Of a stretch of 64,000 bases of DNA, positions 1 through 64,000 are shown one piece after another. The DNA is from Pontibacter arcticus. Lineage in GTDB: Bacteria; Bacteroidota; Bacteroidia; Cytophagales; Hymenobacteraceae. The notes below the pieces were generated by a model, which searched no databases, was not told where the DNA came from, and worked only from the letters and a program-made list of their open reading frames with translations. The stretch is taken from NCBI RefSeq assembly GCF_003284895.1, contig NZ_QMDV01000004.1:436501-500500 (forward strand), in the 5' to 3' direction. The translations under genes and the position numbers were made by a program. The stretch's first letter is position 1, and the number at the start of each line of letters is the position of its first letter.

Positions 1-1040
1 GCGGTGGTGGCCTGGAGCACCTCAACTCCACTACGTTGCAAACTTCCCGTTGGAACTATACTTCGGAGAGTGCCTATAACGGTTTCTTAAGCCTGGTTGC
101 ACACGAGTATTTTCACCTCTGGAACGTAAAACGCCTGCGCCCGGCACCACTTGGGCCCTTTGATTATACCAAAGAAAATTACACGCGCCTGCTGTGGGTA
201 TCGGAAGGAATTACGAGTTATTACGATGATCTGATCGTGCGCCGTGCCGGCTATACAGCCCCGAAGCAGTACCTTGATATTGTGGCCGGAAGTATAAATT
301 CAGTGGAGAACACGCCGGGCAATAAAATTCAGCCGGTGTCCGAGTCCAGCTTTGATGCCTGGATAAAGTACTACCGCCGCAACGAAAACTCAAATAACGC
401 CGAAGTATCGTACTACACCAAAGGAGGTGTTTTAGGGCATCTGCTTAACATGGAAATCATGAAAAGCACACAGGGCGAGAAAAGCCTGGATGATGTGATG
501 CGGGCGATGTATGCACGCTATTACGAAAAGCTGGACCGTGGTTTTACCGAAACCGAATTTAAAGAAGAGCTGGCCAAAGCAGCCGGCAAAAGTATGGATG
601 CGTTCTTTAATGATTTCGTGAACGGTACCAAAACGCCGGATTACAACGCTTACTTTGAGGCAGCCGGTTTACGGGTTACAAACCAGAATGCTAACAGAAA
701 CGAACCAAGTTGGGGAGCCGCTACATCGGTGAGCGCCGGCAAAGTAATGGTAACGGGCGTTAGCCGTGGCTCCAGTGTCTGGGAAGGCGGCCTTAACGTA
801 AACGACGAGATAATTGCAATAAACGGTTACCGCACCGAAAGTGACATCCGTAATGTAGTTGCGGCGCTTAAGATAGGAGAGAAGGCTGAAGTTGTTGTAG
901 CCCGCGACGGTAAATTACAGACCCTGCAGGTACCTATCCTGAAAGACCAAAGTATAAAGTATGTACTTGAGCGCGTAGAGAACCCGACTGCCGTGCAAAC
1001 GAAGATCTACAACAAATGGCTGGGTATAACCGGCTCTTAA
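1..1040 (+). CDS. M61 family metallopeptidase with C-terminal PDZ domain (5' truncated)
   Basis: The reading frame is open from the window edge, so the N-terminal part of the gene is missing. The frame begins with GGGLEHLNSTTL, matching the GGLEH motif that precedes the catalytic site in the M61 glycyl aminopeptidase family. The zinc motif HEYFH (HExxH, nt 102-116) is followed by LWNVKRLRP, and the downstream zinc-ligand glutamate is in VSEGITSYYDD. The last ~110 residues form a PDZ domain (GGLNVNDEIIAING). M61 enzymes are usually secreted or periplasmic aminopeptidases; the signal peptide would be outside the window. It converges on the SIMPL gene, with a shared terminator between them. Confidence 0.93.
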   Translation, partial: GGGLEHLNSTTLQTSRWNYTSESAYNGFLSLVAHEYFHLWNVKRLRPAPLGPFDYTKENYTRLLWVSEGITSYYDDLIVRRAGYTAPKQYLDIVAGSINSVENTPGNKIQPVSESSFDAWIKYYRRNENSNNAEVSYYTKGGVLGHLLNMEIMKSTQGEKSLDDVMRAMYARYYEKLDRGFTETEFKEELAKAAGKSMDAFFNDFVNGTKTPDYNAYFEAAGLRVTNQNANRNEPSWGAATSVSAGKVMVTGVSRGSSVWEGGLNVNDEIIAINGYRTESDIRNVVAALKIGEKAEVVVARDGKLQTLQVPILKDQSIKYVLERVENPTAVQTKIYNKWLGITGS

Positions 1041-1055
1041 AGTTTAAAAACGAAG

Positions 1056-1103
1056 TATAAAAAAGCGGCGCTGCAAGTTAAACTGCAGCGCCGCTTTTTT
1101 ATA
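1056..1103. terminator. Bidirectional intrinsic terminator
   Basis: A perfect 20-bp stem (1056-1075 pairing with 1084-1103) with an 8-nt loop has a GC-rich core, GCGGCGCTGCA, flanked by A-runs and T-runs on both sides. It sits between the convergent M61 and SIMPL genes and would terminate both. Confidence 0.9.
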
Positions 1104-1116
1104 CGTTATACTTTGC

Positions 1117-1848
1117 TTAATCCAGCCTAAAAGACGCGTTAACGACAGCAGTTATTTCTTTTTCGATAGACGAGACATCGTTAATGCCGTAATCCGAGAT
1201 CATATTCGAGTTTACCGGTGTTATCTGGATCACGCCCATCCGGGCATTGGAAATAGGGCCGAGGTCGCTACCGGTTGCTTCTGCTATTTTGCGGGCGCGG
1301 TTCAGCGCATCTTTTGCCGCATCGGCTTGTATCTCGATCTTCAGTTCGGCAAGCTTAGTATAATAGTATTCAGGCGGGTTTACCGAGAAACTGATGCCCT
1401 TGTTAACGAGCGACGTAATATCCAGCGAAACTTGTTTTATCTTGTTCACATCCCCGGATTTTACATCTATACTTTGGTTGGCGGTATAGTACATGATCCT
1501 GCTGGTGGGGTAGCCTTGCTGGCTCATTTCATAAACCGGGTTCAGGTTAATGGTAGTTTGGTTCACGTCTTTATCCGGGAAGCCCTGGCTGGCAATGTAG
1601 GCCAGTACCTGCGGCCGCTGACTTAAAAGCGTTTGATAAGCTACTTCGGCTGTAGGGCCCGATACCTGCAGCGTACCGCGTAAAATACCCAGATCAGATT
1701 GTATTTCGCGTTTGGCGGAGCCGGTTACGGTGATGGTCTGGTTGGCCTGGTCACGTGCTTTCCAGATCATCGTAAAAATAAGCATACAGATGATCAGGCT
1801 CGCGCCTAATATCGCGACCGGTAGTATAAAAGGATTATACTTTTTCAT
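1117..1848 (-). CDS. SIMPL (DUF541) domain protein
   Basis: This 243-residue protein has an N-terminal hydrophobic segment (about residues 9-30, a membrane anchor or signal) followed by an ITVTGSAKREI start typical of the SIMPL/DUF541 domain, which continues to the C-terminus. Features of the family that are visible are the VTGSG-like first strand, a central AYIASQGFPDKDV region and the SALNRARKIAEATG-like helix (here DALNRARKIAEATG). Family members are periplasmic or membrane-anchored proteins of poorly defined, stress-related function. The ATG start is preceded by about 200 bp of noncoding DNA, so it is probably monocistronic. Confidence 0.85.
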   Translation of the reverse strand: MKKYNPFILPVAILGASLIICMLIFTMIWKARDQANQTITVTGSAKREIQSDLGILRGTLQVSGPTAEVAYQTLLSQRPQVLAYIASQGFPDKDVNQTTINLNPVYEMSQQGYPTSRIMYYTANQSIDVKSGDVNKIKQVSLDITSLVNKGISFSVNPPEYYYTKLAELKIEIQADAAKDALNRARKIAEATGSDLGPISNARMGVIQITPVNSNMISDYGINDVSSIEKEITAVVNASFRLD

Positions 1849-2074
1849 AGTTGGTGAAGCGAATTAAAAAATACTTTTTGATGGGTATGGACTGTGTACA
1901 AGTATAAAGCGAACAGGTTACGATTTTTATTTTTGGAGGCATCCATCTTAAAACAATACAATACCAAGTATAATTAAAAAAACACACAAATACTTTAGAT
2001 CTTTGAAATAAATGGTTTGTACATTCAGAAATTACTATTTAATTGCGAACTTGTTTTAAACTAAATTGTATTAA

Positions 2075-2539
2075 ATGTATTTGGTGATACACGAAACACC
2101 ATTTGTTGAAGTGGCACATGTTAATAGGGCGGAAGCCTTGATAATCAGGTGGAAAGTGCAGCCGGATGATTGCTCATTCAGGGAAACGTACCTGAAGTGT
2201 TCCGAATACGTGATGGCAAACCAGCCCTTAACGTATTTCTGTACCGACCTTACACTGATAGGCTCTTTGGAACGGGAATATGAAGCCTGGCTCGCCATTG
2301 AGTTTTATCCTGAATTTTATAGAAAGATACAGAAGACGATTTATGCGGCAGTTGTATTTTCAGAAGACCACTTTAAGGCGTTAATCGTAAACTATCAGCT
2401 CCCGGCAGATAGCCAGGCGCACGCTGCCATTCATTTTAACTATTTCACTTCGCAGGAAGAGGCGTGGTTTTGGCTGGAAAGTATAAAAAAAGGCCATGAT
2501 ACAGCTGTGCTGCCCATGGCCCATGAATTTTTGATCTGA
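2075..2539 (+). CDS. Hypothetical protein, 154 aa
   Basis: No family is recognised. The predicted protein is soluble, rich in aromatic residues, and begins MYLVIHETPFVEV. The alternation of short beta strands and helices, ending in FTSQEEAWFWLES, resembles the small STAS/SpoIIAA-like proteins found in Hymenobacteraceae, but this is only a shape resemblance. It ends 12 bp before the convergent glutamate dehydrogenase gene, with no terminator visible between them. The overlapping opposite-strand reading frame is regarded as a shadow because it has no plausible protein features. Confidence 0.6.
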   Translation: MYLVIHETPFVEVAHVNRAEALIIRWKVQPDDCSFRETYLKCSEYVMANQPLTYFCTDLTLIGSLEREYEAWLAIEFYPEFYRKIQKTIYAAVVFSEDHFKALIVNYQLPADSQAHAAIHFNYFTSQEEAWFWLESIKKGHDTAVLPMAHEFLI

Positions 2540-2551
2540 TACTTTTGTAGC

Positions 2552-3976
2552 TTACGGAAATATTCCCAGCGATTCGTAACTCACCCCGATCTTCTCGATG
2601 GCCAGCAGGAAGGCTGCTGTTCTCATGTCTGAGATATTTTTCTGGCGCATCACATTCCTAATTTCATGATACGCATTGATCATCGTATCCTCTAATCCGG
2701 AACGTACCAGGTCAACTTCATCAGCGCCTTGCGTTAACAGAGCTCGCTCCTGGGCTGTTATACTTTTACCGGATGTTAGTTCGATGGCATCTACCAGTTT
2801 ACGGTAGCTGGCTTCTTCGGCACGTTTGCCCATTCTGCCAAAACGCACATTCGACAGGTTTTTAAGCCACTCAAAATAAGATACGGTAACGCCACCGGCG
2901 TTTAAGTACAAATCCGGAATTACGATAATGCCATTGCTTAGCAAAACCTGCTCGGCTTCTCGGGTTACAGGTCCGTTGGCTCCTTCCGCTACTATTTTAG
3001 CTTTGATGTTAGCTGCGTTCTGGTCGTTTATCTGGTTTTCGAGTGCGGCCGGTATCAGGATATCACATTCCATTTCCAGCAAATCCAGTGAATTCTCGAT
3101 GTTCCGGCTGTTCGCGAAGTTCAGAATGGAGCCTGTTTCGGTGCGATGCTTGAAAGCTTCTGCTACATCAATGCCGTCCGGGTTATAAATACCGCCCTCA
3201 CGCTCGGCGATGCCGATAATCAAAGCGCCATCCTGCTGGCAATAGGCCGCAGAATGATAGCCCACGTTACCAAGGCCCTGCACAATAATGCGCTTGCCCT
3301 GCAGGGTGGTGCCTGTTATGCCCGTATCTTTCAGGAGGTCTGTATCCGCTAGTGCTTCGCGTATGCCAAAGTATACGCCAAGTCCTGTCGCATCGGCTCG
3401 CCCTCTGATACCGCCCTGGCCTACAGGTTTACCTGTTACGCAACCCAGCGCATTGGTTTCGCCATATTTTAAAGCCTGATACGTATCGGCTATCCAGGCC
3501 ATTTCGCGGCTGCCTGTGCCGTAATCCGGAGCCGGAACATCTGTTGCCGGGCCGATCAGGTTTTTCTTTATAAGTTCGGCTGCATAGCGGCGGGTAACTT
3601 TTTCGAGTGTTTTAACCGAAGAGGTGCGGGGATTAATTTTAACGCCGCCTTTCGCACCGCCAAAAGGCACATCTACCACGGCACATTTAAAGGTCATCAG
3701 GGTGGCAAGCGCTTTTACTTCGTCCTCATCTACCTGCATGCTAAACCGGATACCACCTTTGGAGGGTAATTTGTGCTGGCTGTGCTGTACCCGGATGCCT
3801 TCGAATACTTCTATCTTGCCATCCACCTCAACAGGAAAAGAAATTTTGTACACGCTGTTGCATGCTTTTATTTGTGCCAGTATACCGGGGTCTAACCTTG
3901 AAAAGCTGGCAGCATGATCAAAAAACTGGTGAACGCTTTCTAAGAATTTACTGCCTTCGTGAGGGTCTGTAGCCAT
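2552..3976 (-). CDS. Glu/Leu/Phe/Val dehydrogenase (glutamate dehydrogenase family)
   Basis: This 474-residue protein interconverts an amino acid, most likely glutamate, and its 2-oxo acid with NAD(P)H. Visible hallmarks are PSKGGIRF (about residues 71-78), the lysine loop PFGGAKGGVKINP (104-116, Lys109), PAPDYGT (148-154) and the Rossmann loop VQGLGNVG (232-239). C-terminal LNAGGVTVSYFEW is also typical. Size fits the hexameric bacterial enzymes. It stands alone; no partner in glutamate metabolism is directly adjacent, although an FMN glutamate-synthase-like gene lies 1.3 kb away on the other strand. Cofactor preference cannot be read with confidence. Confidence 0.93.
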   Translation of the reverse strand: MATDPHEGSKFLESVHQFFDHAASFSRLDPGILAQIKACNSVYKISFPVEVDGKIEVFEGIRVQHSQHKLPSKGGIRFSMQVDEDEVKALATLMTFKCAVVDVPFGGAKGGVKINPRTSSVKTLEKVTRRYAAELIKKNLIGPATDVPAPDYGTGSREMAWIADTYQALKYGETNALGCVTGKPVGQGGIRGRADATGLGVYFGIREALADTDLLKDTGITGTTLQGKRIIVQGLGNVGYHSAAYCQQDGALIIGIAEREGGIYNPDGIDVAEAFKHRTETGSILNFANSRNIENSLDLLEMECDILIPAALENQINDQNAANIKAKIVAEGANGPVTREAEQVLLSNGIIVIPDLYLNAGGVTVSYFEWLKNLSNVRFGRMGKRAEEASYRKLVDAIELTSGKSITAQERALLTQGADEVDLVRSGLEDTMINAYHEIRNVMRQKNISDMRTAAFLLAIEKIGVSYESLGIFP

Positions 3977-4123
3977 ATATCTGAACTTTTTAGTGAGAGA
4001 AAATAACTATCTACTCAACGGTTCCTGTGTTGTTTTGTTCGGGATGGTGAAAGCATACAACATATAAAGGACTCTTTCCCGGGATTTATACTTTATACCA
4101 GCCCAACGTATAAACCAAACAAA

Positions 4124-4159
4124 AACGGGACCTTTAGTATACATACCAAAGGTCCCGTT
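4124..4159 (-). terminator. Intrinsic terminator downstream of the FKBP gene
   Basis: Inverted repeat AACGGGACCTTT / AAAGGTCCCGTT (about 4124-4135 and 4148-4159). On the minus strand it is followed by a T-rich run, so it terminates transcription of the FKBP gene that stops at 4183. Confidence 0.85.
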
Positions 4160-4182
4160 CAAATAGTTTTTTGTGCTTCTGA

Positions 4183-4791
4183 TTAGTTAACCGAGATCAG
4201 TTCAACGTCAAAAACAAGGGCTGCATCCGGTCCGATCACATCGCCTGCGCCTTGCGAGCCATATGCCAGGTTTGATGGGATGAACAGTCGCCATTTAGCG
4301 CCTTCTTTCATTAACTGTAAAGCTTCTGTCCAGCCGGCAATTACGCCGTTAACCGGGAAAGTAGCTGGTTGGCCACGCTCATACGACGAGTCGAACACAG
4401 TGCCATCGATCAGGGTGCCGTGGTAATGTGTGGTTACGCTGTCTTTTGCAGATGGCGATTTGCCGTTACCTTCCTGCAGCACCTGGTATTGCAGGCCGCT
4501 TGGCAATGTTTTTACGCCCTCTTTGTTTTTGTTTTCAGCCAGGAAATCTTCGCCGGCTTTTTTATTCTGTGCCGTTCTGGCGCTTTGTTTCTGGCCCATT
4601 TCCTGCTGTAACGCCATCATGGCCTGCTGCACATCTTCCTGAGAAAGGGTAGAGGCTTTGCCTTCTAAAATCTCTTTGAAGCCCTGCATAAATGGCTCCG
4701 CATCAACTTCTATACCTTGCTTGTATAAATTAGCAGCCATGTCGCGGCCAATAATGTAGCTGATCTTGTCCTGAATTGTCTTTAATTCCAT
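4183..4791 (-). CDS. FKBP-type peptidyl-prolyl cis-trans isomerase
   Basis: 202 residues: an N-terminal helical dimerisation region of the FKBP_N type (residues 1-80, DKISYIIGRDMAANL) and a C-terminal FKBP domain (about 105-202) with YHGTLIDGTVFDSS, VIAGWTEALQLMKEGAK and IPSNLAYG, the conserved active-site segments of FkpA/Mip/FklB proteins. No signal peptide is present at the chosen start, so it is probably cytoplasmic like FklB. It assists folding at proline bonds. It has its own terminator (4124-4159). Confidence 0.92.
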   Translation of the reverse strand: MELKTIQDKISYIIGRDMAANLYKQGIEVDAEPFMQGFKEILEGKASTLSQEDVQQAMMALQQEMGQKQSARTAQNKKAGEDFLAENKNKEGVKTLPSGLQYQVLQEGNGKSPSAKDSVTTHYHGTLIDGTVFDSSYERGQPATFPVNGVIAGWTEALQLMKEGAKWRLFIPSNLAYGSQGAGDVIGPDAALVFDVELISVN

Positions 4792-5285
4792 AGAAATAAG
4801 TTTGGCACCTAACGGCGCTATACACGATTGATTTAGTACGGTGCTTGTACGTTACAAAGCTACGTAAAATGTGCTGAACAGAAAAAGACCGCTTCAGGTT
4901 ACAAATGGCCTGGAGTTTGTGGTAACTGCAGTGCCGCAGCAAACGTACGCTAACGCAGGCCTGTATTTACGCATCGTAAGTATAGGTTATTTCGAAAAGA
5001 AAGATTTACCTTTGCCTTGTAATTCAGCCATCTGTGCAACCATACTTACAAAACATACACGCTTCCGTAGCCTGCACTTCCCTTTCAGGGTTTGTAGCAG
5101 CCTCGCACCACGTCTCTCTCAGTGACGCGCTGAACGGTTATTGCCTGTACTTTTTCTCTGCTCCGAAAGACTTTAACAAGTAAGCCAGAACCACCAAACA
5201 TGCTTTACTAAAGTATAGGTTGTTCTGGAAACAAAGCCTGCATCAGCAAAATCTCTATTTAATAAACTTACATTTTTTCTCAGCT
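4792..5285. other. 494-bp intergenic region; possible promoter and long leader or small RNA
   Basis: No convincing protein-coding frame. A match to the Bacteroidota -7 element TAnnTTTG (TACCTTTG, about 5008-5015) lies about 270 bp upstream of the glutamate-synthase-like start. The downstream segment has small hairpins such as CCCTTTCAGGG and is pyrimidine-rich, so it could be a long 5' leader or a small RNA. A -33 TTG at proper spacing is not evident. The region from 5016 to 5200 matches no RNA family that I can recognise. Confidence 0.3.
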
Positions 5286-6842
5286 ATGGCAACTAACATC
5301 AGTGTTAGGCAAACGCTTGCATATACTTTTTATGCAGCGTATCTGGTTATCATATCGCTTCTAATTGTCGAGCCGCGGGCGGCCTGGGCGTTGGTGGTAC
5401 TTATTCCGCTGCACGTTCTGTATTTCAAGGATATCCGGCAGGGCAAGCATTCCATACTGCGTAACTACCCGGTTTTGGGGCACTTACGCTATCTTTTTGA
5501 AAGTATACGCCCGGAACTGCGTCAGTATTTCTTCGAGTCTGATCTGGATGGCAAGCCTTTCAGCCGACGCCAGCGTTCTATTGTGTACCAGCGTGCTAAA
5601 AATGTGCGCGAAACGGTACCCTTCGGGATGCAGGCCAACAGCCAGGAAACAGGCTTTGAGTGGATGGCCCACAGCATGTTCCCGGTACATATAAAAGACG
5701 AAGACCTGCGCGTAACCGTTGGCAGTAGCCGTTGCAGCCAGCCCTATAGCGCCAGTATCTATAATATTTCTGCCATGAGTTACGGCTCGCTCAGCAAAAC
5801 AGCGGTTACGGCACTCAGCGGCGGAGCCAAACTTGGCGGGTTTGCGCATAATACCGGCGAAGGCGGCGTCAGCCCGTTCCATATTGAAGGCGGTGGTGAT
5901 TTGATCTGGCAAATTGGTACAGGTTATTTTGGTTGCCGCGCAAAAGATGGCAGCTTTTCTGGAGAATTGTTTGCTGAGCAGGTAGCCCACCCGAACATCA
6001 AGATGGTGGAAATTAAGCTGTCGCAGGGAGCGAAGCCAGGCCACGGCGGTATACTTCCGGCTGCTAAAAATACCCTGGAGATTGCGGCTATCCGTAAAGT
6101 AGAGCCTTTTACAACGGTTTCGTCGCCTCCGGGCCACTCCGCTTTCACGGATCAGTTTACGATGCTGTTGTTTATTGAGAAGCTGCGCCTTTTATCTAAC
6201 GGAAAGCCCATCGGGATAAAACTTTGTATTGGTAACAAGCAGGAATTTGTGCGCCTGTGCCAGGAAATGATGCATAACCAGATCTGGCCGGACTTTATTA
6301 CCATTGATGGAGCTGAAGGCGGTACAGGAGCTGCGCCACTAGAGTTTACAGATAGTTTAGGGATGCCTTTGTTTGATGCGCTGGCTTTTGTAAACAATAC
6401 ACTGGAAAAGTATAACCTGCGTAAAGAAATTAAAATTGCGGCGGCAGGCAAGATTATTACCGGTGTAGACATTATCAAAAGTATAGCCCTAGGTGCTGAT
6501 TTCTGCTACAGTGCGCGCGGAATGATGTTTGCCCTTGGTTGTATACAAGCGTTGCAGTGCGATTCTGGCCGTTGCCCTGTTGGTATTGCAACCCAGGATA
6601 AGAGTTTGTACAGCGGTTTGGATGTGGCTGATAAACGCGTGCGTGTGGCAAACTTCCACCGCAATACAATTAAATCAACCATCGAAGTAATGGAAGCTTG
6701 TGGTTTTGCATCGCAGGATGATATTACACCGGATAAAATTTTCCGGAGAGTGGAGCAGGGCAAAACGCTTAGTTTCCAAGAGTTATACTTCTCTAAAAAC
6801 TCTGCAACAGGTACCTTAAGCCAAAACTATGTACTTAACTGA
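5286..6842 (+). CDS. FMN-binding glutamate synthase family protein (membrane-anchored)
   Basis: 518 residues from the ATG at 5286; an upstream TTG would add 22 unlikely residues. Two hydrophobic segments at about residues 8-50 precede a glutamate-synthase central/FMN domain. Visible motifs are ISAMSYGSLS, GEGGVSPFH, the FMN phosphate loop IDGAEGGTGAAPLEF and the cysteine cluster GCIQALQCDSGRCPVG (Cys-x5-Cys-x4-Cys), which binds a 3Fe-4S cluster in GltB. The amidotransferase and GXGXG domains of true GltB are absent, so it is an archaeal/short-type GOGAT-like oxidoreductase rather than a complete glutamate synthase. It nearly abuts the downstream GreA-like gene. Confidence 0.88.
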   Translation: MATNISVRQTLAYTFYAAYLVIISLLIVEPRAAWALVVLIPLHVLYFKDIRQGKHSILRNYPVLGHLRYLFESIRPELRQYFFESDLDGKPFSRRQRSIVYQRAKNVRETVPFGMQANSQETGFEWMAHSMFPVHIKDEDLRVTVGSSRCSQPYSASIYNISAMSYGSLSKTAVTALSGGAKLGGFAHNTGEGGVSPFHIEGGGDLIWQIGTGYFGCRAKDGSFSGELFAEQVAHPNIKMVEIKLSQGAKPGHGGILPAAKNTLEIAAIRKVEPFTTVSSPPGHSAFTDQFTMLLFIEKLRLLSNGKPIGIKLCIGNKQEFVRLCQEMMHNQIWPDFITIDGAEGGTGAAPLEFTDSLGMPLFDALAFVNNTLEKYNLRKEIKIAAAGKIITGVDIIKSIALGADFCYSARGMMFALGCIQALQCDSGRCPVGIATQDKSLYSGLDVADKRVRVANFHRNTIKSTIEVMEACGFASQDDITPDKIFRRVEQGKTLSFQELYFSKNSATGTLSQNYVLN

Positions 6843-6843
6843 T

Positions 6844-7251
6844 ATGAATACCATTTATTTAACCGAGCTGGATTACAAGCGCCTTGTTGACCTTAGCCAG
6901 GTACAGCGTCAATCCAATGGAAATGCTCCTTCGCTTTCAAAACTGGGCGAAGAACTGAAGCGGGCCAAGCGCGTTGCTTCCGAAGAAATCCCATCAGATG
7001 TGATCACCATGAACTCCAGGGTACTGTTAAAGGACCTGGACAAAGGAACTGAGATTGAGATTACGCTGGTATACCCGAAAGATGCAGATATCCAGAGCCG
7101 CCGTATTTCTATACTTGCGCCGGTTGGCACTGCTATACTTGGTTGCAAGGAAGGCGATGTGGTGGAGTGGCCCGTACCTTCCGGTACTATCCATTATAAG
7201 GTTGTAAAAGTGTTGTTCCAGCCCGAAGCGACAGGGGATTATTACCTGTAG
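6844..7251 (+). CDS. GreA/GreB-type (Rnk-like) regulator
   Basis: 135 residues from the ATG at 6844, one base after the preceding stop codon, so probably co-transcribed and translationally coupled. The C-terminal half is the FKBP-like GreA/GreB domain (VLLKDLDKGTEIEITLVYP, then ILAPVGTAILGCKEGDVVEWPVPSG). The N-terminal helix pair is short, as in Rnk (regulator of nucleoside diphosphate kinase) and unlike the long coiled coil of GreA. It would bind RNA polymerase through the C-terminal domain. Why it is coupled to the glutamate-synthase-like gene is unknown. Confidence 0.85.
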   Translation: MNTIYLTELDYKRLVDLSQVQRQSNGNAPSLSKLGEELKRAKRVASEEIPSDVITMNSRVLLKDLDKGTEIEITLVYPKDADIQSRRISILAPVGTAILGCKEGDVVEWPVPSGTIHYKVVKVLFQPEATGDYYL

Positions 7252-7274
7252 CCCAATCTGTAAAAGCCTAAACC

Positions 7275-7312
7275 AAAAGCGCCCTGTACATATGTTTGTA
7301 CAGGGCGCTTTT
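7275..7312. terminator. Intrinsic terminator between convergent genes
   Basis: Perfect 16-bp stem AAAAGCGCCCTGTACA / TGTACAGGGCGCTTTT with a 6-nt loop and T-run in both directions. It ends the Rnk-like gene and also the small membrane-protein gene read from the other strand. Confidence 0.9.
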
Positions 7313-7334
7313 GTATGTTTATACTTGGCGGGTT

Positions 7335-7472
7335 CTATAAATATTGCGTTTCGTCTTCGCCTAGCAAATCTATCGAGGCATCCTGCTCTCTGTAAGCATA
7401 GGTCATGTAAATATAAGCTGCAGCGCCAACTATTAAACATGCAGTTCCGAAGAGGGCTAGTGGTAACTTCAT
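7335..7472 (-). CDS. Small single-pass membrane protein, 45 aa
   Basis: A short open frame encodes 45 residues. It begins MKLPLALFGTACLIVGAAA, one hydrophobic segment, and continues YIYMTYAYREQ into an acidic tail ending in LLGEDETQYL. A purine-rich stretch (AGAAAG) lies just upstream of its ATG at 7472, and a bidirectional terminator lies directly after its stop codon. These features support a real gene even though no family is recognised. The topology is likely N-in or a signal-anchor with the acidic tail outside. Confidence 0.6.
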   Translation of the reverse strand: MKLPLALFGTACLIVGAAAYIYMTYAYREQDASIDLLGEDETQYL

Positions 7473-7552
7473 TTCTTTCTGGTTTTGTTTGTCCTGTCTA
7501 CGTTGGAAGTATAATGTGGTTTTAAACTATTTTGTGATTTGCTGTAAAAGCA

Positions 7553-7578
7553 AAAAGCCGGAGGTTAGTCCGGCTTTT
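7553..7578 (-). terminator. Intrinsic terminator of the mutase gene
   Basis: Stem AAAAGCCGG / CCGGCTTTT with an 8-nt loop. On the minus strand the stem is followed by T-rich sequence, just past the mutase stop codon at 7600. Confidence 0.8.
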
Positions 7579-7599
7579 CAATAACAGGTTAAAGTATAA

Positions 7600-10500
7600 T
7601 TACATGTTTCTGCGGTACTGGCCGCCTACTTCAAACAAGGCATTCGTGATCTGGCCAAGCGAGCAGAACTTCACGGTTTCCATCATCTCCTCGAAAATGT
7701 TACCGTTGTTGATCGCCACCTGCTGAATACGTTTCAGCATGGCATCAGATTTATCTGCGTTGTGCTGGTGCAGGGCCTGTAGCATCGTGATCTGGTATTG
7801 CTTTTCTTCTTCGGTAGCGCGGATAACTTCCTGCGGTACAACTGTTGGCGAGCCTGTAGAAGACAGGAACGTGTTTACACCAATGATCGGGTATTCGCCG
7901 GTGTGCTTCAGGGTTTCATAGTATAAACTTTCCTCCTGAATTTTGCCGCGCTGGTACATCGTTTCCATGGCACCCAACACGCCGCCACGCTCTGTAATAC
8001 GATCAAACTCCAGCAATACGGCTTCTTCCACCAGGTCTGTCAGTTCTTCGATGATAAATGAACCCTGCAACGGATTTTCGTTTTTAGCTAGGCCTAACTC
8101 ACGGTTAATGATCAGCTGAATTGCCATTGCTCTGCGCACCGATGCTTCGGTTGGTGTGGTAATAGCTTCGTCGTAAGCGTTGGTATGCAGCGAGTTACAG
8201 TTGTCGTAAATAGCGTAAAGCGCCTGCAACGTGGTACGGATATCGTTGAAGTCGATTTCCTGTGCGTGCAGCGAGCGGCCGGATGTCTGGATATGGTACT
8301 TTAACATCTGCGAACGCGCATCGGCGTTATACTTCTGCTTCATCGCTTTTGCCCAGATCTTACGGGCCACACGGCCAATAACCGCATATTCCGGATCGAT
8401 GCCGTTGGAAAAGAAGAAGCTCAGGTTCGGCGCAAATTTGTTGATATCCATGCCGCGGCTCACGTAGTACTCTACAAAAGTAAAGCCATTGGCAAGCGTA
8501 AAGGCCAACTGCGAAATTGGGTTGGCACCCGCCTCCGCAATGTGGTAACCCGATATAGAAACCGAGTAGAAATTACGGATGTTCTTATCGATGAAATACT
8601 GCTGCACATCGCCCATTAAACGCAGCGAGAACTCCGTAGAGAAAATGCAGGTATTCTGTGCCTGGTCTTCTTTCAGGATATCGGCCTGCACGGTACCTCT
8701 TACTGAAGCCAGCGTGCGGATTTTGATTGGTTCGTATACTTCGGCAGGCAATACCTGGTCGCCGGTTACACCTAACAGCATCAAGCCCAAGCCATCGTTG
8801 CCTTTCGGTAACTCGCCCTGGTAACTTGGCCGCGTGGCGCCTTTTTCTTTGTAAATCGCTTCTATTTTCTGGTTGATCTCATCTTCCAGGCCATTTTCAC
8901 GGATGTATAATTCACACTGCTGATCAATGGCGGCGTTCATGAAGAAGCCGGTCAGGATAGCAGCCGGACCGTTGATCGTCATGGAAACCGACGTCATCGG
9001 GTCAGCAAGGTTAAAGCCGGAGTATAACTTTTTGGCATCATCCAGGCAGCTTATACTTACACCTGCGTTACCAATCTTGCCATAAATATCCGGACGGAAA
9101 TCCGGGTCTTCGCCGTAAAGTGTTACTGAGTCAAAAGCCGTAGAAAGGCGCTTGGCTGGCATGCCTAAACTTACATAATGGAAACGACGGTTGGTACGTT
9201 CCGGTCCGCCTTCGCCTGCAAACATACGGGTCGGGTCTTCGCCTTCGCGCTTGAACGGGAACACACCTGCTGTGTAAGGGAACTCACCTGGTACGTTTTC
9301 CTGCAGATTCCACTTTAACAGATCGCCCCAGGCCTCATAGCGTGGTGTAGCTACCTTCGGAATCTGAAGATGCGAAAGCGACTCGGTATGTGTCTTGATC
9401 TTTAGTTCTTTGTCGCGCACTTTAAAGATGTAGAACTCATTTTTGTAAGCCTGCACCTTGTCTTTCCAGTTCTCGAGTATCTTTTTGTTTTGTCCGTCGA
9501 GGCTCAGTTCTACTTCTGCGTATGCTTCCTGCAGTTGCTTCACCAGGCGGTCTTTGTCGGCAATTTCTATACTTTCAACTGCCTCAATAGACTTTCTGAT
9601 ACCGTACAGTTTCTGGGCAACTTCTGCCTGGTCGCGGCCCCATTTATCGTAGCTGCGGATGGTTTCGGCAATCTCGGAAAGGTAACGTGTACGGGCAGGA
9701 GGGATGATGTATACTTTCTCTGACATCTCTTTTGAAGTCAGGAGGTTAGAATCGAACGCTATGCCTGTTTTCTCGGTGATCTTCGCGATAACGGCACGGT
9801 ACAACTGGTTCATGCCCGGGTCGTTAAACTGCGAAGCGATCGTTCCGAAAACCGGGATCTCATCGTCGTTTACATCCCAAAGCTGGTGGTTGCGCTTGTA
9901 TTGTTTTTTTACATCACGCAGGGCATCCAGGGCGCCACGCTTGTCAAATTTGTTCAGGGCAATCACATCGGCAAAATCCAGCATGTCGATCTTCTCGAGC
10001 TGTGTGGCAGCACCGTATTCCGGCGTCATCACATACAGGCTGGCATCTGAGTGCTCAATAATCTCGGTATCAGACTGGCCGATACCAGACGTTTCTAATA
10101 CGATCAGGTCAAAATCAGCGGCTTTTACAATATCCACGGCATCCTGTACATACTTGCTCAGGGCCAGGTTGCTTTGGCGTGTGGCCAGCGAGCGCATGTA
10201 TACCCGTTCATTCGCGATCGAGTTCATGCGTATTCTATCGCCCAGCAACGCACCGCCGGTTTTACGCTTCGATGGGTCTACGGAAATAATGGCAATTTTC
10301 TTTTCCGGGAAATCGATCAGGAAGCGGCGTACCAACTCATCTACCAACGATGATTTACCGGCACCACCTGTACCGGTTATACCCAGTACCGGTGTGTTTG
10401 CAAGTTCTGCCTGTGCTTTTACTTCAGCAAGTATGGCGCCGGATTCTTCCGGAAAGTTTTCGGCTGCCGAGATCAGGCGCGCTATGGATTTTGGATCTTT

Positions 10501-10986
10501 ATCCTTCAGATGCTTGGCTTCGCCGTTCAGGTTCTGGCCCGTCGGGAAGTCGCATTTCTGGAGCATGTCGTTGATCATACCCTGCAGGCCCATCGCACGT
10601 CCATCGTCCGGGGAGTAAATGCGGGTAATACCGTAGCCGTGCAGTTCTTCGATTTCGGTTGGAAGTATAACGCCACCGCCACCGCCGAATAAACGCACAT
10701 GGCCGCAGCCGCGCTCGTTCAGCAGATCATACATGTACTTGAAGTACTCGATGTGGCCGCCCTGGTAAGATGTGATGGCAATTGCCTGAGCATCTTCCTG
10801 AATGGCACAATCTACTATTTCCTGCACCGAGCGGTTATGGCCCAGGTGAATTACCTCTGCACCCGAGGCCTGTATAATGCGGCGCATGATGTTGATGGCT
10901 GCATCGTGCCCGTCGAATAAAGAAGCGGCTGTAACGATACGGATATGGTTGACAGGCTTATATGGTTCTGCTGTTATAAATGTCAT
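7600..10986 (-). CDS. icmF: Fused acyl-CoA mutase IcmF (B12-binding, G-protein chaperone and mutase domains)
   Basis: 1,128 residues from the ATG at 10986; a 15-residue longer start at 11031 is possible. Order of domains: cobalamin-binding domain (about 10-135; [11 protein letters not shown] carries the DxH ligand motif), MeaB-like GTPase (about 150-420; [10 protein letters not shown]-loop, NKFD), linker, then a TIM-barrel mutase. The substrate segment [15 protein letters not shown] differs from methylmalonyl-CoA mutase (YTRGPYP) and is the signature of IcmF. These enzymes interconvert isobutyryl-CoA and n-butyryl-CoA with adenosylcobalamin, with the built-in G-domain loading and protecting the cofactor. 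It has its own terminator and no partner subunits nearby, consistent with the single-chain design. Confidence 0.95.
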
Positions 10987-11164
10987 ACTTTCGTAACAAG
11001 AATTTCTGAAATTTGATGCGAAGATAATCATTTTATGGCATAATAACGTGCAGGCTTTCGATACACAACAAGGCGTTTTGTAACGTTTAACCGGTGCGTT
11101 TCATACTATAAAAGAAGGCGGAGCTGCATCAGAAGCACACAGGTTAGCATACGCGTAACAGCCC

Positions 11165-12172
11165 TTATTGGTATTGAATATAAAGTGGCGTTGGTTCGAG
11201 TGCCAGTATTTCGGCAGGCGTCATCATGCGGGGGCTGTTGCGCAGGTCGTTTTTGTAGAACAGCTTAAAGCCTGTAAACTGCACGGGCTCTTTCTGGATA
11301 TAGCGGCGGTAGGTGTCTTTTTTTAGGGCAGGATGGCCCCAGCCGTCCATGTGCATCACTATTTGTACTTCGGGCCTGAGCGTAATTTGCTGGTGGTTGG
11401 TGATCATACGTTGCGTAAACCGGTGTACAATCAGGAGTTTGGGAGGCAAGTTGTTTTCTGTTACCAGTTTTGCCAGATAATCTGTAGCAAAGTTAATATC
11501 CACAGCATCAAATGTGCCTACCCGCCGACCAGGAATGCCACCGTTTTTCATCGAAAATTCCGCATCAATTCCTAAATGTACATGTGGCAGTTTCAGGTAT
11601 TTTTCGAGCCTGGGGAGTTCCAACTGCAATGTGCTCTGGCCCACCTGCACATCCAGGAAAACGATCGCCTCGCGCTGTTTAGCCAGTTCCAGCACATCGT
11701 CTATCATTTTATCGGTCATGCGGAGCCTGTATTTGCTGCCACGGCCCGGTTTGCTTTGTGCGGTTACTACAATCGCATGCAGGGCAGGTTGCACCGGCGT
11801 AAGCGAATCGGCTTTGGTCCAGTTGGCTACTTCTTCATCTAGTTTTGCCAGCATTTCAGCAGGAGGCAATTCACCTAAAATCCCCATCCTCCTGGATAAA
11901 GGATTGCCGTAAAAAGCGATAATTCTTTTCTGCGGAAGTATGGCGCCCGGCAAAGGTTCCGGACCAGGGTAGGCCCATGCTTTGGTTTCGGCAGGTTTAA
12001 CTACCGAATCGGGCGCAGTAGTTAGCTCCACCTGATTTTGTTGCGGATTTGCTGCGGCCGCCAACTGGTTTTCCGGCTCTTGGCGGCAGGAAGTTGCACC
12101 TGCCAATAGCACCGAAAGTATAAAAAGCGACCCGGATGTGGTTTTAAATCGAAACGATCGGCACAGATTCAT
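11165..12172 (-). CDS. Putative lipoprotein of unknown function, 335 aa
   Basis: The ATG at 12172 gives a signal peptide MNLCRSFRFKTTSGSLFIL followed by a lipobox-like SVLLAGATSC, better than the longer start at 12220. After a low-complexity linker the mature part (PLPGAILPQKRIIAFYGNP onward) looks like an alpha/beta barrel: RIIAFYGNP, AIVFLDVQVG, VHLGIDAEFS and PKLLIVHRFT are regularly spaced strands ending in acidic or aromatic residues, as in glycosidase-like folds. No catalytic assignment can be made. It is likely anchored in the envelope. It may be co-transcribed with the upstream FRG gene (about 100 bp apart). Confidence 0.7.
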   Translation of the reverse strand: MNLCRSFRFKTTSGSLFILSVLLAGATSCRQEPENQLAAAANPQQNQVELTTAPDSVVKPAETKAWAYPGPEPLPGAILPQKRIIAFYGNPLSRRMGILGELPPAEMLAKLDEEVANWTKADSLTPVQPALHAIVVTAQSKPGRGSKYRLRMTDKMIDDVLELAKQREAIVFLDVQVGQSTLQLELPRLEKYLKLPHVHLGIDAEFSMKNGGIPGRRVGTFDAVDINFATDYLAKLVTENNLPPKLLIVHRFTQRMITNHQQITLRPEVQIVMHMDGWGHPALKKDTYRRYIQKEPVQFTGFKLFYKNDLRNSPRMMTPAEILALEPTPLYIQYQ

Positions 12173-12273
12173 CAGCACGAAGTATAAATAGGTATAGCCT
12201 AATATACTACTTTTTTTCATACAAAATGAAGTAAGTATAGGTATGCCTTTTCGCGCTTTCCGTTCAAGTATAA

Positions 12274-13092
12274 CTACAGGGCTGGGTCTTCTTTTATACT
12301 TTGCTGATGTGTGTAGTGGCGTTTAAGCCAGGCACTGAGGCCCGATAAACCTGGCGTGAGCACACGTTCCGTGATGTTTGCCTGATCAAGTTTATCGCGT
12401 ATCTCCCATTTGAGCGAGGCCGGAATAATCACCCGGTAGTATAGTTCTTTGTGCTGTTTCAACCAGTTGCTCATCTCCGCCTTTACATTCGACATAAGCG
12501 AGAAAAGCGCATACTGGTGCACAATGCGGTTATCAATAGAAGGCGGCTCCAGAAACAGCACGAACTCTTTCTCCTGAAAACTGCTGAGTGCTTTTAAAGT
12601 TGGGCTTACGGGTTGCAACATTTCAGGGGTAAATACATTCGAGCCTTCTTCTTCTAACACACTTTTAAGCGCGGAAGGGAGATGCTCCCCGGATTTAACA
12701 TAATTAATGCACCATACCACACCGTCTTCGTTATACTTGTCCAGGTCCTGGGTTGCAAAGTGCAGCGCCACCAGCGGGGAGTAGGTCCAGTCGAGGAGGC
12801 GGGTGGGCAGGCCGTGGTGCTGCGCAATGGCCAGCCAGTTCCACACAGAATCGCCCTGCGTGGTATTGCTGTGGGCATACTTCCGGAAGTTACGCAGGAT
12901 ATGCGGTTCCAGCACATCATACTGGCTACCCAACCGGCTTATACTTGTGTTCAGTTCAAAATCCTTGCTCCAGGTACCCCGGTATACAAAGTTAGACCGG
13001 AAGCGGTTTATCTTATCGTTCCAGCTATTGCCAAACAAGGCTGCCTGTACTTCCAGCCAGTTTTCAGGAATAATGTCTTGTCCGAATTGCAT
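12274..13092 (-). CDS. FRG domain-containing protein
   Basis: 272 residues. The N-terminal half is an FRG domain: NFVYRGTWS (the F-R-G motif region, here Y-R-G) and a second conserved block AQHHGLPTRLLDWTYSPLVALHFA. The FRG domain is widespread in bacteria, often near defence or mobile genes, and its biochemical activity is not established. The C-terminal part has WEIRDKLDQANITERVLTPGL, typical of these proteins. No toxin, nuclease or transposase neighbour is present, so no defence role can be argued here. Confidence 0.85.
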   Translation of the reverse strand: MQFGQDIIPENWLEVQAALFGNSWNDKINRFRSNFVYRGTWSKDFELNTSISRLGSQYDVLEPHILRNFRKYAHSNTTQGDSVWNWLAIAQHHGLPTRLLDWTYSPLVALHFATQDLDKYNEDGVVWCINYVKSGEHLPSALKSVLEEEGSNVFTPEMLQPVSPTLKALSSFQEKEFVLFLEPPSIDNRIVHQYALFSLMSNVKAEMSNWLKQHKELYYRVIIPASLKWEIRDKLDQANITERVLTPGLSGLSAWLKRHYTHQQSIKEDPAL

Positions 13093-13364
13093 AGGTGGCG
13101 GCTATTTTAATTTTCAGTCTGATTACATACTGGGAAACACAACGGAGGTTGCAACAAAGCGAACCTACTTTATACTTGCGCTTTTCTAAAGATAGTATAA
13201 ATTCCTGGTGCTATGTGCTGGTTTCTGTATGTGCTGCTATAAACTTTCAAAAATCTGACTATATAAATACTTTGTTATTTTAATCCTAAAAATTATTCAT
13301 TAAGTTATAACATTAAGTGGATGATAGCGTACAGATTTTCTATGTTTCATTAAATAAAGCTACT

Positions 13365-14237
13365 ATGTTCTACCACGATAACAAACTTCAATACAAAGTA
13401 AGAGTAGACAAGCCCAACCCGGTATTTGCCAATATGTTGCAGCAGGCGATTGGCGGTATAGAGGGCGAGATCAGAGTGTGTTTGCAGTACCTTTTCCAGG
13501 CATGGGGCGCACGTGGCCCTGTTAAATACCGCGATATGTTACTGGAAACCGGTACTGAAGAAATATCCCATATCGAGATGCTGGCCACAGCTGTAGCACT
13601 TAACCTGGAAGGCGCGCCGCTTTCGTTGCAGGAAGAAATGACCAAAGATAAAGTGATCGGTGCTGTGATGGGCGGCATGAACCCGAGACACGTACTTTCT
13701 TCGGGCCTTGCTGCCATGGCTGTGGATGCCAACGGCAATCCGTTTAATGGCTCCTGGGTTGTGGGCAGTGGCAATATTGCAGCTGATATGTACGCCAACG
13801 TAATGGCCGAATCTACGGGCCGCGTATTGGCAACGCGCCTATGGGAGGCTACCGATGACGCCGGTATGAAAGATATGCTGGCCTTCCTGATTGCCCGCGA
13901 TACCATGCACCAAAACCAGTGGCTGGCTGTGCTGGAAGAATTAGGCGGTCTGAAAGGCATGCACCCGATTCCGAATAGCTTCCCGCAAAGCGAAGAACAT
14001 CAGCAGTTCAGCTACTCGTTTATCTCCACAAGTATAGATGGCAACACGCAGGCACAAGGGCGCTGGTCGGCTGGCCAATCAATGGACGGCAAAGGCGAAT
14101 TCACGTTCGACCCTGCCAAACCGTTCGGCGATGAGCCAATGCTGGGACCACCAGACCCACGAGGCCACGCCCAGACAGAGCAGATGACAGGCGCTGCAGA
14201 CGGCGGCTTAATGGATAAAATAAAAGGCGCACTTTAA
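13365..14237 (+). CDS. Manganese catalase
   Basis: 290 residues from the ATG at 13365 (MFYHDNKLQYKVRVD), the usual family start; the upstream in-frame GTG/ATG extension is not conserved-looking. The four-helix ferritin-like domain carries dimanganese ligands in GGIEGEIRVCLQYLFQAW, ETGTEEISHIEMLAT, NVMAESTGRVLATRLWE and ARDTMHQNQW. The enzyme dismutates hydrogen peroxide in the cytoplasm without haem. The Gly/Pro-rich C-terminal tail is as in other Bacteroidota. It is isolated and ends at a strong bidirectional terminator. A manganese-type ABC transporter is encoded 40 kb downstream. Confidence 0.95.
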   Translation: MFYHDNKLQYKVRVDKPNPVFANMLQQAIGGIEGEIRVCLQYLFQAWGARGPVKYRDMLLETGTEEISHIEMLATAVALNLEGAPLSLQEEMTKDKVIGAVMGGMNPRHVLSSGLAAMAVDANGNPFNGSWVVGSGNIAADMYANVMAESTGRVLATRLWEATDDAGMKDMLAFLIARDTMHQNQWLAVLEELGGLKGMHPIPNSFPQSEEHQQFSYSFISTSIDGNTQAQGRWSAGQSMDGKGEFTFDPAKPFGDEPMLGPPDPRGHAQTEQMTGAADGGLMDKIKGAL

Positions 14238-14249
14238 GTAGCCAGCTTA

Positions 14250-14296
14250 AAAAAGAAAGGGAAGCAGGTATTACACCTGCTTCCCTTTCTTTTTTA
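14250..14296. terminator. Bidirectional intrinsic terminator
   Basis: Stem of about 20 bp (AAAGAAAGGGAAGCAGGT / ACCTGCTTCCCTTTCTTT) with a short loop, flanked by A- and T-runs, between the convergent manganese catalase and RsiV-like genes. Confidence 0.9.
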
Positions 14297-14306
14297 TATA
14301 TGAGGG

Positions 14307-15128
14307 TTATGGCCGGTAAGCTGGTTTTAAGATTTCTCCCAGTTGTTGGTACGTGAACAGCATTTCCGTAGGGCCATCGGCATAAGATGCTATTTCGTAG
14401 GGATTATAGTACAAAAGCAATCCTTTATCTGTGAGGGCGGCATTTTGAGGAAGCGGCAAATCATTTCCTTCTATAAAAAAGCCCCCTTCCTGCAATGTCT
14501 GGGTGGCTGGTATTTCTCTTAGCTTTCTGATCTCTTGTTCGGCCAGTTTCTTTAGCTGTGTGGTATCCGTCAGCATCTGCTGGCGGCTGATCTGCTGCCC
14601 GGTCTGGTCGAAGCTTCGTAAACTGACAACAGAAAGCCCGTGAGCGCCGCCCGTATAAGAATAGGTGTCCGTGCGTATGGTAATAACTTTTTGGGTTTGA
14701 TAGATTGGTTTTACTTCTACTTTCAGGTCCCAGGGGCGTGGTATTTCGGAAGTTTCTTCTTTCGCGTAGGTTTCGTACTGCTCTATAAATGTAGTAGCTA
14801 CTATCTCGGCAGCATTTGATCGTGCAGTTGTATCGGCGTCGGGGTTATTATCCAGGAGCAGGGCCAGCAGGTGTTTTTGCAGAGTGCTGTTCAGGTTATT
14901 CCGAAGCTCCTCCGGGCCGCCGGTTGCTACTATATAAGCAATCGAAACAGAGCCACAGGCATCCGGCCGTTGGGCACAGTTAGCAGACTGGCGGCTAATA
15001 TTTTTGTTCCGGAAAGTAAGTTGTTCTTGTGTTTGCTGCGTTGCTTCTGTGGTCTGGCGCTCGTTTGTGTTACAGGCCGTTAAACTCATCAAAGCAAACG
15101 CCAGCGCAAGTATGTTTTCTTTTTTCAT
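14307..15128 (-). CDS. RsiV-like (DUF4163/DUF3298) lipoprotein
   Basis: 273 residues from the ATG at 15128. The start gives a clean lipoprotein signal, MKKENILALAFALMSLTAC, whereas the longer ORF start would mask it. The segment TDTYSYTGGAHGLSV marks the start of the DUF3298 (RsiV-type) domain, and the preceding region with IVATGGPEELRNNLN fits DUF4163. In Bacillus, RsiV senses lysozyme, but Bacteroidota lipoproteins with this domain have no known sigma factor partner and none is adjacent here. Probably faces the periplasm. Confidence 0.85.
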   Translation of the reverse strand: MKKENILALAFALMSLTACNTNERQTTEATQQTQEQLTFRNKNISRQSANCAQRPDACGSVSIAYIVATGGPEELRNNLNSTLQKHLLALLLDNNPDADTTARSNAAEIVATTFIEQYETYAKEETSEIPRPWDLKVEVKPIYQTQKVITIRTDTYSYTGGAHGLSVVSLRSFDQTGQQISRQQMLTDTTQLKKLAEQEIRKLREIPATQTLQEGGFFIEGNDLPLPQNAALTDKGLLLYYNPYEIASYADGPTEMLFTYQQLGEILKPAYRP

Positions 15129-15244
15129 AGATAGGGGAAGGGTTTCCTGCAAAGATGAAGAGATTCCGGCGGACAACCGTGTAAATTTCCCGTTACCTTT
15201 CATTTATACTTTAGCAGTTGTCAGTTTTTAAAATAATAAAAAGC

Positions 15245-15559
15245 ATGGAAAAAGTTTCTGAATCACCTTTGCTACTCAAAATACAAGAAGCGTTACATGA
15301 TCTACAAGAAAAGCAAAAAGGGGTTCAAGTAAGCATTATAAAAGAGCCTATTGAGCAAGAAGACGAAAAAACTGGTAACACTTTCTTAGTGAAATGGCTC
15401 TGTTGGAATATAATTGATGAAAACGGTAATGAATTAACAGAACCAAAACTTGAAATTGTTCATAAGGACTTAAATGAAGAAGTGATCTTATTCGACTTGC
15501 AAAAGTTCTTTCCCGAACATCAAGTTATAGTAGACAACGAAATATACTTGGAAGAATAA
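15245..15559 (+). CDS. Hypothetical protein, 104 aa
   Basis: The ATG at 15245 (MEKVSESPLLLKIQEALHD) is preferred to the upstream non-ATG start. The protein is highly charged, soluble and acidic overall, with an N-terminal amphipathic helix followed by a beta-rich segment (FLVKWLCWNIIDENG). No family is recognised. Its base composition is more AT-rich than its neighbours, so recent acquisition is possible. No terminator or partner gene is apparent. Confidence 0.6.
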   Translation: MEKVSESPLLLKIQEALHDLQEKQKGVQVSIIKEPIEQEDEKTGNTFLVKWLCWNIIDENGNELTEPKLEIVHKDLNEEVILFDLQKFFPEHQVIVDNEIYLEE

Positions 15560-15635
15560 TTATACTTAATACAATGCATGCTCAACCTACGCTAATGCTT
15601 CAGACTACGCATGTACGTGGCCTTAGCCCTCAATT

Positions 15636-16697
15636 CTAAAATAAACCCAGTTGCTTGCCGGCTTTGGTGCAGAAATGTGTGAGGTTATACGGCCGGCTGC
15701 TGCGGTTGGGCATATACTTTTGCTTGCTCATCTTAAAAAGTTTGGAAATCGTGTCGGCAAATTTTCCTTCTCCGTGCATGCGCGTTCCAAACCGGCTGTC
15801 GCTCAGTTTTCCGCCGTGGCAGTCCGCGATCTGCTTCAGTACTTTCTCTGCCTTGTCCGGAAAAGCCTCTCGAATCCAGTCTTCAAAAATAGGACCGATG
15901 CTGCCATTTAACCTTACAATCGTATAAGCGGCACTGCAGGCACCGGCTTCCGCAGCCTGTTTTATAATCTGCGGAATTTCCGAATCGTTCAACCCCGGAA
16001 TAATAGGCGCCACCATCACGTTTACATCCAGCCCGGCAGCGGAAAGTTGTTTTACCACATCCAGTCGTTTGGCAGCCGAGGCAGTGCGCGGTTCCAGTTT
16101 CTGGCGCAGCTTTTCGTCCAGCGTCGTGATGCTGATATTTATGTGTACCAGGTCCAGTTTATTTAGCTCCTGCAGCAGGTCGAGGTCTCGAAGTATAAGT
16201 GCGTTTTTAGTGATAATACTAACCGGGTGACGGTATTGCAGCAGCACTTCCAGCATGCGGCGCGTCAGTTTTTTCTTCGCCTCGATGGGTTGGTAGCAAT
16301 CCGTGTTGCCGGCCAGCATAATGGGCATCACTTTCCAGTTCGGGTTTTCGAGTTGGCGGGCCAGTACTTCGGGTGCATTTTCTTTTACGATGATCTTGCG
16401 TTCAAAATCGAGGCCGGCTCCAAAGCCCCAGTACTGATGCGAGTTGCGCGCGTAGCAATAAATACAACCGTGTTCGCAGCCCTGGTAGGGGTTCATGGAG
16501 TAGGCCAGTCCCAGATCCGGGCTATCCACGTTGTTTACGATCTTCTTCGGATGCTCGGTAAAAAACTCCGTTCTGGTATTGGAAAGCATCGGCTCGTCCA
16601 GCCCTTCGATGTGCTCGGCTACATATTCCTGTTTCAGGTACGGGTTGGCAGGGTTATACTGTGCGCCGCGTCCTTTTAAAAACTCTTCTGCTTTCAT
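15636..16697 (-). CDS. PA0069-type radical SAM protein
   Basis: 353 residues. The radical-SAM 4Fe-4S motif CxxxCxxC is GCEHGCIYCYARN, preceded by SMNPYQ, and SPDLGLAYSMNPYQG marks the PA0069/SplB-like subgroup. Further family signs are VMLAGNTDCYQPIE, ITKNALILRDLDLL and VMVAPIIPGLND. These proteins resemble spore photoproduct lyase and RNA/DNA-modifying radical SAM enzymes, but the reaction of the PA0069 group is unknown. Its position just downstream of umuDC on the same strand suggests, without proving, a link with DNA damage. Confidence 0.9.
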   Translation of the reverse strand: MKAEEFLKGRGAQYNPANPYLKQEYVAEHIEGLDEPMLSNTRTEFFTEHPKKIVNNVDSPDLGLAYSMNPYQGCEHGCIYCYARNSHQYWGFGAGLDFERKIIVKENAPEVLARQLENPNWKVMPIMLAGNTDCYQPIEAKKKLTRRMLEVLLQYRHPVSIITKNALILRDLDLLQELNKLDLVHINISITTLDEKLRQKLEPRTASAAKRLDVVKQLSAAGLDVNVMVAPIIPGLNDSEIPQIIKQAAEAGACSAAYTIVRLNGSIGPIFEDWIREAFPDKAEKVLKQIADCHGGKLSDSRFGTRMHGEGKFADTISKLFKMSKQKYMPNRSSRPYNLTHFCTKAGKQLGLF

Positions 16698-16727
16698 CGT
16701 TTTAGTTTTTTAAGTATCACTTTTTTT

Positions 16728-16873
16728 GACAAAGGACTATCAGACAAAAGACACAGGACTTTTCTGGTAGACGAAGTGTGACCTGAGCTGTTACGATGTT
16801 TCAGGCAATACTTTAGCTTCTGCAGAAACTGAATTATTACAATCTTTCGTCCTTTGTCAAATTGTCTTTTGTC
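16728..16873. repeat. Inverted pairs of GACAAARGAC repeats
   Basis: GACAAAGGAC (16728-16737) and GACAAAAGAC (16743-16752) on the plus strand are answered by GTCCTTTGTC (16849-16858) and GTCTTTTGTC (16864-16873). The four 10-mers are two direct and two inverted copies, spanning the umuC to radical SAM gap. Confidence 0.75.
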
Positions 16874-16878
16874 AATTT

Positions 16879-18165
16879 TCACACTTGCACACACAGCATT
16901 TCGGCGGGGTGAGTGGTGTAGCGCGGCGACATTTTCATACTTTTCATCAGCCACGGATTTTGTTGCTTTTTGGGATCGTAAACACCTTGTGCTGCCGCAA
17001 TAAGCGTTTGTTTGCCCCACAGGCCGTTCACTTTATCCATTACTTCCATAAGGCGCTGGTGCTTGGCACGGTCTACGGTATCCAGAAAAGACGTTTGGGT
17101 AGTTTGTTCGTGGTTTAATTCTGAAAGTATAACGCCCGTTTTTTTATAGCGATAGCCTTCCCGGAACAGCGGTTTCAGGGCAAGTGCGGTATAATGCAGC
17201 AGTTCCAGCGTGCTGTTGGTAGCGGTTGGGAGTGTGATTGTTTTGCTGTTGTAATAAGCCAGTTCATTCTTGAAAGGATAGGCCTGCAGGAAAACCGTAA
17301 GCACGCGGGCACAGCTTTTCTGGCGGCGAAGTTTAGCAGCGCAGGTAGCTGTGTAACTGGCCGTGGCTTCGTGCAGCAACTCCAGAGACGTAACAGGTTT
17401 GCCAAACGAACGCGACGTACACATGTTCTGCTTAGCAGCTGTAATCAGTTCGAGTCCCAGGCAAGGTTCGCCGCGCAGTTCTTTGGCCGTACGCAAACCC
17501 ACCACTGTCAGGTGTTTCCGGATAAAAGAATCGGAGGCGCAACTCAGGTCTTTGGCCGTGTAAATACCGAAGCTGGCCAGTTTCTGGGCGTTACGCCGAC
17601 CTATTCCCCATACATCGCCTACTTCGGTTCTGGCTAAGGCTTCGTTCAGTTCATATTTATCCTGCAGGAGCAGCACCTTGTTATCAGCTTTAATTTCTTT
17701 AGTGAGACGGTTCGCCAGCTTTGCCAGCGTTTTAGTAGGGGCGATGCCCACCGATACAGGTATTCCGGTCCATAACTTTACTGTTTCGCGTAATTTTGTT
17801 GCGTGCTTCAGTACATCGTCGTTCTTCAGGTGGCTGAAATCCAGGAAAGCTTCATCAATCGAGTATACTTCCATTTCAGGAGCAAACTGTGTCATGGTGG
17901 CCATTACGCGCCTCGACATATCACCGTATAGGGTATAATTGCTGCTGAACACTTGGATGTTGTGCTGCCTGATCTGGTCTTTGATCAGAAACTCTGGTTC
18001 ACCCATTTTAATGCCCAGCGCTTTTGCTTCGGCGGAGCGTGAAATAACACAGCCATCGTTATTGGAAAGTACCACTACAGGCCTGCCTTCTAAGTGCGGG
18101 GCAAAAACCCGTTCGCAGGAAACGTAAAAGTTGTTGCAGTCTGCGAGTGCATATAAAGCGGCCAT
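16879..18165 (-). CDS. umuC: Y-family DNA polymerase V catalytic subunit UmuC
   Basis: 428 residues. The N-terminal catalytic motif [15 protein letters not shown] with the metal-binding aspartate and [14 protein letters not shown], then YSIDEAFLD with the second acidic pair, define a UmuC translesion polymerase. Helix-hairpin-helix, little-finger (TSRSFGKPV) and a C-terminal DUF4113 region ([16 protein letters not shown]) follow. It copies past DNA lesions with cleaved UmuD. The start lies 2 bp after the umuD stop, so the two are co-translated as in the classical umuDC operon. Confidence 0.95.
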
Positions 18166-18167
18166 AC

Positions 18168-18641
18168 TTACTTTATTTTAGCTGTTTGGTGCAGCGCCCA
18201 TATCACCACGCCCCAGGCTTTAAAATCCATGTCCTCGGTTACCTCCAAAGTCGTGAAATCCTGGTTTGCCGGTTGCAGGTACAGTTTGTTGTCCTTACTA
18301 ACGAGCCGTTTTACGGTAAATTCACCGTTCACCGAGCCGATCAGGATTTGCCCTGCGCTGGCTTTTATCGAGCGGTCTACCACCAGAATATCCTCGTCGT
18401 AAATGTTGGCATCTTCCATAGAGTTGCCGCGCACACGCACCAGGTACGTAGCGGTAGGGTTCCGGATCAGGAGTTGGCGCAGGTTCACATGGTCTTCCAG
18501 GTAATCGTCGGCAGGCGAGGGGAAACCAGCTGCAATGTAGGGCTGCAGCATGGGCAATTCCAGTTCCTGCAAAGCCTGTTGCGGTAAGACCTCAAACGGG
18601 AAGGCTAATGTGGTTTCGGGTAGGGTGAAAATCTCTTTCAT
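18168..18641 (-). CDS. umuD: UmuD-like self-cleaving mutasome subunit
   Basis: 157 residues. The cleavage site region [14 protein letters not shown] predicts cutting between Ala38 and Gly39, with catalytic Ser74 in RGNSMED and Lys111 in TVKRLV, the S24 (LexA/UmuD) peptidase dyad. There is no N-terminal helix-turn-helix, so it is a UmuD and not a LexA repressor. RecA filaments would trigger cleavage, giving UmuD' to activate UmuC. Paired palindromic sites lie directly upstream of its start. Confidence 0.93.
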
Positions 18642-18683
18642 AGTTTCGGGATATTGCTAACACAGGCCAAATATATATTAAAA

Positions 18684-18724
18684 ACTAATATATTTAGCTT
18701 TTTAATACTAATAAATTTAGTATT
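18684..18724 (-). promoter_or_regulatory. Two tandem palindromic operators upstream of umuD
   Basis: ACTAATATATTTAG (18684-18697) and ACTAATAAATTTAG (18707-18720) share the dyad CTAA-N5-TTAG. Their centres are 23 bp apart. The upstream copy extends to a perfect 8-5-8 inverted repeat, AATACTAA / TTAGTATT (18704-18724). Location 43-83 bp before the umuD ATG fits a LexA-type or other SOS-like repressor site; the repressor is not in the window. Confidence 0.6.
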
Positions 18725-18914
18725 ATGTTTTGAATATTATCCTTCACAGAGAGAAATTTATACTTTGAAAGGCGGTAATTGCTTTGAAATCTTGGTTTAT
18801 ACTTCGGTTAGGAAGTATGGAATTTGGAGCCGGTAAATGATCAAGGATAAGGTCGCCCTTGCTGCGTGTTTTCACCAGCAAGCAGTAAGGCTGTAGCTCC
18901 GTAGCAGAGGTATA

Positions 18915-18938
18915 GTTGTTGGTGAAAACACCAACAAC
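18915..18938. other. Perfect 10-bp hairpin in the umuD/MaoC intergenic region
   Basis: GTTGTTGGTG and CACCAACAAC pair around an AAAA loop. No T-run follows, so it is not a typical terminator. It lies within the 430-bp region 18642-19071 that otherwise holds the umu operators, the MaoC terminator, several AAGTATAA words and no convincing gene. Confidence 0.45.
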
Positions 18939-18993
18939 GGCAAACGCAGAAGTATAAATTATATTCCTAAGCAGAAATCTCAACCTATAGAAA

Positions 18994-19022
18994 TAAAAAA
19001 ACCGCCCTGGTAAAGGCGGTTT
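18994..19022 (-). terminator. Intrinsic terminator of the MaoC-type gene
   Basis: Stem AAACCGCC / GGCGGTTT (18999-19006, 19015-19022) with an 8-nt loop. The minus-strand transcript ends in a U-run. Confidence 0.8.
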
Positions 19023-19071
19023 CAAAGTATGAAGCAGTTTATACTTCTGCTAAATGCAAGGGAAGTGTTTG

Positions 19072-19539
19072 TTAACTGTTAAAATGATACAGAAACGTGA
19101 TGATACCTGTGTAAGCGGGCTTTTTGCTGTCTTTTATTTCAAGGGATACTTCGAGGCGGGCTTTGGCGATACCGCGCAGATCTTTTACAGAAAGTAGTTT
19201 GGCACGCAGGCGCACGTCACTGTTTACGGCTACGGCCTGGTTAAAACGCAGGCTCTCGATCTCGTAATTTACCTGCATTTTCAGGTTTTCGATCAAAGCG
19301 ATCTGCGACCACAAATAAGGCAAAAGCGAAACGGTAAGGTAGCCGTGTGCAATGGTGCCCCCAAACTGGGATTCTGTTTTGGCGCGCTCCGCATCCAGGT
19401 GTATCCACTGGTAATCCAGGGTTGCATCGGCAAATTTAGTTATCTGCTCCTGCGTGATGGTGTGGTAAGCAGAAATGCCCATTTCTTTTCCTTCGTATTG
19501 GGCCAGGTCAGAAAAGTTTTTGATAAGTAATTGACTCAT
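19072..19539 (-). CDS. MaoC family (R)-enoyl-CoA hydratase-like protein
   Basis: 155 residues forming a single hot-dog domain. The hydratase motif is ITKFADATLDYQWIHLDAERA followed by FGGTIAHGYLTVSLLPYL, with the catalytic Asp (in ATLDYQWIH) and His. Such enzymes hydrate trans-2-enoyl-CoA to (R)-3-hydroxyacyl-CoA in beta-oxidation side paths. It stands alone with a terminator behind it. It may serve the acyl-CoA metabolism suggested by IcmF and the hydroxybutyryl-CoA dehydrogenase elsewhere in the window. Confidence 0.88.
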   Translation of the reverse strand: MSQLLIKNFSDLAQYEGKEMGISAYHTITQEQITKFADATLDYQWIHLDAERAKTESQFGGTIAHGYLTVSLLPYLWSQIALIENLKMQVNYEIESLRFNQAVAVNSDVRLRAKLLSVKDLRGIAKARLEVSLEIKDSKKPAYTGIITFLYHFNS

Positions 19540-19735
19540 GTATAAATGTTGTGTTTTAAGGGAGCGTGCCGGTAATATAGATTTGGTAGCCCAATATACA
19601 CTTTATCCGACAGGAAGAAATACTTCACTTTAAAGTATAAAGCAAAAATTTCATCAGAAGAATACCAGAAAGTATACTTGTTTATACTTTTAAAACAGCA
19701 GTTATACTTAAAAATCAGGCTGTAACCTGGGGCTG

Positions 19736-20977
19736 TTAGTTGGTTTTGCGGTTTGCCAAAAATTCTTGTAAAGCTTGCTCGAATTGCTCTACTTCCTGCA
19801 GGGTATTGTAAGGTGCCAGCCCAATCCTGACCCAGCCGCCCATCGGGATCACGCCCAGTTTTTCGGCCATGGTAGAGGCGTAAAAGTGGCCGTCAGCGAT
19901 GCACATATTGTGGTTTTCGGCAAACCAGGTAGTTACGTCGCGGGCATTTGTACCGGCAACGGTAAACGCAAAAGTCGGGGTTTTGGGGTGGCCGGCGGGT
20001 GCACGGTAAAGGGTAACGTCAGGTAACTGGCTCAGGAAAGATTCGATTCTGTTGGCCAACTGCAGTTCGTGTGCCTCGATGCGCTGCATGCCGGAGCGGA
20101 GTTGCTGCCGGCGGGTTTCGCCTTCGCCCTGTGCGGCTATAAAAGCGATGGCACCAATTAAACCGGCAATGGCTTCGTGATTCTGGGTGCCGGTTTCCAG
20201 TTTGTCGGGGATGGTTTGCGGAGCAGGCTGCAGTTTGTAAACCGGCAGCTTTTCGAACAGTGTTTCAGCAATAACAGCAATACCAATGTGCGGCCCGAAG
20301 AACTTGTACCCCGAGCAAAGCAACACATCGCAGCCCAGCTTTTTAAAATCGATTGGCAGGTGAGGTACCGCGTGTACGGCATCCAGAATTACAATGGCAT
20401 TTACTTCTTTTGCGCGCGCAATTATTTTTTCGATGGGCGTAACCGTACCCATCACGTTCGACGACATGCCCACTGCCACCAGTTTGGTTTTTTCGGTGAT
20501 GAGTTCGTGCAGATTATCCAGGTTTAACGTATAGGTAGCCGGATCAACTTCCAGAAACTTAATGGTAGCGCCTTTGTCGTTGGCCATGGTAACCCAGGGG
20601 TCCACGTTGGCGCGGTGGTCGAGTTCGGTAACCACAATTTCGTCTCCGGGTTTTATAAGAGTACCCAGGCTACGGGCAATAGCAAAGGCATGCGAGGTCA
20701 TGTTCTGGCCGAAAGCAACTTCAGCAGGCGCACAGTTCAGCAGATCGGCTACCGCTTTTCTAGCTTCTTCCAGCAAATTATCTGTTTTTATACTTGTCGG
20801 GAAGGCGCCGTGGAGGTTGGCCATGCCGCCGGTAATGTAGGCCACCATCGCATCGAGCGCCTGCTGTGCCATTTGTGTGCCGCCGGGGCCATCAAAGTAA
20901 ATAAAAGGCTTATTGGTTGCTGTTTCGTGCAGGGCCGGAAAGGCCGCGCGAAGTTTTTGTACCGTAAACTGGCTCAT
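19736..20977 (-). CDS. Cysteine desulfurase-like aminotransferase class V protein
   Basis: 413 residues from the ATG at 20977 (MSQFTVQKLRAAFPAL); the 45-residue upstream extension lacks family character. PLP-binding lysine is in LLCSGYKFFGPHIG, and IYFDGPGGTQM plus NMTSHAFAIAR mark the cysteine-desulfurase-like group (VC1184/TIGR01976 type). The conserved catalytic cysteine loop of SufS is not obvious, so it may act as a different beta-lyase or aminotransferase. It has no SUF/ISC neighbours. Confidence 0.85.
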   Translation of the reverse strand: MSQFTVQKLRAAFPALHETATNKPFIYFDGPGGTQMAQQALDAMVAYITGGMANLHGAFPTSIKTDNLLEEARKAVADLLNCAPAEVAFGQNMTSHAFAIARSLGTLIKPGDEIVVTELDHRANVDPWVTMANDKGATIKFLEVDPATYTLNLDNLHELITEKTKLVAVGMSSNVMGTVTPIEKIIARAKEVNAIVILDAVHAVPHLPIDFKKLGCDVLLCSGYKFFGPHIGIAVIAETLFEKLPVYKLQPAPQTIPDKLETGTQNHEAIAGLIGAIAFIAAQGEGETRRQQLRSGMQRIEAHELQLANRIESFLSQLPDVTLYRAPAGHPKTPTFAFTVAGTNARDVTTWFAENHNMCIADGHFYASTMAEKLGVIPMGGWVRIGLAPYNTLQEVEQFEQALQEFLANRKTN

Positions 20978-21132
20978 AAAGTATACATTATTTGCTATCT
21001 GGTGATGCTCTGAAGTTGAGAAGTCAGAACAAGATAAAGATTTTAGCGATAGGTTGATAAGGCAAAAGTATAAGCTGGAAAAATCAAGCGATTTATACTT
21101 TCTGAAATACACCTCGGCAAGTATGAAAATCC

Positions 21133-21438
21133 TTAGGCGTAATGTATTTCGAGTTCTTCGGTTTGCAGCCCGAACGCGATTCCCTGCCGCAGAATGTTGT
21201 AATTCGGATGGTTGGGCGTGGCCAGTTCTTTTTCGATGTCAGAAATGGTGGTTTTTAGCGTGTCGCCGGCAAAAAAGCGGAACCAGACACTTTTATCTGT
21301 TTCTTCTTCGTCGTCGGCCACCAGCAGCTGTTCAATGTAGCGGAGCTTTTCGATGAGCTCTTCCAGGCTGATGTGGCTATTGAGGTACTGGCTGAAGGCC
21401 TCGTGGGTAATGGGCGTATAAGTGGTTTGTTTGCTCAT
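21133..21438 (-). CDS. Hypothetical protein, 101 aa
   Basis: Starts at the ATG at 21438 (MSKQTTYTPITHEAFSQYL). Small, acidic and helical (SLEELIEKLRYIEQLLVADDEEE), with no signal or membrane segment. No family recognised. It lies between the Nudix and desulfurase-like genes on the same strand, without obvious coupling. Confidence 0.6.
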   Translation of the reverse strand: MSKQTTYTPITHEAFSQYLNSHISLEELIEKLRYIEQLLVADDEEETDKSVWFRFFAGDTLKTTISDIEKELATPNHPNYNILRQGIAFGLQTEELEIHYA

Positions 21439-21506
21439 GTGGAGGAAGTATAAATTGGCTGGCAAGTTAGCAAGTATACATTACAATGGTAAAACTAACT
21501 GAGTAG

Positions 21507-21905
21507 TTAAGAAAGCAGCGCTTTTTTTCTCAGCCAGTCGAATATAAGCTGGTCTACAGCCGAGATCCGTGTTCTATCCTGGTACGTAAGCCACACTATT
21601 TCTTCAATTTCGTTGGCAGGGGCCATGGTGCCGGTATAATTTCCTGTATAGCACGTCATGCGTACCAAAGTGCCTTCTGGATGGTTATCTGCCTGCGCCA
21701 CAAAGATGCCTGCCAGGGTTATACTTTCTTTGATGAGGTTTACACTAAGCTCCTCGCTGATCTCTCTTGACAGTGCTTCGAAATCATTTTCGCCTGCTTC
21801 GCGCTTACCACCTGGTATGTAGTATTTGGTTCTGTCTCTGCTGCGTGTACTTAGTATTTTGCCATCCTGTAGTTGGATCCAGGCCAGTTTGTCGATTAGT
21901 TGCAT
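21507..21905 (-). CDS. Nudix hydrolase
   Basis: 132 residues with a complete Nudix box GGKREAGENDFEALSREISEE, matching Gx5Ex7REUxEExGU with Leu/Ser in the last position. It would hydrolyse a nucleoside diphosphate linked to another group; the substrate cannot be inferred. Short protein, soluble. Neighbours do not define its role. Confidence 0.9.
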   Translation of the reverse strand: MQLIDKLAWIQLQDGKILSTRSRDRTKYYIPGGKREAGENDFEALSREISEELSVNLIKESITLAGIFVAQADNHPEGTLVRMTCYTGNYTGTMAPANEIEEIVWLTYQDRTRISAVDQLIFDWLRKKALLS

Positions 21906-21993
21906 GTGTTTGTTTTTTTAGCTTTTAACTGTAAAAGGAAGATAGACATGTGCCGGAGCGGTTTAATTAAGTTGCCTCTCGCTGTGGCGCTGT

Positions 21994-23325
21994 TTATACT
22001 TTAGGTTGAACATAAAATTCCTGCGGAAATAAAAATGAAAAGCTTGTACCCTGATCAGGCCGGGATTGTATGCTTAGTTGTATGTTGTGAAACCGGGCTA
22101 CCGTTTCGACAATCGGCAGGCCTAACCCATGGCTGACGCCGTCGGGGGCATGCAGCCGCTTAAACCGGCTGAAAATGTGTGGCAGTTGTGTTTCGGGGAT
22201 GCCTACGCCGGTATCGGTAACAGTTAATTGATAGCCTGCTTCGGTAAAGCTGCCTGTTATGGTCACAGCGCCGCCTGGCCTGTTATACTTTATGGCATTG
22301 TTTACCACGTTAAACAGCATGGTAAAGAGAAGCGAGTAATTTGCTGTACAGGTTAAATCTTCGGCTATCGCCAAATCCAGGGTAAGGCGTTTTGCTTCTA
22401 TGCGCTCTGTTACTTCTTCAGCCACCTCGTGCGCCAGCGCCTCTATACTTACTTTTTCATTGCGCAGGTATTGCTCATTCTCGATACGGGAGATCAGAAG
22501 CAGCGCCTGGATGATACTTTTAAGGCGGTGCAGTGTACGCTGGCTTTCCACCATTTTAACAAGCATTTCTTCAGGGAGCGCCGGGTCTGTCAGCAGGTTT
22601 TCGAGGCGGGTCTGTAAAATGGTGACCGGTGTTAACAGCTCATGCGACACGTTGCCTATAAATTCTTTTTCCTTCAGGAAAGCTTCCTGCATCTGCATCA
22701 TCATGCTATTGATGGTGGTATTCAGGTAAACAAAGTCGCTGGTAGAGGTCGAAAGCTCCTCAGGTTTAAAGGTTTCGGGATGGCTTATTTGCTGCAGCCG
22801 CCGGATAATAAGGGTAAGCGGGTGCAGAAGCACTTTTATAAAAGCCAAGTCTATAAAGACAGTGATCAGGACAATGGCCACCAGAAAATAGGACGCGTAG
22901 CGTTGCATGGTGTCGCTGGTTTCGCGGATAGTGGCCAGGCTGCGGCCAATTTCCAGCAGATAGGTACCGCCTTCCACTGCAAATGCCAGGCTCAGAACCC
23001 TGTACTCCAACGTATCGCCTTCCACTTTGCGGTAGCTGTTATCAATCCTGTTATCAATCTGCGAAGCGTCAATGGGCTCCAGCGATATAAATTCTTCTTT
23101 CAGGAGGTTGTAGCTGCCATACATATCTGTCTCAGTGTTTATAAAATACTGGATTCCCTTTTCCTGGATAATGTCAAAAACCTGCTCCTTTTTCTCGAGC
23201 AGCCGCTTATCTGTATTATGCAGGGCAACGCGATTGATAAGGGCAGGGAGCAAGAAAATCAGAAGCAGTAAGGTTATGATCTTGGAAACCGCACTGAAAA
23301 GTGTAAGCTTGGATTGCAGCTTCAT
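21994..23325 (-). CDS. Sensor histidine kinase
   Basis: 443 residues. Two transmembrane segments (about 12-32 and 145-168) frame a periplasmic sensor of ~110 residues. HAMP-like linker, HisKA with the phosphorylated His in VSHELLTPV, and HATPase with NNAIKYN (N box), DTGVGIPE (G1) and HGLGLPIV (G2) follow. It starts one base after the stop of the response regulator gene, forming one operon with it. Confidence 0.93.
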   Translation of the reverse strand: MKLQSKLTLFSAVSKIITLLLLIFLLPALINRVALHNTDKRLLEKKEQVFDIIQEKGIQYFINTETDMYGSYNLLKEEFISLEPIDASQIDNRIDNSYRKVEGDTLEYRVLSLAFAVEGGTYLLEIGRSLATIRETSDTMQRYASYFLVAIVLITVFIDLAFIKVLLHPLTLIIRRLQQISHPETFKPEELSTSTSDFVYLNTTINSMMMQMQEAFLKEKEFIGNVSHELLTPVTILQTRLENLLTDPALPEEMLVKMVESQRTLHRLKSIIQALLLISRIENEQYLRNEKVSIEALAHEVAEEVTERIEAKRLTLDLAIAEDLTCTANYSLLFTMLFNVVNNAIKYNRPGGAVTITGSFTEAGYQLTVTDTGVGIPETQLPHIFSRFKRLHAPDGVSHGLGLPIVETVARFHNIQLSIQSRPDQGTSFSFLFPQEFYVQPKV

Positions 23326-23326
23326 G

Positions 23327-24001
23327 TTATACAGTTAACCTGTAACCTACGCCCCGTACAGTTTCCAGCCAATCGTTGGGTATAAACGGAGCCAGTTTTT
23401 TACGCAGGTTTTTAATATGAACATCAATGTAATTGGAGTCATAGTCATCCTCCAGGATGTTTCCCCAGATATGCTCGGTTAACTGCAGGCGCGTCAGGAT
23501 CCGGTTTTTATGCAATAGGAGGTAGTGCAGCAAATCAAACTCTTTTTTTGTAAGTTGTATTTCTGTCTGTTCGAAATTTACGCGCCTGCCGTTACTATCC
23601 AGTTCCAGGCCATGCAGTGTCAGCAAAGACGAACTGATATTGAATTTACGGCGCACAATGGCCTGCATGCGCATCTGCAGTTCCAGAAGCGAAAACGGCT
23701 TCGGAAGATAATCGTCGGCCCCGAGCCTTAACCCCTCTATCCGGTCTTCCACGGCCCCACGCGCAGTAAGTATGATAATGCCCGGCTGTTGTTCCAGTTG
23801 CATGGCTTCTCTTAACAGGTCGAGGCCGTTGTAATCTGGCAGCCCGAGGTCAAGCAGTATAAAGTCATAACGGTTAACTGCGATTTTTTCTGAGGCTTCT
23901 TTCCCAGTATAAGCCGTATCGCAGCAATAATGCTCTTTCGTTAAAAAGTGCACCAGTTCAGAAGCCAGGCTTTTTTCATCTTCTACAATCAGTATATGCA
24001 T
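23327..24001 (-). CDS. OmpR-family response regulator
   Basis: 224 residues: receiver domain with phospho-acceptor Asp51 (LLDLGLP), switch Thr in ILTARG and Lys in LPKPFS, followed by a winged-helix DNA-binding domain ending IDVHIKNLRKKL and VRGVGYRLTV. First gene of the two-component operon; the next gene is its kinase. The upstream envelope genes (24029 onward, same strand) are the nearest candidates for regulation, by position only. Confidence 0.94.
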   Translation of the reverse strand: MHILIVEDEKSLASELVHFLTKEHYCCDTAYTGKEASEKIAVNRYDFILLDLGLPDYNGLDLLREAMQLEQQPGIIILTARGAVEDRIEGLRLGADDYLPKPFSLLELQMRMQAIVRRKFNISSSLLTLHGLELDSNGRRVNFEQTEIQLTKKEFDLLHYLLLHKNRILTRLQLTEHIWGNILEDDYDSNYIDVHIKNLRKKLAPFIPNDWLETVRGVGYRLTV

Positions 24002-24028
24002 GGGTATAAGCTTTAGATAATAAAGGTA

Positions 24029-24946
24029 TTAAAAAGTATAGCTGATGTTAAACGAATAGAATGATTGTGCTTCCGAATTATCGCCCTCTATCTTGTTTAC
24101 CGGAATCGAATAGCGGTAAGCTGGTTCCAGTTCAAAGTTTCCCCAGTACATGACTACCGGTAATTTTAATTCATAATTAAGGACCTTGAACTTGCTGACA
24201 ACCTCGGTGGTAGTGGTGGTGGTGCTACCGGAACCGGGAGGAGCAAGTACTCCGGGAAGTAATTTTCCTTTGCCGGGCTTGCCGCCGGTTGAGCCGCCGC
24301 CTGTAGTGGTGGTATGGGTTTCGTAGAAGCGTTGCGTACCTGCTGTTACCGATACTTTGGGGTCCAGCCCGATCACGTGCTTTCCGTTCCAGAGCGGGTT
24401 AAGCGGAATAAACCTGGAGTTTTCCAGTACAGTAAAAATATCGTGGCTTTCGCCGAATATATAACTGGTTGTGAATCCGGTGTAAAGTATACCCCAATCC
24501 AGGGCAGCTTTGGCAGAGGTGGCATTAGACGTTGCTGCTTTTACCAGCGGCGTATTTTCCCCGAAGATAAAGCGGGAATAGCTCAGGTTTACTTCAACCA
24601 GGTCGCTGATTTTAGTAGCGTACCCTACCGAGAGGTCTGTTTCGTCTACATAACCCGCTGTATCGAACAGCTTATAGGAAGTAACAGATGCCCAAAGGCC
24701 TGTACGGTGTAGATAGGTTAGCGAAGCCGCCGCATACGGAAAGCGCACAGCTGTGTTCCGGCCAAAGAAAGAAGAGTTGTTAGCTACTTCGGCTCCAACA
24801 GTCCACCAGCCTTTTTTTACTTTTGTAGTATCTGTGCTTACAATTGCATCAATGGGTAGTAACGATGGCGCGGCAAACGACAGGGCAGGAGCTACGAGTA
24901 ACCCTATTAATCCGATAAGGTGTTTTTTTGACAGCTTCATAGGCAA
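24029..24946 (-). CDS. Secreted outer-membrane beta-barrel-like protein
   Basis: 305 residues with an N-terminal signal peptide (MPMKLSKKHLIGLIGLLV, cleavage after SFAA). The mature part alternates amphipathic strands such as LTYLHRTGLWASVTSYKLF and ends in the aromatic NISYTF typical of outer-membrane barrel proteins. A Gly/Thr/Ser-rich linker (TTTTGGGSTGGKPGKG region) sits in a predicted loop. No named family. It is just upstream of the response-regulator gene on the same strand and 64 bp after the Ala-rich gene, so the region could be one envelope unit. Confidence 0.7.
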   Translation of the reverse strand: MPMKLSKKHLIGLIGLLVAPALSFAAPSLLPIDAIVSTDTTKVKKGWWTVGAEVANNSSFFGRNTAVRFPYAAASLTYLHRTGLWASVTSYKLFDTAGYVDETDLSVGYATKISDLVEVNLSYSRFIFGENTPLVKAATSNATSAKAALDWGILYTGFTTSYIFGESHDIFTVLENSRFIPLNPLWNGKHVIGLDPKVSVTAGTQRFYETHTTTTGGGSTGGKPGKGKLLPGVLAPPGSGSTTTTTTEVVSKFKVLNYELKLPVVMYWGNFELEPAYRYSIPVNKIEGDNSEAQSFYSFNISYTF

Positions 24947-25010
24947 AAAGCCGGCAGCCTGTGCGCTAACGCCAGGCTGCCGAACTGAGTTTAGGGTGAG
25001 TGGGGTTAGA

Positions 25011-26018
25011 TTAGTTACCTACTTTGATCTTGGTACCTACTTTTACAGCGCCGCCCACTTGTACAGGGCGTGCAGAAGCACCGTTGGTTATGGTTTTAAC
25101 AGACTTACCGACACCATTCACTGTGCCTTTTGCATTTGTGCGCGCACCTGAAGTAGTTGCCTGAACAGCACCTGCAGCACGATTGGCGCCGGCAGAACGC
25201 GATGCACCACCTTTCAGGATGTTGCTTCTTACCTTCACGTTAGCTTCCGCATTTCCATCCGTAGTTATATCGGCAGGCTTGTTGCTTCTGCGCTTGGAAG
25301 TAGCTACTTCTTTCACTTCCTGGCCCTGCGTGCTTTGAGCTACCACTGTTACAGCAACTCCGTGTGTTTCTGCAGCTTTTACCTGGCCTTTAACTTCTGT
25401 ATCAACCTGTTGTTTTGCTTTAACAGCAGTCTGGTTTCCGGCTTGTACGTCTGCATTTGCATCGGTAACTAATGATGCTTCTGTTTCGCGTGTTGCAGCA
25501 ACGGCGGCTTTGCTGTTGTTCTTAGCTTCTTTTGTTTCTGCCTTCAGTGCAGCCTTTGTTTTACGGGCCGATTCGTTTGCTGCTTTATGGCTTGTTTCCA
25601 GTGTTTCGCCAGCAGTAGTAGTTACCTCCGCAGTTGCTTTGTGCGCAGCTTCTGCTACTGCCCGTCCATGGTTTTCTGCTACGGTCACAGCTGTTTGTTG
25701 CTGGTGCGCTACTTCGGCCACTGCCTGGCCATGGTTATCTTTCGGAGCCTTGTCTTTTGTATTGTTTCGTTTCGGGGCTTTCTCTTTTGATTTCGCTGCC
25801 TCAGCTGTGGCTTTTCCGTTTGCGTTAGCTTCGGTGGCAGTTAAGTGGGTTTCGGAAGTATGGGAAGCGCTGGCAGCGACTTCTACTTTTCCTCCCTTTT
25901 TATTTTGGTCAGCAGCAAGTGCAGCTGCATTTTTAGTATTTATACTTGTAGTAGTTGATTGTGCGAACGTAGCTGATATCGTGAAAATAGCTGCTGCTAA
26001 AAAGGTTAATTTTTTCAT
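25011..26018 (-). CDS. Secreted Ala/Lys-rich low-complexity protein
   Basis: 335 residues from the ATG at 26018, with a signal peptide MKKLTFLAAAIFTISATFA. The mature chain is dominated by Ala, Lys, Glu and Thr, with repeated HGQAVAEVAH and HGRAVAEAAH units and many EAAKSKEKA-like helices, so it is probably a long basic helix or disordered polymer. The last ~90 residues are Gly/Asn/Arg-rich (GASRSAGANRAAGAV). No family is recognised. Intergenic DNA upstream (26019-26307) holds nothing but AAGTATAA words. Confidence 0.65.
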   Translation of the reverse strand: MKKLTFLAAAIFTISATFAQSTTTSINTKNAAALAADQNKKGGKVEVAASASHTSETHLTATEANANGKATAEAAKSKEKAPKRNNTKDKAPKDNHGQAVAEVAHQQQTAVTVAENHGRAVAEAAHKATAEVTTTAGETLETSHKAANESARKTKAALKAETKEAKNNSKAAVAATRETEASLVTDANADVQAGNQTAVKAKQQVDTEVKGQVKAAETHGVAVTVVAQSTQGQEVKEVATSKRRSNKPADITTDGNAEANVKVRSNILKGGASRSAGANRAAGAVQATTSGARTNAKGTVNGVGKSVKTITNGASARPVQVGGAVKVGTKIKVGN

Positions 26019-26307
26019 CTTATTGGAGGGTTTGGTTAGTTTATAGGTCAAAACTATATAGTCAAGATGAAGACAAAATGAAGAAGTGCTTTTTTTGAAA
26101 TATTTTTTCAGAATTTTTTTGTGCACGGCTTAAATGGGGGGTAGCTGCGCTTTAAAGGGGATTTTCAGAGTAAATTCCTTTTGTGAGTGATGTTATACTT
26201 TAGTAGCACATACTATCAAAGCATGGGCATCTGTACGAGTTCTTATATTGTATTACAAATCCCGGTAGCCGCCCTTAAAAACTTCGTTAACATGCCAGGT
26301 AGTGAAT

Positions 26308-28578
26308 TTATACTTTAGCCTTCATCAGCTCTACCAGAGATACTGCAAAAGGTAAAGCTGAGCCTCTTCCTTTACTATACTTAGATAATTTTTTTATATC
26401 CCATCTTGCGCCATCAAAATCATCAGGATTAACTTTTTCAATTTCATAAATAAGGTAATATGGCTGAGAAGGATTAGGGTAGTGAATTTTGCTCATTGCT
26501 TCTTTTGAATAAACACGTGGGCCCTTACCGGTTATCCGCCATATTTCCCTAGTAACAAGTTGTCCTTTTGTATGTAGTAGTAAATAGCTGGCACCTGCTT
26601 CGGCAGGACCTAAATGTATGGAACCCCGGCCACTGTCTATCCTTGCATTGTAAAGTTTGTTTTTTATTATCCAATTTAAGTGTTGACTATCTTTGTAGTA
26701 GCCCACAAGTATGTCAATATCGCTTGCAGGAGGTTTCCTGTCTGAGCCAAACTTCTCAGGTATGGCCTCCATCAGTACATCGCTGCTATTGTCTTTATGA
26801 ATGTCATACTTTCTGTAAGACATACGCTCGTGTTGTGAAGCCCTGTTAACTAATTGGTTTATTACTTCAGTAACAAATGCTTTAAGTTCAGCAATTCCAT
26901 TGTTATTTTTGGAAGGCCTCACCGGAAAAGCTCCAAGACCTGGAATCAACTCGTGAAAGCCTGATTTTTGTAATAACTCTGTTCCAGGATAAAGAATATA
27001 AGCGCCTCCGGTTCTTCTGATTGCATCTCTATAAGCATGCATTTTAAGAAGATCTTCTCTCTTGTAGTTGCCTTTTTTATTTTCTTCTTTTTCCTCGTCG
27101 AGGTTGTCTTCTTCGTTGCCTATAATATCAATTAAATTTGAGATTTTATATTTAGCATCGAAGTGTATGTGTGTTATTAACTCTTGGTCCTCAGCTTCTT
27201 TTGCAGATATCCCATCCGGCCAAATACTAAGCGTGTAATCTGGTCGCATATCCTTCGTCCAGCTTCCACCGGAAGGATAAACCTTATTACCTGTGAAAGT
27301 ACGGTTAAAGCTAAAGACAACCCGTAGCTTTCGGTTCCCTGTATCATAGATACCCTGAAATGGTATGTACTTTCCGGATTTAAGTTTGAGACCAAGCCCG
27401 TCAGAGGTAGGTTTTATAAGTTTATCTAAAGTGGAAGGTTCGAATTTAAAAATCTCTTTAAACACATCAAGAAGAGTGAAGAAAAGCCAATATTCATATA
27501 AAGTTGCCACATCCCGTTTGCCGGCATCATAAACATCATCACCACCCTTCCATATAAGTTTTGCTGCAAGATCGAACATTAGCCAGGCCCGGAGGACTTC
27601 CCGATAGCCCTCCTTACGCTGAAGTACAGGGCTATTTAAATTCAGGGAGACAGGAGGAGAAACATCCTTGAAAACAGAATGACTTAAAAAGTTTTCGAGA
27701 ACTTCTTCAAGCTGAAGAGCTTCATGAAAAGCACGGCTTTCGGTAGAAAGGCAAGACCTGATATCGGCACAGAACTGAGAAAAAGTTGTAAGAGCATGTT
27801 TGATGAATCTGTTTTCAGGTGTATCAACAGTTTCATGCTTACTACTGACTTTTAATCTTGTAGGGATAGAAGAAAGCTTGCTATGTAAAGGATGACTGAC
27901 AGGAACCTTGATTCGGTTCGAACCAGAAGTAAGTTGCCGGATTATACTGTTATTCATCCGTCTGGTCCTTCTGATGTCTTTTTCGTCTTCTATTTCAGTC
28001 CATTTTGTTACCGGAAAAGAAACTATCCGATGTACGGCTTCCTTAAAATCAGACGATTCGATTAATGACTTTACAAAAGCAAACCTTTGGTATAGTGTCT
28101 GTGGATCTTTATTAAAATCTATTGTGAAATTTTGTGTTACAGGCGAGGTATGTTGCATCAACAGGTCAGTACACTTCTCTGTAATGTCTTCCAGCATGAA
28201 ACGATAATCCTGGCGGTAAGAAGTTTTAATAGATCGTACTTCTACAGGAATAATGCCCAGTTTCTGTAAAGTCAGTTTATCAAGAACCTCTAACTTTAAA
28301 GTGCCTACATAAATGTTAGGGGTTATCCGCCCTGCGGATTCATTTACTTTTGATAAACTTACAACTTTAGGTATTTCTCTGATTTTATAGTTGCCTGAGA
28401 TAGCATATTCGTAACTATAACCCTCCAACAATTGTAGCGCAGCTTCGCCATGCTCAGATGCTTCAGACTCACATAATAATTGTAAACAATTTTCGTTATC
28501 AGACTCAGCGAAAACTGTAAATAAAACAGTACCCCCATCTGTTAAAGTTACTTCTTTGGTGATTACAGTATTAGCCAT
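26308..28578 (-). CDS. DUF2357-like PD-(D/E)XK nuclease, McrC-type partner
   Basis: 756 residues. The N-terminal ~400 residues match the DUF2357 layout seen in McrBC-associated proteins (ITKEVTLTDGGTVLF start, GNYKIREIPK, SPVLQRKEGYREVL). The C-terminal half has a PD-(D/E)XK-like core: MRPDYTLSI followed by THIHFDAKYKIS, giving D-DAK, then a helical cap. It is the last gene of a three-gene cassette and begins 11 bp after the McrB-like gene's stop codon. Likely the DNA-cutting effector driven by the AAA+ subunit. Confidence 0.8.
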   Translation of the reverse strand: MANTVITKEVTLTDGGTVLFTVFAESDNENCLQLLCESEASEHGEAALQLLEGYSYEYAISGNYKIREIPKVVSLSKVNESAGRITPNIYVGTLKLEVLDKLTLQKLGIIPVEVRSIKTSYRQDYRFMLEDITEKCTDLLMQHTSPVTQNFTIDFNKDPQTLYQRFAFVKSLIESSDFKEAVHRIVSFPVTKWTEIEDEKDIRRTRRMNNSIIRQLTSGSNRIKVPVSHPLHSKLSSIPTRLKVSSKHETVDTPENRFIKHALTTFSQFCADIRSCLSTESRAFHEALQLEEVLENFLSHSVFKDVSPPVSLNLNSPVLQRKEGYREVLRAWLMFDLAAKLIWKGGDDVYDAGKRDVATLYEYWLFFTLLDVFKEIFKFEPSTLDKLIKPTSDGLGLKLKSGKYIPFQGIYDTGNRKLRVVFSFNRTFTGNKVYPSGGSWTKDMRPDYTLSIWPDGISAKEAEDQELITHIHFDAKYKISNLIDIIGNEEDNLDEEKEENKKGNYKREDLLKMHAYRDAIRRTGGAYILYPGTELLQKSGFHELIPGLGAFPVRPSKNNNGIAELKAFVTEVINQLVNRASQHERMSYRKYDIHKDNSSDVLMEAIPEKFGSDRKPPASDIDILVGYYKDSQHLNWIIKNKLYNARIDSGRGSIHLGPAEAGASYLLLHTKGQLVTREIWRITGKGPRVYSKEAMSKIHYPNPSQPYYLIYEIEKVNPDDFDGARWDIKKLSKYSKGRGSALPFAVSLVELMKAKV

Positions 28579-28589
28579 ACAGCCTGAAA

Positions 28590-30497
28590 TTAAGCTTCAG
28601 CGAAACTTGTAAATCCATCCTGTACCACAGCTTTATACATGCGTAATATTTTCTCCAAAGCAAGAGGGTATTTTTCTCCGGAGAGGTCTTTTATGCCAGT
28701 TGCTTCTGAATCTTTAAGAAAAAGGTTTATGTCTCCGCTTTTTATAAGACAAAGGCTTGCTAAAGCTTTCAAGCTGGGTTCAATTTTTCTTCTGGACCCA
28801 TGAATTTTAGGTAACAACTTCTGCATAATGGCAGCGTCCACTATCTGATTTACAGACCAGCCTGCTTCAAGAGAATGTATAATTTCAGAGAATCTCTTTA
28901 TTTCTGAGGCTGTTCTGTAACCAAATTCGGCTCCTACTTTCTTAAGCTCACCAAAGAAAGTAAGGAGTGCTTCATTCAGGGCTTCTGCATCAGGAAATTT
29001 ATTAGCTTCAGATTTTGCTTTGCCTACAAGATCTGAAGCCATACCAGCGCCCCTGGTTTTTAGCGAATTTAAATCTAGTTTTATGGAGTTACTAAAATAT
29101 GTTTTCATCTCATTCTCAGTAACCCTGAACTCGATAGCATTTGCTCTGTCCAGAACTTTAGGGCTAAACATATAAGTAGTTTCATCTATGTTTACAGTGC
29201 CAATAATAAAGACATTGGGAGATAAGTATAAACGGGACGGAACATCTTTTATATCTTCTTCAGCATGAAGCGGAATAGGTTGATGGGATTCCATGGCACT
29301 GAGGAAATCGGCAAAGTAGCGTTCCACATGGCTTAAATTCATTTCGTCCAGAATCAGGAAATATGGCTTATTTGCATTTTCTTCTCTGTTGGCCTCTATT
29401 AAAAGTTTAACGGCTCCGTTTTCCGGTAAAGCATATTTAGTTGGGTCCAATGCATTTGGATACCCTAACAAAGGTTCCCGGTTGGTCCAGTCAGCTCCAA
29501 CTGATACGATACAGATCTGACTTTCTTCAGCAGATATCCAGTATGAAAACGCCTGTGCAAGCTTCGTTTTTCCCGAACCAGCCAGGCCTGTAAGTATAAC
29601 AAACGGCTTAGTGCAAAGGGAAGCTACAAAACGGATTAAGAGATCATTTTGTAAGTTAAGGCCTGCTGCTTTAGTGTCTTCTATAAATGCTTTATAATTA
29701 AATAATTCCATCCTTCTTTCTAAGTCACCTTCCTTAATACTCGAGGTTGAATTATTAGTATTAAACTCGAGAGGCAGTTGATTATACTTTTTAATAACTT
29801 CTGATAAGTCAGCATTAATAGTTTCAGTATTCAACCCAAAGGAATCAGAATTTTTGTCTAAGAAATAATAAGAATGCACAAAAGAGCTCCCATACCTAGC
29901 GGGGGTAAAATTAAATTCCTCAGAAAAGAGATTTTTGATAGATCTAACTGAAGAATCTAGGTTCCATGAATGAATTGATACTTGTGTTTCACTTACTCCG
30001 TAAGCAAGCACAAGTATGTCTAAATCCTTATAGTATAAATAAACAGGATAAATCCCATTTGAAACAGATTGATCATTTCTTAAAAATGCTATCCAAGGTA
30101 TACGTGCTACATTACCCTTGCCAAAGCTTACTTCAACTTTTAAATTCTGATAGTCCCCTCTGAAAGATTTAGTTTTTAGCTCATTTGACTGCGCTTGTTT
30201 TAAAAAAGAAATTAATCTTTCGAAAAAGGATTTTTCTTTAGGAACTATTTTAAATCCTAGTCTTTCTAATAATCTAAAACAATCTGTATTTAACCCTCCT
30301 TCAAATGTCCTTCTATCTAACGCTGTATTATTAGCAAAAATATTTGCATATGATACAAGGAGCTTCGGCGGAAATCTCTTACCCTCAAAATCTACATCAT
30401 AAGTTGAAGAATGTGTGTTAGATGGAATTCCTTCAGCTCTAATTTTTTCAATGGCTTTAAGGATATGGTCTTTTTGAATATTATTAGGAATTACCAT
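28590..30497 (-). CDS. McrB-like AAA+ NTPase with DUF3578-type N-terminal domain
   Basis: 635 residues. An N-terminal head of about 85 residues (GKRFPPKLLVSYAN, FEGGLNTDCFRLLERLGF) resembles the ScoMcrA-like domain. Residues ~90-215 match the MrcB_N/DUF3578 modified-DNA-binding type (SFGKGNVARIPWIAFL, GIYPVYLYY). Then the AAA+ domain: Walker A GLAGSGKTKL (304-313), Walker B LILDEMN (381-387), GTVNIDETT with FSPKVLDRANAIEF replacing the MNTADR signature. Such NTPases translocate on DNA and activate a McrC-type nuclease. Confidence 0.85.
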   Translation of the reverse strand: MVIPNNIQKDHILKAIEKIRAEGIPSNTHSSTYDVDFEGKRFPPKLLVSYANIFANNTALDRRTFEGGLNTDCFRLLERLGFKIVPKEKSFFERLISFLKQAQSNELKTKSFRGDYQNLKVEVSFGKGNVARIPWIAFLRNDQSVSNGIYPVYLYYKDLDILVLAYGVSETQVSIHSWNLDSSVRSIKNLFSEEFNFTPARYGSSFVHSYYFLDKNSDSFGLNTETINADLSEVIKKYNQLPLEFNTNNSTSSIKEGDLERRMELFNYKAFIEDTKAAGLNLQNDLLIRFVASLCTKPFVILTGLAGSGKTKLAQAFSYWISAEESQICIVSVGADWTNREPLLGYPNALDPTKYALPENGAVKLLIEANREENANKPYFLILDEMNLSHVERYFADFLSAMESHQPIPLHAEEDIKDVPSRLYLSPNVFIIGTVNIDETTYMFSPKVLDRANAIEFRVTENEMKTYFSNSIKLDLNSLKTRGAGMASDLVGKAKSEANKFPDAEALNEALLTFFGELKKVGAEFGYRTASEIKRFSEIIHSLEAGWSVNQIVDAAIMQKLLPKIHGSRRKIEPSLKALASLCLIKSGDINLFLKDSEATGIKDLSGEKYPLALEKILRMYKAVVQDGFTSFAEA

Positions 30498-30501
30498 GCT
30501 A

Positions 30502-31236
30502 CTATATATTGCTTTTCATAGCTTCCTGAGCTTTATTCCAGTTTTTTCTAAGAACTGGCCGCCTAACACTTGTGTCACCATTAGAAGATTCACCTGAGAA
30601 ATGACAAAAACGTTCTTTATAATCTACATCTCCAAATTGACTCCATGTTTGAAATGCTTCATAAGTCAAAGGACGTTCAGGATTCAACGGTATAGGTTTA
30701 CCAGTTCTTATACAGTAACCAGTAAGTTTCTGCATTTTCTGCTCAAATCTCGGTTTGGTTACTTCAGAAAATGTTTGTCTTTCTTTTGGAGCCTTCTCAA
30801 TTGATACAATGATTTCATCACTAATTCTTATTAGTCTTTTTACCTCTTCATAAATATCTTTATACAAATCAGGATCTGAATCCTTCTCTACATAAATGCC
30901 CATTTCATTATTATTTATTTGAGAAAACTCATATAAATTCATTGATGTAATAATAGCTTCTCTTTCGTTGAGATAGCACTTAGCATGCAGGTCTTTACAA
31001 AAGCTAGAACGAATACTTGACATTGATTTCAGCCAATTATTTTCTTCAGGTTGAAGCTCATTTTTTCCATATATAACTCTTATATCAATTTTCAATCTAT
31101 TCTTATCTTCAAGAGATTGCTTTATTCTCTCGTTTATTTTAAGATATGGGCTTATTAAAACTAATTTTTCATTAGCCTTATTTATTAATTGTTGTAGATG
31201 GTAAGAAACACCAGTAGTGTCAAGAAATTTGGCCAT
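30502..31236 (-). CDS. Phospholipase D-like (HKD) domain protein
   Basis: 244 residues, first gene of the three-gene cassette. The motif SFCKDLHAKCYLNE gives H84-x-K86, and NNNEMGIYVEKD carries the downstream acidic residue, so one HKD half-site is present; dimerisation could make a complete active site. PLD-family proteins include nucleases such as BfiI, Nuc and DrmC. AT-rich codon use contrasts with flanking housekeeping genes. It ends 5 bp before the McrB-like start, strongly suggesting co-function. Confidence 0.8.
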   Translation of the reverse strand: MAKFLDTTGVSYHLQQLINKANEKLVLISPYLKINERIKQSLEDKNRLKIDIRVIYGKNELQPEENNWLKSMSSIRSSFCKDLHAKCYLNEREAIITSMNLYEFSQINNNEMGIYVEKDSDPDLYKDIYEEVKRLIRISDEIIVSIEKAPKERQTFSEVTKPRFEQKMQKLTGYCIRTGKPIPLNPERPLTYEAFQTWSQFGDVDYKERFCHFSGESSNGDTSVRRPVLRKNWNKAQEAMKSNI

Positions 31237-31360
31237 TATGTGCTTTGTGAAAATTTGGCTGTAATAATTAAAAAAAAGTATAAATCAGGTATATATACTT
31301 GTGCTAATGTAAGGATATAAAAAATGTATTAAAAGTATACACTTAATTCTAAATCACACA

Positions 31361-31918
31361 TTACTTTAACACACTAATCCCACACCCCATCTTGCCAGCA
31401 AACTCCATTTCCGAAGTTGTGCCGGTCAGTTCCATGGCTTTTAACGATAACCGGGCGCAGGCATCGGCATCGGAGGCGGCGCGGTGGTGCAGGAAGTTAA
31501 TGCGGTGCAGATTGCAGAGCGTTTTCAAATCATACTTGTGCATGCCTTTCCAGATTGTTTTAGAGAATTTCAGGCTGCAAGCGTAGCGGGCTTCAGGTAA
31601 GGGAATGTTGTAGGTGGCCAGCGTTTTACGCAACACACTCATATCAAAGCTGGCATTGTGCGCGATCAGGAACTGGCCTTCCAGGTAGGGCTTTAGTTGC
31701 GGCCACAACTCCCGGAAATCAGGTTGGTTTTTAACATCGTTTGGCGTAATGCCATGCACCGCCACATTAAAAGAATTAAAGTGCGGATAATACAGCGGCT
31801 TTATCAGCCACGAGCGCGTTTCTATGATCTTCTTGTTGCGGACAACGGTCAGGCCAATTTCGCAGGGGCTGTCGCGTTGCGGAGTAGCGGTTTCAAAATC
31901 TAAGCTGATAAAATTCAT
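31361..31918 (-). CDS. 3'-5' exonuclease (DnaQ-like DEDDh)
   Basis: 185 residues from the ATG at 31918 (MNFISLDFETATP). The three exonuclease motifs are FISLDFETA (Exo I), AHNASFDMSVL (Exo II) and HHRAASDADACARL (Exo III, DEDDh His). The domain is like the epsilon subunit of polymerase III but stands alone. It is adjacent to, but separated from, the defence cassette by about 120 bp and has host-like composition, so it is probably not part of the cassette. Confidence 0.9.
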   Translation of the reverse strand: MNFISLDFETATPQRDSPCEIGLTVVRNKKIIETRSWLIKPLYYPHFNSFNVAVHGITPNDVKNQPDFRELWPQLKPYLEGQFLIAHNASFDMSVLRKTLATYNIPLPEARYACSLKFSKTIWKGMHKYDLKTLCNLHRINFLHHRAASDADACARLSLKAMELTGTTSEMEFAGKMGCGISVLK

Positions 31919-32149
31919 CGCCAAAGATAACAAAACCGCATGCAGCTACTGTTACGCTTTCTTCAGAAAACATCCGGAAAAAATCATTTCTTTTCAGTAA
32001 ATTAAAAGTAAATTTAGTGCAATGCTTTAAAGCAAAGTATAGGGTATCGCTATACCAGGTATGGCGCCGTAGTCGTTTCGACTTTGAGGCAGTAATACGC
32101 GTATAGGAAAGTATACCCCAATTTGTTAGATCAAAAGACCTGAACATAT

Positions 32150-32590
32150 ATGTTGATTTTCTGGATTTTCGTGATAGGCGCCCTGCTCGGATACCTGTTC
32201 GGCTACTTTATTAAACCAAACCTAACGCTGCGTAATGCCATAAAAGAGGCAAGAGACAAAGGCATGTTAGCCCTGCAGGAACACAACAAAGGCGTGTACA
32301 AAACCATCGTAACGGACCATAACCAGTCTTCGGAGTTGGTAGTGGAAGTAAAGGAACTGGCTGTAACATCGGGCGGGCAGGTGAAGGTAGAATTTGTGAG
32401 CGCATGCTATAAAAACCCCGAGTTCAGGACGAAGAAAGGAGAGGCCCTGCTGCGCGAAGTGCGCGAGCTGCTCGGAGAATATTTGCCCCAGAACGAGATA
32501 GAATGGTATGAGAACAAGGAACGTGAAAACACCATCCGCCAGCACCTGACTTCCCTGGATAACCTGCACAAAACGCATTTTGGAAACTAA
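32150..32590 (+). CDS. Hypothetical protein with N-terminal membrane anchor, 146 aa
   Basis: A single N-terminal transmembrane segment (MLIFWIFVIGALLGYLFGYF) is followed by a charged cytoplasmic-looking domain with helices (RTKKGEALLREVRELL) and a strand-rich middle. No family recognised. It is the first of four genes on the plus strand and ends 5 bp before telA, so it likely works with it. Confidence 0.7.
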   Translation: MLIFWIFVIGALLGYLFGYFIKPNLTLRNAIKEARDKGMLALQEHNKGVYKTIVTDHNQSSELVVEVKELAVTSGGQVKVEFVSACYKNPEFRTKKGEALLREVRELLGEYLPQNEIEWYENKERENTIRQHLTSLDNLHKTHFGN

Positions 32591-32595
32591 GCACT

Positions 32596-33678
32596 ATGGA
32601 AAATACGAATATCACCGTCACCGAGAACAAAGAGCAGCTCCAGAAAAGGGCAGAGGAAATTTCTAAAACCATCGACCCGTCCAAGCCCGAAACGCTGACA
32701 AACTTTGGCGTGGAAACGCAACAGAAACTGGGTTATTATTCCAACGAGCTGCTTTCCAAAGTCAAAGCTAAAGATTCCGGCGATGCAGGCACGGCCATAA
32801 ACGAACTGCTGGCCCAGATCAACATGATAAAAGTAGACGAGGATGAAAAACGGGGCATTTTGTCGCGGATCCCGTTTATGAGCAAGATAAAAGATCGCTC
32901 CAAGAAACTGGCCAGCCAGTATAATTCTATTTCGAGCAACGTGGATGATGTGGTGGTGAAGCTGGAGAAAACACGCCAGAGCATTCTGAAAGATTCGACC
33001 AGCCTGGAAGTGATGTTTAAGCAGGCCGTAGAATACATACACGAAGTGCGCGCTGTAATTGCTGCCGGCAGGTTAAAGATCGAAGAACTGGAAAATACCG
33101 CTATTCCGGCGTTGCAGGCAGAAGTAGAAGAAAGCGGTCAGGATGAACTGGTGGTGCAGCGCCTCAGCGACCTGGTAGCGTTTAAAGACCGCCTCGAAAA
33201 GAAAGTACATGATTTAACACTGTCGCATACCATTGCCACGCAGTCGATGCCGCAGATACGCATGATCCAGACCACCAACGATGTGCTGGCTCAGAAAATA
33301 CAAAACTCTATTGTAACCGTAATTCCGGTATGGCGCCAGCAGGTAGCCATCGCGCTGGGCCTCGAAAAGCAACGCAAAGCCCTCGAGATCCAGAAAAAAG
33401 TAACAGACACTACCAACGAAATGCTGCTTAAAAACTCTCAGATGCTGAAAACTAATGTAGTGAGTGCGGCAAAGGAAAACGAGCGAGGCATTGTGGATGT
33501 GGATACGCTTAAAAAAGTAAACCGGGACATGGTGGAAACGTTAGATGCGGTACTAAAAATATCAGAAGAAGGAAGTAAGAAGCGTGCCGAAGCAGTAAAA
33601 GAGCTGGCCCAGGTGCAGGAAGAACTAAGCAATAAAGTAATCGGCTCCTTCGGTAAATCAAAGAAGATAGAGGCGTAG
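32596..33678 (+). CDS. Toxic anion resistance protein TelA family
   Basis: 360 residues, almost wholly helical. TelA family signs are the central segment SKIKDRSKKLASQYNSI, VEYIHEVRAVIAAGRLKIEEL and IPVWRQQVAIALGLEKQ. The family is linked to tellurite resistance and membrane/envelope stress but its mechanism is unknown. Second gene of a four-gene operon; the next gene overlaps it closely (start 2 bp after the stop codon). Confidence 0.92.
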   Translation: MENTNITVTENKEQLQKRAEEISKTIDPSKPETLTNFGVETQQKLGYYSNELLSKVKAKDSGDAGTAINELLAQINMIKVDEDEKRGILSRIPFMSKIKDRSKKLASQYNSISSNVDDVVVKLEKTRQSILKDSTSLEVMFKQAVEYIHEVRAVIAAGRLKIEELENTAIPALQAEVEESGQDELVVQRLSDLVAFKDRLEKKVHDLTLSHTIATQSMPQIRMIQTTNDVLAQKIQNSIVTVIPVWRQQVAIALGLEKQRKALEIQKKVTDTTNEMLLKNSQMLKTNVVSAAKENERGIVDVDTLKKVNRDMVETLDAVLKISEEGSKKRAEAVKELAQVQEELSNKVIGSFGKSKKIEA

Positions 33679-33679
33679 C

Positions 33680-33856
33680 ATGACCGGCAAAAAAGAGCAA
33701 CAAATACCACAAGGCAGTATACTTAACCCGGAACAGGAGGCTTTACTCGACCTCTACATCCGGCACCTGGATACCTATTTTGAAAGTATAAAAACAGCCG
33801 AAAAAATACAGGTCGAGATAGAAACCCAGCATCTTAAAAAGATCCTGACCAAATGA
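33680..33856 (+). CDS. Small hypothetical protein, 58 aa, in the TelA operon
   Basis: ATG at 33680, stop TGA at 33854-33856. The protein starts MTGKKEQQIPQGSILNPEQ and continues as an amphipathic helix rich in Glu, Leu and Lys (AEKIQVEIETQHLKKILTK at the end). The next gene begins at ATG 33853 inside its stop codon (ATGA overlap), which supports real translation and coupling. No family recognised. Confidence 0.65.
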   Translation: MTGKKEQQIPQGSILNPEQEALLDLYIRHLDTYFESIKTAEKIQVEIETQHLKKILTK

Positions 33857-34659
33857 TGGGATTTCTGCGTGGTATTTTCGCGGCGAAGCGGGAGGCAGGT
33901 ACCCGGACGGTTGCCGGTGCACCCGTCACGTTAAACGTGCAGGATGCTGTATATAGTCAGAACTCGCTGCAACGGCTCGCTGCTTTAAAAGAACTATACT
34001 TTAAGTATAAAACCACACCGCACGCCAACAAGATAAACGCTGTTTACGAAAAAACGCAGCACCTGCATACCTACCTGTTAAGCCGGGCAAAGGCCCATGA
34101 GCTCGAACTTTTCCATCTGCAGCATACCGATAATTTCCTGAATACGTTTAGTGTGATCATCGATATGCACCGGCAACATGGCAAGCATAGGGTGGCCAGG
34201 CCTGCTCTAAACCGGCCTCCTGAACCTGACCCTTTCCGGAAAGGTACCAAAGAAGCTAAAGAAGCGCTGCAGCAGAACATGGAAATGAGCCGAACCGTGC
34301 TTGCCGATGCCATTGCCGCCAAGCTCGAAGTGCCCCGGTTAGGTGTCATGCAGGTATCGATCAACACGTATTGCAAGCTCATTTATTTGCAGGAAAGTAT
34401 GGCCGGGTCCGTTATTTCGCATGAGATTGGCTATACTTCGTCTCCGGAAGAAAAAGAGGAATTCGCAACGTATGTTTCCGTCAGGCTTGGCCTGGAGGAA
34501 GTAGCCTATGTTGGCAATGCACTTGTCTCGTTCCCGGATAGCAATGGCCATCAGCTTCCTGAGCTGGCGCCGGTTATCCAGGTGAAAGGCTGTTCCTACA
34601 TTTTCAGCATCGAGAAATTTCACCTGTTCCCGGTCCGGACTTACGCCAAAAACCGCTGA
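33853..34659 (+). CDS. Hypothetical protein of the TelA operon, 268 aa
   Basis: Begins in a 4-bp ATGA overlap with the 58-residue gene. The protein has a helical N-terminal half (LKELYFKYKTTPHANKINAVYEKTQHLH), a basic proline-containing linker (about 105-125) and a C-terminal beta-rich part. The fourth gene of the operon is the position occupied in other TelA operons by partner proteins such as XpaC-like ones, but no similarity to XpaC is seen. Function unknown. Confidence 0.75.
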   Translation: MMGFLRGIFAAKREAGTRTVAGAPVTLNVQDAVYSQNSLQRLAALKELYFKYKTTPHANKINAVYEKTQHLHTYLLSRAKAHELELFHLQHTDNFLNTFSVIIDMHRQHGKHRVARPALNRPPEPDPFRKGTKEAKEALQQNMEMSRTVLADAIAAKLEVPRLGVMQVSINTYCKLIYLQESMAGSVISHEIGYTSSPEEKEEFATYVSVRLGLEEVAYVGNALVSFPDSNGHQLPELAPVIQVKGCSYIFSIEKFHLFPVRTYAKNR

Positions 34660-34679
34660 TCCAAAGTATAAAGTATAGG

Positions 34680-35066
34680 TTATAAGTTACGACGGGCACG
34701 TTGCTTTTTTTCATTGGCAAGGTAATCTGTTAGCAGAAAGTTAGCGAACGCTATTCCGAAAAAGGAAATAAAATAACGGCGGCCATTACGTTGTTTCATT
34801 GCGCCGGTTACTAACGGAAGTACCAGCAAAGCAGGTACCAAAGGCATTTCCAGTTCGCCGTGTATACGCAGCGGCACCACTTTTTTTATACTTAACGGGT
34901 GGTCTGTAAACGCATTGAGCAGACCCTGCATACCGGCAAAAGTATAGCATAATGTTTTAGCTGATCCCTTCAGATTAAACAAGCCAGGCGCAAGAGCCTG
35001 TAGTATTACAAAGCCATAATCAATAGCGCCGTGAGCGGTAGGTCCGATTGGATTATACTTCATCAT
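34680..35066 (-). CDS. Small multi-pass membrane protein, 128 aa
   Basis: The ATG at 35066 (MMKYNPIGPTAHGAIDYGFV; an alternative is 35063) gives about four hydrophobic segments. The start HGAIDYGFVILQALAPGLF and FTDHPLS resemble SPW-repeat-like membrane proteins. Basic C-terminal tail (KKQRARRNL). It is convergent with the TelA operon; no terminator separates them. Function unknown. Confidence 0.65.
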   Translation of the reverse strand: MMKYNPIGPTAHGAIDYGFVILQALAPGLFNLKGSAKTLCYTFAGMQGLLNAFTDHPLSIKKVVPLRIHGELEMPLVPALLVLPLVTGAMKQRNGRRYFISFFGIAFANFLLTDYLANEKKQRARRNL

Positions 35067-35329
35067 TCTGGAAAGCTGCCTGGTACACTCCAAAAAACGA
35101 ACCTGTATAGAAAGGGTTGGTGCCTGGTATATTTATTTGCCGGAGGGCGGGCAAGCCACAACTTTATACTGCCGTCTTTCGTGAAAAGTAAGCTGCCTGC
35201 AATCCGGCTGTCATTCCATCTGATAACTAATAAGCTATGAAACACTTACCACAATTTTATCTGGTCCGTTATATTGCTGCGCGTTGTGAAAAAGGTTTTA
35301 CAAGACCAAACCAAAGTATAACTCCGGCA

Positions 35330-36379
35330 ATGTACCTGAACAAAAGTATAAAAACTGCTTCTCAATTAGGGGTTCTGCTGCTGCTGTTCTGTTTAAGCAG
35401 TTGTGCCACCTGGGAGCTGGGAGCATCAGGGCAGCGCCAAACAAAAGGAAAAACCTTTGTGATTGTGGGCGCGTCCAGCGGTTTTGGCAGAGGCGTAGCA
35501 GAGCAATTGGGTGCTTACGGAGCCAACGTAGTACTGGCCGCCCGCCGCACAGAGCTGTTAGAGGAAGTAGCACAAAACGTGCGTGCTGCAGGCGGAAAAG
35601 CGCTTGTAGTAACCATGGATATCAGCAAGCCGGAAGATGTACAACGCCTGGCAGACGCAGCGCTTCAGCAATTTGGTGAGATACATGTATGGATTAACAT
35701 GGCAGGCGTAGGTGCAATAGGGCGGTTCTGGGATATACCTGTTGAGGACCAGGCGCGTATTGTGGATATTAACCTGAAAGGATTTGTTTATGGCAGCCAT
35801 GTGGCTATCCGCCAGTTTAGGTCACAGGGCTATGGTACGCTTATAAATGTTGGCTCTATCGAAAGTGAAAACCCGCTCGCCTACCATGCCACTTATGCAG
35901 CCACCAAAGGCGGCGTTGTAAACCTGGGGCAGGCCCTTAACCAGGAACTCAGACTGAGTGGTAACAGAAACATACGTGTAGTAACTGTGGAGCCCTGGGC
36001 AACCGATACCCCTTTCTGGGGGCACGCAGCTAACTATAGCGGTGGTACGGCGCGCATGGCTGCCATGGACCCGCCACACAAAGTAGTAAATGCTACGATC
36101 CGGGCTTCTTTGCGCCGCAGAAACGAGCTGCCAGTGGGCTGGAAAGCAAGAGGTGCCTACATTTCTCACAGGCTCTTCCCGCGATTTACGGAAAGACTGT
36201 CGGCTAACATTATTCATAAAGCACAAATAAAGAATGCACCGCCCGCGCCATCAACAACAGGAGCAGTTTACAAGCCGATGTCGTCTGGCAGAGGCGTAGA
36301 CGATAACGTAAAGCAGCGCATGAAAGCAGAAAACAAACTACGGAAACAAAAAAAGCAGCAGGAAGCGAGCTATAAATAA
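35330..36379 (+). CDS. Short-chain dehydrogenase/reductase with lipoprotein-type signal
   Basis: 349 residues from the ATG at 35330. The N-terminus SIKTASQLGVLLLLFCLSSC is a lipoprotein signal with lipobox LSSC, followed by a complete SDR domain: cofactor loop GASSGFGRG, NMAGVGA, catalytic Ser in NVGSIES and YxxxK in YAATKGG. Such a signal is unexpected on an NAD(P)-dependent enzyme. The upstream ORF start at 35237 would put the signal in the middle of the protein. Some Lys-rich tail follows. Ends at a strong terminator. Confidence 0.85.
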   Translation: MYLNKSIKTASQLGVLLLLFCLSSCATWELGASGQRQTKGKTFVIVGASSGFGRGVAEQLGAYGANVVLAARRTELLEEVAQNVRAAGGKALVVTMDISKPEDVQRLADAALQQFGEIHVWINMAGVGAIGRFWDIPVEDQARIVDINLKGFVYGSHVAIRQFRSQGYGTLINVGSIESENPLAYHATYAATKGGVVNLGQALNQELRLSGNRNIRVVTVEPWATDTPFWGHAANYSGGTARMAAMDPPHKVVNATIRASLRRRNELPVGWKARGAYISHRLFPRFTERLSANIIHKAQIKNAPPAPSTTGAVYKPMSSGRGVDDNVKQRMKAENKLRKQKKQQEASYK

Positions 36380-36398
36380 AGGAAAGTATAAACCTATT

Positions 36399-36435
36399 AA
36401 AAAAAGCCTGGCTAGTAGTGTAGCCAGGCTTTTTT
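36399..36435. terminator. Intrinsic terminator of the SDR gene
   Basis: Stem AAAAGCCTGGCTA / TAGCCAGGCTTTT (36402-36414, 36421-36433) with a 6-nt loop and T-run; probably works for the convergent H-NOX gene as well. Confidence 0.9.
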
Positions 36436-36478
36436 ACTGTAGTATACTAAAGTGTTGGCAGGTTGTTTAACAGCGATG

Positions 36479-37030
36479 CTATGGATGGCTGAATTCTACT
36501 TTGATCTGCACGCGTTCGGCATTAAGGTCTGTGGTTGGCAGTACATTTATTCTGTCTTGTTCCTGGAAATACCGGGCCAGGCCTTTTACAATGCCAATCG
36601 CAAAACCCGCCATCCGCCGCTTAGAGTGGTAATCTATTATGATCAGGTTTCGGCCAACTTTAGTAACGTGCAGCGGCGGCGGGTTTGATAGGCTGTTCTC
36701 TTTTTTAATACCACCGTGCATGTGTGTGCTTATGTATTGCAGCATGTCATAGGTTTTCCAGTTAGGGTCAATAAATTTCTTAAAAACCAGCAACAGGTCC
36801 GGCACTAAAAACTCACCAAACTTTTCCTGGAACTCAGGGTTTGAGACACCTGTAATGGCAGCTCCCTCCGAAATAATATCGAACAGTTCTGCTACCGGGT
36901 ATACCTCATTCATCTGATAGGTTTCGTGTAACCGGTTAATCCCTTTGCGCTCTAAAATTTTGATCCAGGTACTGTAATCATATTCGTTTTCCATAAACCG
37001 TTTCAGGAAAATGAAAATAGACCCATGCAT
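36479..37030 (-). CDS. H-NOX (haem NO/O2-binding) family protein
   Basis: 183 residues from the ATG at 37030 (MHGSIFIFLKRFM); the longer start at 37054 is less likely because H-NOX proteins start with MHG or MYG. The haem pocket motif YxSxR is DYHSKRRM, and the proximal histidine would be in MLQYISTHMHGG. The protein would bind NO or O2 on haem and signal to a partner. No histidine kinase or cyclic-di-GMP enzyme is adjacent, so the partner is unknown. Upstream is the 640-bp region before the T9SS substrate, from which both genes diverge. Confidence 0.85.
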   Translation of the reverse strand: MHGSIFIFLKRFMENEYDYSTWIKILERKGINRLHETYQMNEVYPVAELFDIISEGAAITGVSNPEFQEKFGEFLVPDLLLVFKKFIDPNWKTYDMLQYISTHMHGGIKKENSLSNPPPLHVTKVGRNLIIIDYHSKRRMAGFAIGIVKGLARYFQEQDRINVLPTTDLNAERVQIKVEFSHP

Positions 37031-37591
37031 ATTATCTGAAAAGGCAGAATGCATATATTATAATATTAAATTTTTTATACTATTGAGTGCAACAGGTTAA
37101 GATTTGAAATTAAATAAAATTGGTTTAAACCCAACTATATTTGGTTAAATGTTTTTCAGGGCGGTTTTCTCAGGATTGTAGTTGCGTAGCTCTCAAGTGT
37201 ATTAAAAGTGATTATATTGTACTTATAAAGGATATTCGTTTTTGTAATTTGCTGAATTACTATGTTTTTCAGCATTATATCCATCCGGAAGCTAATGCAA
37301 ACTATCTATACTTGCCCTTAATCAACATGCTTACTTGCATTCTAAACAAGTTTACAGACGATGCTATCTTGATATTGCACTTAATTAACATATGTAGACT
37401 TTATCATCATTTTAATAAAATATTAATTATTTAAATAGTTATAATTTAAAGTGCCTCTTTAAAAATTTATAATAAATAACTTTTATCATTTATTATTCCA
37501 ATCAAGCTTAAATGTCTGGTAATTAGCTAGGTGTTGTGGTTGTAAGTTTAAGTGGGAGAAAATTAATTTAGAATAAATAGATAGCAGAATG
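37031..37591. other. AT-rich intergenic region between divergent H-NOX and T9SS substrate genes
   Basis: About 560 bp of very AT-rich DNA with short ORFs that have no plausible coding character. The T9SS substrate promoter is at its right edge. No tRNA, repeat or terminator is visible within it. Confidence 0.6.
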
Positions 37592-37622
37592 TTGTTCATG
37601 TTGAAAAAATGCTATAGATTTG
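37592..37622 (+). promoter_or_regulatory. Bacteroidota-type promoter of the T9SS substrate operon
   Basis: TTG (37592-37594) is followed after 20 bp by TAGATTTG (37615-37622), which fits the Bacteroidota sigma consensus TTG-N19-21-TAnnTTTG. The ATG of the large gene is at 37671, giving a 5' leader of about 40 nt. Confidence 0.65.
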
Positions 37623-37670
37623 TGATGACTAATTATTGTATTATTGTAACAAATCTACACCCAAGCTTTT

Positions 37671-40600
37671 ATGGCATTATTACCTAATCCTTCTCTCGAG
37701 AAGCGGGAGAATATACGGTATGGTTTTTTCAAATCGTACCTGAAGCAGTTAGTCTTTTATGTTGCATTTTTATGTACACATATAGCTGCTGCTCAAAATA
37801 TATCATCAGTCGGAGGGGGGGGCGCAGGGGCCGACGGAAGCCCTGCGACAGGTGCGGCTATCTCACCTCCTTATGGTGTAGCAGTAGATGCAAGTGGTAA
37901 TATTTATTTTGCCGAATATCAAGCTCATAAAATACGCAAGATCAGTACAGATGGGATTATCAGTACAATAGCGGGAACAGGTGTTAACGGGTCTACCGGC
38001 GATGGAGGACAGGCAGTAAATGCACAAATTTCCGGACCGATTGGTATAACCCTGGATAATAGCGGAAATATTTACTTTGCAGAATATCAAAGTAACAAAA
38101 TCAGAAAAATCAGCACAAGCGGTATTATCACAACGGTAGCTGGGAATGGTACTGCAGGTTTCAGTGGCGATGGCGGCCCGGCAACAAGTGCAAGTTTATA
38201 CTATCCGTGGTCTGTTGCTGTAGATGCAGCTGGTAACCTGCTTATTACATATTACCAAAATAATCGTATTCGAAAAGTTGCTACAAATGGTATTATCAGC
38301 ACCTTTGCTGGGAATGGTACAGCAGTTTCCGGTGGCGATGGCGGTCCGGCAACAAGTGCAAGTTTCAGAAATCCTACAGGAATATCGATCGGTAAAAGTG
38401 GTGCTATTTATATTTCTGAATTTGGTGGCCACCGCATCCGTAAAATCAGTACAAATGGTGTGATCAGTACAGTCGCCGGTACCGGTACAGCTGGTTTTAG
38501 TGGCGATGGCGGTCCGGCAACAAGTGCTGCTATAGCCTCTCCTTACAACCTGGCAGTAGATGGTGAAGAGAACATTTACATTGCAGATTTTAGTAATCAC
38601 CGCATTCGTAAAGTTACTATGGCCGGTACTATTTCTACAATAGCAGGTTCAGGTACGGCTGGTTATGAGGGAGATGGCGGGCCTGCAGTCAATGCAAAAC
38701 TAAATTCTCCGCTTGATGTAGCAGTGGACCGTAACGGCCATGTTTTTATTGCAGACTACGCTAACAGGCGTATCCGAAAGGTGATGAATCTTCCGGCTAA
38801 TGAGCTGACATTTAACGGCACAAACCAATATGTAGTTGTTCCGAATAATAGTGCACTTGAGTTTGCAACCGGAACAGTAGAAATGTGGGTAAAACCCAAC
38901 TGGACAGCAGGTTCTCATGGTGGAGCCAACCCAAGTATGATTTCTATGAGATCAAATTCAGGAACAAGATACAGCCTGCATATAGGGAATGACCTGAATA
39001 GCATTGGTCTTTGGAATAATTCCAATTCCTTTTATACGCCTTATACTTTTGTTAAAGGCCAATGGTACCATATTGCTGTTGTCATGAAGTCCGTAACAAC
39101 TGATTATTATGTAAATGGTATTCTGATTGGTAGTACAAATAATACGCTCAGAGCCAACGGAACAGGATACGATCTTAAAGTCGGAGCTTCTGAACTTGGT
39201 ACAGCACTTGGAGCTAACGAGTTGTTTGAAGGTGCCATAGATGAGGTGCGTATCTGGAACACACTACGGTCAGCGGCTGAAATTAAGGAAAACATGAATG
39301 CCCCTGTTGCTGCATCAAGCACAGGCCTGGTAGCCTATTTCCCGATTGATGCCGGCGTAACAGGCCCAGCCAATGCCGTACCTAGATTGTTTAAAGATTA
39401 TACTTCGAATGCACTAAACGGGAAGCTGTATAATTATTATTCTTCCAATGCCAGTCTCTCAAACTTAACGGTTGCTTCAGGTACATTTGCGCCTGCGTTC
39501 ACTTCGGCTACGCTTTCATATGCAGTACAACTGGCGCAACCAGCTACTTCTGTCATCATCACACCCACTGCACAAGATCCGAAAGCAACTATAAAAGTAA
39601 ACGGAACAGCTGTAGTGAGTGGTAATGCTATAGAAGTTCAGCTCAGCAGGGGAATGAATTCGGTCGAGGTTTTGGTAACTGCAGAAGACGGTACCATAAA
39701 TACGTATTCGTTAGCCATCGGCGAAAACGATACCAAAGCTCCTGTGCCAAGCATAGCAAATCTGCCGGTTATTACTGCTGAATGTGAAGCCACTGTAAAA
39801 GCACCAACAGCAAATGATGAAACAGATGGTCTAATTACAGCAACGACTTCTGATCCAGTAGTATATACAACTCAGGGCGACTACACCATCACTTGGAAAT
39901 ATACCGACAAGAGCGGAAACGCATCTACTCAGACACAAAATGTTAGTATCAAGGATGTAACAGCTCCGGTTATTGGTAAAAAAGTTTCGAAAGTTGCTAT
40001 TATAGGAGGCTGGGGAACTGAGAAAATGAAGTCTTTCTTAGCTGCACAAGGCTATGTTGCTATCACTTTAACGGCAGTTCCGAATGCAGCGGATCTTGCT
40101 ACCTACGATGCTGTAATACTTATGAGAACTCCAGGGAATGATAACCTAATTGAATGGGTAAAAAAAGGAGGCTTGCTGATAACCGAGTATGATGCATCTA
40201 TGTGGACACTTAATACAGCCAAGCTCCTCAATGCTAGGCATGTGTCAGCGGGTTATGTAGAGAATAGCGTTGTAACCTTTGCTTCAACGGCAAAAGGTGC
40301 AAAGTTAGGAAAAGACCTACCAAACCCATACTATGAGGCTGACCGCACAGATTTCTTCATCTCGTTTAGTGACATAGGAGAAGGTGTTGAAGTTTTAGCT
40401 ACCCGTGCCGGACAAGCTGCCATATTGGGCGGAACTTCAGGATCCGGATACGCCATGATCATCGGGTACGACTGGGGAGACGGTTTCCCTGAGACATATT
40501 CGTTAACAGGACAGTTGCTTTTAAATGCGCTTACATTTGGCAATAGTACACCGACTAATTTGGCTGTGAGTGCATCTACAGCCTCTTGTGGTGCCATTGT

Positions 40601-42815
40601 GGAGTATGCTACACCAGTTGCGAACGATAATTGCTCTCAGGCAACGGTTACGCAAACAGTTGGTTTGCCGTCAGGCTCGGTATTCCCGTTAGGCGTAACA
40701 ACAAATACATTTGTAGCGAAAGATGCTGCTGGCAACGAAACAACTGTGAGCTTTACAGTAACAGTTACAGATAATGTGAAGCCAACAGTACTAGTTAATA
40801 ATTTCACGATTCAGTTAGATGCAGAAGGTAAAGCTAGTATTACACCAGCAATGGTAAATAACGGATCTATAGATAACTGCACAATACCAGAAGACGGTTA
40901 TGCTATAGATAAGACTAGCTTCGACTGCTTGAACGTTGGTACAAACGAAGTTATACTTACCGTAACAGATGCAAGTGGAAACTCAGCCACTAAGACTGCA
41001 ATTGTAACAGTAGAAGACAAAACAGCCCCGATAGCAATTGCTAAGAACATTACCGTTCAGTTAGATGCAAACGGAGCCGCCGTTATTACCCCTGAAATGA
41101 TAAACAACGGATCTTCTGATGTGTGTGGTAACTTAACCTTATCGCTATCTAAAGCTACTTTTAACTGCAGCAACGTAGGAACCAATACAATAACGCTTAC
41201 TGTGAAAGATGCTAGCAACAATGAGGCTACTACAACAGCAATAGTTACTGTAGAAGATAAGATAGCGCCCGTAGCTGTTGCTAAAAACATCACAGTTCAG
41301 TTAGATGCAGCAGGCAAGGCCAGCATCACACCAGCAATGGTGAACAACGGGTCGACTGATAATTGTAGTATTGATGTAAATAGCTTCTCTATTGACAAAT
41401 CAAGCTTCGACTGCTCAGACCTTGGTAAAAATGAGGTTATATTAACTGTAAAGGATATCAACGGCAACGAAGCAACAGCAACTGCCATTGTTACAGTAGA
41501 GGATAACGTAGCACCGGTAGTTACTGCACAAAACCTGACAATAGAGTTAGATGCAAACGGCCAGGCTACTATCACAGCTAATCAGTTAAACAATGGCTCT
41601 ACAGATGCGTGTGGTATTAAATCAGTTAAAGCCAGCAAAACAGCATTTAACTGCACGAACACAGGCGAAAACCAGGTTATACTTACGGTAATAGATAATA
41701 GCGGCAACAAAGCTACTGCTACGGTAACGGTTACGGTTCTGGATAAAATTGCTCCGAGCATTACAGCTCCTGCAGCAGTTGTAGTAAACGTGGATGCCGG
41801 TAAGAATACTGCTTCTGAGGTAGTATTAGGCACACCGGTAACAGTGGATAACTGCTCGGTAGCAAAAGTTGAAAACGATGCACCTGCTATTTTCCCGACG
41901 GGTACGACAACCGTGACCTGGACGGTAACAGATGCATCCGGCAATACAGAAACAGCTACACAGCTTGTAACGGTAAGAGCTAACATTGTTTCAGTAGCAC
42001 AGCTGTCGATGATCAAAGTACCGATCAGAACACCTTATACTTCCGTTCCGCTTCCTGCTTCTGTTGAAGTAACTTATACCAGTAATGAAAAGCAACTAGT
42101 AAGCATCAACTGGAACAAAGGTAATTACAATGGTATGGTAGCCGGACCTTATACGTTAACCGGCGAACTTATACTTGCAAACGGCACAACAAACCTGGAT
42201 AATAAGGTAGCAACGGTAGTAGTGGAAGTACAGCCAAACAAAGCGCCGACAGCGCTTGCCTTCAGTGCAACTACTTTCAAGCCGGAAGCAACAGCTAATG
42301 AGGTGATCGGAACGCTTACAACCACCGATCCGGACGATACCGAGTTTGTTTATACGTTCGTGAACGGTGATGGCGATGCAGATAACAGCCTGTTCGAAAT
42401 CAGAGGCAACGAAGTATACCTGAAATCAAATAACGGCTTATCCGGCAAAGTACAGTTCTCGATCCGCGTGCGCAGCACTGATCCATACTTCAACACCATC
42501 GAAAAAACCTTTACACTAACCAAAGGCAAGTATGGCAAAACAGAAGATCAACTGAAGATCGTGAACGCCTTCTCTCCGAACGGCGATGGCATCAACGACA
42601 ACTGGACAATCCCGGAACTGCGCTTCTATAACAATGTATACATCCAGATTTTCGACCGTTCAGGTGTGCGTGTTTTTGAAACAACTGATCCTGAAACCGG
42701 CTGGAACGGCCGAAGCTCAAACGGGCAGCTTCTGAAAGGTCCATACCTTTATACAGTAGAGGTGAAGGATATCAATTGGGTGAAAAGAGGTGTTGTGACA
42801 ATCCTTAGTAAATAA
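37671..42815 (+). CDS. Giant multidomain T9SS substrate (NHL, LamG, HYR-like, type B sorting domain)
   Basis: 1,714 residues. After a signal peptide (cleavage near ...HIAAAQ) come about six NHL propeller repeats (residues ~60-373; GDGGPATSA motif), a LamG-like domain (~377-565), a cadherin-like beta-sandwich (~597-685), an HYR/Ig domain, a Rossmann-like domain (~772-957; KVAIIGGWGTEKMKSFL), HYR, four near-identical Ig-like repeats (~1036-1360), HYR, a cadherin-like domain (~1524-1620) and a C-terminal gliding-motility-associated domain (NAFSPNGDGINDNWTIPEL) that directs type IX secretion. Likely a surface adhesin. First gene of an operon with PorP/SprF and an OmpA-like protein. Confidence 0.93.
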   Translation: MALLPNPSLEKRENIRYGFFKSYLKQLVFYVAFLCTHIAAAQNISSVGGGGAGADGSPATGAAISPPYGVAVDASGNIYFAEYQAHKIRKISTDGIISTIAGTGVNGSTGDGGQAVNAQISGPIGITLDNSGNIYFAEYQSNKIRKISTSGIITTVAGNGTAGFSGDGGPATSASLYYPWSVAVDAAGNLLITYYQNNRIRKVATNGIISTFAGNGTAVSGGDGGPATSASFRNPTGISIGKSGAIYISEFGGHRIRKISTNGVISTVAGTGTAGFSGDGGPATSAAIASPYNLAVDGEENIYIADFSNHRIRKVTMAGTISTIAGSGTAGYEGDGGPAVNAKLNSPLDVAVDRNGHVFIADYANRRIRKVMNLPANELTFNGTNQYVVVPNNSALEFATGTVEMWVKPNWTAGSHGGANPSMISMRSNSGTRYSLHIGNDLNSIGLWNNSNSFYTPYTFVKGQWYHIAVVMKSVTTDYYVNGILIGSTNNTLRANGTGYDLKVGASELGTALGANELFEGAIDEVRIWNTLRSAAEIKENMNAPVAASSTGLVAYFPIDAGVTGPANAVPRLFKDYTSNALNGKLYNYYSSNASLSNLTVASGTFAPAFTSATLSYAVQLAQPATSVIITPTAQDPKATIKVNGTAVVSGNAIEVQLSRGMNSVEVLVTAEDGTINTYSLAIGENDTKAPVPSIANLPVITAECEATVKAPTANDETDGLITATTSDPVVYTTQGDYTITWKYTDKSGNASTQTQNVSIKDVTAPVIGKKVSKVAIIGGWGTEKMKSFLAAQGYVAITLTAVPNAADLATYDAVILMRTPGNDNLIEWVKKGGLLITEYDASMWTLNTAKLLNARHVSAGYVENSVVTFASTAKGAKLGKDLPNPYYEADRTDFFISFSDIGEGVEVLATRAGQAAILGGTSGSGYAMIIGYDWGDGFPETYSLTGQLLLNALTFGNSTPTNLAVSASTASCGAIVEYATPVANDNCSQATVTQTVGLPSGSVFPLGVTTNTFVAKDAAGNETTVSFTVTVTDNVKPTVLVNNFTIQLDAEGKASITPAMVNNGSIDNCTIPEDGYAIDKTSFDCLNVGTNEVILTVTDASGNSATKTAIVTVEDKTAPIAIAKNITVQLDANGAAVITPEMINNGSSDVCGNLTLSLSKATFNCSNVGTNTITLTVKDASNNEATTTAIVTVEDKIAPVAVAKNITVQLDAAGKASITPAMVNNGSTDNCSIDVNSFSIDKSSFDCSDLGKNEVILTVKDINGNEATATAIVTVEDNVAPVVTAQNLTIELDANGQATITANQLNNGSTDACGIKSVKASKTAFNCTNTGENQVILTVIDNSGNKATATVTVTVLDKIAPSITAPAAVVVNVDAGKNTASEVVLGTPVTVDNCSVAKVENDAPAIFPTGTTTVTWTVTDASGNTETATQLVTVRANIVSVAQLSMIKVPIRTPYTSVPLPASVEVTYTSNEKQLVSINWNKGNYNGMVAGPYTLTGELILANGTTNLDNKVATVVVEVQPNKAPTALAFSATTFKPEATANEVIGTLTTTDPDDTEFVYTFVNGDGDADNSLFEIRGNEVYLKSNNGLSGKVQFSIRVRSTDPYFNTIEKTFTLTKGKYGKTEDQLKIVNAFSPNGDGINDNWTIPELRFYNNVYIQIFDRSGVRVFETTDPETGWNGRSSNGQLLKGPYLYTVEVKDINWVKRGVVTILSK
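38149..38545 (+). repeat. Near-identical NHL-repeat DNA units
   Basis: Segments around 38149-38200, 38317-38368 and 38485-38536 share the block GTGGCGATGGCGG(T/C)CCGGC and AACAAGTGC within repeats of about 168 bp. They encode the NHL repeats of the T9SS substrate. Their similarity makes repeat-number change by recombination plausible. Confidence 0.75.
40770..41746 (+). repeat. Four tandem Ig-like repeat units
   Basis: About 245-bp units encode repeats of about 82 residues, each with the same strand (VQLDANG or IQLDAEG), NNGSxDNC and EVILTVxDxxGN pattern. A 15-bp word CAGTTAGATGCA(G/A) recurs in three of the four units. The units diverge in sequence and were therefore not duplicated very recently. 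Confidence 0.75.
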
Positions 42816-42820
42816 TCAAA

Positions 42821-43816
42821 ATGAAAAAGATAGTATTATCAATAGCTCTTGTAGTTTCTGTTCTGGGTGTGCAAGCCCAGAACAGAAAACATGTAGCCAA
42901 CTTCTCGCTGTTTCAGCAATATTTTAACCCTTCCCTGACAGGCTACGAAGGGTCAATGGTAAAATCGTTTTACCGCAACCAATGGACTGGCTTTGAGGAT
43001 GCGCCAAAAACCATTTTTGCCTCCGCAGAACTGGACCTGGCAGATATGGCTTCCTGGAAAAAGGACGGTGTGCTTAAAACAAACCAAAACGATAGCTACA
43101 ACAGACAGACAGGTGGCAAACACGCTTTCGGACTTACCCTCCTGAACGACCGTTTCGGCCCATTTAAGGAAACACAGGTACAGCTAAGTTACGGCGCACG
43201 GGTGCAGTTATCAGAAAAGTTAAGCCTGCGTTGGGGAACAGCACTTGCGTACAGCTCGCAGCAACTGGATGGTAACAAACTGACAGTTGACCAGGAAAAT
43301 GACCCTGAATTTGTTGATGTGATCGGAAACAATGGCAAAGTAAACCGCCTGGATCTGAACATGGGCCTGACGCTTACGGGAGAGAATTTTTATGTTGGTT
43401 ATGCGATGCAGGAAATAACAAAAGGTAAATTACTGTCTTCCGGCGACGAATACCTGCAGAACAATGTACCGCAGCACCATGTAGTGCAAGCCGGGTTTCG
43501 TGCACCGGTTTCTGATCAGTTTGGGGTAGTAGTAAACAGCTTGTATCGCTACGACAGCAAACTCGAAGAAACGCTGGAGGGCCAATTGAAAGGTGTTTAC
43601 CAGAACATGTTCTGGGTAGGTGCCGGCTACCGGAAAGATTTGGCTTACAGTGTAAACGCGGGCGTGCGCCTAAGTCAGTTAAAGATTGGCTATGTGTACG
43701 AAATGCCGGCAGGTGATGCCAGCTCTATCAACAGAAATACAAATGAGATCATGCTTACTTACAACCTGATACCTGTAAAGTATCCGAAGTATGGCAAGAA
43801 AGTAACCATGTGGTAA
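42821..43816 (+). CDS. PorP/SprF family type IX secretion system membrane protein
   Basis: 331 residues with a signal peptide (cleavage after GVQAQ). Start MKKIVLSIALVVSVLGVQA and the segment HVANFSLFQQYFNPSLTGY followed by FYRNQWTGFEDAP are the PorP/SprF signature. It is an outer-membrane barrel that holds type B sorted proteins at the surface after T9SS export. It follows the giant substrate by 5 bp, as is usual for SprF-substrate pairs, and precedes an OmpA-like gene. Confidence 0.93.
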   Translation: MKKIVLSIALVVSVLGVQAQNRKHVANFSLFQQYFNPSLTGYEGSMVKSFYRNQWTGFEDAPKTIFASAELDLADMASWKKDGVLKTNQNDSYNRQTGGKHAFGLTLLNDRFGPFKETQVQLSYGARVQLSEKLSLRWGTALAYSSQQLDGNKLTVDQENDPEFVDVIGNNGKVNRLDLNMGLTLTGENFYVGYAMQEITKGKLLSSGDEYLQNNVPQHHVVQAGFRAPVSDQFGVVVNSLYRYDSKLEETLEGQLKGVYQNMFWVGAGYRKDLAYSVNAGVRLSQLKIGYVYEMPAGDASSINRNTNEIMLTYNLIPVKYPKYGKKVTMW

Positions 43817-43827
43817 TCGGAAGAAAG

Positions 43828-44997
43828 ATGAAAAAAATAGTTTACACCATTGCCTTTATACTTGCAAGCGGCGCTGTGGCCAACGCCCAGTCTGTACTGA
43901 AAGAAGCTACTCATGAGCTGGCAGATATTACAGTGCTGCAGGATGATCTGCTGATTTACACCATGAAAGAAGCAGGTGGCCAGTACATTTACACTGAGAA
44001 ACGCGGGGAAAGCGGAACGGTTAAAAAAGAGACTATTCTGAATACAGGTTCTATCAATACCCTGATCGGGAATAATCCTGCCAACAACGAGGTATATGTC
44101 TATCAGAAAAACGGCCGAAACGAGGAAGTAATCACTTTTTATACATTACAGAACGGTATTTTCGAAAAAACAGGCGACAGAGCGTTACCTAAGTTAAAGA
44201 ATCATTCTTACAACCTGGGCCTGTTCCTTTCTGCAGATAAAAACACGTTACTGGTAGCAGCCGAACTGGGTAAAAGCCGCGGCCACGATGATTTATACCT
44301 GAGTACCTGGCAAAATAACAGCTGGTCCAAGCCTAAAAATCTGGGCAAAAGTATAAACACCCGTCAACCGGAATTTGCTCCTTTCCTGGCCAGTGATACC
44401 TTATACTTCTCAAGAAAAGAGGCAGATGCTGTGTATGCGTACAGTATTCCTTTTTCAGGCGGAAATGTAGCAGGAGAGGCAGTGAAGTTAGACGAAAGTA
44501 TAAACAAGCTGAATACCTATAATGCTTATTATAAAAAGCAGGAAGATAGACAGTTGTGGATAACCGCTTCTACAGACAAAGCAACGCATACAGCTTTTGT
44601 GTTAGAAAAAACTGTTGCAGCACCTGAGCAGGTAGAAGAAGCTCCGGTTGTAGAAGTTGCTAAACCAGCTCCTGCAGTAAAAATAAAAGTGGCCAAACCA
44701 TCTCTTGTCATGTTTCATAACCTGAACATTACAAAGCCAGCCTCACAGGATATGGCCAAGCTCACAGCTTTTCTAGCTAAGCAACCAGAAGGCACCGCTT
44801 TAGTTGTAAAAGGCTATTCGGATGGCTATGGCTCTGCTGAGGCAAAAGATTTTGTAAGCCGTAACAGGGCAGTACAGGTGCAAAATTACATCCAGCAAAA
44901 CTACCCAACCAAGAACTTCACCATCACACTTGAAAGTGAAGTTCTGGAGCAGAAAGGCAAAGCCAATCGTAAAACGGAAGTTTACCTGATGCAATAA
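43828..44997 (+). CDS. OmpA-like domain protein of the T9SS operon
   Basis: 389 residues from the ATG at 43828 (MKKIVYTIAFILASGAVANA signal peptide; the longer frame start at 43810 lacks it). The middle resembles PD40/WD40-like beta-propeller material (DDLYLSTWQNNSWSKPKNLG, TLYFSRKEAD). The C-terminal OmpA-like domain (FHNLNITKPASQ, VVKGYSDGYGSAEAKDFVSRNRA) would bind peptidoglycan. This layout matches the SprF/PorE-type partner of T9SS. Ends at a strong terminator, closing the operon. Confidence 0.85.
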   Translation: MKKIVYTIAFILASGAVANAQSVLKEATHELADITVLQDDLLIYTMKEAGGQYIYTEKRGESGTVKKETILNTGSINTLIGNNPANNEVYVYQKNGRNEEVITFYTLQNGIFEKTGDRALPKLKNHSYNLGLFLSADKNTLLVAAELGKSRGHDDLYLSTWQNNSWSKPKNLGKSINTRQPEFAPFLASDTLYFSRKEADAVYAYSIPFSGGNVAGEAVKLDESINKLNTYNAYYKKQEDRQLWITASTDKATHTAFVLEKTVAAPEQVEEAPVVEVAKPAPAVKIKVAKPSLVMFHNLNITKPASQDMAKLTAFLAKQPEGTALVVKGYSDGYGSAEAKDFVSRNRAVQVQNYIQQNYPTKNFTITLESEVLEQKGKANRKTEVYLMQ

Positions 44998-45016
44998 GTA
45001 TAAAAATAAGTTTATG

Positions 45017-45047
45017 AAAAAAGCCACTCTGTTTGAGTGGCTTTTTT
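45017..45047 (+). terminator. Intrinsic terminator of the T9SS operon
   Basis: Stem AAAAAAGCCACTC / GAGTGGCTTTTTT with a 5-nt loop, T-run after the second arm. Located just outside the left end of the integrated element. Confidence 0.9.
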
Positions 45048-45062
45048 GTTTTAGAGATGTAC

Positions 45063-45088
45063 TTGATCGGTTACTTTCCGATGCAGAA
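45063..45088. repeat. Left attachment site, direct repeat copy 1
   Basis: TTGATC followed by GGTTACTTTCCGATGCAGAA; identical to the right copy except the sixth base (C here, A there). The repeat contains the 3' end of mnmE sequence without the gene. It is 16 bp past the terminator of the T9SS operon. Confidence 0.85.
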
Positions 45089-45147
45089 AGTAAGTAGGGC
45101 GTATAACTTGTTAGTAATTAATAACTTATCATTAAAATTAAATTATA

Positions 45148-45168
45148 AGGTACAAATAAGGAACAAAA
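45148..45168. repeat. Left-end arm-type repeats of the integrase
   Basis: AGGTACAAAT (45148-45157) and the related AGGAACAAAA (45159-45168) lie 60-80 bp inside the left attachment site. The same 10-mer occurs three times near the right end. Confidence 0.65.
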
Positions 45169-45205
45169 CTATTTAAGCAGCTACTTTTATAAACATAGTA
45201 GGCAT

Positions 45206-45233
45206 AAAAAAAACCGCTCCAATGGGGCGGCTC
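45206..45233 (-). terminator. Intrinsic terminator of the satellite operon
   Basis: CCGCTCC (45214-45220) pairs with GGGGCGG (45224-45230), including one G-U; on the minus strand it is followed by a long T-run. It ends the leftward satellite operon after the gene stopping at 45261. Confidence 0.8.
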
Positions 45234-45260
45234 TTTCCAAGAAACATGAATAATAATATT

Positions 45261-45917
45261 TTATCCCACTCTGCGTGAGGTCACTTTACTCTTAAGCAAG
45301 TGAATGTTGATATTTGTTGTGTAGCCGCCTGCCTGATAGTCCGTAACCTGCCTTAGCACGTCGCCTACAAAGTTTGTGCTGTACTTGCTTGATAAATAGT
45401 CCAGTATATCCGCTGCCTCCTTCATGTACAGATAAGCTTCTTTTTCCGCTTCTGTAACCGCGTATGTTGTATACATCGCCTCTACCTGGTTCAACTTCTC
45501 GGCGTTTGCCACTACCACGCCCTCCACGATCATAACGCTATCTAACGCCTTTAGGCCGTATGGTGTCCTTGCTTCACGTTGCTGAAACTCCTGCACTTCG
45601 CTTAAAGCCTTTTCGAGCGTTCGCAAGTCTGGTAATTCTATCAGTTCCTGTACCTTCTCTGTGGAAAAGGTTAGTGTTCCAATTCTTACGGGCTCCGTGC
45701 CTGCTACCTTCTCCCGTATCAGCTGCTGAGGCCTTTGCTTTAGTAGCCGGTTTAGTTCTGCCTGTGTCAGATCTCCGAGTTCTAAAGCCTTATAGGCCAC
45801 TACTACTTCCTGCACAAGTTGTAAGGCTTGCCCGGCACGTTGGCGGTACGAATTGATTTTGTCTGTCTCCTGTGCCATTTGAATTGGCTCTGATGGAATT
45901 TCTACTTTGATCATCAT
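45261..45917 (-). CDS. Satellite hypothetical protein, 218 aa
   Basis: Mainly helical, with segments such as SYRQRAGQALQLVQEVVVAY and EAYLYMKEAADILDYLSSKY. Last gene of the satellite's leftward operon, after two paralogous small genes. No family recognised. In phage satellites the genes after terS commonly redirect packaging or interfere with helper capsids, but nothing in this sequence shows that. Confidence 0.65.
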   Translation of the reverse strand: MMIKVEIPSEPIQMAQETDKINSYRQRAGQALQLVQEVVVAYKALELGDLTQAELNRLLKQRPQQLIREKVAGTEPVRIGTLTFSTEKVQELIELPDLRTLEKALSEVQEFQQREARTPYGLKALDSVMIVEGVVVANAEKLNQVEAMYTTYAVTEAEKEAYLYMKEAADILDYLSSKYSTNFVGDVLRQVTDYQAGGYTTNINIHLLKSKVTSRRVG

Positions 45918-45947
45918 AGAATAAAGGTTTAAGGGTTTATTATGGAT

Positions 45948-46175
45948 TTATTTAAAAGCAATTTTTACCACGTCATCTAAGGAATCCGTACCTAATTTAT
46001 CCTTTACCTCCTCCTCTGTCAGTCTGCCTTTATCCGGCCAAAGGGAGTAACTGTTATCGCTCCACTTGATGAGCGTAGGAAACGGCTTTGCCTGCTTTCT
46101 TAATTCGGCCGCTGCCTGGTGGTGGCTGATACCGCCGCTCAGCATCTGTTTTAAAATTGTTCTGCTGTCTTTCAT
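45948..46175 (-). CDS. Small satellite protein, 75 aa, paralogous to the next gene
   Basis: Begins MKDSRTILKQMLSGGISHHQ, with a helical pair and an AAAEL-like repeat. The first 25 residues align with those of the protein at 46214: LKQMLSGGISHHQAAAEL against LKQLISGRISPQEAAARL. The two proteins then diverge. No family recognised; duplication within the element is likely. Confidence 0.65.
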   Translation of the reverse strand: MKDSRTILKQMLSGGISHHQAAAELRKQAKPFPTLIKWSDNSYSLWPDKGRLTEEEVKDKLGTDSLDDVVKIAFK

Positions 46176-46213
46176 CTGCTGTTATCTGGTAAAATGAGTT
46201 AATACATTCGCCT

Positions 46214-46471
46214 TTATGATGGCAAGCCGTTACCTCCTAAAAGCGCATCATCTTCATCAATCTCTACATAAAGGCTGCCTGCAAACAGCTCCTTCATTTC
46301 TTCGTATGTAAGGCCCGTTTCGCTGCCAATGTTATACAGGCCGTTTGCCGCTCTGATGGCTAAAGCTATGCTGTTAGTTCCTTCCTCCGTTTGGAGCCTT
46401 GCAGCGGCCTCCTGTGGGCTTATTCGGCCGCTTATCAGTTGCTTTAGTACATTCCGTTTCTTGTCTGTCAT
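46214..46471 (-). CDS. Small satellite protein, 85 aa, paralogue
   Basis: Begins MTDKKRNVLKQLISGRISPQ. Paralogous to the gene at 45948 in the first third; the C-terminal part is different and acidic (EIDEDDALLGG). It is four bases after the terminase small subunit gene, so it is part of the same transcript. Confidence 0.65.
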   Translation of the reverse strand: MTDKKRNVLKQLISGRISPQEAAARLQTEEGTNSIALAIRAANGLYNIGSETGLTYEEMKELFAGSLYVEIDEDDALLGGNGLPS

Positions 46472-46475
46472 GTGC

Positions 46476-46982
46476 CTATCTTTTAAGTTTTTGTAATAGT
46501 TCGTCTACTAACTGATCCAGTCTTTCCGGTGGCAATTTGTCAATCAGATCTGAGGCCGTTACATACCCGCCTAAATGCTTCATCAGCATATCAATAGCCG
46601 TAAGTTTGGGGTGCAATCGCACTTTCACTTTGCCGCCGTGGTTAGTTATTTCCTGTATGGCCGCCCGTTGTGCTGGGCTCAGGCTTTTGAGGTCTTTGAG
46701 TTCGCCTGTTTCAGGGTTTATCAGGTCGGGCATATCAGCAAATGCGACTTTAGCGAGTTCCTGTACAAGCTGTTTAACCTGTATTCCAGTTTTATCTTCT
46801 ACCTGTTTTTGTAGCCGTTGTACTTCTTGCTGAATACTAACATTTGCTAACAGCCGCGCGCCTTGTTCGTTGGCTGTTTTCTCCGAGTAGCCCGACCTGA
46901 TAGCGGCCGCCGTGGCGTTACAGTCCTTCATGTACTCCAGGCAGAACCGCTGTTGTTTAGGGGTTAAATTTTCTTTCTCCAT
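46476..46982 (-). CDS. Terminase small subunit
   Basis: 168 residues. The N-terminal block LTPKQQRFCLEYMKDCNATAAAIRSGYSEKTA is the Terminase_2 signature, continuing with ANEQGARLL; the rest has coiled-coil-like ARG/GLU rich helices (EEVQRLQKQVED). Small terminases recognise packaging sites and engage the large subunit. With no large subunit in this element, it is suited to redirect a helper phage's packaging machinery, as in SaPI and other satellites. Confidence 0.88.
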   Translation of the reverse strand: MEKENLTPKQQRFCLEYMKDCNATAAAIRSGYSEKTANEQGARLLANVSIQQEVQRLQKQVEDKTGIQVKQLVQELAKVAFADMPDLINPETGELKDLKSLSPAQRAAIQEITNHGGKVKVRLHPKLTAIDMLMKHLGGYVTASDLIDKLPPERLDQLVDELLQKLKR

Positions 46983-47007
46983 ATTATTTATCAGGTTTGC
47001 GGGTGTG

Positions 47008-47967
47008 TTACTTCGTGTATGAATAATCAGCTGTATACTTATTCAGGTATGTATGAAAGGTGTCAAAGTCTTTGGTTTGGGGCTTTTTAGAAAGAAAGTA
47101 GGATATCAACTTGCTAACCTCAAGATTACCCGCTAAAAAGTCGTCAGCATAGGCGATAAAGCTATTCTCTATTTCTTCGAACCCGTATTGCTGGCTCAAC
47201 TCATACAGGGCATCTTCATTGCGTTGTAGGAAGCTGAGCTTTGTAATACTCTTTACCCGTTCGCCTTTCTTTTTGTCAGCGTTGTGCATTGTAACCCTTT
47301 GGGCATAGGTGCTGTTAAGCAAGTTCTTTAAGCGGCCAATTTCTAAAGCCTTAGCTTTAGCCTGTTGCTCAGCCTCCCTTTGTGCTTTTCGTACTGCTGC
47401 CTCTAATGCTTTTTGTTTCTTTGGATCTTCTGGATTATTACCATTAGAAAAAGAAAGAGAATGGTCTGTAGTTGAGTTATCAACTACCATATTCTTTTCA
47501 TTTTCTGAAGTTTCTTTTTTAGGTTCCTTAATATGTTCCTTATAAGTTCCTTTATGTTTGCTGTTTTCGGGCAAAAGTTTACCGAAATAGGATAATAGTT
47601 TACCGTTTTCAGGTAATAGTTTTCCGTTTTCGGTAAACTGGTATATTTCAGGAATTAGGGCTATTACCTTTTCTTTGTTGATACTGAAGTAGGAGCATTT
47701 TGGCATTCCTTTTTTCTCAACTTGGATAATTCCTAAGCCCTCAAACTTTTTGATAATGGTAGATAAGTGAGCTTTCCTTATTCTTGTTTCTTCTGCAATC
47801 CTTCTTATAGAATAATAGAACTCATTCAGTCTTTTAAAGGAATTGGCCTTTACCATAAACCACTCAAACAGTACGATCTCGGGCAAGTCGAAAAAGTCGG
47901 TATAGTTTTGTAGTCTGAGAATGTTAAAAGCGAGCGGGTTAAATTCCTTTGGTTTTTGCTCATTCAT
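47008..47967 (-). CDS. Replication-initiator-like winged-helix protein
   Basis: 319 residues. The N-terminal part (FFDLPEIVLFEWFMVKAN, YSIRRIAEETRIRKAHLSTIIKKFEGLGII) is a winged helix of phage/plasmid replication organisers. The middle has a short internal repeat (ENGKLLPENGKLLSYFGKLLPEN), a charged linker, and a C-terminal ATPase-loader-like domain (QYGFEEIENSFIAYADDFL). It overlaps the VRR-NUC gene's stop codon by 8 bp. Origin not assigned, though 20-bp phased iterons lie at 49088-49123. Confidence 0.7.
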   Translation of the reverse strand: MNEQKPKEFNPLAFNILRLQNYTDFFDLPEIVLFEWFMVKANSFKRLNEFYYSIRRIAEETRIRKAHLSTIIKKFEGLGIIQVEKKGMPKCSYFSINKEKVIALIPEIYQFTENGKLLPENGKLLSYFGKLLPENSKHKGTYKEHIKEPKKETSENEKNMVVDNSTTDHSLSFSNGNNPEDPKKQKALEAAVRKAQREAEQQAKAKALEIGRLKNLLNSTYAQRVTMHNADKKKGERVKSITKLSFLQRNEDALYELSQQYGFEEIENSFIAYADDFLAGNLEVSKLISYFLSKKPQTKDFDTFHTYLNKYTADYSYTK

Positions 47968-48391
47968 TTAACCCCTCCCTTCTCTGGTTTATCCAGTTGT
48001 AAAAGTCTTGGAAGTCTTTAGCAACATAATATCTGCCGCCTGCCGCTCTTACCTGCTCCTGTGTTTCTGTCTGGTACTCTGAAAGTGTATCACGTCCTAT
48101 CTTTACTTCTATGGAGTAATGAATACCATTCAGGCAGGCGTGTACATCTGCTGTGCCTCGCTTAGTGGTGCTTTTAGTCCACTTGCCTAACTTCTCATTA
48201 TATTGGCCTTGTGTGTTGATGCGTACCGCGTAGCCTCCATTTAATCTGAAGTAGTCTATAATGCATTTTGTGAGGCCGTTAGCGTCTTTATCAGAATAGT
48301 TAGGTGCAACTATGCCGTATGCTGGAACATTCGGGAAACGCTCTCTTTTGCGCTCTAAGGATAGGTTCCGGATTATATCTAATGCCTTCAT
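47960..48391 (-). CDS. VRR-NUC family nuclease
   Basis: 143 residues from the ATG at 48391. GTADVHACLNGIHYSIEVKIGRD contains the D-IEVK catalytic pair, with QTETQEQVRAAGGRYYVAKD following, the VRR-NUC pattern. Similar nucleases act on Holliday junctions and flaps in phage replication. It is coupled by overlap with the wHTH gene (4-bp ATGA) and with the initiator gene (8-bp overlap). Confidence 0.8.
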   Translation of the reverse strand: MKALDIIRNLSLERKRERFPNVPAYGIVAPNYSDKDANGLTKCIIDYFRLNGGYAVRINTQGQYNEKLGKWTKSTTKRGTADVHACLNGIHYSIEVKIGRDTLSEYQTETQEQVRAAGGRYYVAKDFQDFYNWINQRREGLNE

Positions 48392-48678
48392 CCTTCGAGC
48401 CCTCCCTCTCTGAACTGTGCTATGTTGGTGGTAAAGAATCCGGCTCTGAAACCTGTGATAGGGCAAAAGCCTTTTCTGATCAGGGTTATGGCTCCGGCCT
48501 TGCGTAGGGTGGCAACGTAGCGGCAAATGTTGGCACGCTCTATACCCGTTTTTCGGGCAATCATTAGCATAGTGGCGGGGGTGCTGCCAAAAGCTGTTTT
48601 AACTATTGTTAGCTGCTTTTGCCAGTTTTTCGTATCTTTAGATTGACTTTTAAGATGGGGGGCGGCGGTGTTATGCAT
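48388..48678 (-). CDS. Winged-helix protein, 96 aa
   Basis: From the ATG at 48678 (MHNTAAPHLKSQSKDTKN). The middle has a helix-turn-helix pattern: TPATMLMIARKTGIERANICRYVATLRKAGAI. Starts inside the last codons of the upstream HTH gene (8-bp overlap) and ends in a 4-bp overlap with the nuclease gene, so the genes are tightly coupled. No close family recognised. Confidence 0.7.
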   Translation of the reverse strand: MHNTAAPHLKSQSKDTKNWQKQLTIVKTAFGSTPATMLMIARKTGIERANICRYVATLRKAGAITLIRKGFCPITGFRAGFFTTNIAQFREGGLEG

Positions 48679-49009
48679 TGTTGCCCCCTTTCCGTTTCTT
48701 GCCAATATATCTGGCTGCTTCGGCCTGTATCTCATTATTAGACTTCTTGCGGCCGCCCTTTAAGTATGCAATAAGATCAGATTTGAAAAAGTACAAGCGG
48801 CCGCCCCGTTTTGAGGCTGCAAACTCTTTCCGTTGCACCATACTGTAAACGGTGGGTACAGCTAAATGTAAAAACTTAGCGGCTTCCTGAACTGTTAAAA
48901 ATTCATCTGTAGCAGGCGGGCTGCTGGGTGGGGTGTTACTTAATGCTGTGCGAACAGCGTTTAGCATCAAGTTGCTTAATTCCTCTCCAGTTAATTGTAA
49001 AATTACCAT
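48671..49009 (-). CDS. Excisionase-like HTH protein
   Basis: 112 residues. FLTVQEAAKFLHLAVPTVYSMVQRKEFAASKRGGRLYFFKSDLIAYLK is the MerR/excisionase (AlpA-like) helix-turn-helix family. Start at 49009 overlaps the operon immediately after an inverted repeat. It may direct the element's excision or regulate the early operon. Confidence 0.8.
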   Translation of the reverse strand: MVILQLTGEELSNLMLNAVRTALSNTPPSSPPATDEFLTVQEAAKFLHLAVPTVYSMVQRKEFAASKRGGRLYFFKSDLIAYLKGGRKKSNNEIQAEAARYIGKKRKGGNNA

Positions 49010-49014
49010 TGCTT

Positions 49015-49039
49015 ACAAGTTTTATTAATTTGAACTTGT
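49015..49039 (-). promoter_or_regulatory. Inverted repeat next to the satellite HTH start
   Basis: ACAAGTT (49015-49021) and AACTTGT (49033-49039) form a perfect dyad with an 11-bp spacer. It lies 6 bp upstream of the HTH gene's start codon, well placed to be an operator or a ribosome-binding-site hairpin. Confidence 0.45.
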
Positions 49040-49087
49040 GCAATGTTACGTGCTTATAACTGTCTGTTTTGTAGTTAAGTAAGTAGT

Positions 49088-49123
49088 GTAAAAACAAAAG
49101 TAAAGAAGTAAAAACAAAAGTAA
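49088..49123 (-). repeat. Two 16-bp direct repeats with 20-bp period
   Basis: GTAAAAACAAAAGTAA occurs at 49088-49103 and 49108-49123. The second copy ends right before the stop codon of the 310-aa gene. A 20-bp period equals two helical turns, as in iteron-type sites. Confidence 0.6.
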
Positions 49124-50056
49124 TTACCACTCCCTTTTTGATTTGTTTTGGCTGAAATTTCCCTTTAAATCCTCGTATTTCCAGTTGCTGAAATTGTCTG
49201 ATAGCAGGCGTATGTATTTATCCTTACATTGAGTTGTTGATTCATACTGCACTGAAGCAATAGAGTAGAATTGATAAAATCTTTTAATGACAAAGTATTT
49301 TTCTCCATTCCCCATATTGATTTTTTGTTGCTCAATACCTGTTTGGTTAAGGAAAGCGCGTTTCAAGAACAAATTAAACTGCTCCTGGCTTAAAAACGGT
49401 TGGTTATTATGTTTGGATAGTGTTGTTGCTAATGGTTTAAAGTGTTCAATTACCTCTTGCATTGGCATACCCTTACAGAATTGGTTTTCCTGGCTTGCCA
49501 ACTCTTTAAGCGGATCCGGTGCTATATTGTCTTTGTCTGCTTCAACTTTAGCCTTTTCCTCCTCCAGAAACTTGATAAAATGCCTGCCAACGTGTTCTGT
49601 CCTGATACTGTCGAAACCTGGTGTCTCTAACTCTTTTTTGATAATATCTTCAGTTCTTTTTATCAGACTTTCAATATAATTTTTCTCTTCAAAAAAGTCC
49701 GTATTTTGTTGATTAAGCAAGCCCTTCGCATTGTCTTTGGAGCCCGTTATAGCAAAGTCATAGTTAAGTATCAAAGTATCTAAATCTCTTCTGCGGCAGG
49801 CTTCTAAAAACTTTTCTTTGTAGTTTCGACTGAAGCTATCAGCCATACCTCCAAATGTTGTTAAATAGTCCCCTTGCTCAAACTTTCGCTTTAATTCCTC
49901 CTTTCGCCTATCAGCTTCTGCCTTATCGTATTTATGCGATGATTTCCAGCTCCTGCCCCCGTCATAGGATCTATAGGTAAGGCCGTCTTTTTCCTTCGTT
50001 AGGTAATTGGCTCCATATTTGGCCTTTCTTGTTTCTTCTCTATCCGGATTGCTCAT
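49124..50056 (-). CDS. Satellite hypothetical protein, 310 aa
   Basis: No family recognised. Starts MSNPDREETRKAKYGANYL; a conserved-looking N-terminal patch YRSYDGGRSWKSSHKY is followed by highly charged helices. No membrane segment or enzyme motif is visible. It lies between the integrase and the HTH/initiator block, a place where satellites carry accessory or anti-phage genes. Confidence 0.65.
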   Translation of the reverse strand: MSNPDREETRKAKYGANYLTKEKDGLTYRSYDGGRSWKSSHKYDKAEADRRKEELKRKFEQGDYLTTFGGMADSFSRNYKEKFLEACRRRDLDTLILNYDFAITGSKDNAKGLLNQQNTDFFEEKNYIESLIKRTEDIIKKELETPGFDSIRTEHVGRHFIKFLEEEKAKVEADKDNIAPDPLKELASQENQFCKGMPMQEVIEHFKPLATTLSKHNNQPFLSQEQFNLFLKRAFLNQTGIEQQKINMGNGEKYFVIKRFYQFYSIASVQYESTTQCKDKYIRLLSDNFSNWKYEDLKGNFSQNKSKREW

Positions 50057-50124
50057 AAGTTTAAAATTAAGGCTGTTTAAATACCTGCGTTTATTAGCTG
50101 AATGCTAATAGTTGCGTTATGTCC

Positions 50125-51261
50125 TTATAATGATAGTTTAATCTTACCTGCGGCCTCCCGTTTAGCTTTGTCTATTACCTTCGCGTAAACCTGCGTAGTC
50201 TTTAGCTCTCTATGGCCTAGCATCTTTGAGACGGTGTAAATGTCGGTTCCTAAGGATAATTGCAGCGTGGCGTAGGTATGCCGGAAACAGTGGAAAGTAA
50301 TAGGCTTGGTTATACCGGCTGCCTTTATCCAGTCCTTTAAAAAGCTGTTGTTATAAGCTGAGTATTGCAGATCAGGAAACGCTTTAGCTTCTGGTTTCCC
50401 CCGTTCGCCTAACAGCAGTATAGCCTGTTCCGGTACGGGCAACACTTCAACGCCTTTTGTTTTCTGTTGCCTGAACTGGATATAATATCCCTCTGCCTGG
50501 CTTTGTTGTAGTTCGCTCCAGGTAAGTTTCTGAATGTCTGAAAACCTAAGCCCTGTTAAAGCTGAAAAGATAGCAGCCTGCTTTATAATTGGTAAGGAAC
50601 AGGGTGTACTGTACAGGGTTTGCAGTTCTTCGAGCGTCAGGTACTCGCGCTGCGTTTCCTGTGGTTTGATGGCTTGTATGTTCTTGTTAAGATCTGTTTG
50701 TAACAGTCCGTCTTTGTATGCCTGCTTTAGTGTAGCCTTAAATTTATTGAAATAGGAAACGGCTGTATTGCGGCTTATAGGGGTGGCGTTTTTCTTTTCT
50801 TTGTCTTTGCCCCGTTGGTTAGGTGCTGTTAGCAGGAACGCCTTATAATCGTTGCAGATAGGTGCTGTAAGCTGGCTTAGCTTTATACCTTCATCAAAAA
50901 ACTGATTCAGAAAGTATAAAGAGCTTTTCCAGTTGGCGCTGTTCGAGCCTTCGCGTTTAGCTGCCAACTCAGTATAATAAGCGTTTAGAGTTGTATCGCG
51001 TTGCGAGGTTGGCAGGAATCCGTATTGCTTGTTCTGTACTTCGAGTTGCCTTGTTGCCCGAATGTTAGCAGCTAATACCTGCGTATCTTTGTTATGCTGT
51101 TTGTCCAGCGGTGTTTTAGGCTTATCATAAACGAACAGGCTCAAAAACTCCCTACGGGTTAGCTTGCCTGTTTCAGGGTTTGGAATAGGGGGGTAATAGT
51201 CCAGATACAGCGTCTGCCGCCCTTTGGATATTGGCTTTTGCCTCAGCGTTACTTTTGTCAT
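50125..51261 (-). CDS. int: Tyrosine-type site-specific integrase
   Basis: 378 residues. An N-terminal SAM-like/arm-binding region (QTLYLDYYPPIPNP) and core-binding domain precede the catalytic domain with Arg in FSALTGLRFSDIQKLTW, HxxR as HCFRHTYAT and the Tyr in TQVYAKVID. It would recombine the 26-bp site. Next to the right attachment site, separated from it by the zinc-finger/HTH gene. Confidence 0.92.
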   Translation of the reverse strand: MTKVTLRQKPISKGRQTLYLDYYPPIPNPETGKLTRREFLSLFVYDKPKTPLDKQHNKDTQVLAANIRATRQLEVQNKQYGFLPTSQRDTTLNAYYTELAAKREGSNSANWKSSLYFLNQFFDEGIKLSQLTAPICNDYKAFLLTAPNQRGKDKEKKNATPISRNTAVSYFNKFKATLKQAYKDGLLQTDLNKNIQAIKPQETQREYLTLEELQTLYSTPCSLPIIKQAAIFSALTGLRFSDIQKLTWSELQQSQAEGYYIQFRQQKTKGVEVLPVPEQAILLLGERGKPEAKAFPDLQYSAYNNSFLKDWIKAAGITKPITFHCFRHTYATLQLSLGTDIYTVSKMLGHRELKTTQVYAKVIDKAKREAAGKIKLSL

Positions 51262-51268
51262 CAGTCCT

Positions 51269-51832
51269 TTATGCTTGTGGGTTCAATATGCAATCAATAG
51301 CGGCTTTAGGTACATAGGCAAAAATACCTTGTTTATACTTTGGTATGTTGTTGCGTTTTATTACATCATACAAGGCTTTATCTGATATGCTGTACAGGCG
51401 CTGAACTTCAGATAAGGTATAGCAATTGTCAGGGCAAAAGGTAATTTCTATAGGCTCTTTACTGGCTTGTGGCAGGTGTTGCAATTCAAAGAGCTTATCA
51501 ATATCAGACCGTTTTATTAGTGTGCTTCTGCCAATCTTAGCGGCTGTTAATTCTCTTTTCTTTATAGCACGCCATAACGTCCAACGGCTTAGTCCTAATA
51601 ATTGGCAGGCGTTCGCAATGCTTAAATATTCTTTAGCTCTCAAATCCTCAATAGGCTTATTCTTTATCGCTTTTGTCTGCTTATCGCTAGTTTCAATTTT
51701 TGCTACTTTCTGCCTTGCCTTATAAGCACGTTTAGCACACTTATCACCGCAATACTGTGTAACGGTGGTTTTAGCAGTAAACTCGCTGCCGCAATGCTGG
51801 CAAATACGCTGTAGCTTAATATTAGAACTCAT
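51269..51832 (-). CDS. Zinc-finger and double HTH protein next to attR
   Basis: 187 residues from the ATG at 51832; the 26-residue upstream extension is not credible because it runs across the repeats. An N-terminal zinc finger (CQHCGSEF...CGDKC) is followed by two MerR/excisionase-type HTH units ([21 protein letters not shown] and [21 protein letters not shown]). Located just before int with 8 bp between. Likely recombination directionality factor or element regulator. Confidence 0.75.
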
Positions 51833-51848
51833 GTTGCTTAGTGTTTCA

Positions 51849-51878
51849 GTATGTTGCAGTATGGTGCAATATGTTGCA
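51849..51878 (-). repeat. Three 10-bp tandem repeats upstream of the zinc-finger/HTH gene
   Basis: GTATGTTGCA, GTATGGTGCA and ATATGTTGCA follow one another exactly at 10-bp spacing. They lie 17 bp upstream of the start codon, with a weak fourth copy in front. One repeat per helical turn suits cooperative binding by a regulator. Confidence 0.65.
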
Positions 51879-51902
51879 AGATTTCGCCATTTGAACGGGT
51901 TA

Positions 51903-51943
51903 AGGTACAAATCCAGCTAACGAGGTACAATTGAGGTACAAAT
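51903..51943. repeat. Right-end arm-type repeats of the integrase
   Basis: AGGTACAAAT (51903-51912), AGGTACAATT (51923-51932) and AGGTACAAAT (51934-51943). Shared with the left end at 45148; together they flank the element inside its attachment sites. Confidence 0.65.
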
Positions 51944-51992
51944 ATAATAGAAATATACGCATAATAGAATAGTAAAGCCAATTAAATTGGAT

Positions 51993-52032
51993 AATAAAAA
52001 ACCCTGTAAACGAGCTGTATACAGGGTTTTTA
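51993..52032 (-). terminator. Intrinsic terminator after mnmE, inside the satellite
   Basis: AAAAAACCCTGTA / TACAGGGTTTTT (51995-52007, 52020-52031) with a 12-nt loop. On the minus strand it lies 25 bp past the mnmE stop and within the element, so the element supplies mnmE with a terminator and shields itself from mnmE transcription. Confidence 0.75.
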
Positions 52033-52055
52033 TTAATTTATAGAATGGGTATGTT

Positions 52056-52081
52056 TTGATAGGTTACTTTCCGATGCAGAA
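52056..52081. repeat. Right attachment site, direct repeat copy 2, overlapping mnmE stop
   Basis: TTGATA followed by GGTTACTTTCCGATGCAGAA. The mnmE stop is at 52064-52066 and its last codons, Phe-Cys-Ile-Gly-Lys, fall inside the repeat, so mnmE is the attachment gene. Confidence 0.85.
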
Positions 52082-53443
52082 CTTGGTAAAAATATTATCC
52101 AATAAATCATCTGTTGTGATCTCTCCGGTGATTTCACCTAAGCTGTAAAGTGCGCGGCGGATATCGGCGGCTACCAAATCGCCGCTCATGCCCAGAGCGA
52201 GACCGTTGAGTACATCATCTAAGGCACTGTACGTTTTGTTCAGGCTGTCTACGTGGCGGAGGTTGGTAACGATGGTTTGTTGCTGCGTATTTAGTTTTCC
52301 GAGGTTAACCTTGTCCATCAATGCCTGTTTCAGCGCTTCCATATTGGCACCTTCGGCAGCCGAGATCTGTACCAGGTTTTCCATATTTCCGAAAGCGGAA
52401 AGCAGGGCAGCGGAAGCTTCGTCTATTTTATTGGCAACGGCCAGCAGCGGAAGTTTTTTCGGATTCAGTTCTTCAATTTCAGTTTGTACTTCCTCGGGCG
52501 AGCTGGTGGTGATATCGAACAGGTAAATGATCAGCGACGACTGGCTAAGCTTCTGGTGCGTGCGTTCCACACCGATTTTCTCTACTTTGTCTGTTGTTTC
52601 GCGGAGGCCGGCGGTATCAATAAAACGGAAAGTGATGCCGCCAATGTTAATCTCATCTTCAATAAAATCGCGGGTAGTGCCGGGCACATCCGATACAATA
52701 GCTTTTTCCTCGTTCAGGAGTTTGTTCAGCAGCGTAGATTTGCCGGCATTTGGTTTTCCTACGATCACGGTTGGTACACCGTTTTTGATCACATTGCCTA
52801 GTTCAAACGACTTCAGCAATTCCCGGATTATACTTTGAATGTTGAGAATAAGCGTACGTAACTGGTCGCGGTCGGCAAACTCCACATCTTCTTCGCCAAA
52901 GTCCAGTTCCAGTTCGATCATCGAAGCAAAGTGCACCAGTTCGGCCCGCAGGCGCTTTATTTCTTGCGAAAAACCACCGCGCATCTGCTTAATGGCCACT
53001 TCATGCGAAAGAGCAGAATCAGAAGCGATCAGGTCGGCTACGGCTTCAGCTTGCGCCAGGTCAAACTGGCCGTTCAGGAAAGCGCGTTTCGTAAACTCAC
53101 CGGCATTGGCCAGTCGCGCTCCTTTTTTCAGGAACAACTGCATCAGCTGCTGCACAATAAAATCAGAACCGTGGCACGATACTTCCACCACATTTTCGCG
53201 GGTATAAGAATGCGGCGCTACAAACAACGACACCAGCACTTCGTCCAGCACTTTTTCTCCGTCGCGGATAGTACCAAAATGTATGGTATGGCTGGCTTGG
53301 TTTAACAGGTTCTTACCGGCAAAAACAGCATTGGTAATGCTGATGGCTTCAGGGCCCGAAAGGCGAATAACGGCAATAGCGCCGGTGCCGGGAGCGGTAG
53401 CTACAGCTGCAATGGTATCGTTCGAAAAAGTATGGTTAATCAA
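52064..53443 (-). CDS. mnmE: tRNA uridine-5-carboxymethylaminomethyl(34) synthesis GTPase MnmE
   Basis: 459 residues. The N-terminal tetrahydrofolate-binding domain (IAAVATAPGTGAIAVIRLSG), a helical domain, the inserted G domain with GKPNAGKSTLLN (G1), DVPGTTRD (G2) and NKID (G4), and the C-terminal FCIGK with the conserved Cys. With MnmG it forms cmnm5U34 in tRNAs. The last codons and stop fall inside the right attachment repeat of the satellite, and the protein is intact. Not co-transcribed with the thioredoxin gene upstream (74 bp apart but no overlap). Confidence 0.96.
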   Translation of the reverse strand: MINHTFSNDTIAAVATAPGTGAIAVIRLSGPEAISITNAVFAGKNLLNQASHTIHFGTIRDGEKVLDEVLVSLFVAPHSYTRENVVEVSCHGSDFIVQQLMQLFLKKGARLANAGEFTKRAFLNGQFDLAQAEAVADLIASDSALSHEVAIKQMRGGFSQEIKRLRAELVHFASMIELELDFGEEDVEFADRDQLRTLILNIQSIIRELLKSFELGNVIKNGVPTVIVGKPNAGKSTLLNKLLNEEKAIVSDVPGTTRDFIEDEINIGGITFRFIDTAGLRETTDKVEKIGVERTHQKLSQSSLIIYLFDITTSSPEEVQTEIEELNPKKLPLLAVANKIDEASAALLSAFGNMENLVQISAAEGANMEALKQALMDKVNLGKLNTQQQTIVTNLRHVDSLNKTYSALDDVLNGLALGMSGDLVAADIRRALYSLGEITGEITTDDLLDNIFTKFCIGK

Positions 53444-53517
53444 AATAAAGTCGCTTAAGGAACAGGCAAAAGTACGAAAAAGTATGAATCTGGAAGCGCA
53501 CTTAGCAGCACAGCCTA

Positions 53518-54087
53518 CTACTTCAGCGTTTTTTCGTACTGCTGCCAGTCCATGGTTTTGTGGTGGTTGTCGCCGAAATATTTCAGAATATTGGAGAAAG
53601 CCTTTGCATCCAGATAGCCCGGAACCGGAGTCAGCATATTAAATTTTTCGTCCAAGTAAACCGTCGTCGGAAAGCTCATTTGCCCTTGCAGCAACGCAAC
53701 AGCCAGTTCGTGTGCTTTGTATTCCGGGTTATATTTGTAAGTATGGCCATTTAACGTGATCGGCTCTTTGCCTTCGGCATCCAGTTTTACAGCGTAGTAA
53801 TTCTTGTTTACATAGGCGGCTACTTCGGCATCAGAAAAAGTGCTTTTATCCATTTTCTTGCACCAGCCACACCAATCGGTATACACATCAATAAAAACTT
53901 TTTTAGGGTTTGATTTGATTTTCTGGGCAGCTTCTTCCATCGTGATCCACTTAATCTTTTCGGCTGGCTTCTTATCAGAAAGTATGGCATGAGCAGATGA
54001 AATGCTTGTTTCCGGAGAGATAAACGCGAAAGCGGAAAGTGCAGAAGCAAGTGAAAGTATAAAAAGTAAGTATGGCTTACGAAACAT
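53518..54087 (-). CDS. Secreted thioredoxin family protein
   Basis: 189 residues with an N-terminal signal peptide (FRKPYLLFILSLASALSAF). The thioredoxin active site is in DVYTDWCGWCKKMDKSTF (CGWC), with the cis-proline loop in QMSFPTTVYLD. It would act in the periplasm in disulfide exchange. No partner gene is adjacent. Confidence 0.88.
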   Translation of the reverse strand: MFRKPYLLFILSLASALSAFAFISPETSISSAHAILSDKKPAEKIKWITMEEAAQKIKSNPKKVFIDVYTDWCGWCKKMDKSTFSDAEVAAYVNKNYYAVKLDAEGKEPITLNGHTYKYNPEYKAHELAVALLQGQMSFPTTVYLDEKFNMLTPVPGYLDAKAFSNILKYFGDNHHKTMDWQQYEKTLK

Positions 54088-54173
54088 GTTGTTTTCTTTT
54101 GTAAAGTATAAATGCTGCTATTATCTGGATGGAAACAACGCGGGTAAAGTATAAATTCCGGCTTAGGTTATCC

Positions 54174-55046
54174 TTATACCGGTTGCAGGGTGCGGCGCTT
54201 CAAAAGCAAACCACGCTGCGGCGAAAAGCAAAGTGCCAAAATAAACTCGACACCTGTAACGGTGGCGATAGCACCGGCAATAGAACCATCCAGCCACACC
54301 GCCAGGTAATAACCTGAAAACGAAGCGATTACACCAAGTATAACCGAAAGTATAAGCATCGTTTTAAAGTTATCGGTCAGTAAATAAGCTGTAGCCGGCG
54401 GACCAACGATAAAAGCCACTACCAATATCGCACCTACCGACTCGAACGATGCCACCGTAGTAAGTGAAACGGCCGTCATGAGTAAATAGTACCACAACGA
54501 TGTGGAAATGCCAATAGCAGCTGCATAAGCCGGATCAAAAGCGGTCAGGAACAGTTCTTTGTAACCGATAACGATAAACGAAAGTATAAGCAGCGTAACA
54601 ACTCCCAGCGTCCAGATGGTGCGTGGGCCGTAACTAAGGCCATTGTCGGTTAGCCATAGGTCGAGCGGCACGTACGCAATTTCGCCATACAGCACACAAT
54701 CCTGGTCGAGGTCTACTTGTCCGGCAAAAACGGAAATCAGGATAATACCGATTGCAAATAAAGAAGTAAAAGTTACACCAATAGCTGCATCAGCCTGCAC
54801 ACGCGCATAGCGATGAAAAAACTCGATCAGGAAGGTGGTGAGCACGCCCAGCAAGCCTGCCCCGATCAGCATCGGAACCGTATCACGGGAACCGCTCAAA
54901 AGAAAAGCGATCACAATGCCAGGCAGCACTGCATGTGAGATTGCATCGCCCACCATGGCCATCCTTCTAAGTATCAGGTAGCACCCCAGCAAGCTACAGC
55001 AGGTAGCTACCAACGAACCAGTCAATATGATCCAGAATGCATTCAC
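54174..55046 (-). CDS. Metal ABC transporter permease (TroD/ZnuB-like)
   Basis: 290 residues, about eight membrane segments. The ABC-3 family signs are GDAISHAVLPGIVIAFLLSG and AIGVTFTSLFAIGIILIS. It is the last gene in the metal transporter operon and comes 46 bp after the fused permease, so it is the partner permease. Metal preference cannot be read from it. Confidence 0.92.
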   Translation of the reverse strand: MNAFWIILTGSLVATCCSLLGCYLILRRMAMVGDAISHAVLPGIVIAFLLSGSRDTVPMLIGAGLLGVLTTFLIEFFHRYARVQADAAIGVTFTSLFAIGIILISVFAGQVDLDQDCVLYGEIAYVPLDLWLTDNGLSYGPRTIWTLGVVTLLILSFIVIGYKELFLTAFDPAYAAAIGISTSLWYYLLMTAVSLTTVASFESVGAILVVAFIVGPPATAYLLTDNFKTMLILSVILGVIASFSGYYLAVWLDGSIAGAIATVTGVEFILALCFSPQRGLLLKRRTLQPV

Positions 55047-55092
55047 AGGTTAAAGGTTTTATTGTTTAATAAATAACTCGTAACTCAGAACT

Positions 55093-56379
55093 CTAAAGTG
55101 GTATTTTAGACTGATGCGGATCGAGTGCCGGGTAATTCAGTTCTTCCATCAGTTTTTCTTCCAGTTCGGGTGTGATGATGTGTTCGATTGTTTCTGCGTC
55201 TTCGTGTACGTGGTCGGAGGGGAGTTCTAAGTATTGCGTTAAGTATAATTCCCAAAGCCGGTGTAGCCTCACTACGCGTCTTCCCCGAATCCGGCCTTCT
55301 TCTGTTAGCAGCCAGCCGTTTTGCTGTTTACTTACAAAACCTTCGCATTGAAGTTTTTTTAAGCCTTTCAGGATGCTATTCTGGGGTAGATGGCGGCGTT
55401 GCATCAGCTCGGTTATACTTTGTGCATCTGTAAAATTCTCCTTCAGCTCGCCCACCTGGTAGAGTAACTTAAGAATATTTTCGTCGAGGATGCGGGAACG
55501 GTTGCGGCGCTGGCGAATGATCCGGGATACCCAGCCACGGCCGGGTGCAAACGCAAACGAAAGTATAGCGATCAGGGAAATGATCAATACGATCCAGGGA
55601 CCGGTGGGCATGGAAGGCGCCGTGTAGGAAACAAAAGCTCCCGCCAACCCCGAAAATGCACCCATCACAGCAGCTATCAAAAGCATAACCGGTAATTTCT
55701 CTGTCCAGAAGCGAGCCGCAGCAGCCGGAGTGATCAGCATGGCCGCCATTAATACAACCCCAACCGCCTGTATGCCCACTACCACCGCAAACACTGTAAG
55801 CGTGGTTAAGAGCAGTTCCAATGCCCTCACCGGAAACCCGATGGTACGCGCATAAGCCTGATCGAAACACAGCAGCATTAATTCTTTATAAAAAACGATA
55901 GTAGCCACTAAAAGAAGCACAGCCACCACACTGAAAACAATGAGGTCTTCGCCGACCAGCGAGGCTGCTTTTCCAAATAAAAACTTATCGAGTCCGCTTT
56001 GCGCTGCGTTGCCCGAATGCTGGATGGATGTAAGTAAAAGTATACCGATCCCGAAGAAAACGGAAAGTACCAGGCCAATGGCCGTATCTTCTTTAATGCG
56101 GGTACGGGCCGTAATAAAATCAATAACAACGAGCGAAAACCAACCGGTAATAAAAGCGCCCAGCAAAAGTATGAAAGGGTTTTTTGTGCCCGAAAGTATA
56201 AATGCCAGGCAAACGCCCGGCAGCACGGCATGGGCCACGGCATCGCCTACCAGCGCCCTTTTGCGGAGCAGGCTAAAGCAACCCACTACCGCCGAACTGC
56301 TCGCCAGCAAAATGGAGCCAATCGTAACAAAGCGTACATTGGCATCAGCAAACGAAAAGAATTCCAGGAACTCGTTCAT
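55093..56379 (-). CDS. Metal ABC permease fused to a DtxR-like domain
   Basis: 428 residues. N-terminal ABC-3 permease (about 1-285) with GDAVAHAVLPGVCLAFILSG and seven to eight membrane segments. The last ~140 residues form a DtxR-type HTH and metal-binding/dimerisation region: NILKLLYQVGELKENFTDAQ, LTEEGRIRGRRVVRLHRLWELYLTQYL and HEDAETIEHIITPEL, with metal ligand-type Glu and His. The same architecture is present in the TroC type with C-terminal regulator domain. It overlaps the ATPase gene by 4 bp. The fusion may sense the transported metal at the membrane. Confidence 0.9.
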   Translation of the reverse strand: MNEFLEFFSFADANVRFVTIGSILLASSSAVVGCFSLLRKRALVGDAVAHAVLPGVCLAFILSGTKNPFILLLGAFITGWFSLVVIDFITARTRIKEDTAIGLVLSVFFGIGILLLTSIQHSGNAAQSGLDKFLFGKAASLVGEDLIVFSVVAVLLLVATIVFYKELMLLCFDQAYARTIGFPVRALELLLTTLTVFAVVVGIQAVGVVLMAAMLITPAAAARFWTEKLPVMLLIAAVMGAFSGLAGAFVSYTAPSMPTGPWIVLIISLIAILSFAFAPGRGWVSRIIRQRRNRSRILDENILKLLYQVGELKENFTDAQSITELMQRRHLPQNSILKGLKKLQCEGFVSKQQNGWLLTEEGRIRGRRVVRLHRLWELYLTQYLELPSDHVHEDAETIEHIITPELEEKLMEELNYPALDPHQSKIPL

Positions 56380-57173
56380 TTTACCTGTTTTTCGCGTGAT
56401 GGTATTTCTTGTTTGCGGAGCAGATCGCCTACTTTAGTCAGTACGGTTAGTTTGCCGCCATAGGTTTTTTCGAGCAGTTCCTGTGTCAGTACCTGGTTGG
56501 TTGGCCCGGATGCTACCAGGCGCATATTCAGTAGTACAATCCAGTCAAAGTATTCTACTGCAGATTGCAGATCATGATGTACCACAACCACCGTTTTGCC
56601 TTGTTCGCGCATAATTCGGAGAAGTTCGATAATGGCCATTTCCGTAGCGATATCAACGCCGGCAAACGGCTCATCCATGAAGTAGATATCAGCGTTCTGT
56701 GCCAGTGCCCTTGCCAGGAAAACGCGTTGTTGCTGCCCTCCCGAAAGCTGTGAAATCTGGCGGTTGGCAAATGATTGCATGCCTACTTTTTCGAGTGCCA
56801 GCATGGCTGCTTCCTTGTCGGCTTTACCGGGACGCTTAAACAAACCCATACTTCCGTAGCGGCCCATCAGTACCACATCAAAGGCAGAGGCCGGAAAATC
56901 CCAGTCTACCGATTCGCGTTGCGGTACATAGCTTATCTTTTTACGGACTTCCTTGATTTCTTTATCGAAGATGCGCACGTAGCCGCTGCTGGTTGGCAGA
57001 AGATCCATGATGGCTTTCACCAGGGTAGATTTTCCGGCACCGTTCGGACCGATCACGCCCACCAAAGCACCGGCGGGCAATGTTAAGTCTACGCCCCAGA
57101 GCACAGGTTTCCGATCATAACTTACCGTCAGGTCATGTACTTCTACTACCGGATTCTCAACATGTATAATCAT
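56376..57173 (-). CDS. Metal ABC transporter ATP-binding protein
   Basis: 265 residues. Walker A GPNGAGKST, signature LSGGQQQR, Walker B DIYFMDEP and H-loop VVVHHDLQ are complete. It powers uptake of manganese, zinc or iron through the two permeases. It starts 4 bp after the binding-protein gene's stop codon, and its stop overlaps the fused permease start by 4 bp. Confidence 0.94.
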   Translation of the reverse strand: MIIHVENPVVEVHDLTVSYDRKPVLWGVDLTLPAGALVGVIGPNGAGKSTLVKAIMDLLPTSSGYVRIFDKEIKEVRKKISYVPQRESVDWDFPASAFDVVLMGRYGSMGLFKRPGKADKEAAMLALEKVGMQSFANRQISQLSGGQQQRVFLARALAQNADIYFMDEPFAGVDIATEMAIIELLRIMREQGKTVVVVHHDLQSAVEYFDWIVLLNMRLVASGPTNQVLTQELLEKTYGGKLTVLTKVGDLLRKQEIPSREKQVK

Positions 57174-57177
57174 AGAT

Positions 57178-58095
57178 CTACTTTAAAGCTGCTACTATAA
57201 TGCGGACATTATACTTTACCATACCGATGTAAGTGCCTTCGGGTGTGCCGGCTGCGCCCAGTGCATCGGCATACAATGTACCGCCGGTTTTAACAATGTG
57301 GCCTTTCTGGCGGCTGCCTTCCTGTACTGCTTCGATGGCTTTCGGGGATACCGAGGACTCTACAAACACCGCTTTTATTTTGTTTGCTACAATGTAATTT
57401 ACCAGCGATGATACATCCTGCAGTCCGAATTCCGAAACTGTGGAAATACCCTGCAGGCCGCGCACTTTTATTTTATAAGCATCACCAAAATAACCGAAGG
57501 CATCATGGGCTGTTATTAAGATGCGTTGCTGAACCGGTATCGCTGCTATTTCAGTTTTTACCAGGCTATCCAGTTGCGTGAGCTGCTGTAAGTATAAAGT
57601 TGTATTTTGTTTATAAAGCGCAGCGTTGGCAGGGTCTTTCTTTTGGAGTTCTTCGCTGAGGTGCTGTACGACCAGTTGCCAGAGCGCTACATCAAACCAG
57701 ATATGCGGGTCGTGGTTCTGGGAGCCATCGCCAAGCTGCCTGAGTTGGTTTTCAGGAATGTTTTCGGTGGCGGCTACAACGGTTTTAAGCCGGCTGAGTT
57801 TTTCGAGTACTTCGCCCATTTTGCCTTCCAAATGCAGGCCATTGTAAACGATTACATCTGCCTCAGTCAGCTTATTCAGGTCGCCTTGTGTAGCTTTGTA
57901 GAGGTGCGGATCAACGCCGCTGCCCATCACGGCTTCCACATCGGCGGCATCGCCTGTAATGTTTTTGACAGCATCCGCCAAAATGCCGGTAGTGGTAATT
58001 ACCTGCATGCGCTCCCCGGGTTTTACGGGTCCTTTGTCTACAACCTGGGTGCAGGCCGAAAGAAGTATAAACAGAAAGAGGAGCAGGGTTTTCAT
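57178..58095 (-). CDS. Metal-binding lipoprotein of the ABC transporter (TroA/MntA-like)
   Basis: 305 residues. Lipoprotein signal MKTLLLFLFILLSAC (lipobox LSAC). A cluster-9 solute-binding fold with ligands in SGVDPHLYK, NHDPHIWFDV, AFGYFGDAYK and a C-terminal ADALG. The His-rich loop typical of ZnuA is missing, which favours manganese or iron over zinc. It follows the regulator gene by 11 bp and precedes the ATPase by 4 bp. Confidence 0.9.
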   Translation of the reverse strand: MKTLLLFLFILLSACTQVVDKGPVKPGERMQVITTTGILADAVKNITGDAADVEAVMGSGVDPHLYKATQGDLNKLTEADVIVYNGLHLEGKMGEVLEKLSRLKTVVAATENIPENQLRQLGDGSQNHDPHIWFDVALWQLVVQHLSEELQKKDPANAALYKQNTTLYLQQLTQLDSLVKTEIAAIPVQQRILITAHDAFGYFGDAYKIKVRGLQGISTVSEFGLQDVSSLVNYIVANKIKAVFVESSVSPKAIEAVQEGSRQKGHIVKTGGTLYADALGAAGTPEGTYIGMVKYNVRIIVAALK

Positions 58096-58106
58096 AGTAT
58101 AACGGC

Positions 58107-58763
58107 TTAAGCCGACAGGAAAATGTTTCTGGAAGCTTCGCTGGAGAGCACCATACTTTTGGTTTCGTTCAGCATAATTTCCATGGAGTTATCGTACGCA
58201 ATTTTATCCAGCACCTGTATGGAACTGCCCAGACCAATGCCCATTTTATCGAGGTACTGCAGAAAAAGCGGCTGCGAATCGTTTACGCCAACCACACGCC
58301 CAACAGTGCCAACTTCCAACTCGGCCAGCAGCTTTTGTTTTTTCTGTTTCATCTGGCCGCTTTCGGAAGGAATCGGGTCGCCGTGCGGATCGAACTGCGG
58401 AAAAGCCAGAAACTCATCCAGGCGCTTTACCAGCAATTCAGAAGTAATATGTTCGAGTTCTTCGGCTACTTCGTGTACTTCGTCCCAGCTGAATTTCAGT
58501 TTATCTACCAGGAAAACTTCCCAAAGCCGGTGCTTCCGGATGATCTGCAAAGCAATGCGCTCGCCTTCTTCTGTAAGCGAGACACCTTTATACTTTACAT
58601 AATTGGCAATGCCCTTTGTGCCGAGTTTCCGGAGCATATCTGTTACAGAGGCGGCTTTGGTGTTCAGCGCTTCGGCAATGGCATTGGTATTTACTTCCTG
58701 CGTACTGTTAACCGACAGTTTGTAAATGGCTTTAATGTAATTTTCTTCGGTATGGCTATGCAC
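58107..58763 (-). CDS. DtxR/MntR family metalloregulator
   Basis: 218 residues, longer than MntR because it includes a C-terminal FeoA/SH3 domain (about 145-218). The N-terminal HTH is HSHTEENYIKAIYKLSVN with NAIAEALNTKAASVTDMLRKL. Metal site residues are in HEVAEELEHITSELLVKRL. First gene of the operon, so it probably represses its own operon when metal is plentiful. Its start is 15 bp after a strong inverted repeat. Confidence 0.92.
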   Translation of the reverse strand: MHSHTEENYIKAIYKLSVNSTQEVNTNAIAEALNTKAASVTDMLRKLGTKGIANYVKYKGVSLTEEGERIALQIIRKHRLWEVFLVDKLKFSWDEVHEVAEELEHITSELLVKRLDEFLAFPQFDPHGDPIPSESGQMKQKKQKLLAELEVGTVGRVVGVNDSQPLFLQYLDKMGIGLGSSIQVLDKIAYDNSMEIMLNETKSMVLSSEASRNIFLSA

Positions 58764-58777
58764 GTTAGATAATTAAG

Positions 58778-58827
58778 AATTATGAATTACGAATTAAGAA
58801 TGAGATCCTAATTCGTAATTCATAATT
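58778..58827. repeat. Perfect 19-bp inverted repeat of AATTACGAATTA units
   Basis: 58778-58796 and 58809-58827 are exact reverse complements (AATTATGAATTACGAATTA). The loop is 12 nt. The arms consist of about 9-bp near-repeats of GAATTAx. It separates fabH from the metalloregulator. Confidence 0.75.
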
Positions 58828-58848
58828 GTAAATTCGGAATTCAAAAAC

Positions 58849-59847
58849 CTACCAGCGGATTAAGGCAGAAGCCCAGGTAAACCCACTGCCAAATGCGGCC
58901 AGGCAAACCAGATCGCCTTCTTTAATGCGGCCTTCCTGTACGGCTTCGCTCAGCGCAATCGGAATAGAGGCTGCAGTGGTATTGCCATACTTTTGAATAT
59001 TACTGAAAACATTCTCAGCAGGCAGGCCCATTTTCTGTTGTATAAAAGAGGTAATGCGCAGGTTTGCCTGGTGCGGAATCAGCATGTTGATATCCGAAGA
59101 CTGGTACCCGTTTTTGTTCAGGGCTTCTTCAATCACTTCCGGGAAACGGGTAACAGCGTGCTTAAATACCACATTACCGTTCATGTAAGGATATACGCTG
59201 CCATCGTCGATCATCTCGTGGGTCAGGCGGTCTTTTTTATTTGAGTTAGGTGCCGTTACAGCCAGTTCTTCGGCAAACTCGCCATCGGCATGCAGGTGCG
59301 TGGAAAGTATACCGGAGTTGTTATCGGCAGCAGGTGTTAAAACAACCGCGCCGGCGCCGTCTCCGAAAATAACCGAAACCCCACGGCCACGATCCGAGAA
59401 ATCCAATCCGCTGGAGTGTATCTCAGAACCCACCACCAGAATGTTATTATACATGCCTGTTTTTATGAACTGATCAGCTACCGAAAGGGCATATACAAAG
59501 CCAGAGCATTGGTTACGGATATCCAAAGCCGGAATCTCTTTCAGGCCCAGTTCGCGCTGCAACAATACACCGGAGCCTGGGAAAAGGTAATCCGGGCTAA
59601 GTGTAGCAAACACGATCATATCCAGGTCAGTGGCTTGCAAACCAGCCATTTCCAGGGCCTTGCGCGAAGCATTGGCAGCCATATTGGCGGTAGTATCTTT
59701 GCCTTCCTCAAAATAACGACGCTCCTGTATACCCGTTCTTTCCCTGATCCACTCATCAGTGGTATCCATCAACTTCTCCAGGTCTTTATTTGTAACTACA
59801 TTATCAGGAACGTAGTGGCCGGTACCGGCAATTTTAGAATTACGCAT
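58849..59847 (-). CDS. fabH: Beta-ketoacyl-ACP synthase III (FabH-like)
   Basis: 332 residues. Catalytic triad is Cys114 in RNQCSGF, His259 in IPHQANLR and Asn289 in YGNTTAAS. TGIQERRYF and GSGVLLQRELG are other FabH signatures. It condenses acetyl-CoA or another acyl-CoA with malonyl-ACP to begin fatty acid synthesis. It is not next to other fab genes, so it may be a paralogue with branched-chain or special primer use. Confidence 0.93.
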   Translation of the reverse strand: MRNSKIAGTGHYVPDNVVTNKDLEKLMDTTDEWIRERTGIQERRYFEEGKDTTANMAANASRKALEMAGLQATDLDMIVFATLSPDYLFPGSGVLLQRELGLKEIPALDIRNQCSGFVYALSVADQFIKTGMYNNILVVGSEIHSSGLDFSDRGRGVSVIFGDGAGAVVLTPAADNNSGILSTHLHADGEFAEELAVTAPNSNKKDRLTHEMIDDGSVYPYMNGNVVFKHAVTRFPEVIEEALNKNGYQSSDINMLIPHQANLRITSFIQQKMGLPAENVFSNIQKYGNTTAASIPIALSEAVQEGRIKEGDLVCLAAFGSGFTWASALIRW

Positions 59848-59938
59848 AGTATTTAGCTATTTATAGATTTCAAATATACTGATTATCGTGAGATTTAGAT
59901 TTGCCTAAAAATATTTTTTTCAAAGATATCGTTTGATT

Positions 59939-61066
59939 TCAGTTGATTAAATTTGAGATCAACGGTACTAATTTCTGCTCTTCGGATTTCCAGAATACGT
60001 CATCCGGAATCCCATACTGATAAAAAAGCTGCTGTTGCAACTGATTTAAAACTCCGGCAGCACCTGCAGTGGCAAAATCTATACTTATACCCGCCTTATA
60101 CTGCTTTACCAGTTGGTTCCAGAACGGATTTTCCTGTATTAAGATAGGTAAACCATGCGCTGCATACTCAAATAACTTGGTTGGGATGCATCGGAACGTA
60201 CTTTCGTTGGGCTGGTAGGGGAGCAGGCCGAGGTTACATTGCTGTATTTGCGCAAGTATAAGTTGGTGTGGTACAGGTTCAGAACCGCCTATCAGTTTAA
60301 TGTAAGGCTTGTTTTTTGTTGCCTGAAGTACACGCTGCCAGGTTGTTGCTTTTGCGCAATAACCAATAATGGTGAGCGTGATATCGGGTTGCTGTTGATA
60401 GAATTTTTCTGCCCATATTATCGCTTCGAAAATGCCATACTCTGCTGCAATAGTGCCCGCATATAAAAGCTGTAAGGGTGTGTTTCGCAATGAAACCGGC
60501 AGTTGCCTTTGCTGTAAAGTATAAACCGCTTTATACTTGTTTTCAAGGATCGTATAGTTGTTGGGCTTCAGAAAAGGAAGTTCATCTGCATAACTGCGCT
60601 CTGCCAGAAAATAATGATCTATACTTTTGGCCAGCAGCTTTTCCATACTTCGAACGCCAAACGCAAGTATACTTTTTAAAACCGGCGGATAATTTTGCTG
60701 GGCTTTCAGGTTGAGGGCGTAATTTTCCTGTACATCATACACCAGTTTGCAGCTATACTTCCTTTTGTAAAGTGCAGCCGGCAGCAGAAGCTCGTGGGTA
60801 CAAACGATGATCAGATCAGGCTTTAGTTGCCTTAATAACCTGTAAAATTGCTGCTGCGCTGTTATCCTACCAAAACTGAGGCGCCTGAATCTGAAAACAG
60901 GATGAAAAAATACAGCAGAATTCTCGGGAATAAAGTCTGTATGAAAACCGCATATATGCACTTCTGTGCCTGGTAACTGGCTCAGCGACAGCCCGATCTT
61001 TTCGAACATGCGGGTGTCGGTAACCGGTTTGAGGAGTGAAGCAAGCAGGATTCTCTTTTCAGACAT
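59939..61066 (-). CDS. Glycosyltransferase family 4-like protein
   Basis: 375 residues. GT-B fold with KRILLASLLKPVTDTRMFEKI at the N-terminus and a C-terminal domain with LLYAGTIAAEYGIFEAIIWA, ITLTIIGYC and TKLFEYAAHGLPILI (EX7E-like region IPTKLFEYAAHGLP). It transfers a sugar to a cell envelope acceptor of unknown type. Divergent from dapD, with a 49-bp gap. Lone gene. Confidence 0.85.
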   Translation of the reverse strand: MSEKRILLASLLKPVTDTRMFEKIGLSLSQLPGTEVHICGFHTDFIPENSAVFFHPVFRFRRLSFGRITAQQQFYRLLRQLKPDLIIVCTHELLLPAALYKRKYSCKLVYDVQENYALNLKAQQNYPPVLKSILAFGVRSMEKLLAKSIDHYFLAERSYADELPFLKPNNYTILENKYKAVYTLQQRQLPVSLRNTPLQLLYAGTIAAEYGIFEAIIWAEKFYQQQPDITLTIIGYCAKATTWQRVLQATKNKPYIKLIGGSEPVPHQLILAQIQQCNLGLLPYQPNESTFRCIPTKLFEYAAHGLPILIQENPFWNQLVKQYKAGISIDFATAGAAGVLNQLQQQLFYQYGIPDDVFWKSEEQKLVPLISNLIN

Positions 61067-61115
61067 TGGTTAAATTTAATACTTTTGCCTGATCATATAC
61101 AAACCCAACCCAGAC

Positions 61116-61928
61116 ATGGAACTTAAACAAATAATAGAGCAGGCGTGGGAAGACCGCAATCTGTTAAAAGAAAATACAACTGTAGACGCAATTCGCGCTG
61201 TAATCGAAGACCTTGATAAAGGCAGAATACGTGTAGCCGAACCGGTAGGAGATGAGTGGCAGGTAAATGAGTGGGTGAAGAAAGCCGTACTTTTATACTT
61301 CCCGATCCAGCAGATGCAGACCATAGAAGTTGGCCCGTTCGAGTTTCATGATAAGATGAGCCTGAAAAATAACTATGCAGCCCTTGGCGTGCGTGTGGTG
61401 CCTCATGCTGTGGCCCGTTACGGTGCTTACCTGGCAAGTGGCGTGATCATGATGCCTTCTTATGTAAACATTGGCGCTTACGTGGATTCGGGAACGATGG
61501 TAGATACGTGGGCAACAGTTGGTAGCTGCGCACAGGTTGGCAAAAACGTACACCTGAGTGGGGGCGTTGGTTTAGGCGGTGTGCTGGAGCCGGTTCAGGC
61601 TGCTCCGGTTATCATCGAAGATGGCGCTTTTATTGGCTCCAGAAGTATACTGGTAGAAGGTTGCCGCATTGGTAAAGAAGCCGTAATCGGGGCTGGCGTT
61701 ACCATAACCGGAAGCTCCAGAATTATTGATGTAACCGGTTCTGTGCCAAAAGAGTACCGTGGCATCGTACCGGCGCGTTCGGTAGTAATTCCGGGTTCGT
61801 ATACCAAGAAATTTCCGGCAGGCGATTTTCAGGTGCCATGTGCCCTTATCATTGGCCAGCGCAAGGAAAGCACTGATTTAAAGACTTCTTTAAACGATGT
61901 ACTCCGCGACCATGCGGTAGCTGTTTAA
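61116..61928 (+). CDS. dapD: Tetrahydrodipicolinate N-succinyltransferase (DapD)
   Basis: 270 residues. A helical N-terminal domain (ELKQIIEQAWEDRNLLKENT) is followed by a left-handed beta helix of hexapeptide repeats (VNIGAYVDSGTMVDTWATV, GVGLGGVLEPVQ, IEDGAFIGSRS). It makes N-succinyl-2-amino-6-oxopimelate in lysine and peptidoglycan precursor synthesis. No other dap gene is nearby. It is followed by a terminator. Confidence 0.96.
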   Translation: MELKQIIEQAWEDRNLLKENTTVDAIRAVIEDLDKGRIRVAEPVGDEWQVNEWVKKAVLLYFPIQQMQTIEVGPFEFHDKMSLKNNYAALGVRVVPHAVARYGAYLASGVIMMPSYVNIGAYVDSGTMVDTWATVGSCAQVGKNVHLSGGVGLGGVLEPVQAAPVIIEDGAFIGSRSILVEGCRIGKEAVIGAGVTITGSSRIIDVTGSVPKEYRGIVPARSVVIPGSYTKKFPAGDFQVPCALIIGQRKESTDLKTSLNDVLRDHAVAV

Positions 61929-61933
61929 TTGCT

Positions 61934-62099
61934 AATTGTTGGTTGTTGAATTGCTAATCATCAGTTGTTTTCAGTGACTGAATTTAAACCAAGTATAAAC
62001 AAAAGCGCCTTTACCAGCTAGCTGGTAAAGGCGCTTTTGTTTTAGATAAGCTGCTATTAAACTAGATTTTAGCAAGCAACAATTCAACAATCAACAATT
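61934..62099. repeat. Inverted AATTGTTGATTGTTGAATTG repeats flanking a terminator
   Basis: 61934-61953 is matched, with one mismatch, by the reverse complement of 62080-62099. They frame the dapD terminator and the end of the hydroxybutyryl-CoA dehydrogenase gene. Confidence 0.65.
62001..62038. terminator. Perfectly palindromic bidirectional terminator
   Basis: AAAAGCGCCTTTACCAGCT and its complement form a 19-bp stem without a loop (38 bp palindrome). T-runs on both sides, between dapD and the convergent dehydrogenase gene. Confidence 0.9.
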
Positions 62100-62991
62100 A
62101 ATTTTTCTTGAAACGGTCGGCTACGATCAGTTCTTTTGTGCCATGCGACCACGAATAGAAACCCTGACCAGACTTGATGCCTTTGTGGCCGGCCTGCACC
62201 ATATTTACCAATAATGGGCAAGGCGCATACTTTGGATTTCCGAACCCGTCATGCAGCACGCGAAGTATGGAAAGGCAAACATCCAGGCCAATAAAATCTG
62301 CCAGTTGCAAAGGCCCCATCGGGTGCGCCATTCCTAATTTCATGATCGTATCGATCTCTTCAACACCGGCAACGCCCTCGTATAAACTGTAAATAGCCTC
62401 ATTTATCATCGGCATTAAAATGCGGTTGGCCACAAAACCAGGATAATCGTTGCACTCGGTAGGCACCTTGCCCAGCTGTTTTGATATCTCCATGATCTGC
62501 GTAGTCACCTCATCCGAAGTAGAGTAGCCACGGATAATTTCCACCAACTTCATAACCGGAACCGGATTCATAAAGTGCATCCCGATCACTTTATCCGGGC
62601 GGTCTGTAACCGAAGCAATTTTGGTGATAGAGATGGAAGAAGTGTTGGAAGCAAGTATAGCTTCCGGTTTGGCAAAGCTGCTCAGGTCGCGGAAAATCTT
62701 CAGTTTCAGGTCCACGTTTTCGGTGGCTGCTTCTACTACAAGGTCGGCTTCCTGCACACCTTCCTGCATGCTGGTAAAGGTGGTAATATTTGTTAAGGTC
62801 TGTTGTTTCTGATCTTCGGTAATGGCGCCTTTTGCTACAATGCGATCCAGGTTTTTAGCGATGGTGCCAAGTGCTTTCTGCAAAGCTTCTTCTGAAATAT
62901 CAATAAGGGAAACCGAAAAGCCATTCTGTGCAAAAACGTGGGCAATTCCGTTGCCCATGGTGCCGGAGCCGATAACTGCAACTTTTTTCAT
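62098..62991 (-). CDS. 3-hydroxybutyryl-CoA dehydrogenase
   Basis: 297 residues. N-terminal NAD-binding domain KKVAVIGSGTMGNGIAHVFAQ, catalytic region GMHFMNPVPVMKLVEII with His and Asn, and C-terminal 3-HAD domain (DYPGFVANRILMPMINEAI). Shorter than FadB, so it is a free-standing dehydrogenase. It could act with the MaoC hydratase and IcmF in short-chain acyl-CoA pathways, but it is not in an operon with them. Confidence 0.94.
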   Translation of the reverse strand: MKKVAVIGSGTMGNGIAHVFAQNGFSVSLIDISEEALQKALGTIAKNLDRIVAKGAITEDQKQQTLTNITTFTSMQEGVQEADLVVEAATENVDLKLKIFRDLSSFAKPEAILASNTSSISITKIASVTDRPDKVIGMHFMNPVPVMKLVEIIRGYSTSDEVTTQIMEISKQLGKVPTECNDYPGFVANRILMPMINEAIYSLYEGVAGVEEIDTIMKLGMAHPMGPLQLADFIGLDVCLSILRVLHDGFGNPKYAPCPLLVNMVQAGHKGIKSGQGFYSWSHGTKELIVADRFKKN

Positions 62992-63435
62992 AGATGATCA
63001 AACTAAGTATGATGATAGTATAAATACAAAGCTAAGATAAAATCCAGAAATCAATGCCCGAATAAAAAGCGCTCTTAAAAGACTTCAACTTTGCAGATAT
63101 TTTAGAAATGATTTAGTAAAAACAATTTTAACAACTTCATAAATATAAAAGTTAATTAAAATTTAAAAATATATCCATAGTATAAAAACAAACCAGCTGT
63201 ATTTCAAGTATGTATGCCTATATTCTGATTCGGGTTTTTATCGGGAACAGGGGTTTAAAGAGATGTTTTATTTAAATCAAAGCTTTTTTTTAAATCTTTT
63301 AAATCGATATTCCGTTAGAAGCTACAACTTAAAAATACAAAAACGAAAAAGTAAGGTCGCTGAACCTGATGCTTGTTACAACACCCTTTTAAACTGTACA
63401 CAGCAGGAAAGCACTTACAAAAAACAAAAACTACT
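62992..63435. other. AT-rich intergenic region, 444 bp
   Basis: Holds AAGTATG and AGTATAA words and no convincing gene or hairpin. A 64-aa frame at 63263 looks spurious. Upstream of a small membrane-protein gene pair. Confidence 0.5.
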
Positions 63436-63588
63436 ATGGGAAATTTACTCTACATAATCGCCGTAATACTGGTCATCTTCTGGCTGATCGGATTTCTTGG
63501 ATTTCCGGATGCGGTGGGCGGAATCATTCACGTATTACTGGTGATCGCTGTAATTGCTGTGCTGCTAAGACTTATTCGCAGGGCTTAA
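63436..63588 (+). CDS. Lmo0937-family small membrane protein, copy 1
   Basis: 50 residues (MGNLLYIIAVILVIFWLIGF and two membrane segments; the start of segment two is DAVGGIIHVLL), ending LRLIRRA. The family is found across Firmicutes and Bacteroidota, with a possible stress role. The next gene is a near-copy. The start is the ATG at 63436, not the longer frame from 63373. Confidence 0.88.
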   Translation: MGNLLYIIAVILVIFWLIGFLGFPDAVGGIIHVLLVIAVIAVLLRLIRRA

Positions 63589-63647
63589 CCTGATAAGATT
63601 TTTCACGTTACTTACTATTAACCTTACAAACTAAAACTGATAAAACT

Positions 63648-63797
63648 ATGGGAAATTTATTGTATATAATCGCAGTTGTTCTTGTTATTTTTTGGCTGAT
63701 TGGCTTTTTAGGCTTTCCTGATGCCGTAGGCGGACTAATACATATCTTATTAGTAATTGCTGTAATCGTGGTTCTGCTTCGATTGATAAGAGGATAA
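63648..63797 (+). CDS. Lmo0937-family small membrane protein, copy 2
   Basis: 49 residues, differing from copy 1 at few positions (VVLVIFWLIG, DAVGGLIHILL, ends LRLIRG). Protein identity is much higher than DNA identity at synonymous sites (for example TTGTATATAATCG against CTCTACATAATCG), so purifying selection acts on both copies. Spaced 59 bp from copy 1; both read to a shared terminator. Confidence 0.85.
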   Translation: MGNLLYIIAVVLVIFWLIGFLGFPDAVGGLIHILLVIAVIVVLLRLIRG

Positions 63798-63817
63798 CAA
63801 GTTATAAGACTATTCAT

Positions 63818-63857
63818 AAAAAAGAAGGGCTGCCATACTTGGCAGCCCTTCTTTTTT
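63818..63857. terminator. Bidirectional intrinsic terminator
   Basis: AAAAAAGAAGGGCTGCCA pairs with TGGCAGCCCTTCTTTTTT, 18-bp stem and 4-nt loop. It separates the small membrane-protein genes from the convergent partial gene. Confidence 0.9.
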
Positions 63858-63869
63858 ATAATATTAATA

Positions 63870-64000
63870 TTAGCGCTTAAACGGTAAATTAAAGCTTGCC
63901 CTGAAAACCGGATTACTGTATGGGTTAAGCCGGTCTTCGTTTACATTATAAAGCAGCAGTAGGTCAAAAGATGCCTTTTCGCCTATGCGCTGGCGGTAAC
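63870..64000 (-). CDS. Outer-membrane beta-barrel-like protein, C-terminal end only
   Basis: Reading leftward, the only open frame in the last 131 bases ends at the stop 63870-63872 and encodes a C-terminus of about 42 residues with RIGEKASFDLLLLYN and NPVFRASFNLPFKR. The alternating hydrophobic/polar pattern and strand-like end suggest an outer-membrane barrel. Most of the gene lies beyond the window. Confidence 0.5.
   Translation of the reverse strand, partial: YRQRIGEKASFDLLLLYNVNEDRLNPYSNPVFRASFNLPFKR

Follow-up and report, generated by a model that had tools for sequence, protein, structure and literature searches.

Pontibacter genomes carry an iterated octamer with species dialects, probably a DNA uptake sequence

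The genome of Pontibacter arcticus is densely populated by the non-palindromic octamer AAGTATAA (consensus AAGTATRR), and most other Pontibacter genomes carry the same word or graded variants of it. We propose that AAGTATRR is probably a DNA uptake sequence for natural transformation, resembling the DUS of Neisseria, though found in a different phylum and working independently of type IV pili. Such a word would be a short tag, not palindromic, that a DNA receptor at the cell surface or in the periplasm recognises. Tagged fragments would be preferentially taken up and recombined; copies would therefore build up on either strand at any site that tolerates them, while elements that have only just arrived would gain them slowly. 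A non-palindromic word, graded variants of one frame and undepleted near-miss words are marks of DNA uptake sequences. The original prediction left the role of the word unknown; this specific and testable role, which it did not name, can stand in its place.

Abundance and distribution of the word

The window, which is the whole 64-kb stretch of DNA analysed, contains exactly 90 copies, 45 of AAGTATAA on the forward strand and 45 of its reverse-strand form TTATACTT, lying inside genes and in the gaps between them (290–61998). This agrees with the original prediction of about 90 copies in both orientations. The predicted span of 290–63190 is correct at its start but not at its end, the last copy occupying 61991–61998. 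The last two bases of the consensus are looser than the rest. The word is AT-rich, and a few copies form close tandem pairs. Across the whole genome (3,771,860 bp) the two strands hold 2747 and 2846 copies, 5593 together, and are equal (P 0.19); the reversed word, used as a control, occurs only 134 times (62 + 72).

Expected counts were derived from Markov models computed twice, with the word left in the training data or with AAGTATRR masked first. In a contiguous 464-kb set made of the window and the 400 kb upstream, 725 copies were observed. The unmasked models expect 79 (order 3) and 525 (order 5) and the masked models 32.4 and 61.6, a 12-fold excess over the masked order-5 model. For the window alone the masked expectations are 4.3 and 7.8. 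As in known DUS and USS, a short word occurs far above chance and is dispersed on both strands.

Mobile elements and DNA of recent arrival are poor in the word, as is also the case for uptake sequences. A satellite or integrated element with a tyrosine integrase (45261–51910, reverse strand; integrase at 50125–51261) holds two copies, at 50912 and 51333, versus 10.6 expected from the coding and intergenic rates (P 0.0016); for AAGTATRR the count is 2 versus 17.9. Most of the element falls within the word-free interval 45004–50911, and none of the 724 gaps in the 464 kb is longer than the one separating the copies at 44996 and 50912. The original prediction, that the satellite is nearly skipped (two copies against about 11), therefore holds. 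A McrB-like cassette (26308–31236, reverse strand), encoding a DUF2357 and PD-(D/E)XK protein, an MrcB_N protein and a PLD-like protein, contains four exact copies rather than the three or so predicted. Its copies are few, as predicted, but clear depletion is not seen (5.0 expected by class, P 0.45; AAGTATRR 6 versus 13.2), and its contrast with the host density is weak. Three other AAG genomes have 4, 5 and 19 copies on their second contigs versus 76.3, 55.4 and 53.9 expected, so that plasmid-like contigs are depleted about 3- to 19-fold. This test took 120 of the 204 kb of G020:C2, all 74 kb of G021:C2, 80 of the 116 kb of G001:C2 and a 5.9-kb contig of G031, and left out two stretches of G002:C2. 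These contigs and the satellite bear out the suggestion that the word is a host signature which foreign DNA lacks, and the word offers a means of spotting islands of foreign origin in these genomes.

Dialects across the genus

Among 50 Pontibacter genomes, 22 use AAGTATAA, 12 use AGGTATAG, five use AACTATAG and one uses ATATATRR, with the lead word at 2246–8208 copies in each of these 40. A genome was assigned to a class at 2246 or more exact copies of its lead word (or 7864 of ATATATRR); the remaining ten, with at most 1201 copies of AAGTATAA, have no word or a weak one. The dialects are graded variants of a single frame, NNN-TAT-RR, in which TATRR is constant and the 5′ triplet is AAG, AGG, AAC or ATA. 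AAGTATRR, AGGTATRR and AACTATRR are not palindromes; ATATATRR alone is near to one. Some genomes are mixed: three AAG genomes also hold 907–2617 copies of AACTATAG, and one AAC genome holds 2125 of AAGTATAA. Graded dialects in related species are a feature of DUS and USS. During the divergence of Pontibacter, receptor specificity may have shifted, with TATRR retained and the triplet changed to AAG, AGG, AAC or ATA, and such shifts would produce dialects and partial sexual isolation. In Hymenobacter, CTAGGCCA is dense in two named loci; it reaches at most 540 copies across 160 genomes of the family.

Nineteen named Pontibacter species were compared using mnmE (52064–53443, reverse strand), whose matches place the genome in Pontibacter, as the anchor gene and the stretch 52000–62600, which is syntenic in the 19 loci except that three (L004, L011 and L016) lack about 54–58 kb. 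The congruence of dialect and phylogeny depends on the tree, support values having been read for neither. The 10-kb tree unites the AGG species in one clade, whereas with mnmE alone P. roseus (AGG) groups with P. ruber (AAG), away from the other four AGG species. At aligned AAGTATRR sites, cells with alignment gaps being left out, the AAC word occupies 8 of 92 in the AAC strain, versus 1 of 349 cells in word-poor species and 0 of 435 in AGG species, which speaks for switching in place. The control, in which other AAG-xxx-RR cores were followed in place, gave 0 of 55, with only 5–12 sites per core. Within the AAG group itself the word is kept in place in just 180 of 796 cells.

Transformation genes and comparison with known uptake systems

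As in the hosts of known uptake sequences, comEC, dprA and a ComEA-like helix-hairpin-helix (HhH) gene are present, each being matched in all 50 genomes. Under the uptake reading, incoming DNA would go through the ComEA-like protein, ComEC, DprA and RecA. The HhH gene has an intact 304–346-aa frame in 49 of the 50 (among the matches listed) and is broken in G022. Broken frames of transformation genes occur in G009, G018 and G022; the two genomes with a broken dprA, G009 and G022, belong to the three genomes with broken comEC (P 0.0024, computed after the pattern had been seen). Because comEC and dprA are also matched in 10 and 11 of 14 control genomes, their presence is not proof of competence. 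Nor does the machinery imply the word, since comEC and dprA show no stop in the ten genomes without a clear word. Both genomes with at least two broken genes still bear their word, and G022 has the second lowest word density of the 22 AAG genomes. The cloud of mismatched words was tried as a decay clock in G022 and gave no clean signal: the near-miss excess of this genome (0.53) resembles that of G031 (0.50) and G020 (0.75), neither with a flagged break.

The type IV pilus is a feature of the known uptake-sequence cases, not of the concept. A search for its ATPase, with up to 31 candidates scored per genome, gave no full-length PF00437 match in the 50 genomes; matches covered only about 40–65 of the 370 profile positions, and the three over the cut-off were also short. 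Pilus machinery with a pilin receptor of the ComP type is therefore not expected in Pontibacter, and the word would be read by a receptor that is not part of a pilus. DUF5689, the domain of the Riemerella RS04920 type, was considered as this receptor and discarded, being present in 22 of 50 genomes without following the word. In the four loci with listed ORFs, the adjacent genes resemble those for SusD or TonB porters when judged by eye, and other DUF5689 matches sit in proteins of about 1100–1300 aa. Near comEC and the HhH gene of P. arcticus, no receptor-like partner is evident from the ORF starts.

The uptake signal sequence of Pasteurellaceae is, like the Pontibacter word, an iterated non-palindromic word, though a different one. 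It is predicted to be read by a type IV minor pilin (PMC12616744). A close parallel to Pontibacter is the DUS of Neisseriaceae, read by ComP, which is present in thousands of copies in and outside genes, has dialects around an invariant core that are congruent with the core-genome tree, and shows coexisting dialects in one genome as well as overlapping dyads (PMC3630211); atypical DUS content marks mobile elements in that family (PMC7371117). Pontibacter shares the copy number, the placement in and between genes, the species dialects, their coexistence and the atypical content of mobile elements; it differs in the NNN-TAT-RR motif, which has no CTG core, and in its phylum, Bacteroidota. Within this phylum, Riemerella transformation needs ComEC, DprA and an HhH protein (PMC8459023), the same genes that Pontibacter carries, and Riemerella columbina prefers its own DNA. 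The study of that preference identified no true uptake word, and its listed k-mers are A/T-rich runs (PMC7965970). Among the papers listed in our literature search, none reports competence in Pontibacter.

Alternative origins and biological meaning

The original prediction likened the word to HIP1 of cyanobacteria. A drive of this kind, in which mismatch repair guided by methylation creates and maintains the word, is an unlikely alternative. The density and host-wide spread are comparable; HIP1 too is a very frequent word that is low in some relatives and replaced there by others, each alternate with its own methyltransferase, and it deviates mostly at its outer bases, as the looser last two bases do here (PMC4390886). 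The likeness is superficial, however. HIP1 and the alternate HIPs are palindromic and linked to methyltransferases that match them, the alternates being different GC-rich palindromes (PMC4390886), whereas three of the four Pontibacter dialects are not palindromic and all are graded variants of one frame. Repair of near-misses should also deplete them, yet near-miss words stand at 0.95–1.53 times expectation. The depletion of plasmid-like contigs, which would share the cytoplasm, speaks against such a drive as well, although short residence could explain it. Slightly less probable again is a binding site, of diverged specificity, for an abundant protein that organises the chromosome or acts in recombination (a nucleoid protein or a Chi-, KOPS- or Noc-like one). 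Genome-wide spread and scarcity in plasmid-like contigs suit this reading, and dialect shifts are expected of any coevolving DNA-binding protein. Chi and KOPS are polar motifs with a replichore strand bias, but the word is split 378 versus 347 between the strands of the 464 kb and shows no correlation with GC skew in the AAC genome G030 (r 0.18, P 0.45 over 20 blocks), despite a slight excess on its G-rich strand (615 versus 547, P 0.049). Counts in 5-kb bins are nearly even (mean 7.83, variance 9.4), which argues against a regional signal; no known mechanism would spread thousands of exact intragenic copies of a protein site, and ten species manage without a clear word.

We judge a role in transcription terminators or other gene-end signals very improbable. 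The word is denser between ORFs (5.38 per kb) than inside them (0.99 per kb) and reaches 9.17 per kb in convergent gaps. Words also flank terminator-like hairpins, as judged by eye; at 1053–1113 a converging pair, AAGTATAA at 1053 (forward) and TTATACTT at 1106 (reverse), encloses one with convergent ORFs on either side. Known uptake sequences are themselves used at terminators. Divergent gaps nevertheless hold 3.46 per kb, and 405 of the 725 copies in the 464 kb are intragenic (47 expected), in sense (191) and antisense (214) orientation, against 304 between ORFs (48 expected). The presence inside and between genes had been predicted, as had the frames Ser-Ile (sense, 98 of 405) and Ile-Leu (antisense, 91), which are indeed the commonest. 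A compositional accident or a dispersed mobile repeat might be suggested by the AT-richness of the word and a few close tandem pairs; the genome, dialect and masked-model counts refute both, and apart from a single, mildly A-biased base at either end of the word the flanks are not conserved.

A DNA uptake sequence thus remains the preferred reading, under which Pontibacter species would be competent and the word would raise DNA uptake. On balance, we lean towards the fuller proposal that Pontibacter has a pilus-independent, sequence-specific uptake of its own DNA, the first known to us outside Neisseriaceae and Pasteurellaceae. Within this single genus it would have four or more dialects, differing in the 5′ triplet but not in TATRR; it would rely on a new kind of receptor in Bacteroidota, perhaps a TonB-dependent porter acting together with a surface lipoprotein, and it would have isolated species sexually. 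Nothing shows more clearly than uptake sequences with dialects how bacteria tag DNA of their own for gene exchange. The published cases that we found come from two proteobacterial families, with type IV minor pilins as receptors, either shown (ComP) or predicted (Pasteurellaceae). If the proposal is true, a dialect series in Bacteroidota without the pilus ATPase would represent an independent origin and would predict a new class of sequence-reading receptor. The 50 genomes would then serve as a natural experiment in which to follow the origin, switching and loss of such a code, and the word would offer a route to making Pontibacter transformable.

Abundance, sequence and placement of the word

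The window contains 45 copies each of AAGTATAA and its reverse complement TTATACTT, in agreement with the roughly 90 copies in 64 kb of the original prediction. The whole genome (3,771,860 bp in 7 contigs) has 2747 and 2846 copies of the two orientations, compared with 62 and 72 for the octamer read backwards, which served as the control. In 464 contiguous kb, comprising the window and the 400 kb directly before it, 725 copies were found. Markov models trained with the word left in give expectations of 79 (order 3) and 525 (order 5) for this stretch, and those trained after masking AAGTATRR give 32.4 and 61.6. The word is therefore far above order 3 and both masked models but only 1.4-fold above the unmasked order-5 model, which is circular because the word itself makes its hexamers common. 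The observation is real and exceeds what had been stated for it.

The final two positions of the octamer are tolerant. AAGTATAG (207 versus 35 expected), AAGTATAC (166 versus 67), AAGTATGA (138 versus 26) and AAGTATGG (176 versus 32) are all in excess in the 464 kb, whereas substitutions at the first six positions mostly give counts close to expected. The resulting core, AAGTATRR, occurs 1246 times versus 93 expected, about once per 370 bp; its flanks show a mild A bias on each side and nothing further. Same-strand neighbours less than 60 bp apart are also in excess (82 versus 40 on opposite strands), including 11 overlapping pairs at 7-bp spacing.

With genes modeled as the longest non-overlapping ORFs of at least 90 aa, uncurated, 405 copies fall within 407,537 bp of ORFs (0.99 per kb; 47 expected), 304 within 56,463 bp of intergenic DNA (5.38 per kb; 48 expected) and 16 straddle the two. 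Density is 9.17 per kb in convergent gaps, 5.43 in tandem and 3.46 in divergent ones, and most of 23 short convergent gaps have words beside or inside terminator-like hairpins, as judged by eye. ORF-internal copies are 191 sense and 214 antisense, and the sole rare frame is the one giving an in-frame stop (10/405). The check for strand bias detected none in the genome (P 0.19) or the contig (P 0.27). In 20 sampled blocks of G030, a genome with the AAC form of the word, no correlation with GC skew was seen (r 0.18, P 0.45); 615 copies lie on the G-rich strand versus 547 (P 0.049), and individual blocks are unequal between strands, for example 27 versus 57.

Scarcity in mobile DNA and plasmid-like contigs

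The near-absence originally noticed in the satellite, an integrated element at 45261–51910 of the window with two copies against about 11 expected, is upheld (2 versus 10.6, P 0.0016). Its region holds the longest of the 724 word-free gaps in the 464 kb, and a random-spacing estimate gives 0.07 gaps that long for the whole stretch. The McrB-like cassette (window 26308–31236), credited with about three copies, has 4 versus 5.0 expected and is not clearly depleted; AAGTATRR occurs there 6 times versus 13.2. Upstream of the window, a low-G+C island at G000:C4:369700–379246, which by eye looks like a type I restriction-modification island, has 4 words versus 11.6 expected (P 0.01).

Second contigs of near-complete AAG genomes were also word-poor: G021:C2 (4 copies versus 76.3 expected), G001:C2 (5 versus 55.4) and G020:C2 (19 versus 53.9, with 10 of the 19 inside one 20-kb stretch). 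The 5.9-kb contig G031:C4 has none versus 4.9. Chromosome samples from the same genomes showed no depletion (P 0.16 to 0.99). From their size and assembly, we infer these word-poor contigs to be plasmids.

The satellite, which carries a tyrosine integrase, adjoins the mnmE 3′ end, the two together covering window 45261–53443. DNA resembling its integrase end recurs at the same place in four other loci (L004, L008, L010 and L014), and the mnmE 3′ side may therefore be a recurrent integration site.

Dialects across Pontibacter

The window MnmE shares 85–89% identity with its counterparts in 19 named Pontibacter species, against 70% at most for the nearest other genera in the 80 best loci, which points to Pontibacter as the genus of the window. 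Over no more than 21 kb surrounding mnmE in each of the 19 species, nine loci are rich in AAGTATRR, five in AGGTATRR and one in AACTATRR (AACTATAG 62 times within 21 kb); four have none, counting L009 with its weak mixed excess.

Among 50 whole genomes, our own included, AAGTATAA is abundant in 22 (2246–7030 copies), but the others carry sister words or none clear. Twelve have AGGTATAG (2823–5222), five have AACTATAG (6288–8208) and G069 alone has ATATATRR 7864 times (289–1227 in the other 49). Ten are without a clear word (G002, G007, G024, G025, G026, G028, G033, G036, G064 and G068), samples of G007 and G036 showing a weak mixed excess. Two words occur together in three AAG genomes (907–2617 AACTATAG) and one AAC genome (2125 AAGTATAA). 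In 22 genomes from other families of the same order, AAGTATAA is at or close to the reversed-word control.

Other repeats were seen along the way. TTAGAATAATT-like repeats occur in the G026 sample, and CCGTAGCC occurs 24 times in about 100 kb of the G069 sample. The G030 blocks (L260–L279) contain 698 AACTATAG in all, and 101 copies of the dyad AACTATAGTT, in which AACTATAG overlaps its own complement; uptake sequences of Simonsiella are likewise reported to form overlapping dyads (PMC3630211). At G020:C1:1944098–1946633, at least about 40 AGGTATAG among the matches listed are spaced 64–69 bp apart, like a CRISPR-type array whose repeat carries the sister-dialect word. In Hymenobacter, the loci L034 and L058 (H. 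fodinae and H. wooponensis) carry 16 and 15 copies of CTAGGCCA per 21 kb, some of them at corresponding places in both; no genome among 160 sampled from the family has more than 540 copies. AAAAGCCCCC-type words in L032, L036 and L040, several as close inverted pairs in the latter two, resemble terminators and not a dispersed tag.

Two trees were read as topology alone: one of a 10-kb syntenic stretch (20 taxa, midpoint rooted) and one of mnmE with outgroups. The 10-kb tree places all five AGG species in one clade adjoining P. ruber (AAG), whereas the mnmE tree pairs P. roseus (AGG) with P. ruber, separate from the other four. The AAC strain pairs with the window in the former, whereas its partner in the latter is P. 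vulgaris, an AAG species that also has some AAC. The wordless P. beigongshangensis and P. qinzhouensis are the earliest Pontibacter branches in the mnmE tree, but in the 10-kb tree they sit next to the P. ruber–AGG grouping. The dialects thus appear to cluster broadly; as the two topologies disagree, this does not amount to one demonstrated origin each. Neisseriaceae are reported to have eight dialects built around a constant CTG, with up to 5918 copies and two dialects coexisting in a single genome, and their core-genome tree agrees with dialect (PMC3630211).

Across the alignment, we followed 147 different AAGTATRR sites found in AAG species; the cells are non-independent through common ancestry. 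The AAG word is retained in 180/796 cells inside the AAG group and 13/349 in word-poor species. Most sites are lineage-specific, and turnover is therefore high. The AGG word stands at these sites in 32/435 cells of AGG species (9 distinct sites) and 4/349 of word-poor species, and the AAC word at 8/92 comparable sites of the AAC strain, in 1/349 cells of word-poor and 0/435 of AGG species. Some sites have changed dialect in place.

Transformation genes and the putative role of uptake

ComEC (PF03772) and DprA (PF02481) were each matched in all 50 Pontibacter genomes; of 14 control genomes, 10 matched for ComEC and 11 for DprA. A helix-hairpin-helix (HhH) protein of about 304–346 aa, intact in 49 of the 50, resembles the HhH protein that Riemerella anatipestifer is reported to require (PMC8459023). 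For the type IV pilus/type II secretion ATPase (PF00437), only short Walker-motif stretches were found in the 50 genomes, three of them marginally above the cut-off; scoring covered no more than 31 candidates in any genome. In the control search, all 14 genomes gave a match, 13 above the cut-off.

Two genomes, G009 and G022, have breaks in both comEC and dprA, G022 also in its HhH gene, and a third, G018, has a comEC frameshift. ORF lengths are normal in the sampled loci (four, two and one in G022, G009 and G018, respectively), making pervasive sequencing error unlikely. Both dprA breaks fall among the three comEC breaks (P 0.0024, computed post hoc). This joint loss at distant places suggests that comEC and dprA act together and that selection maintains them in the majority of species. 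On its own it does not link the genes to the word, since both genomes with the joint loss keep the word (2537 AAGTATAA in G022, 5041 AGGTATAG in G009) and no stops were seen in the comEC and dprA rows of the ten word-poor genomes.

Among the matches listed in the open-licence PMC literature, there was no published report of such a word or uptake sequence in Pontibacter or Bacteroidetes; one paper, PMC8565304, mentions both the genus and natural transformation. For Riemerella columbina, own DNA is described as competing and foreign DNA at equal dose as failing to, the candidate k-mers reported being A/T-rich ones only (PMC7965970). Lower transformation of R. anatipestifer TonB mutants was ascribed by its authors partly to iron supply (PMC8383284).

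The word is non-palindromic, symmetric between strands, tolerated in genes, scarce in mobile DNA and graded into dialects, and the dialect-split genus retains comEC, dprA and a ComEA-like gene. Among the mechanisms considered, putative uptake-driven accumulation is the one that best explains this combination of features.
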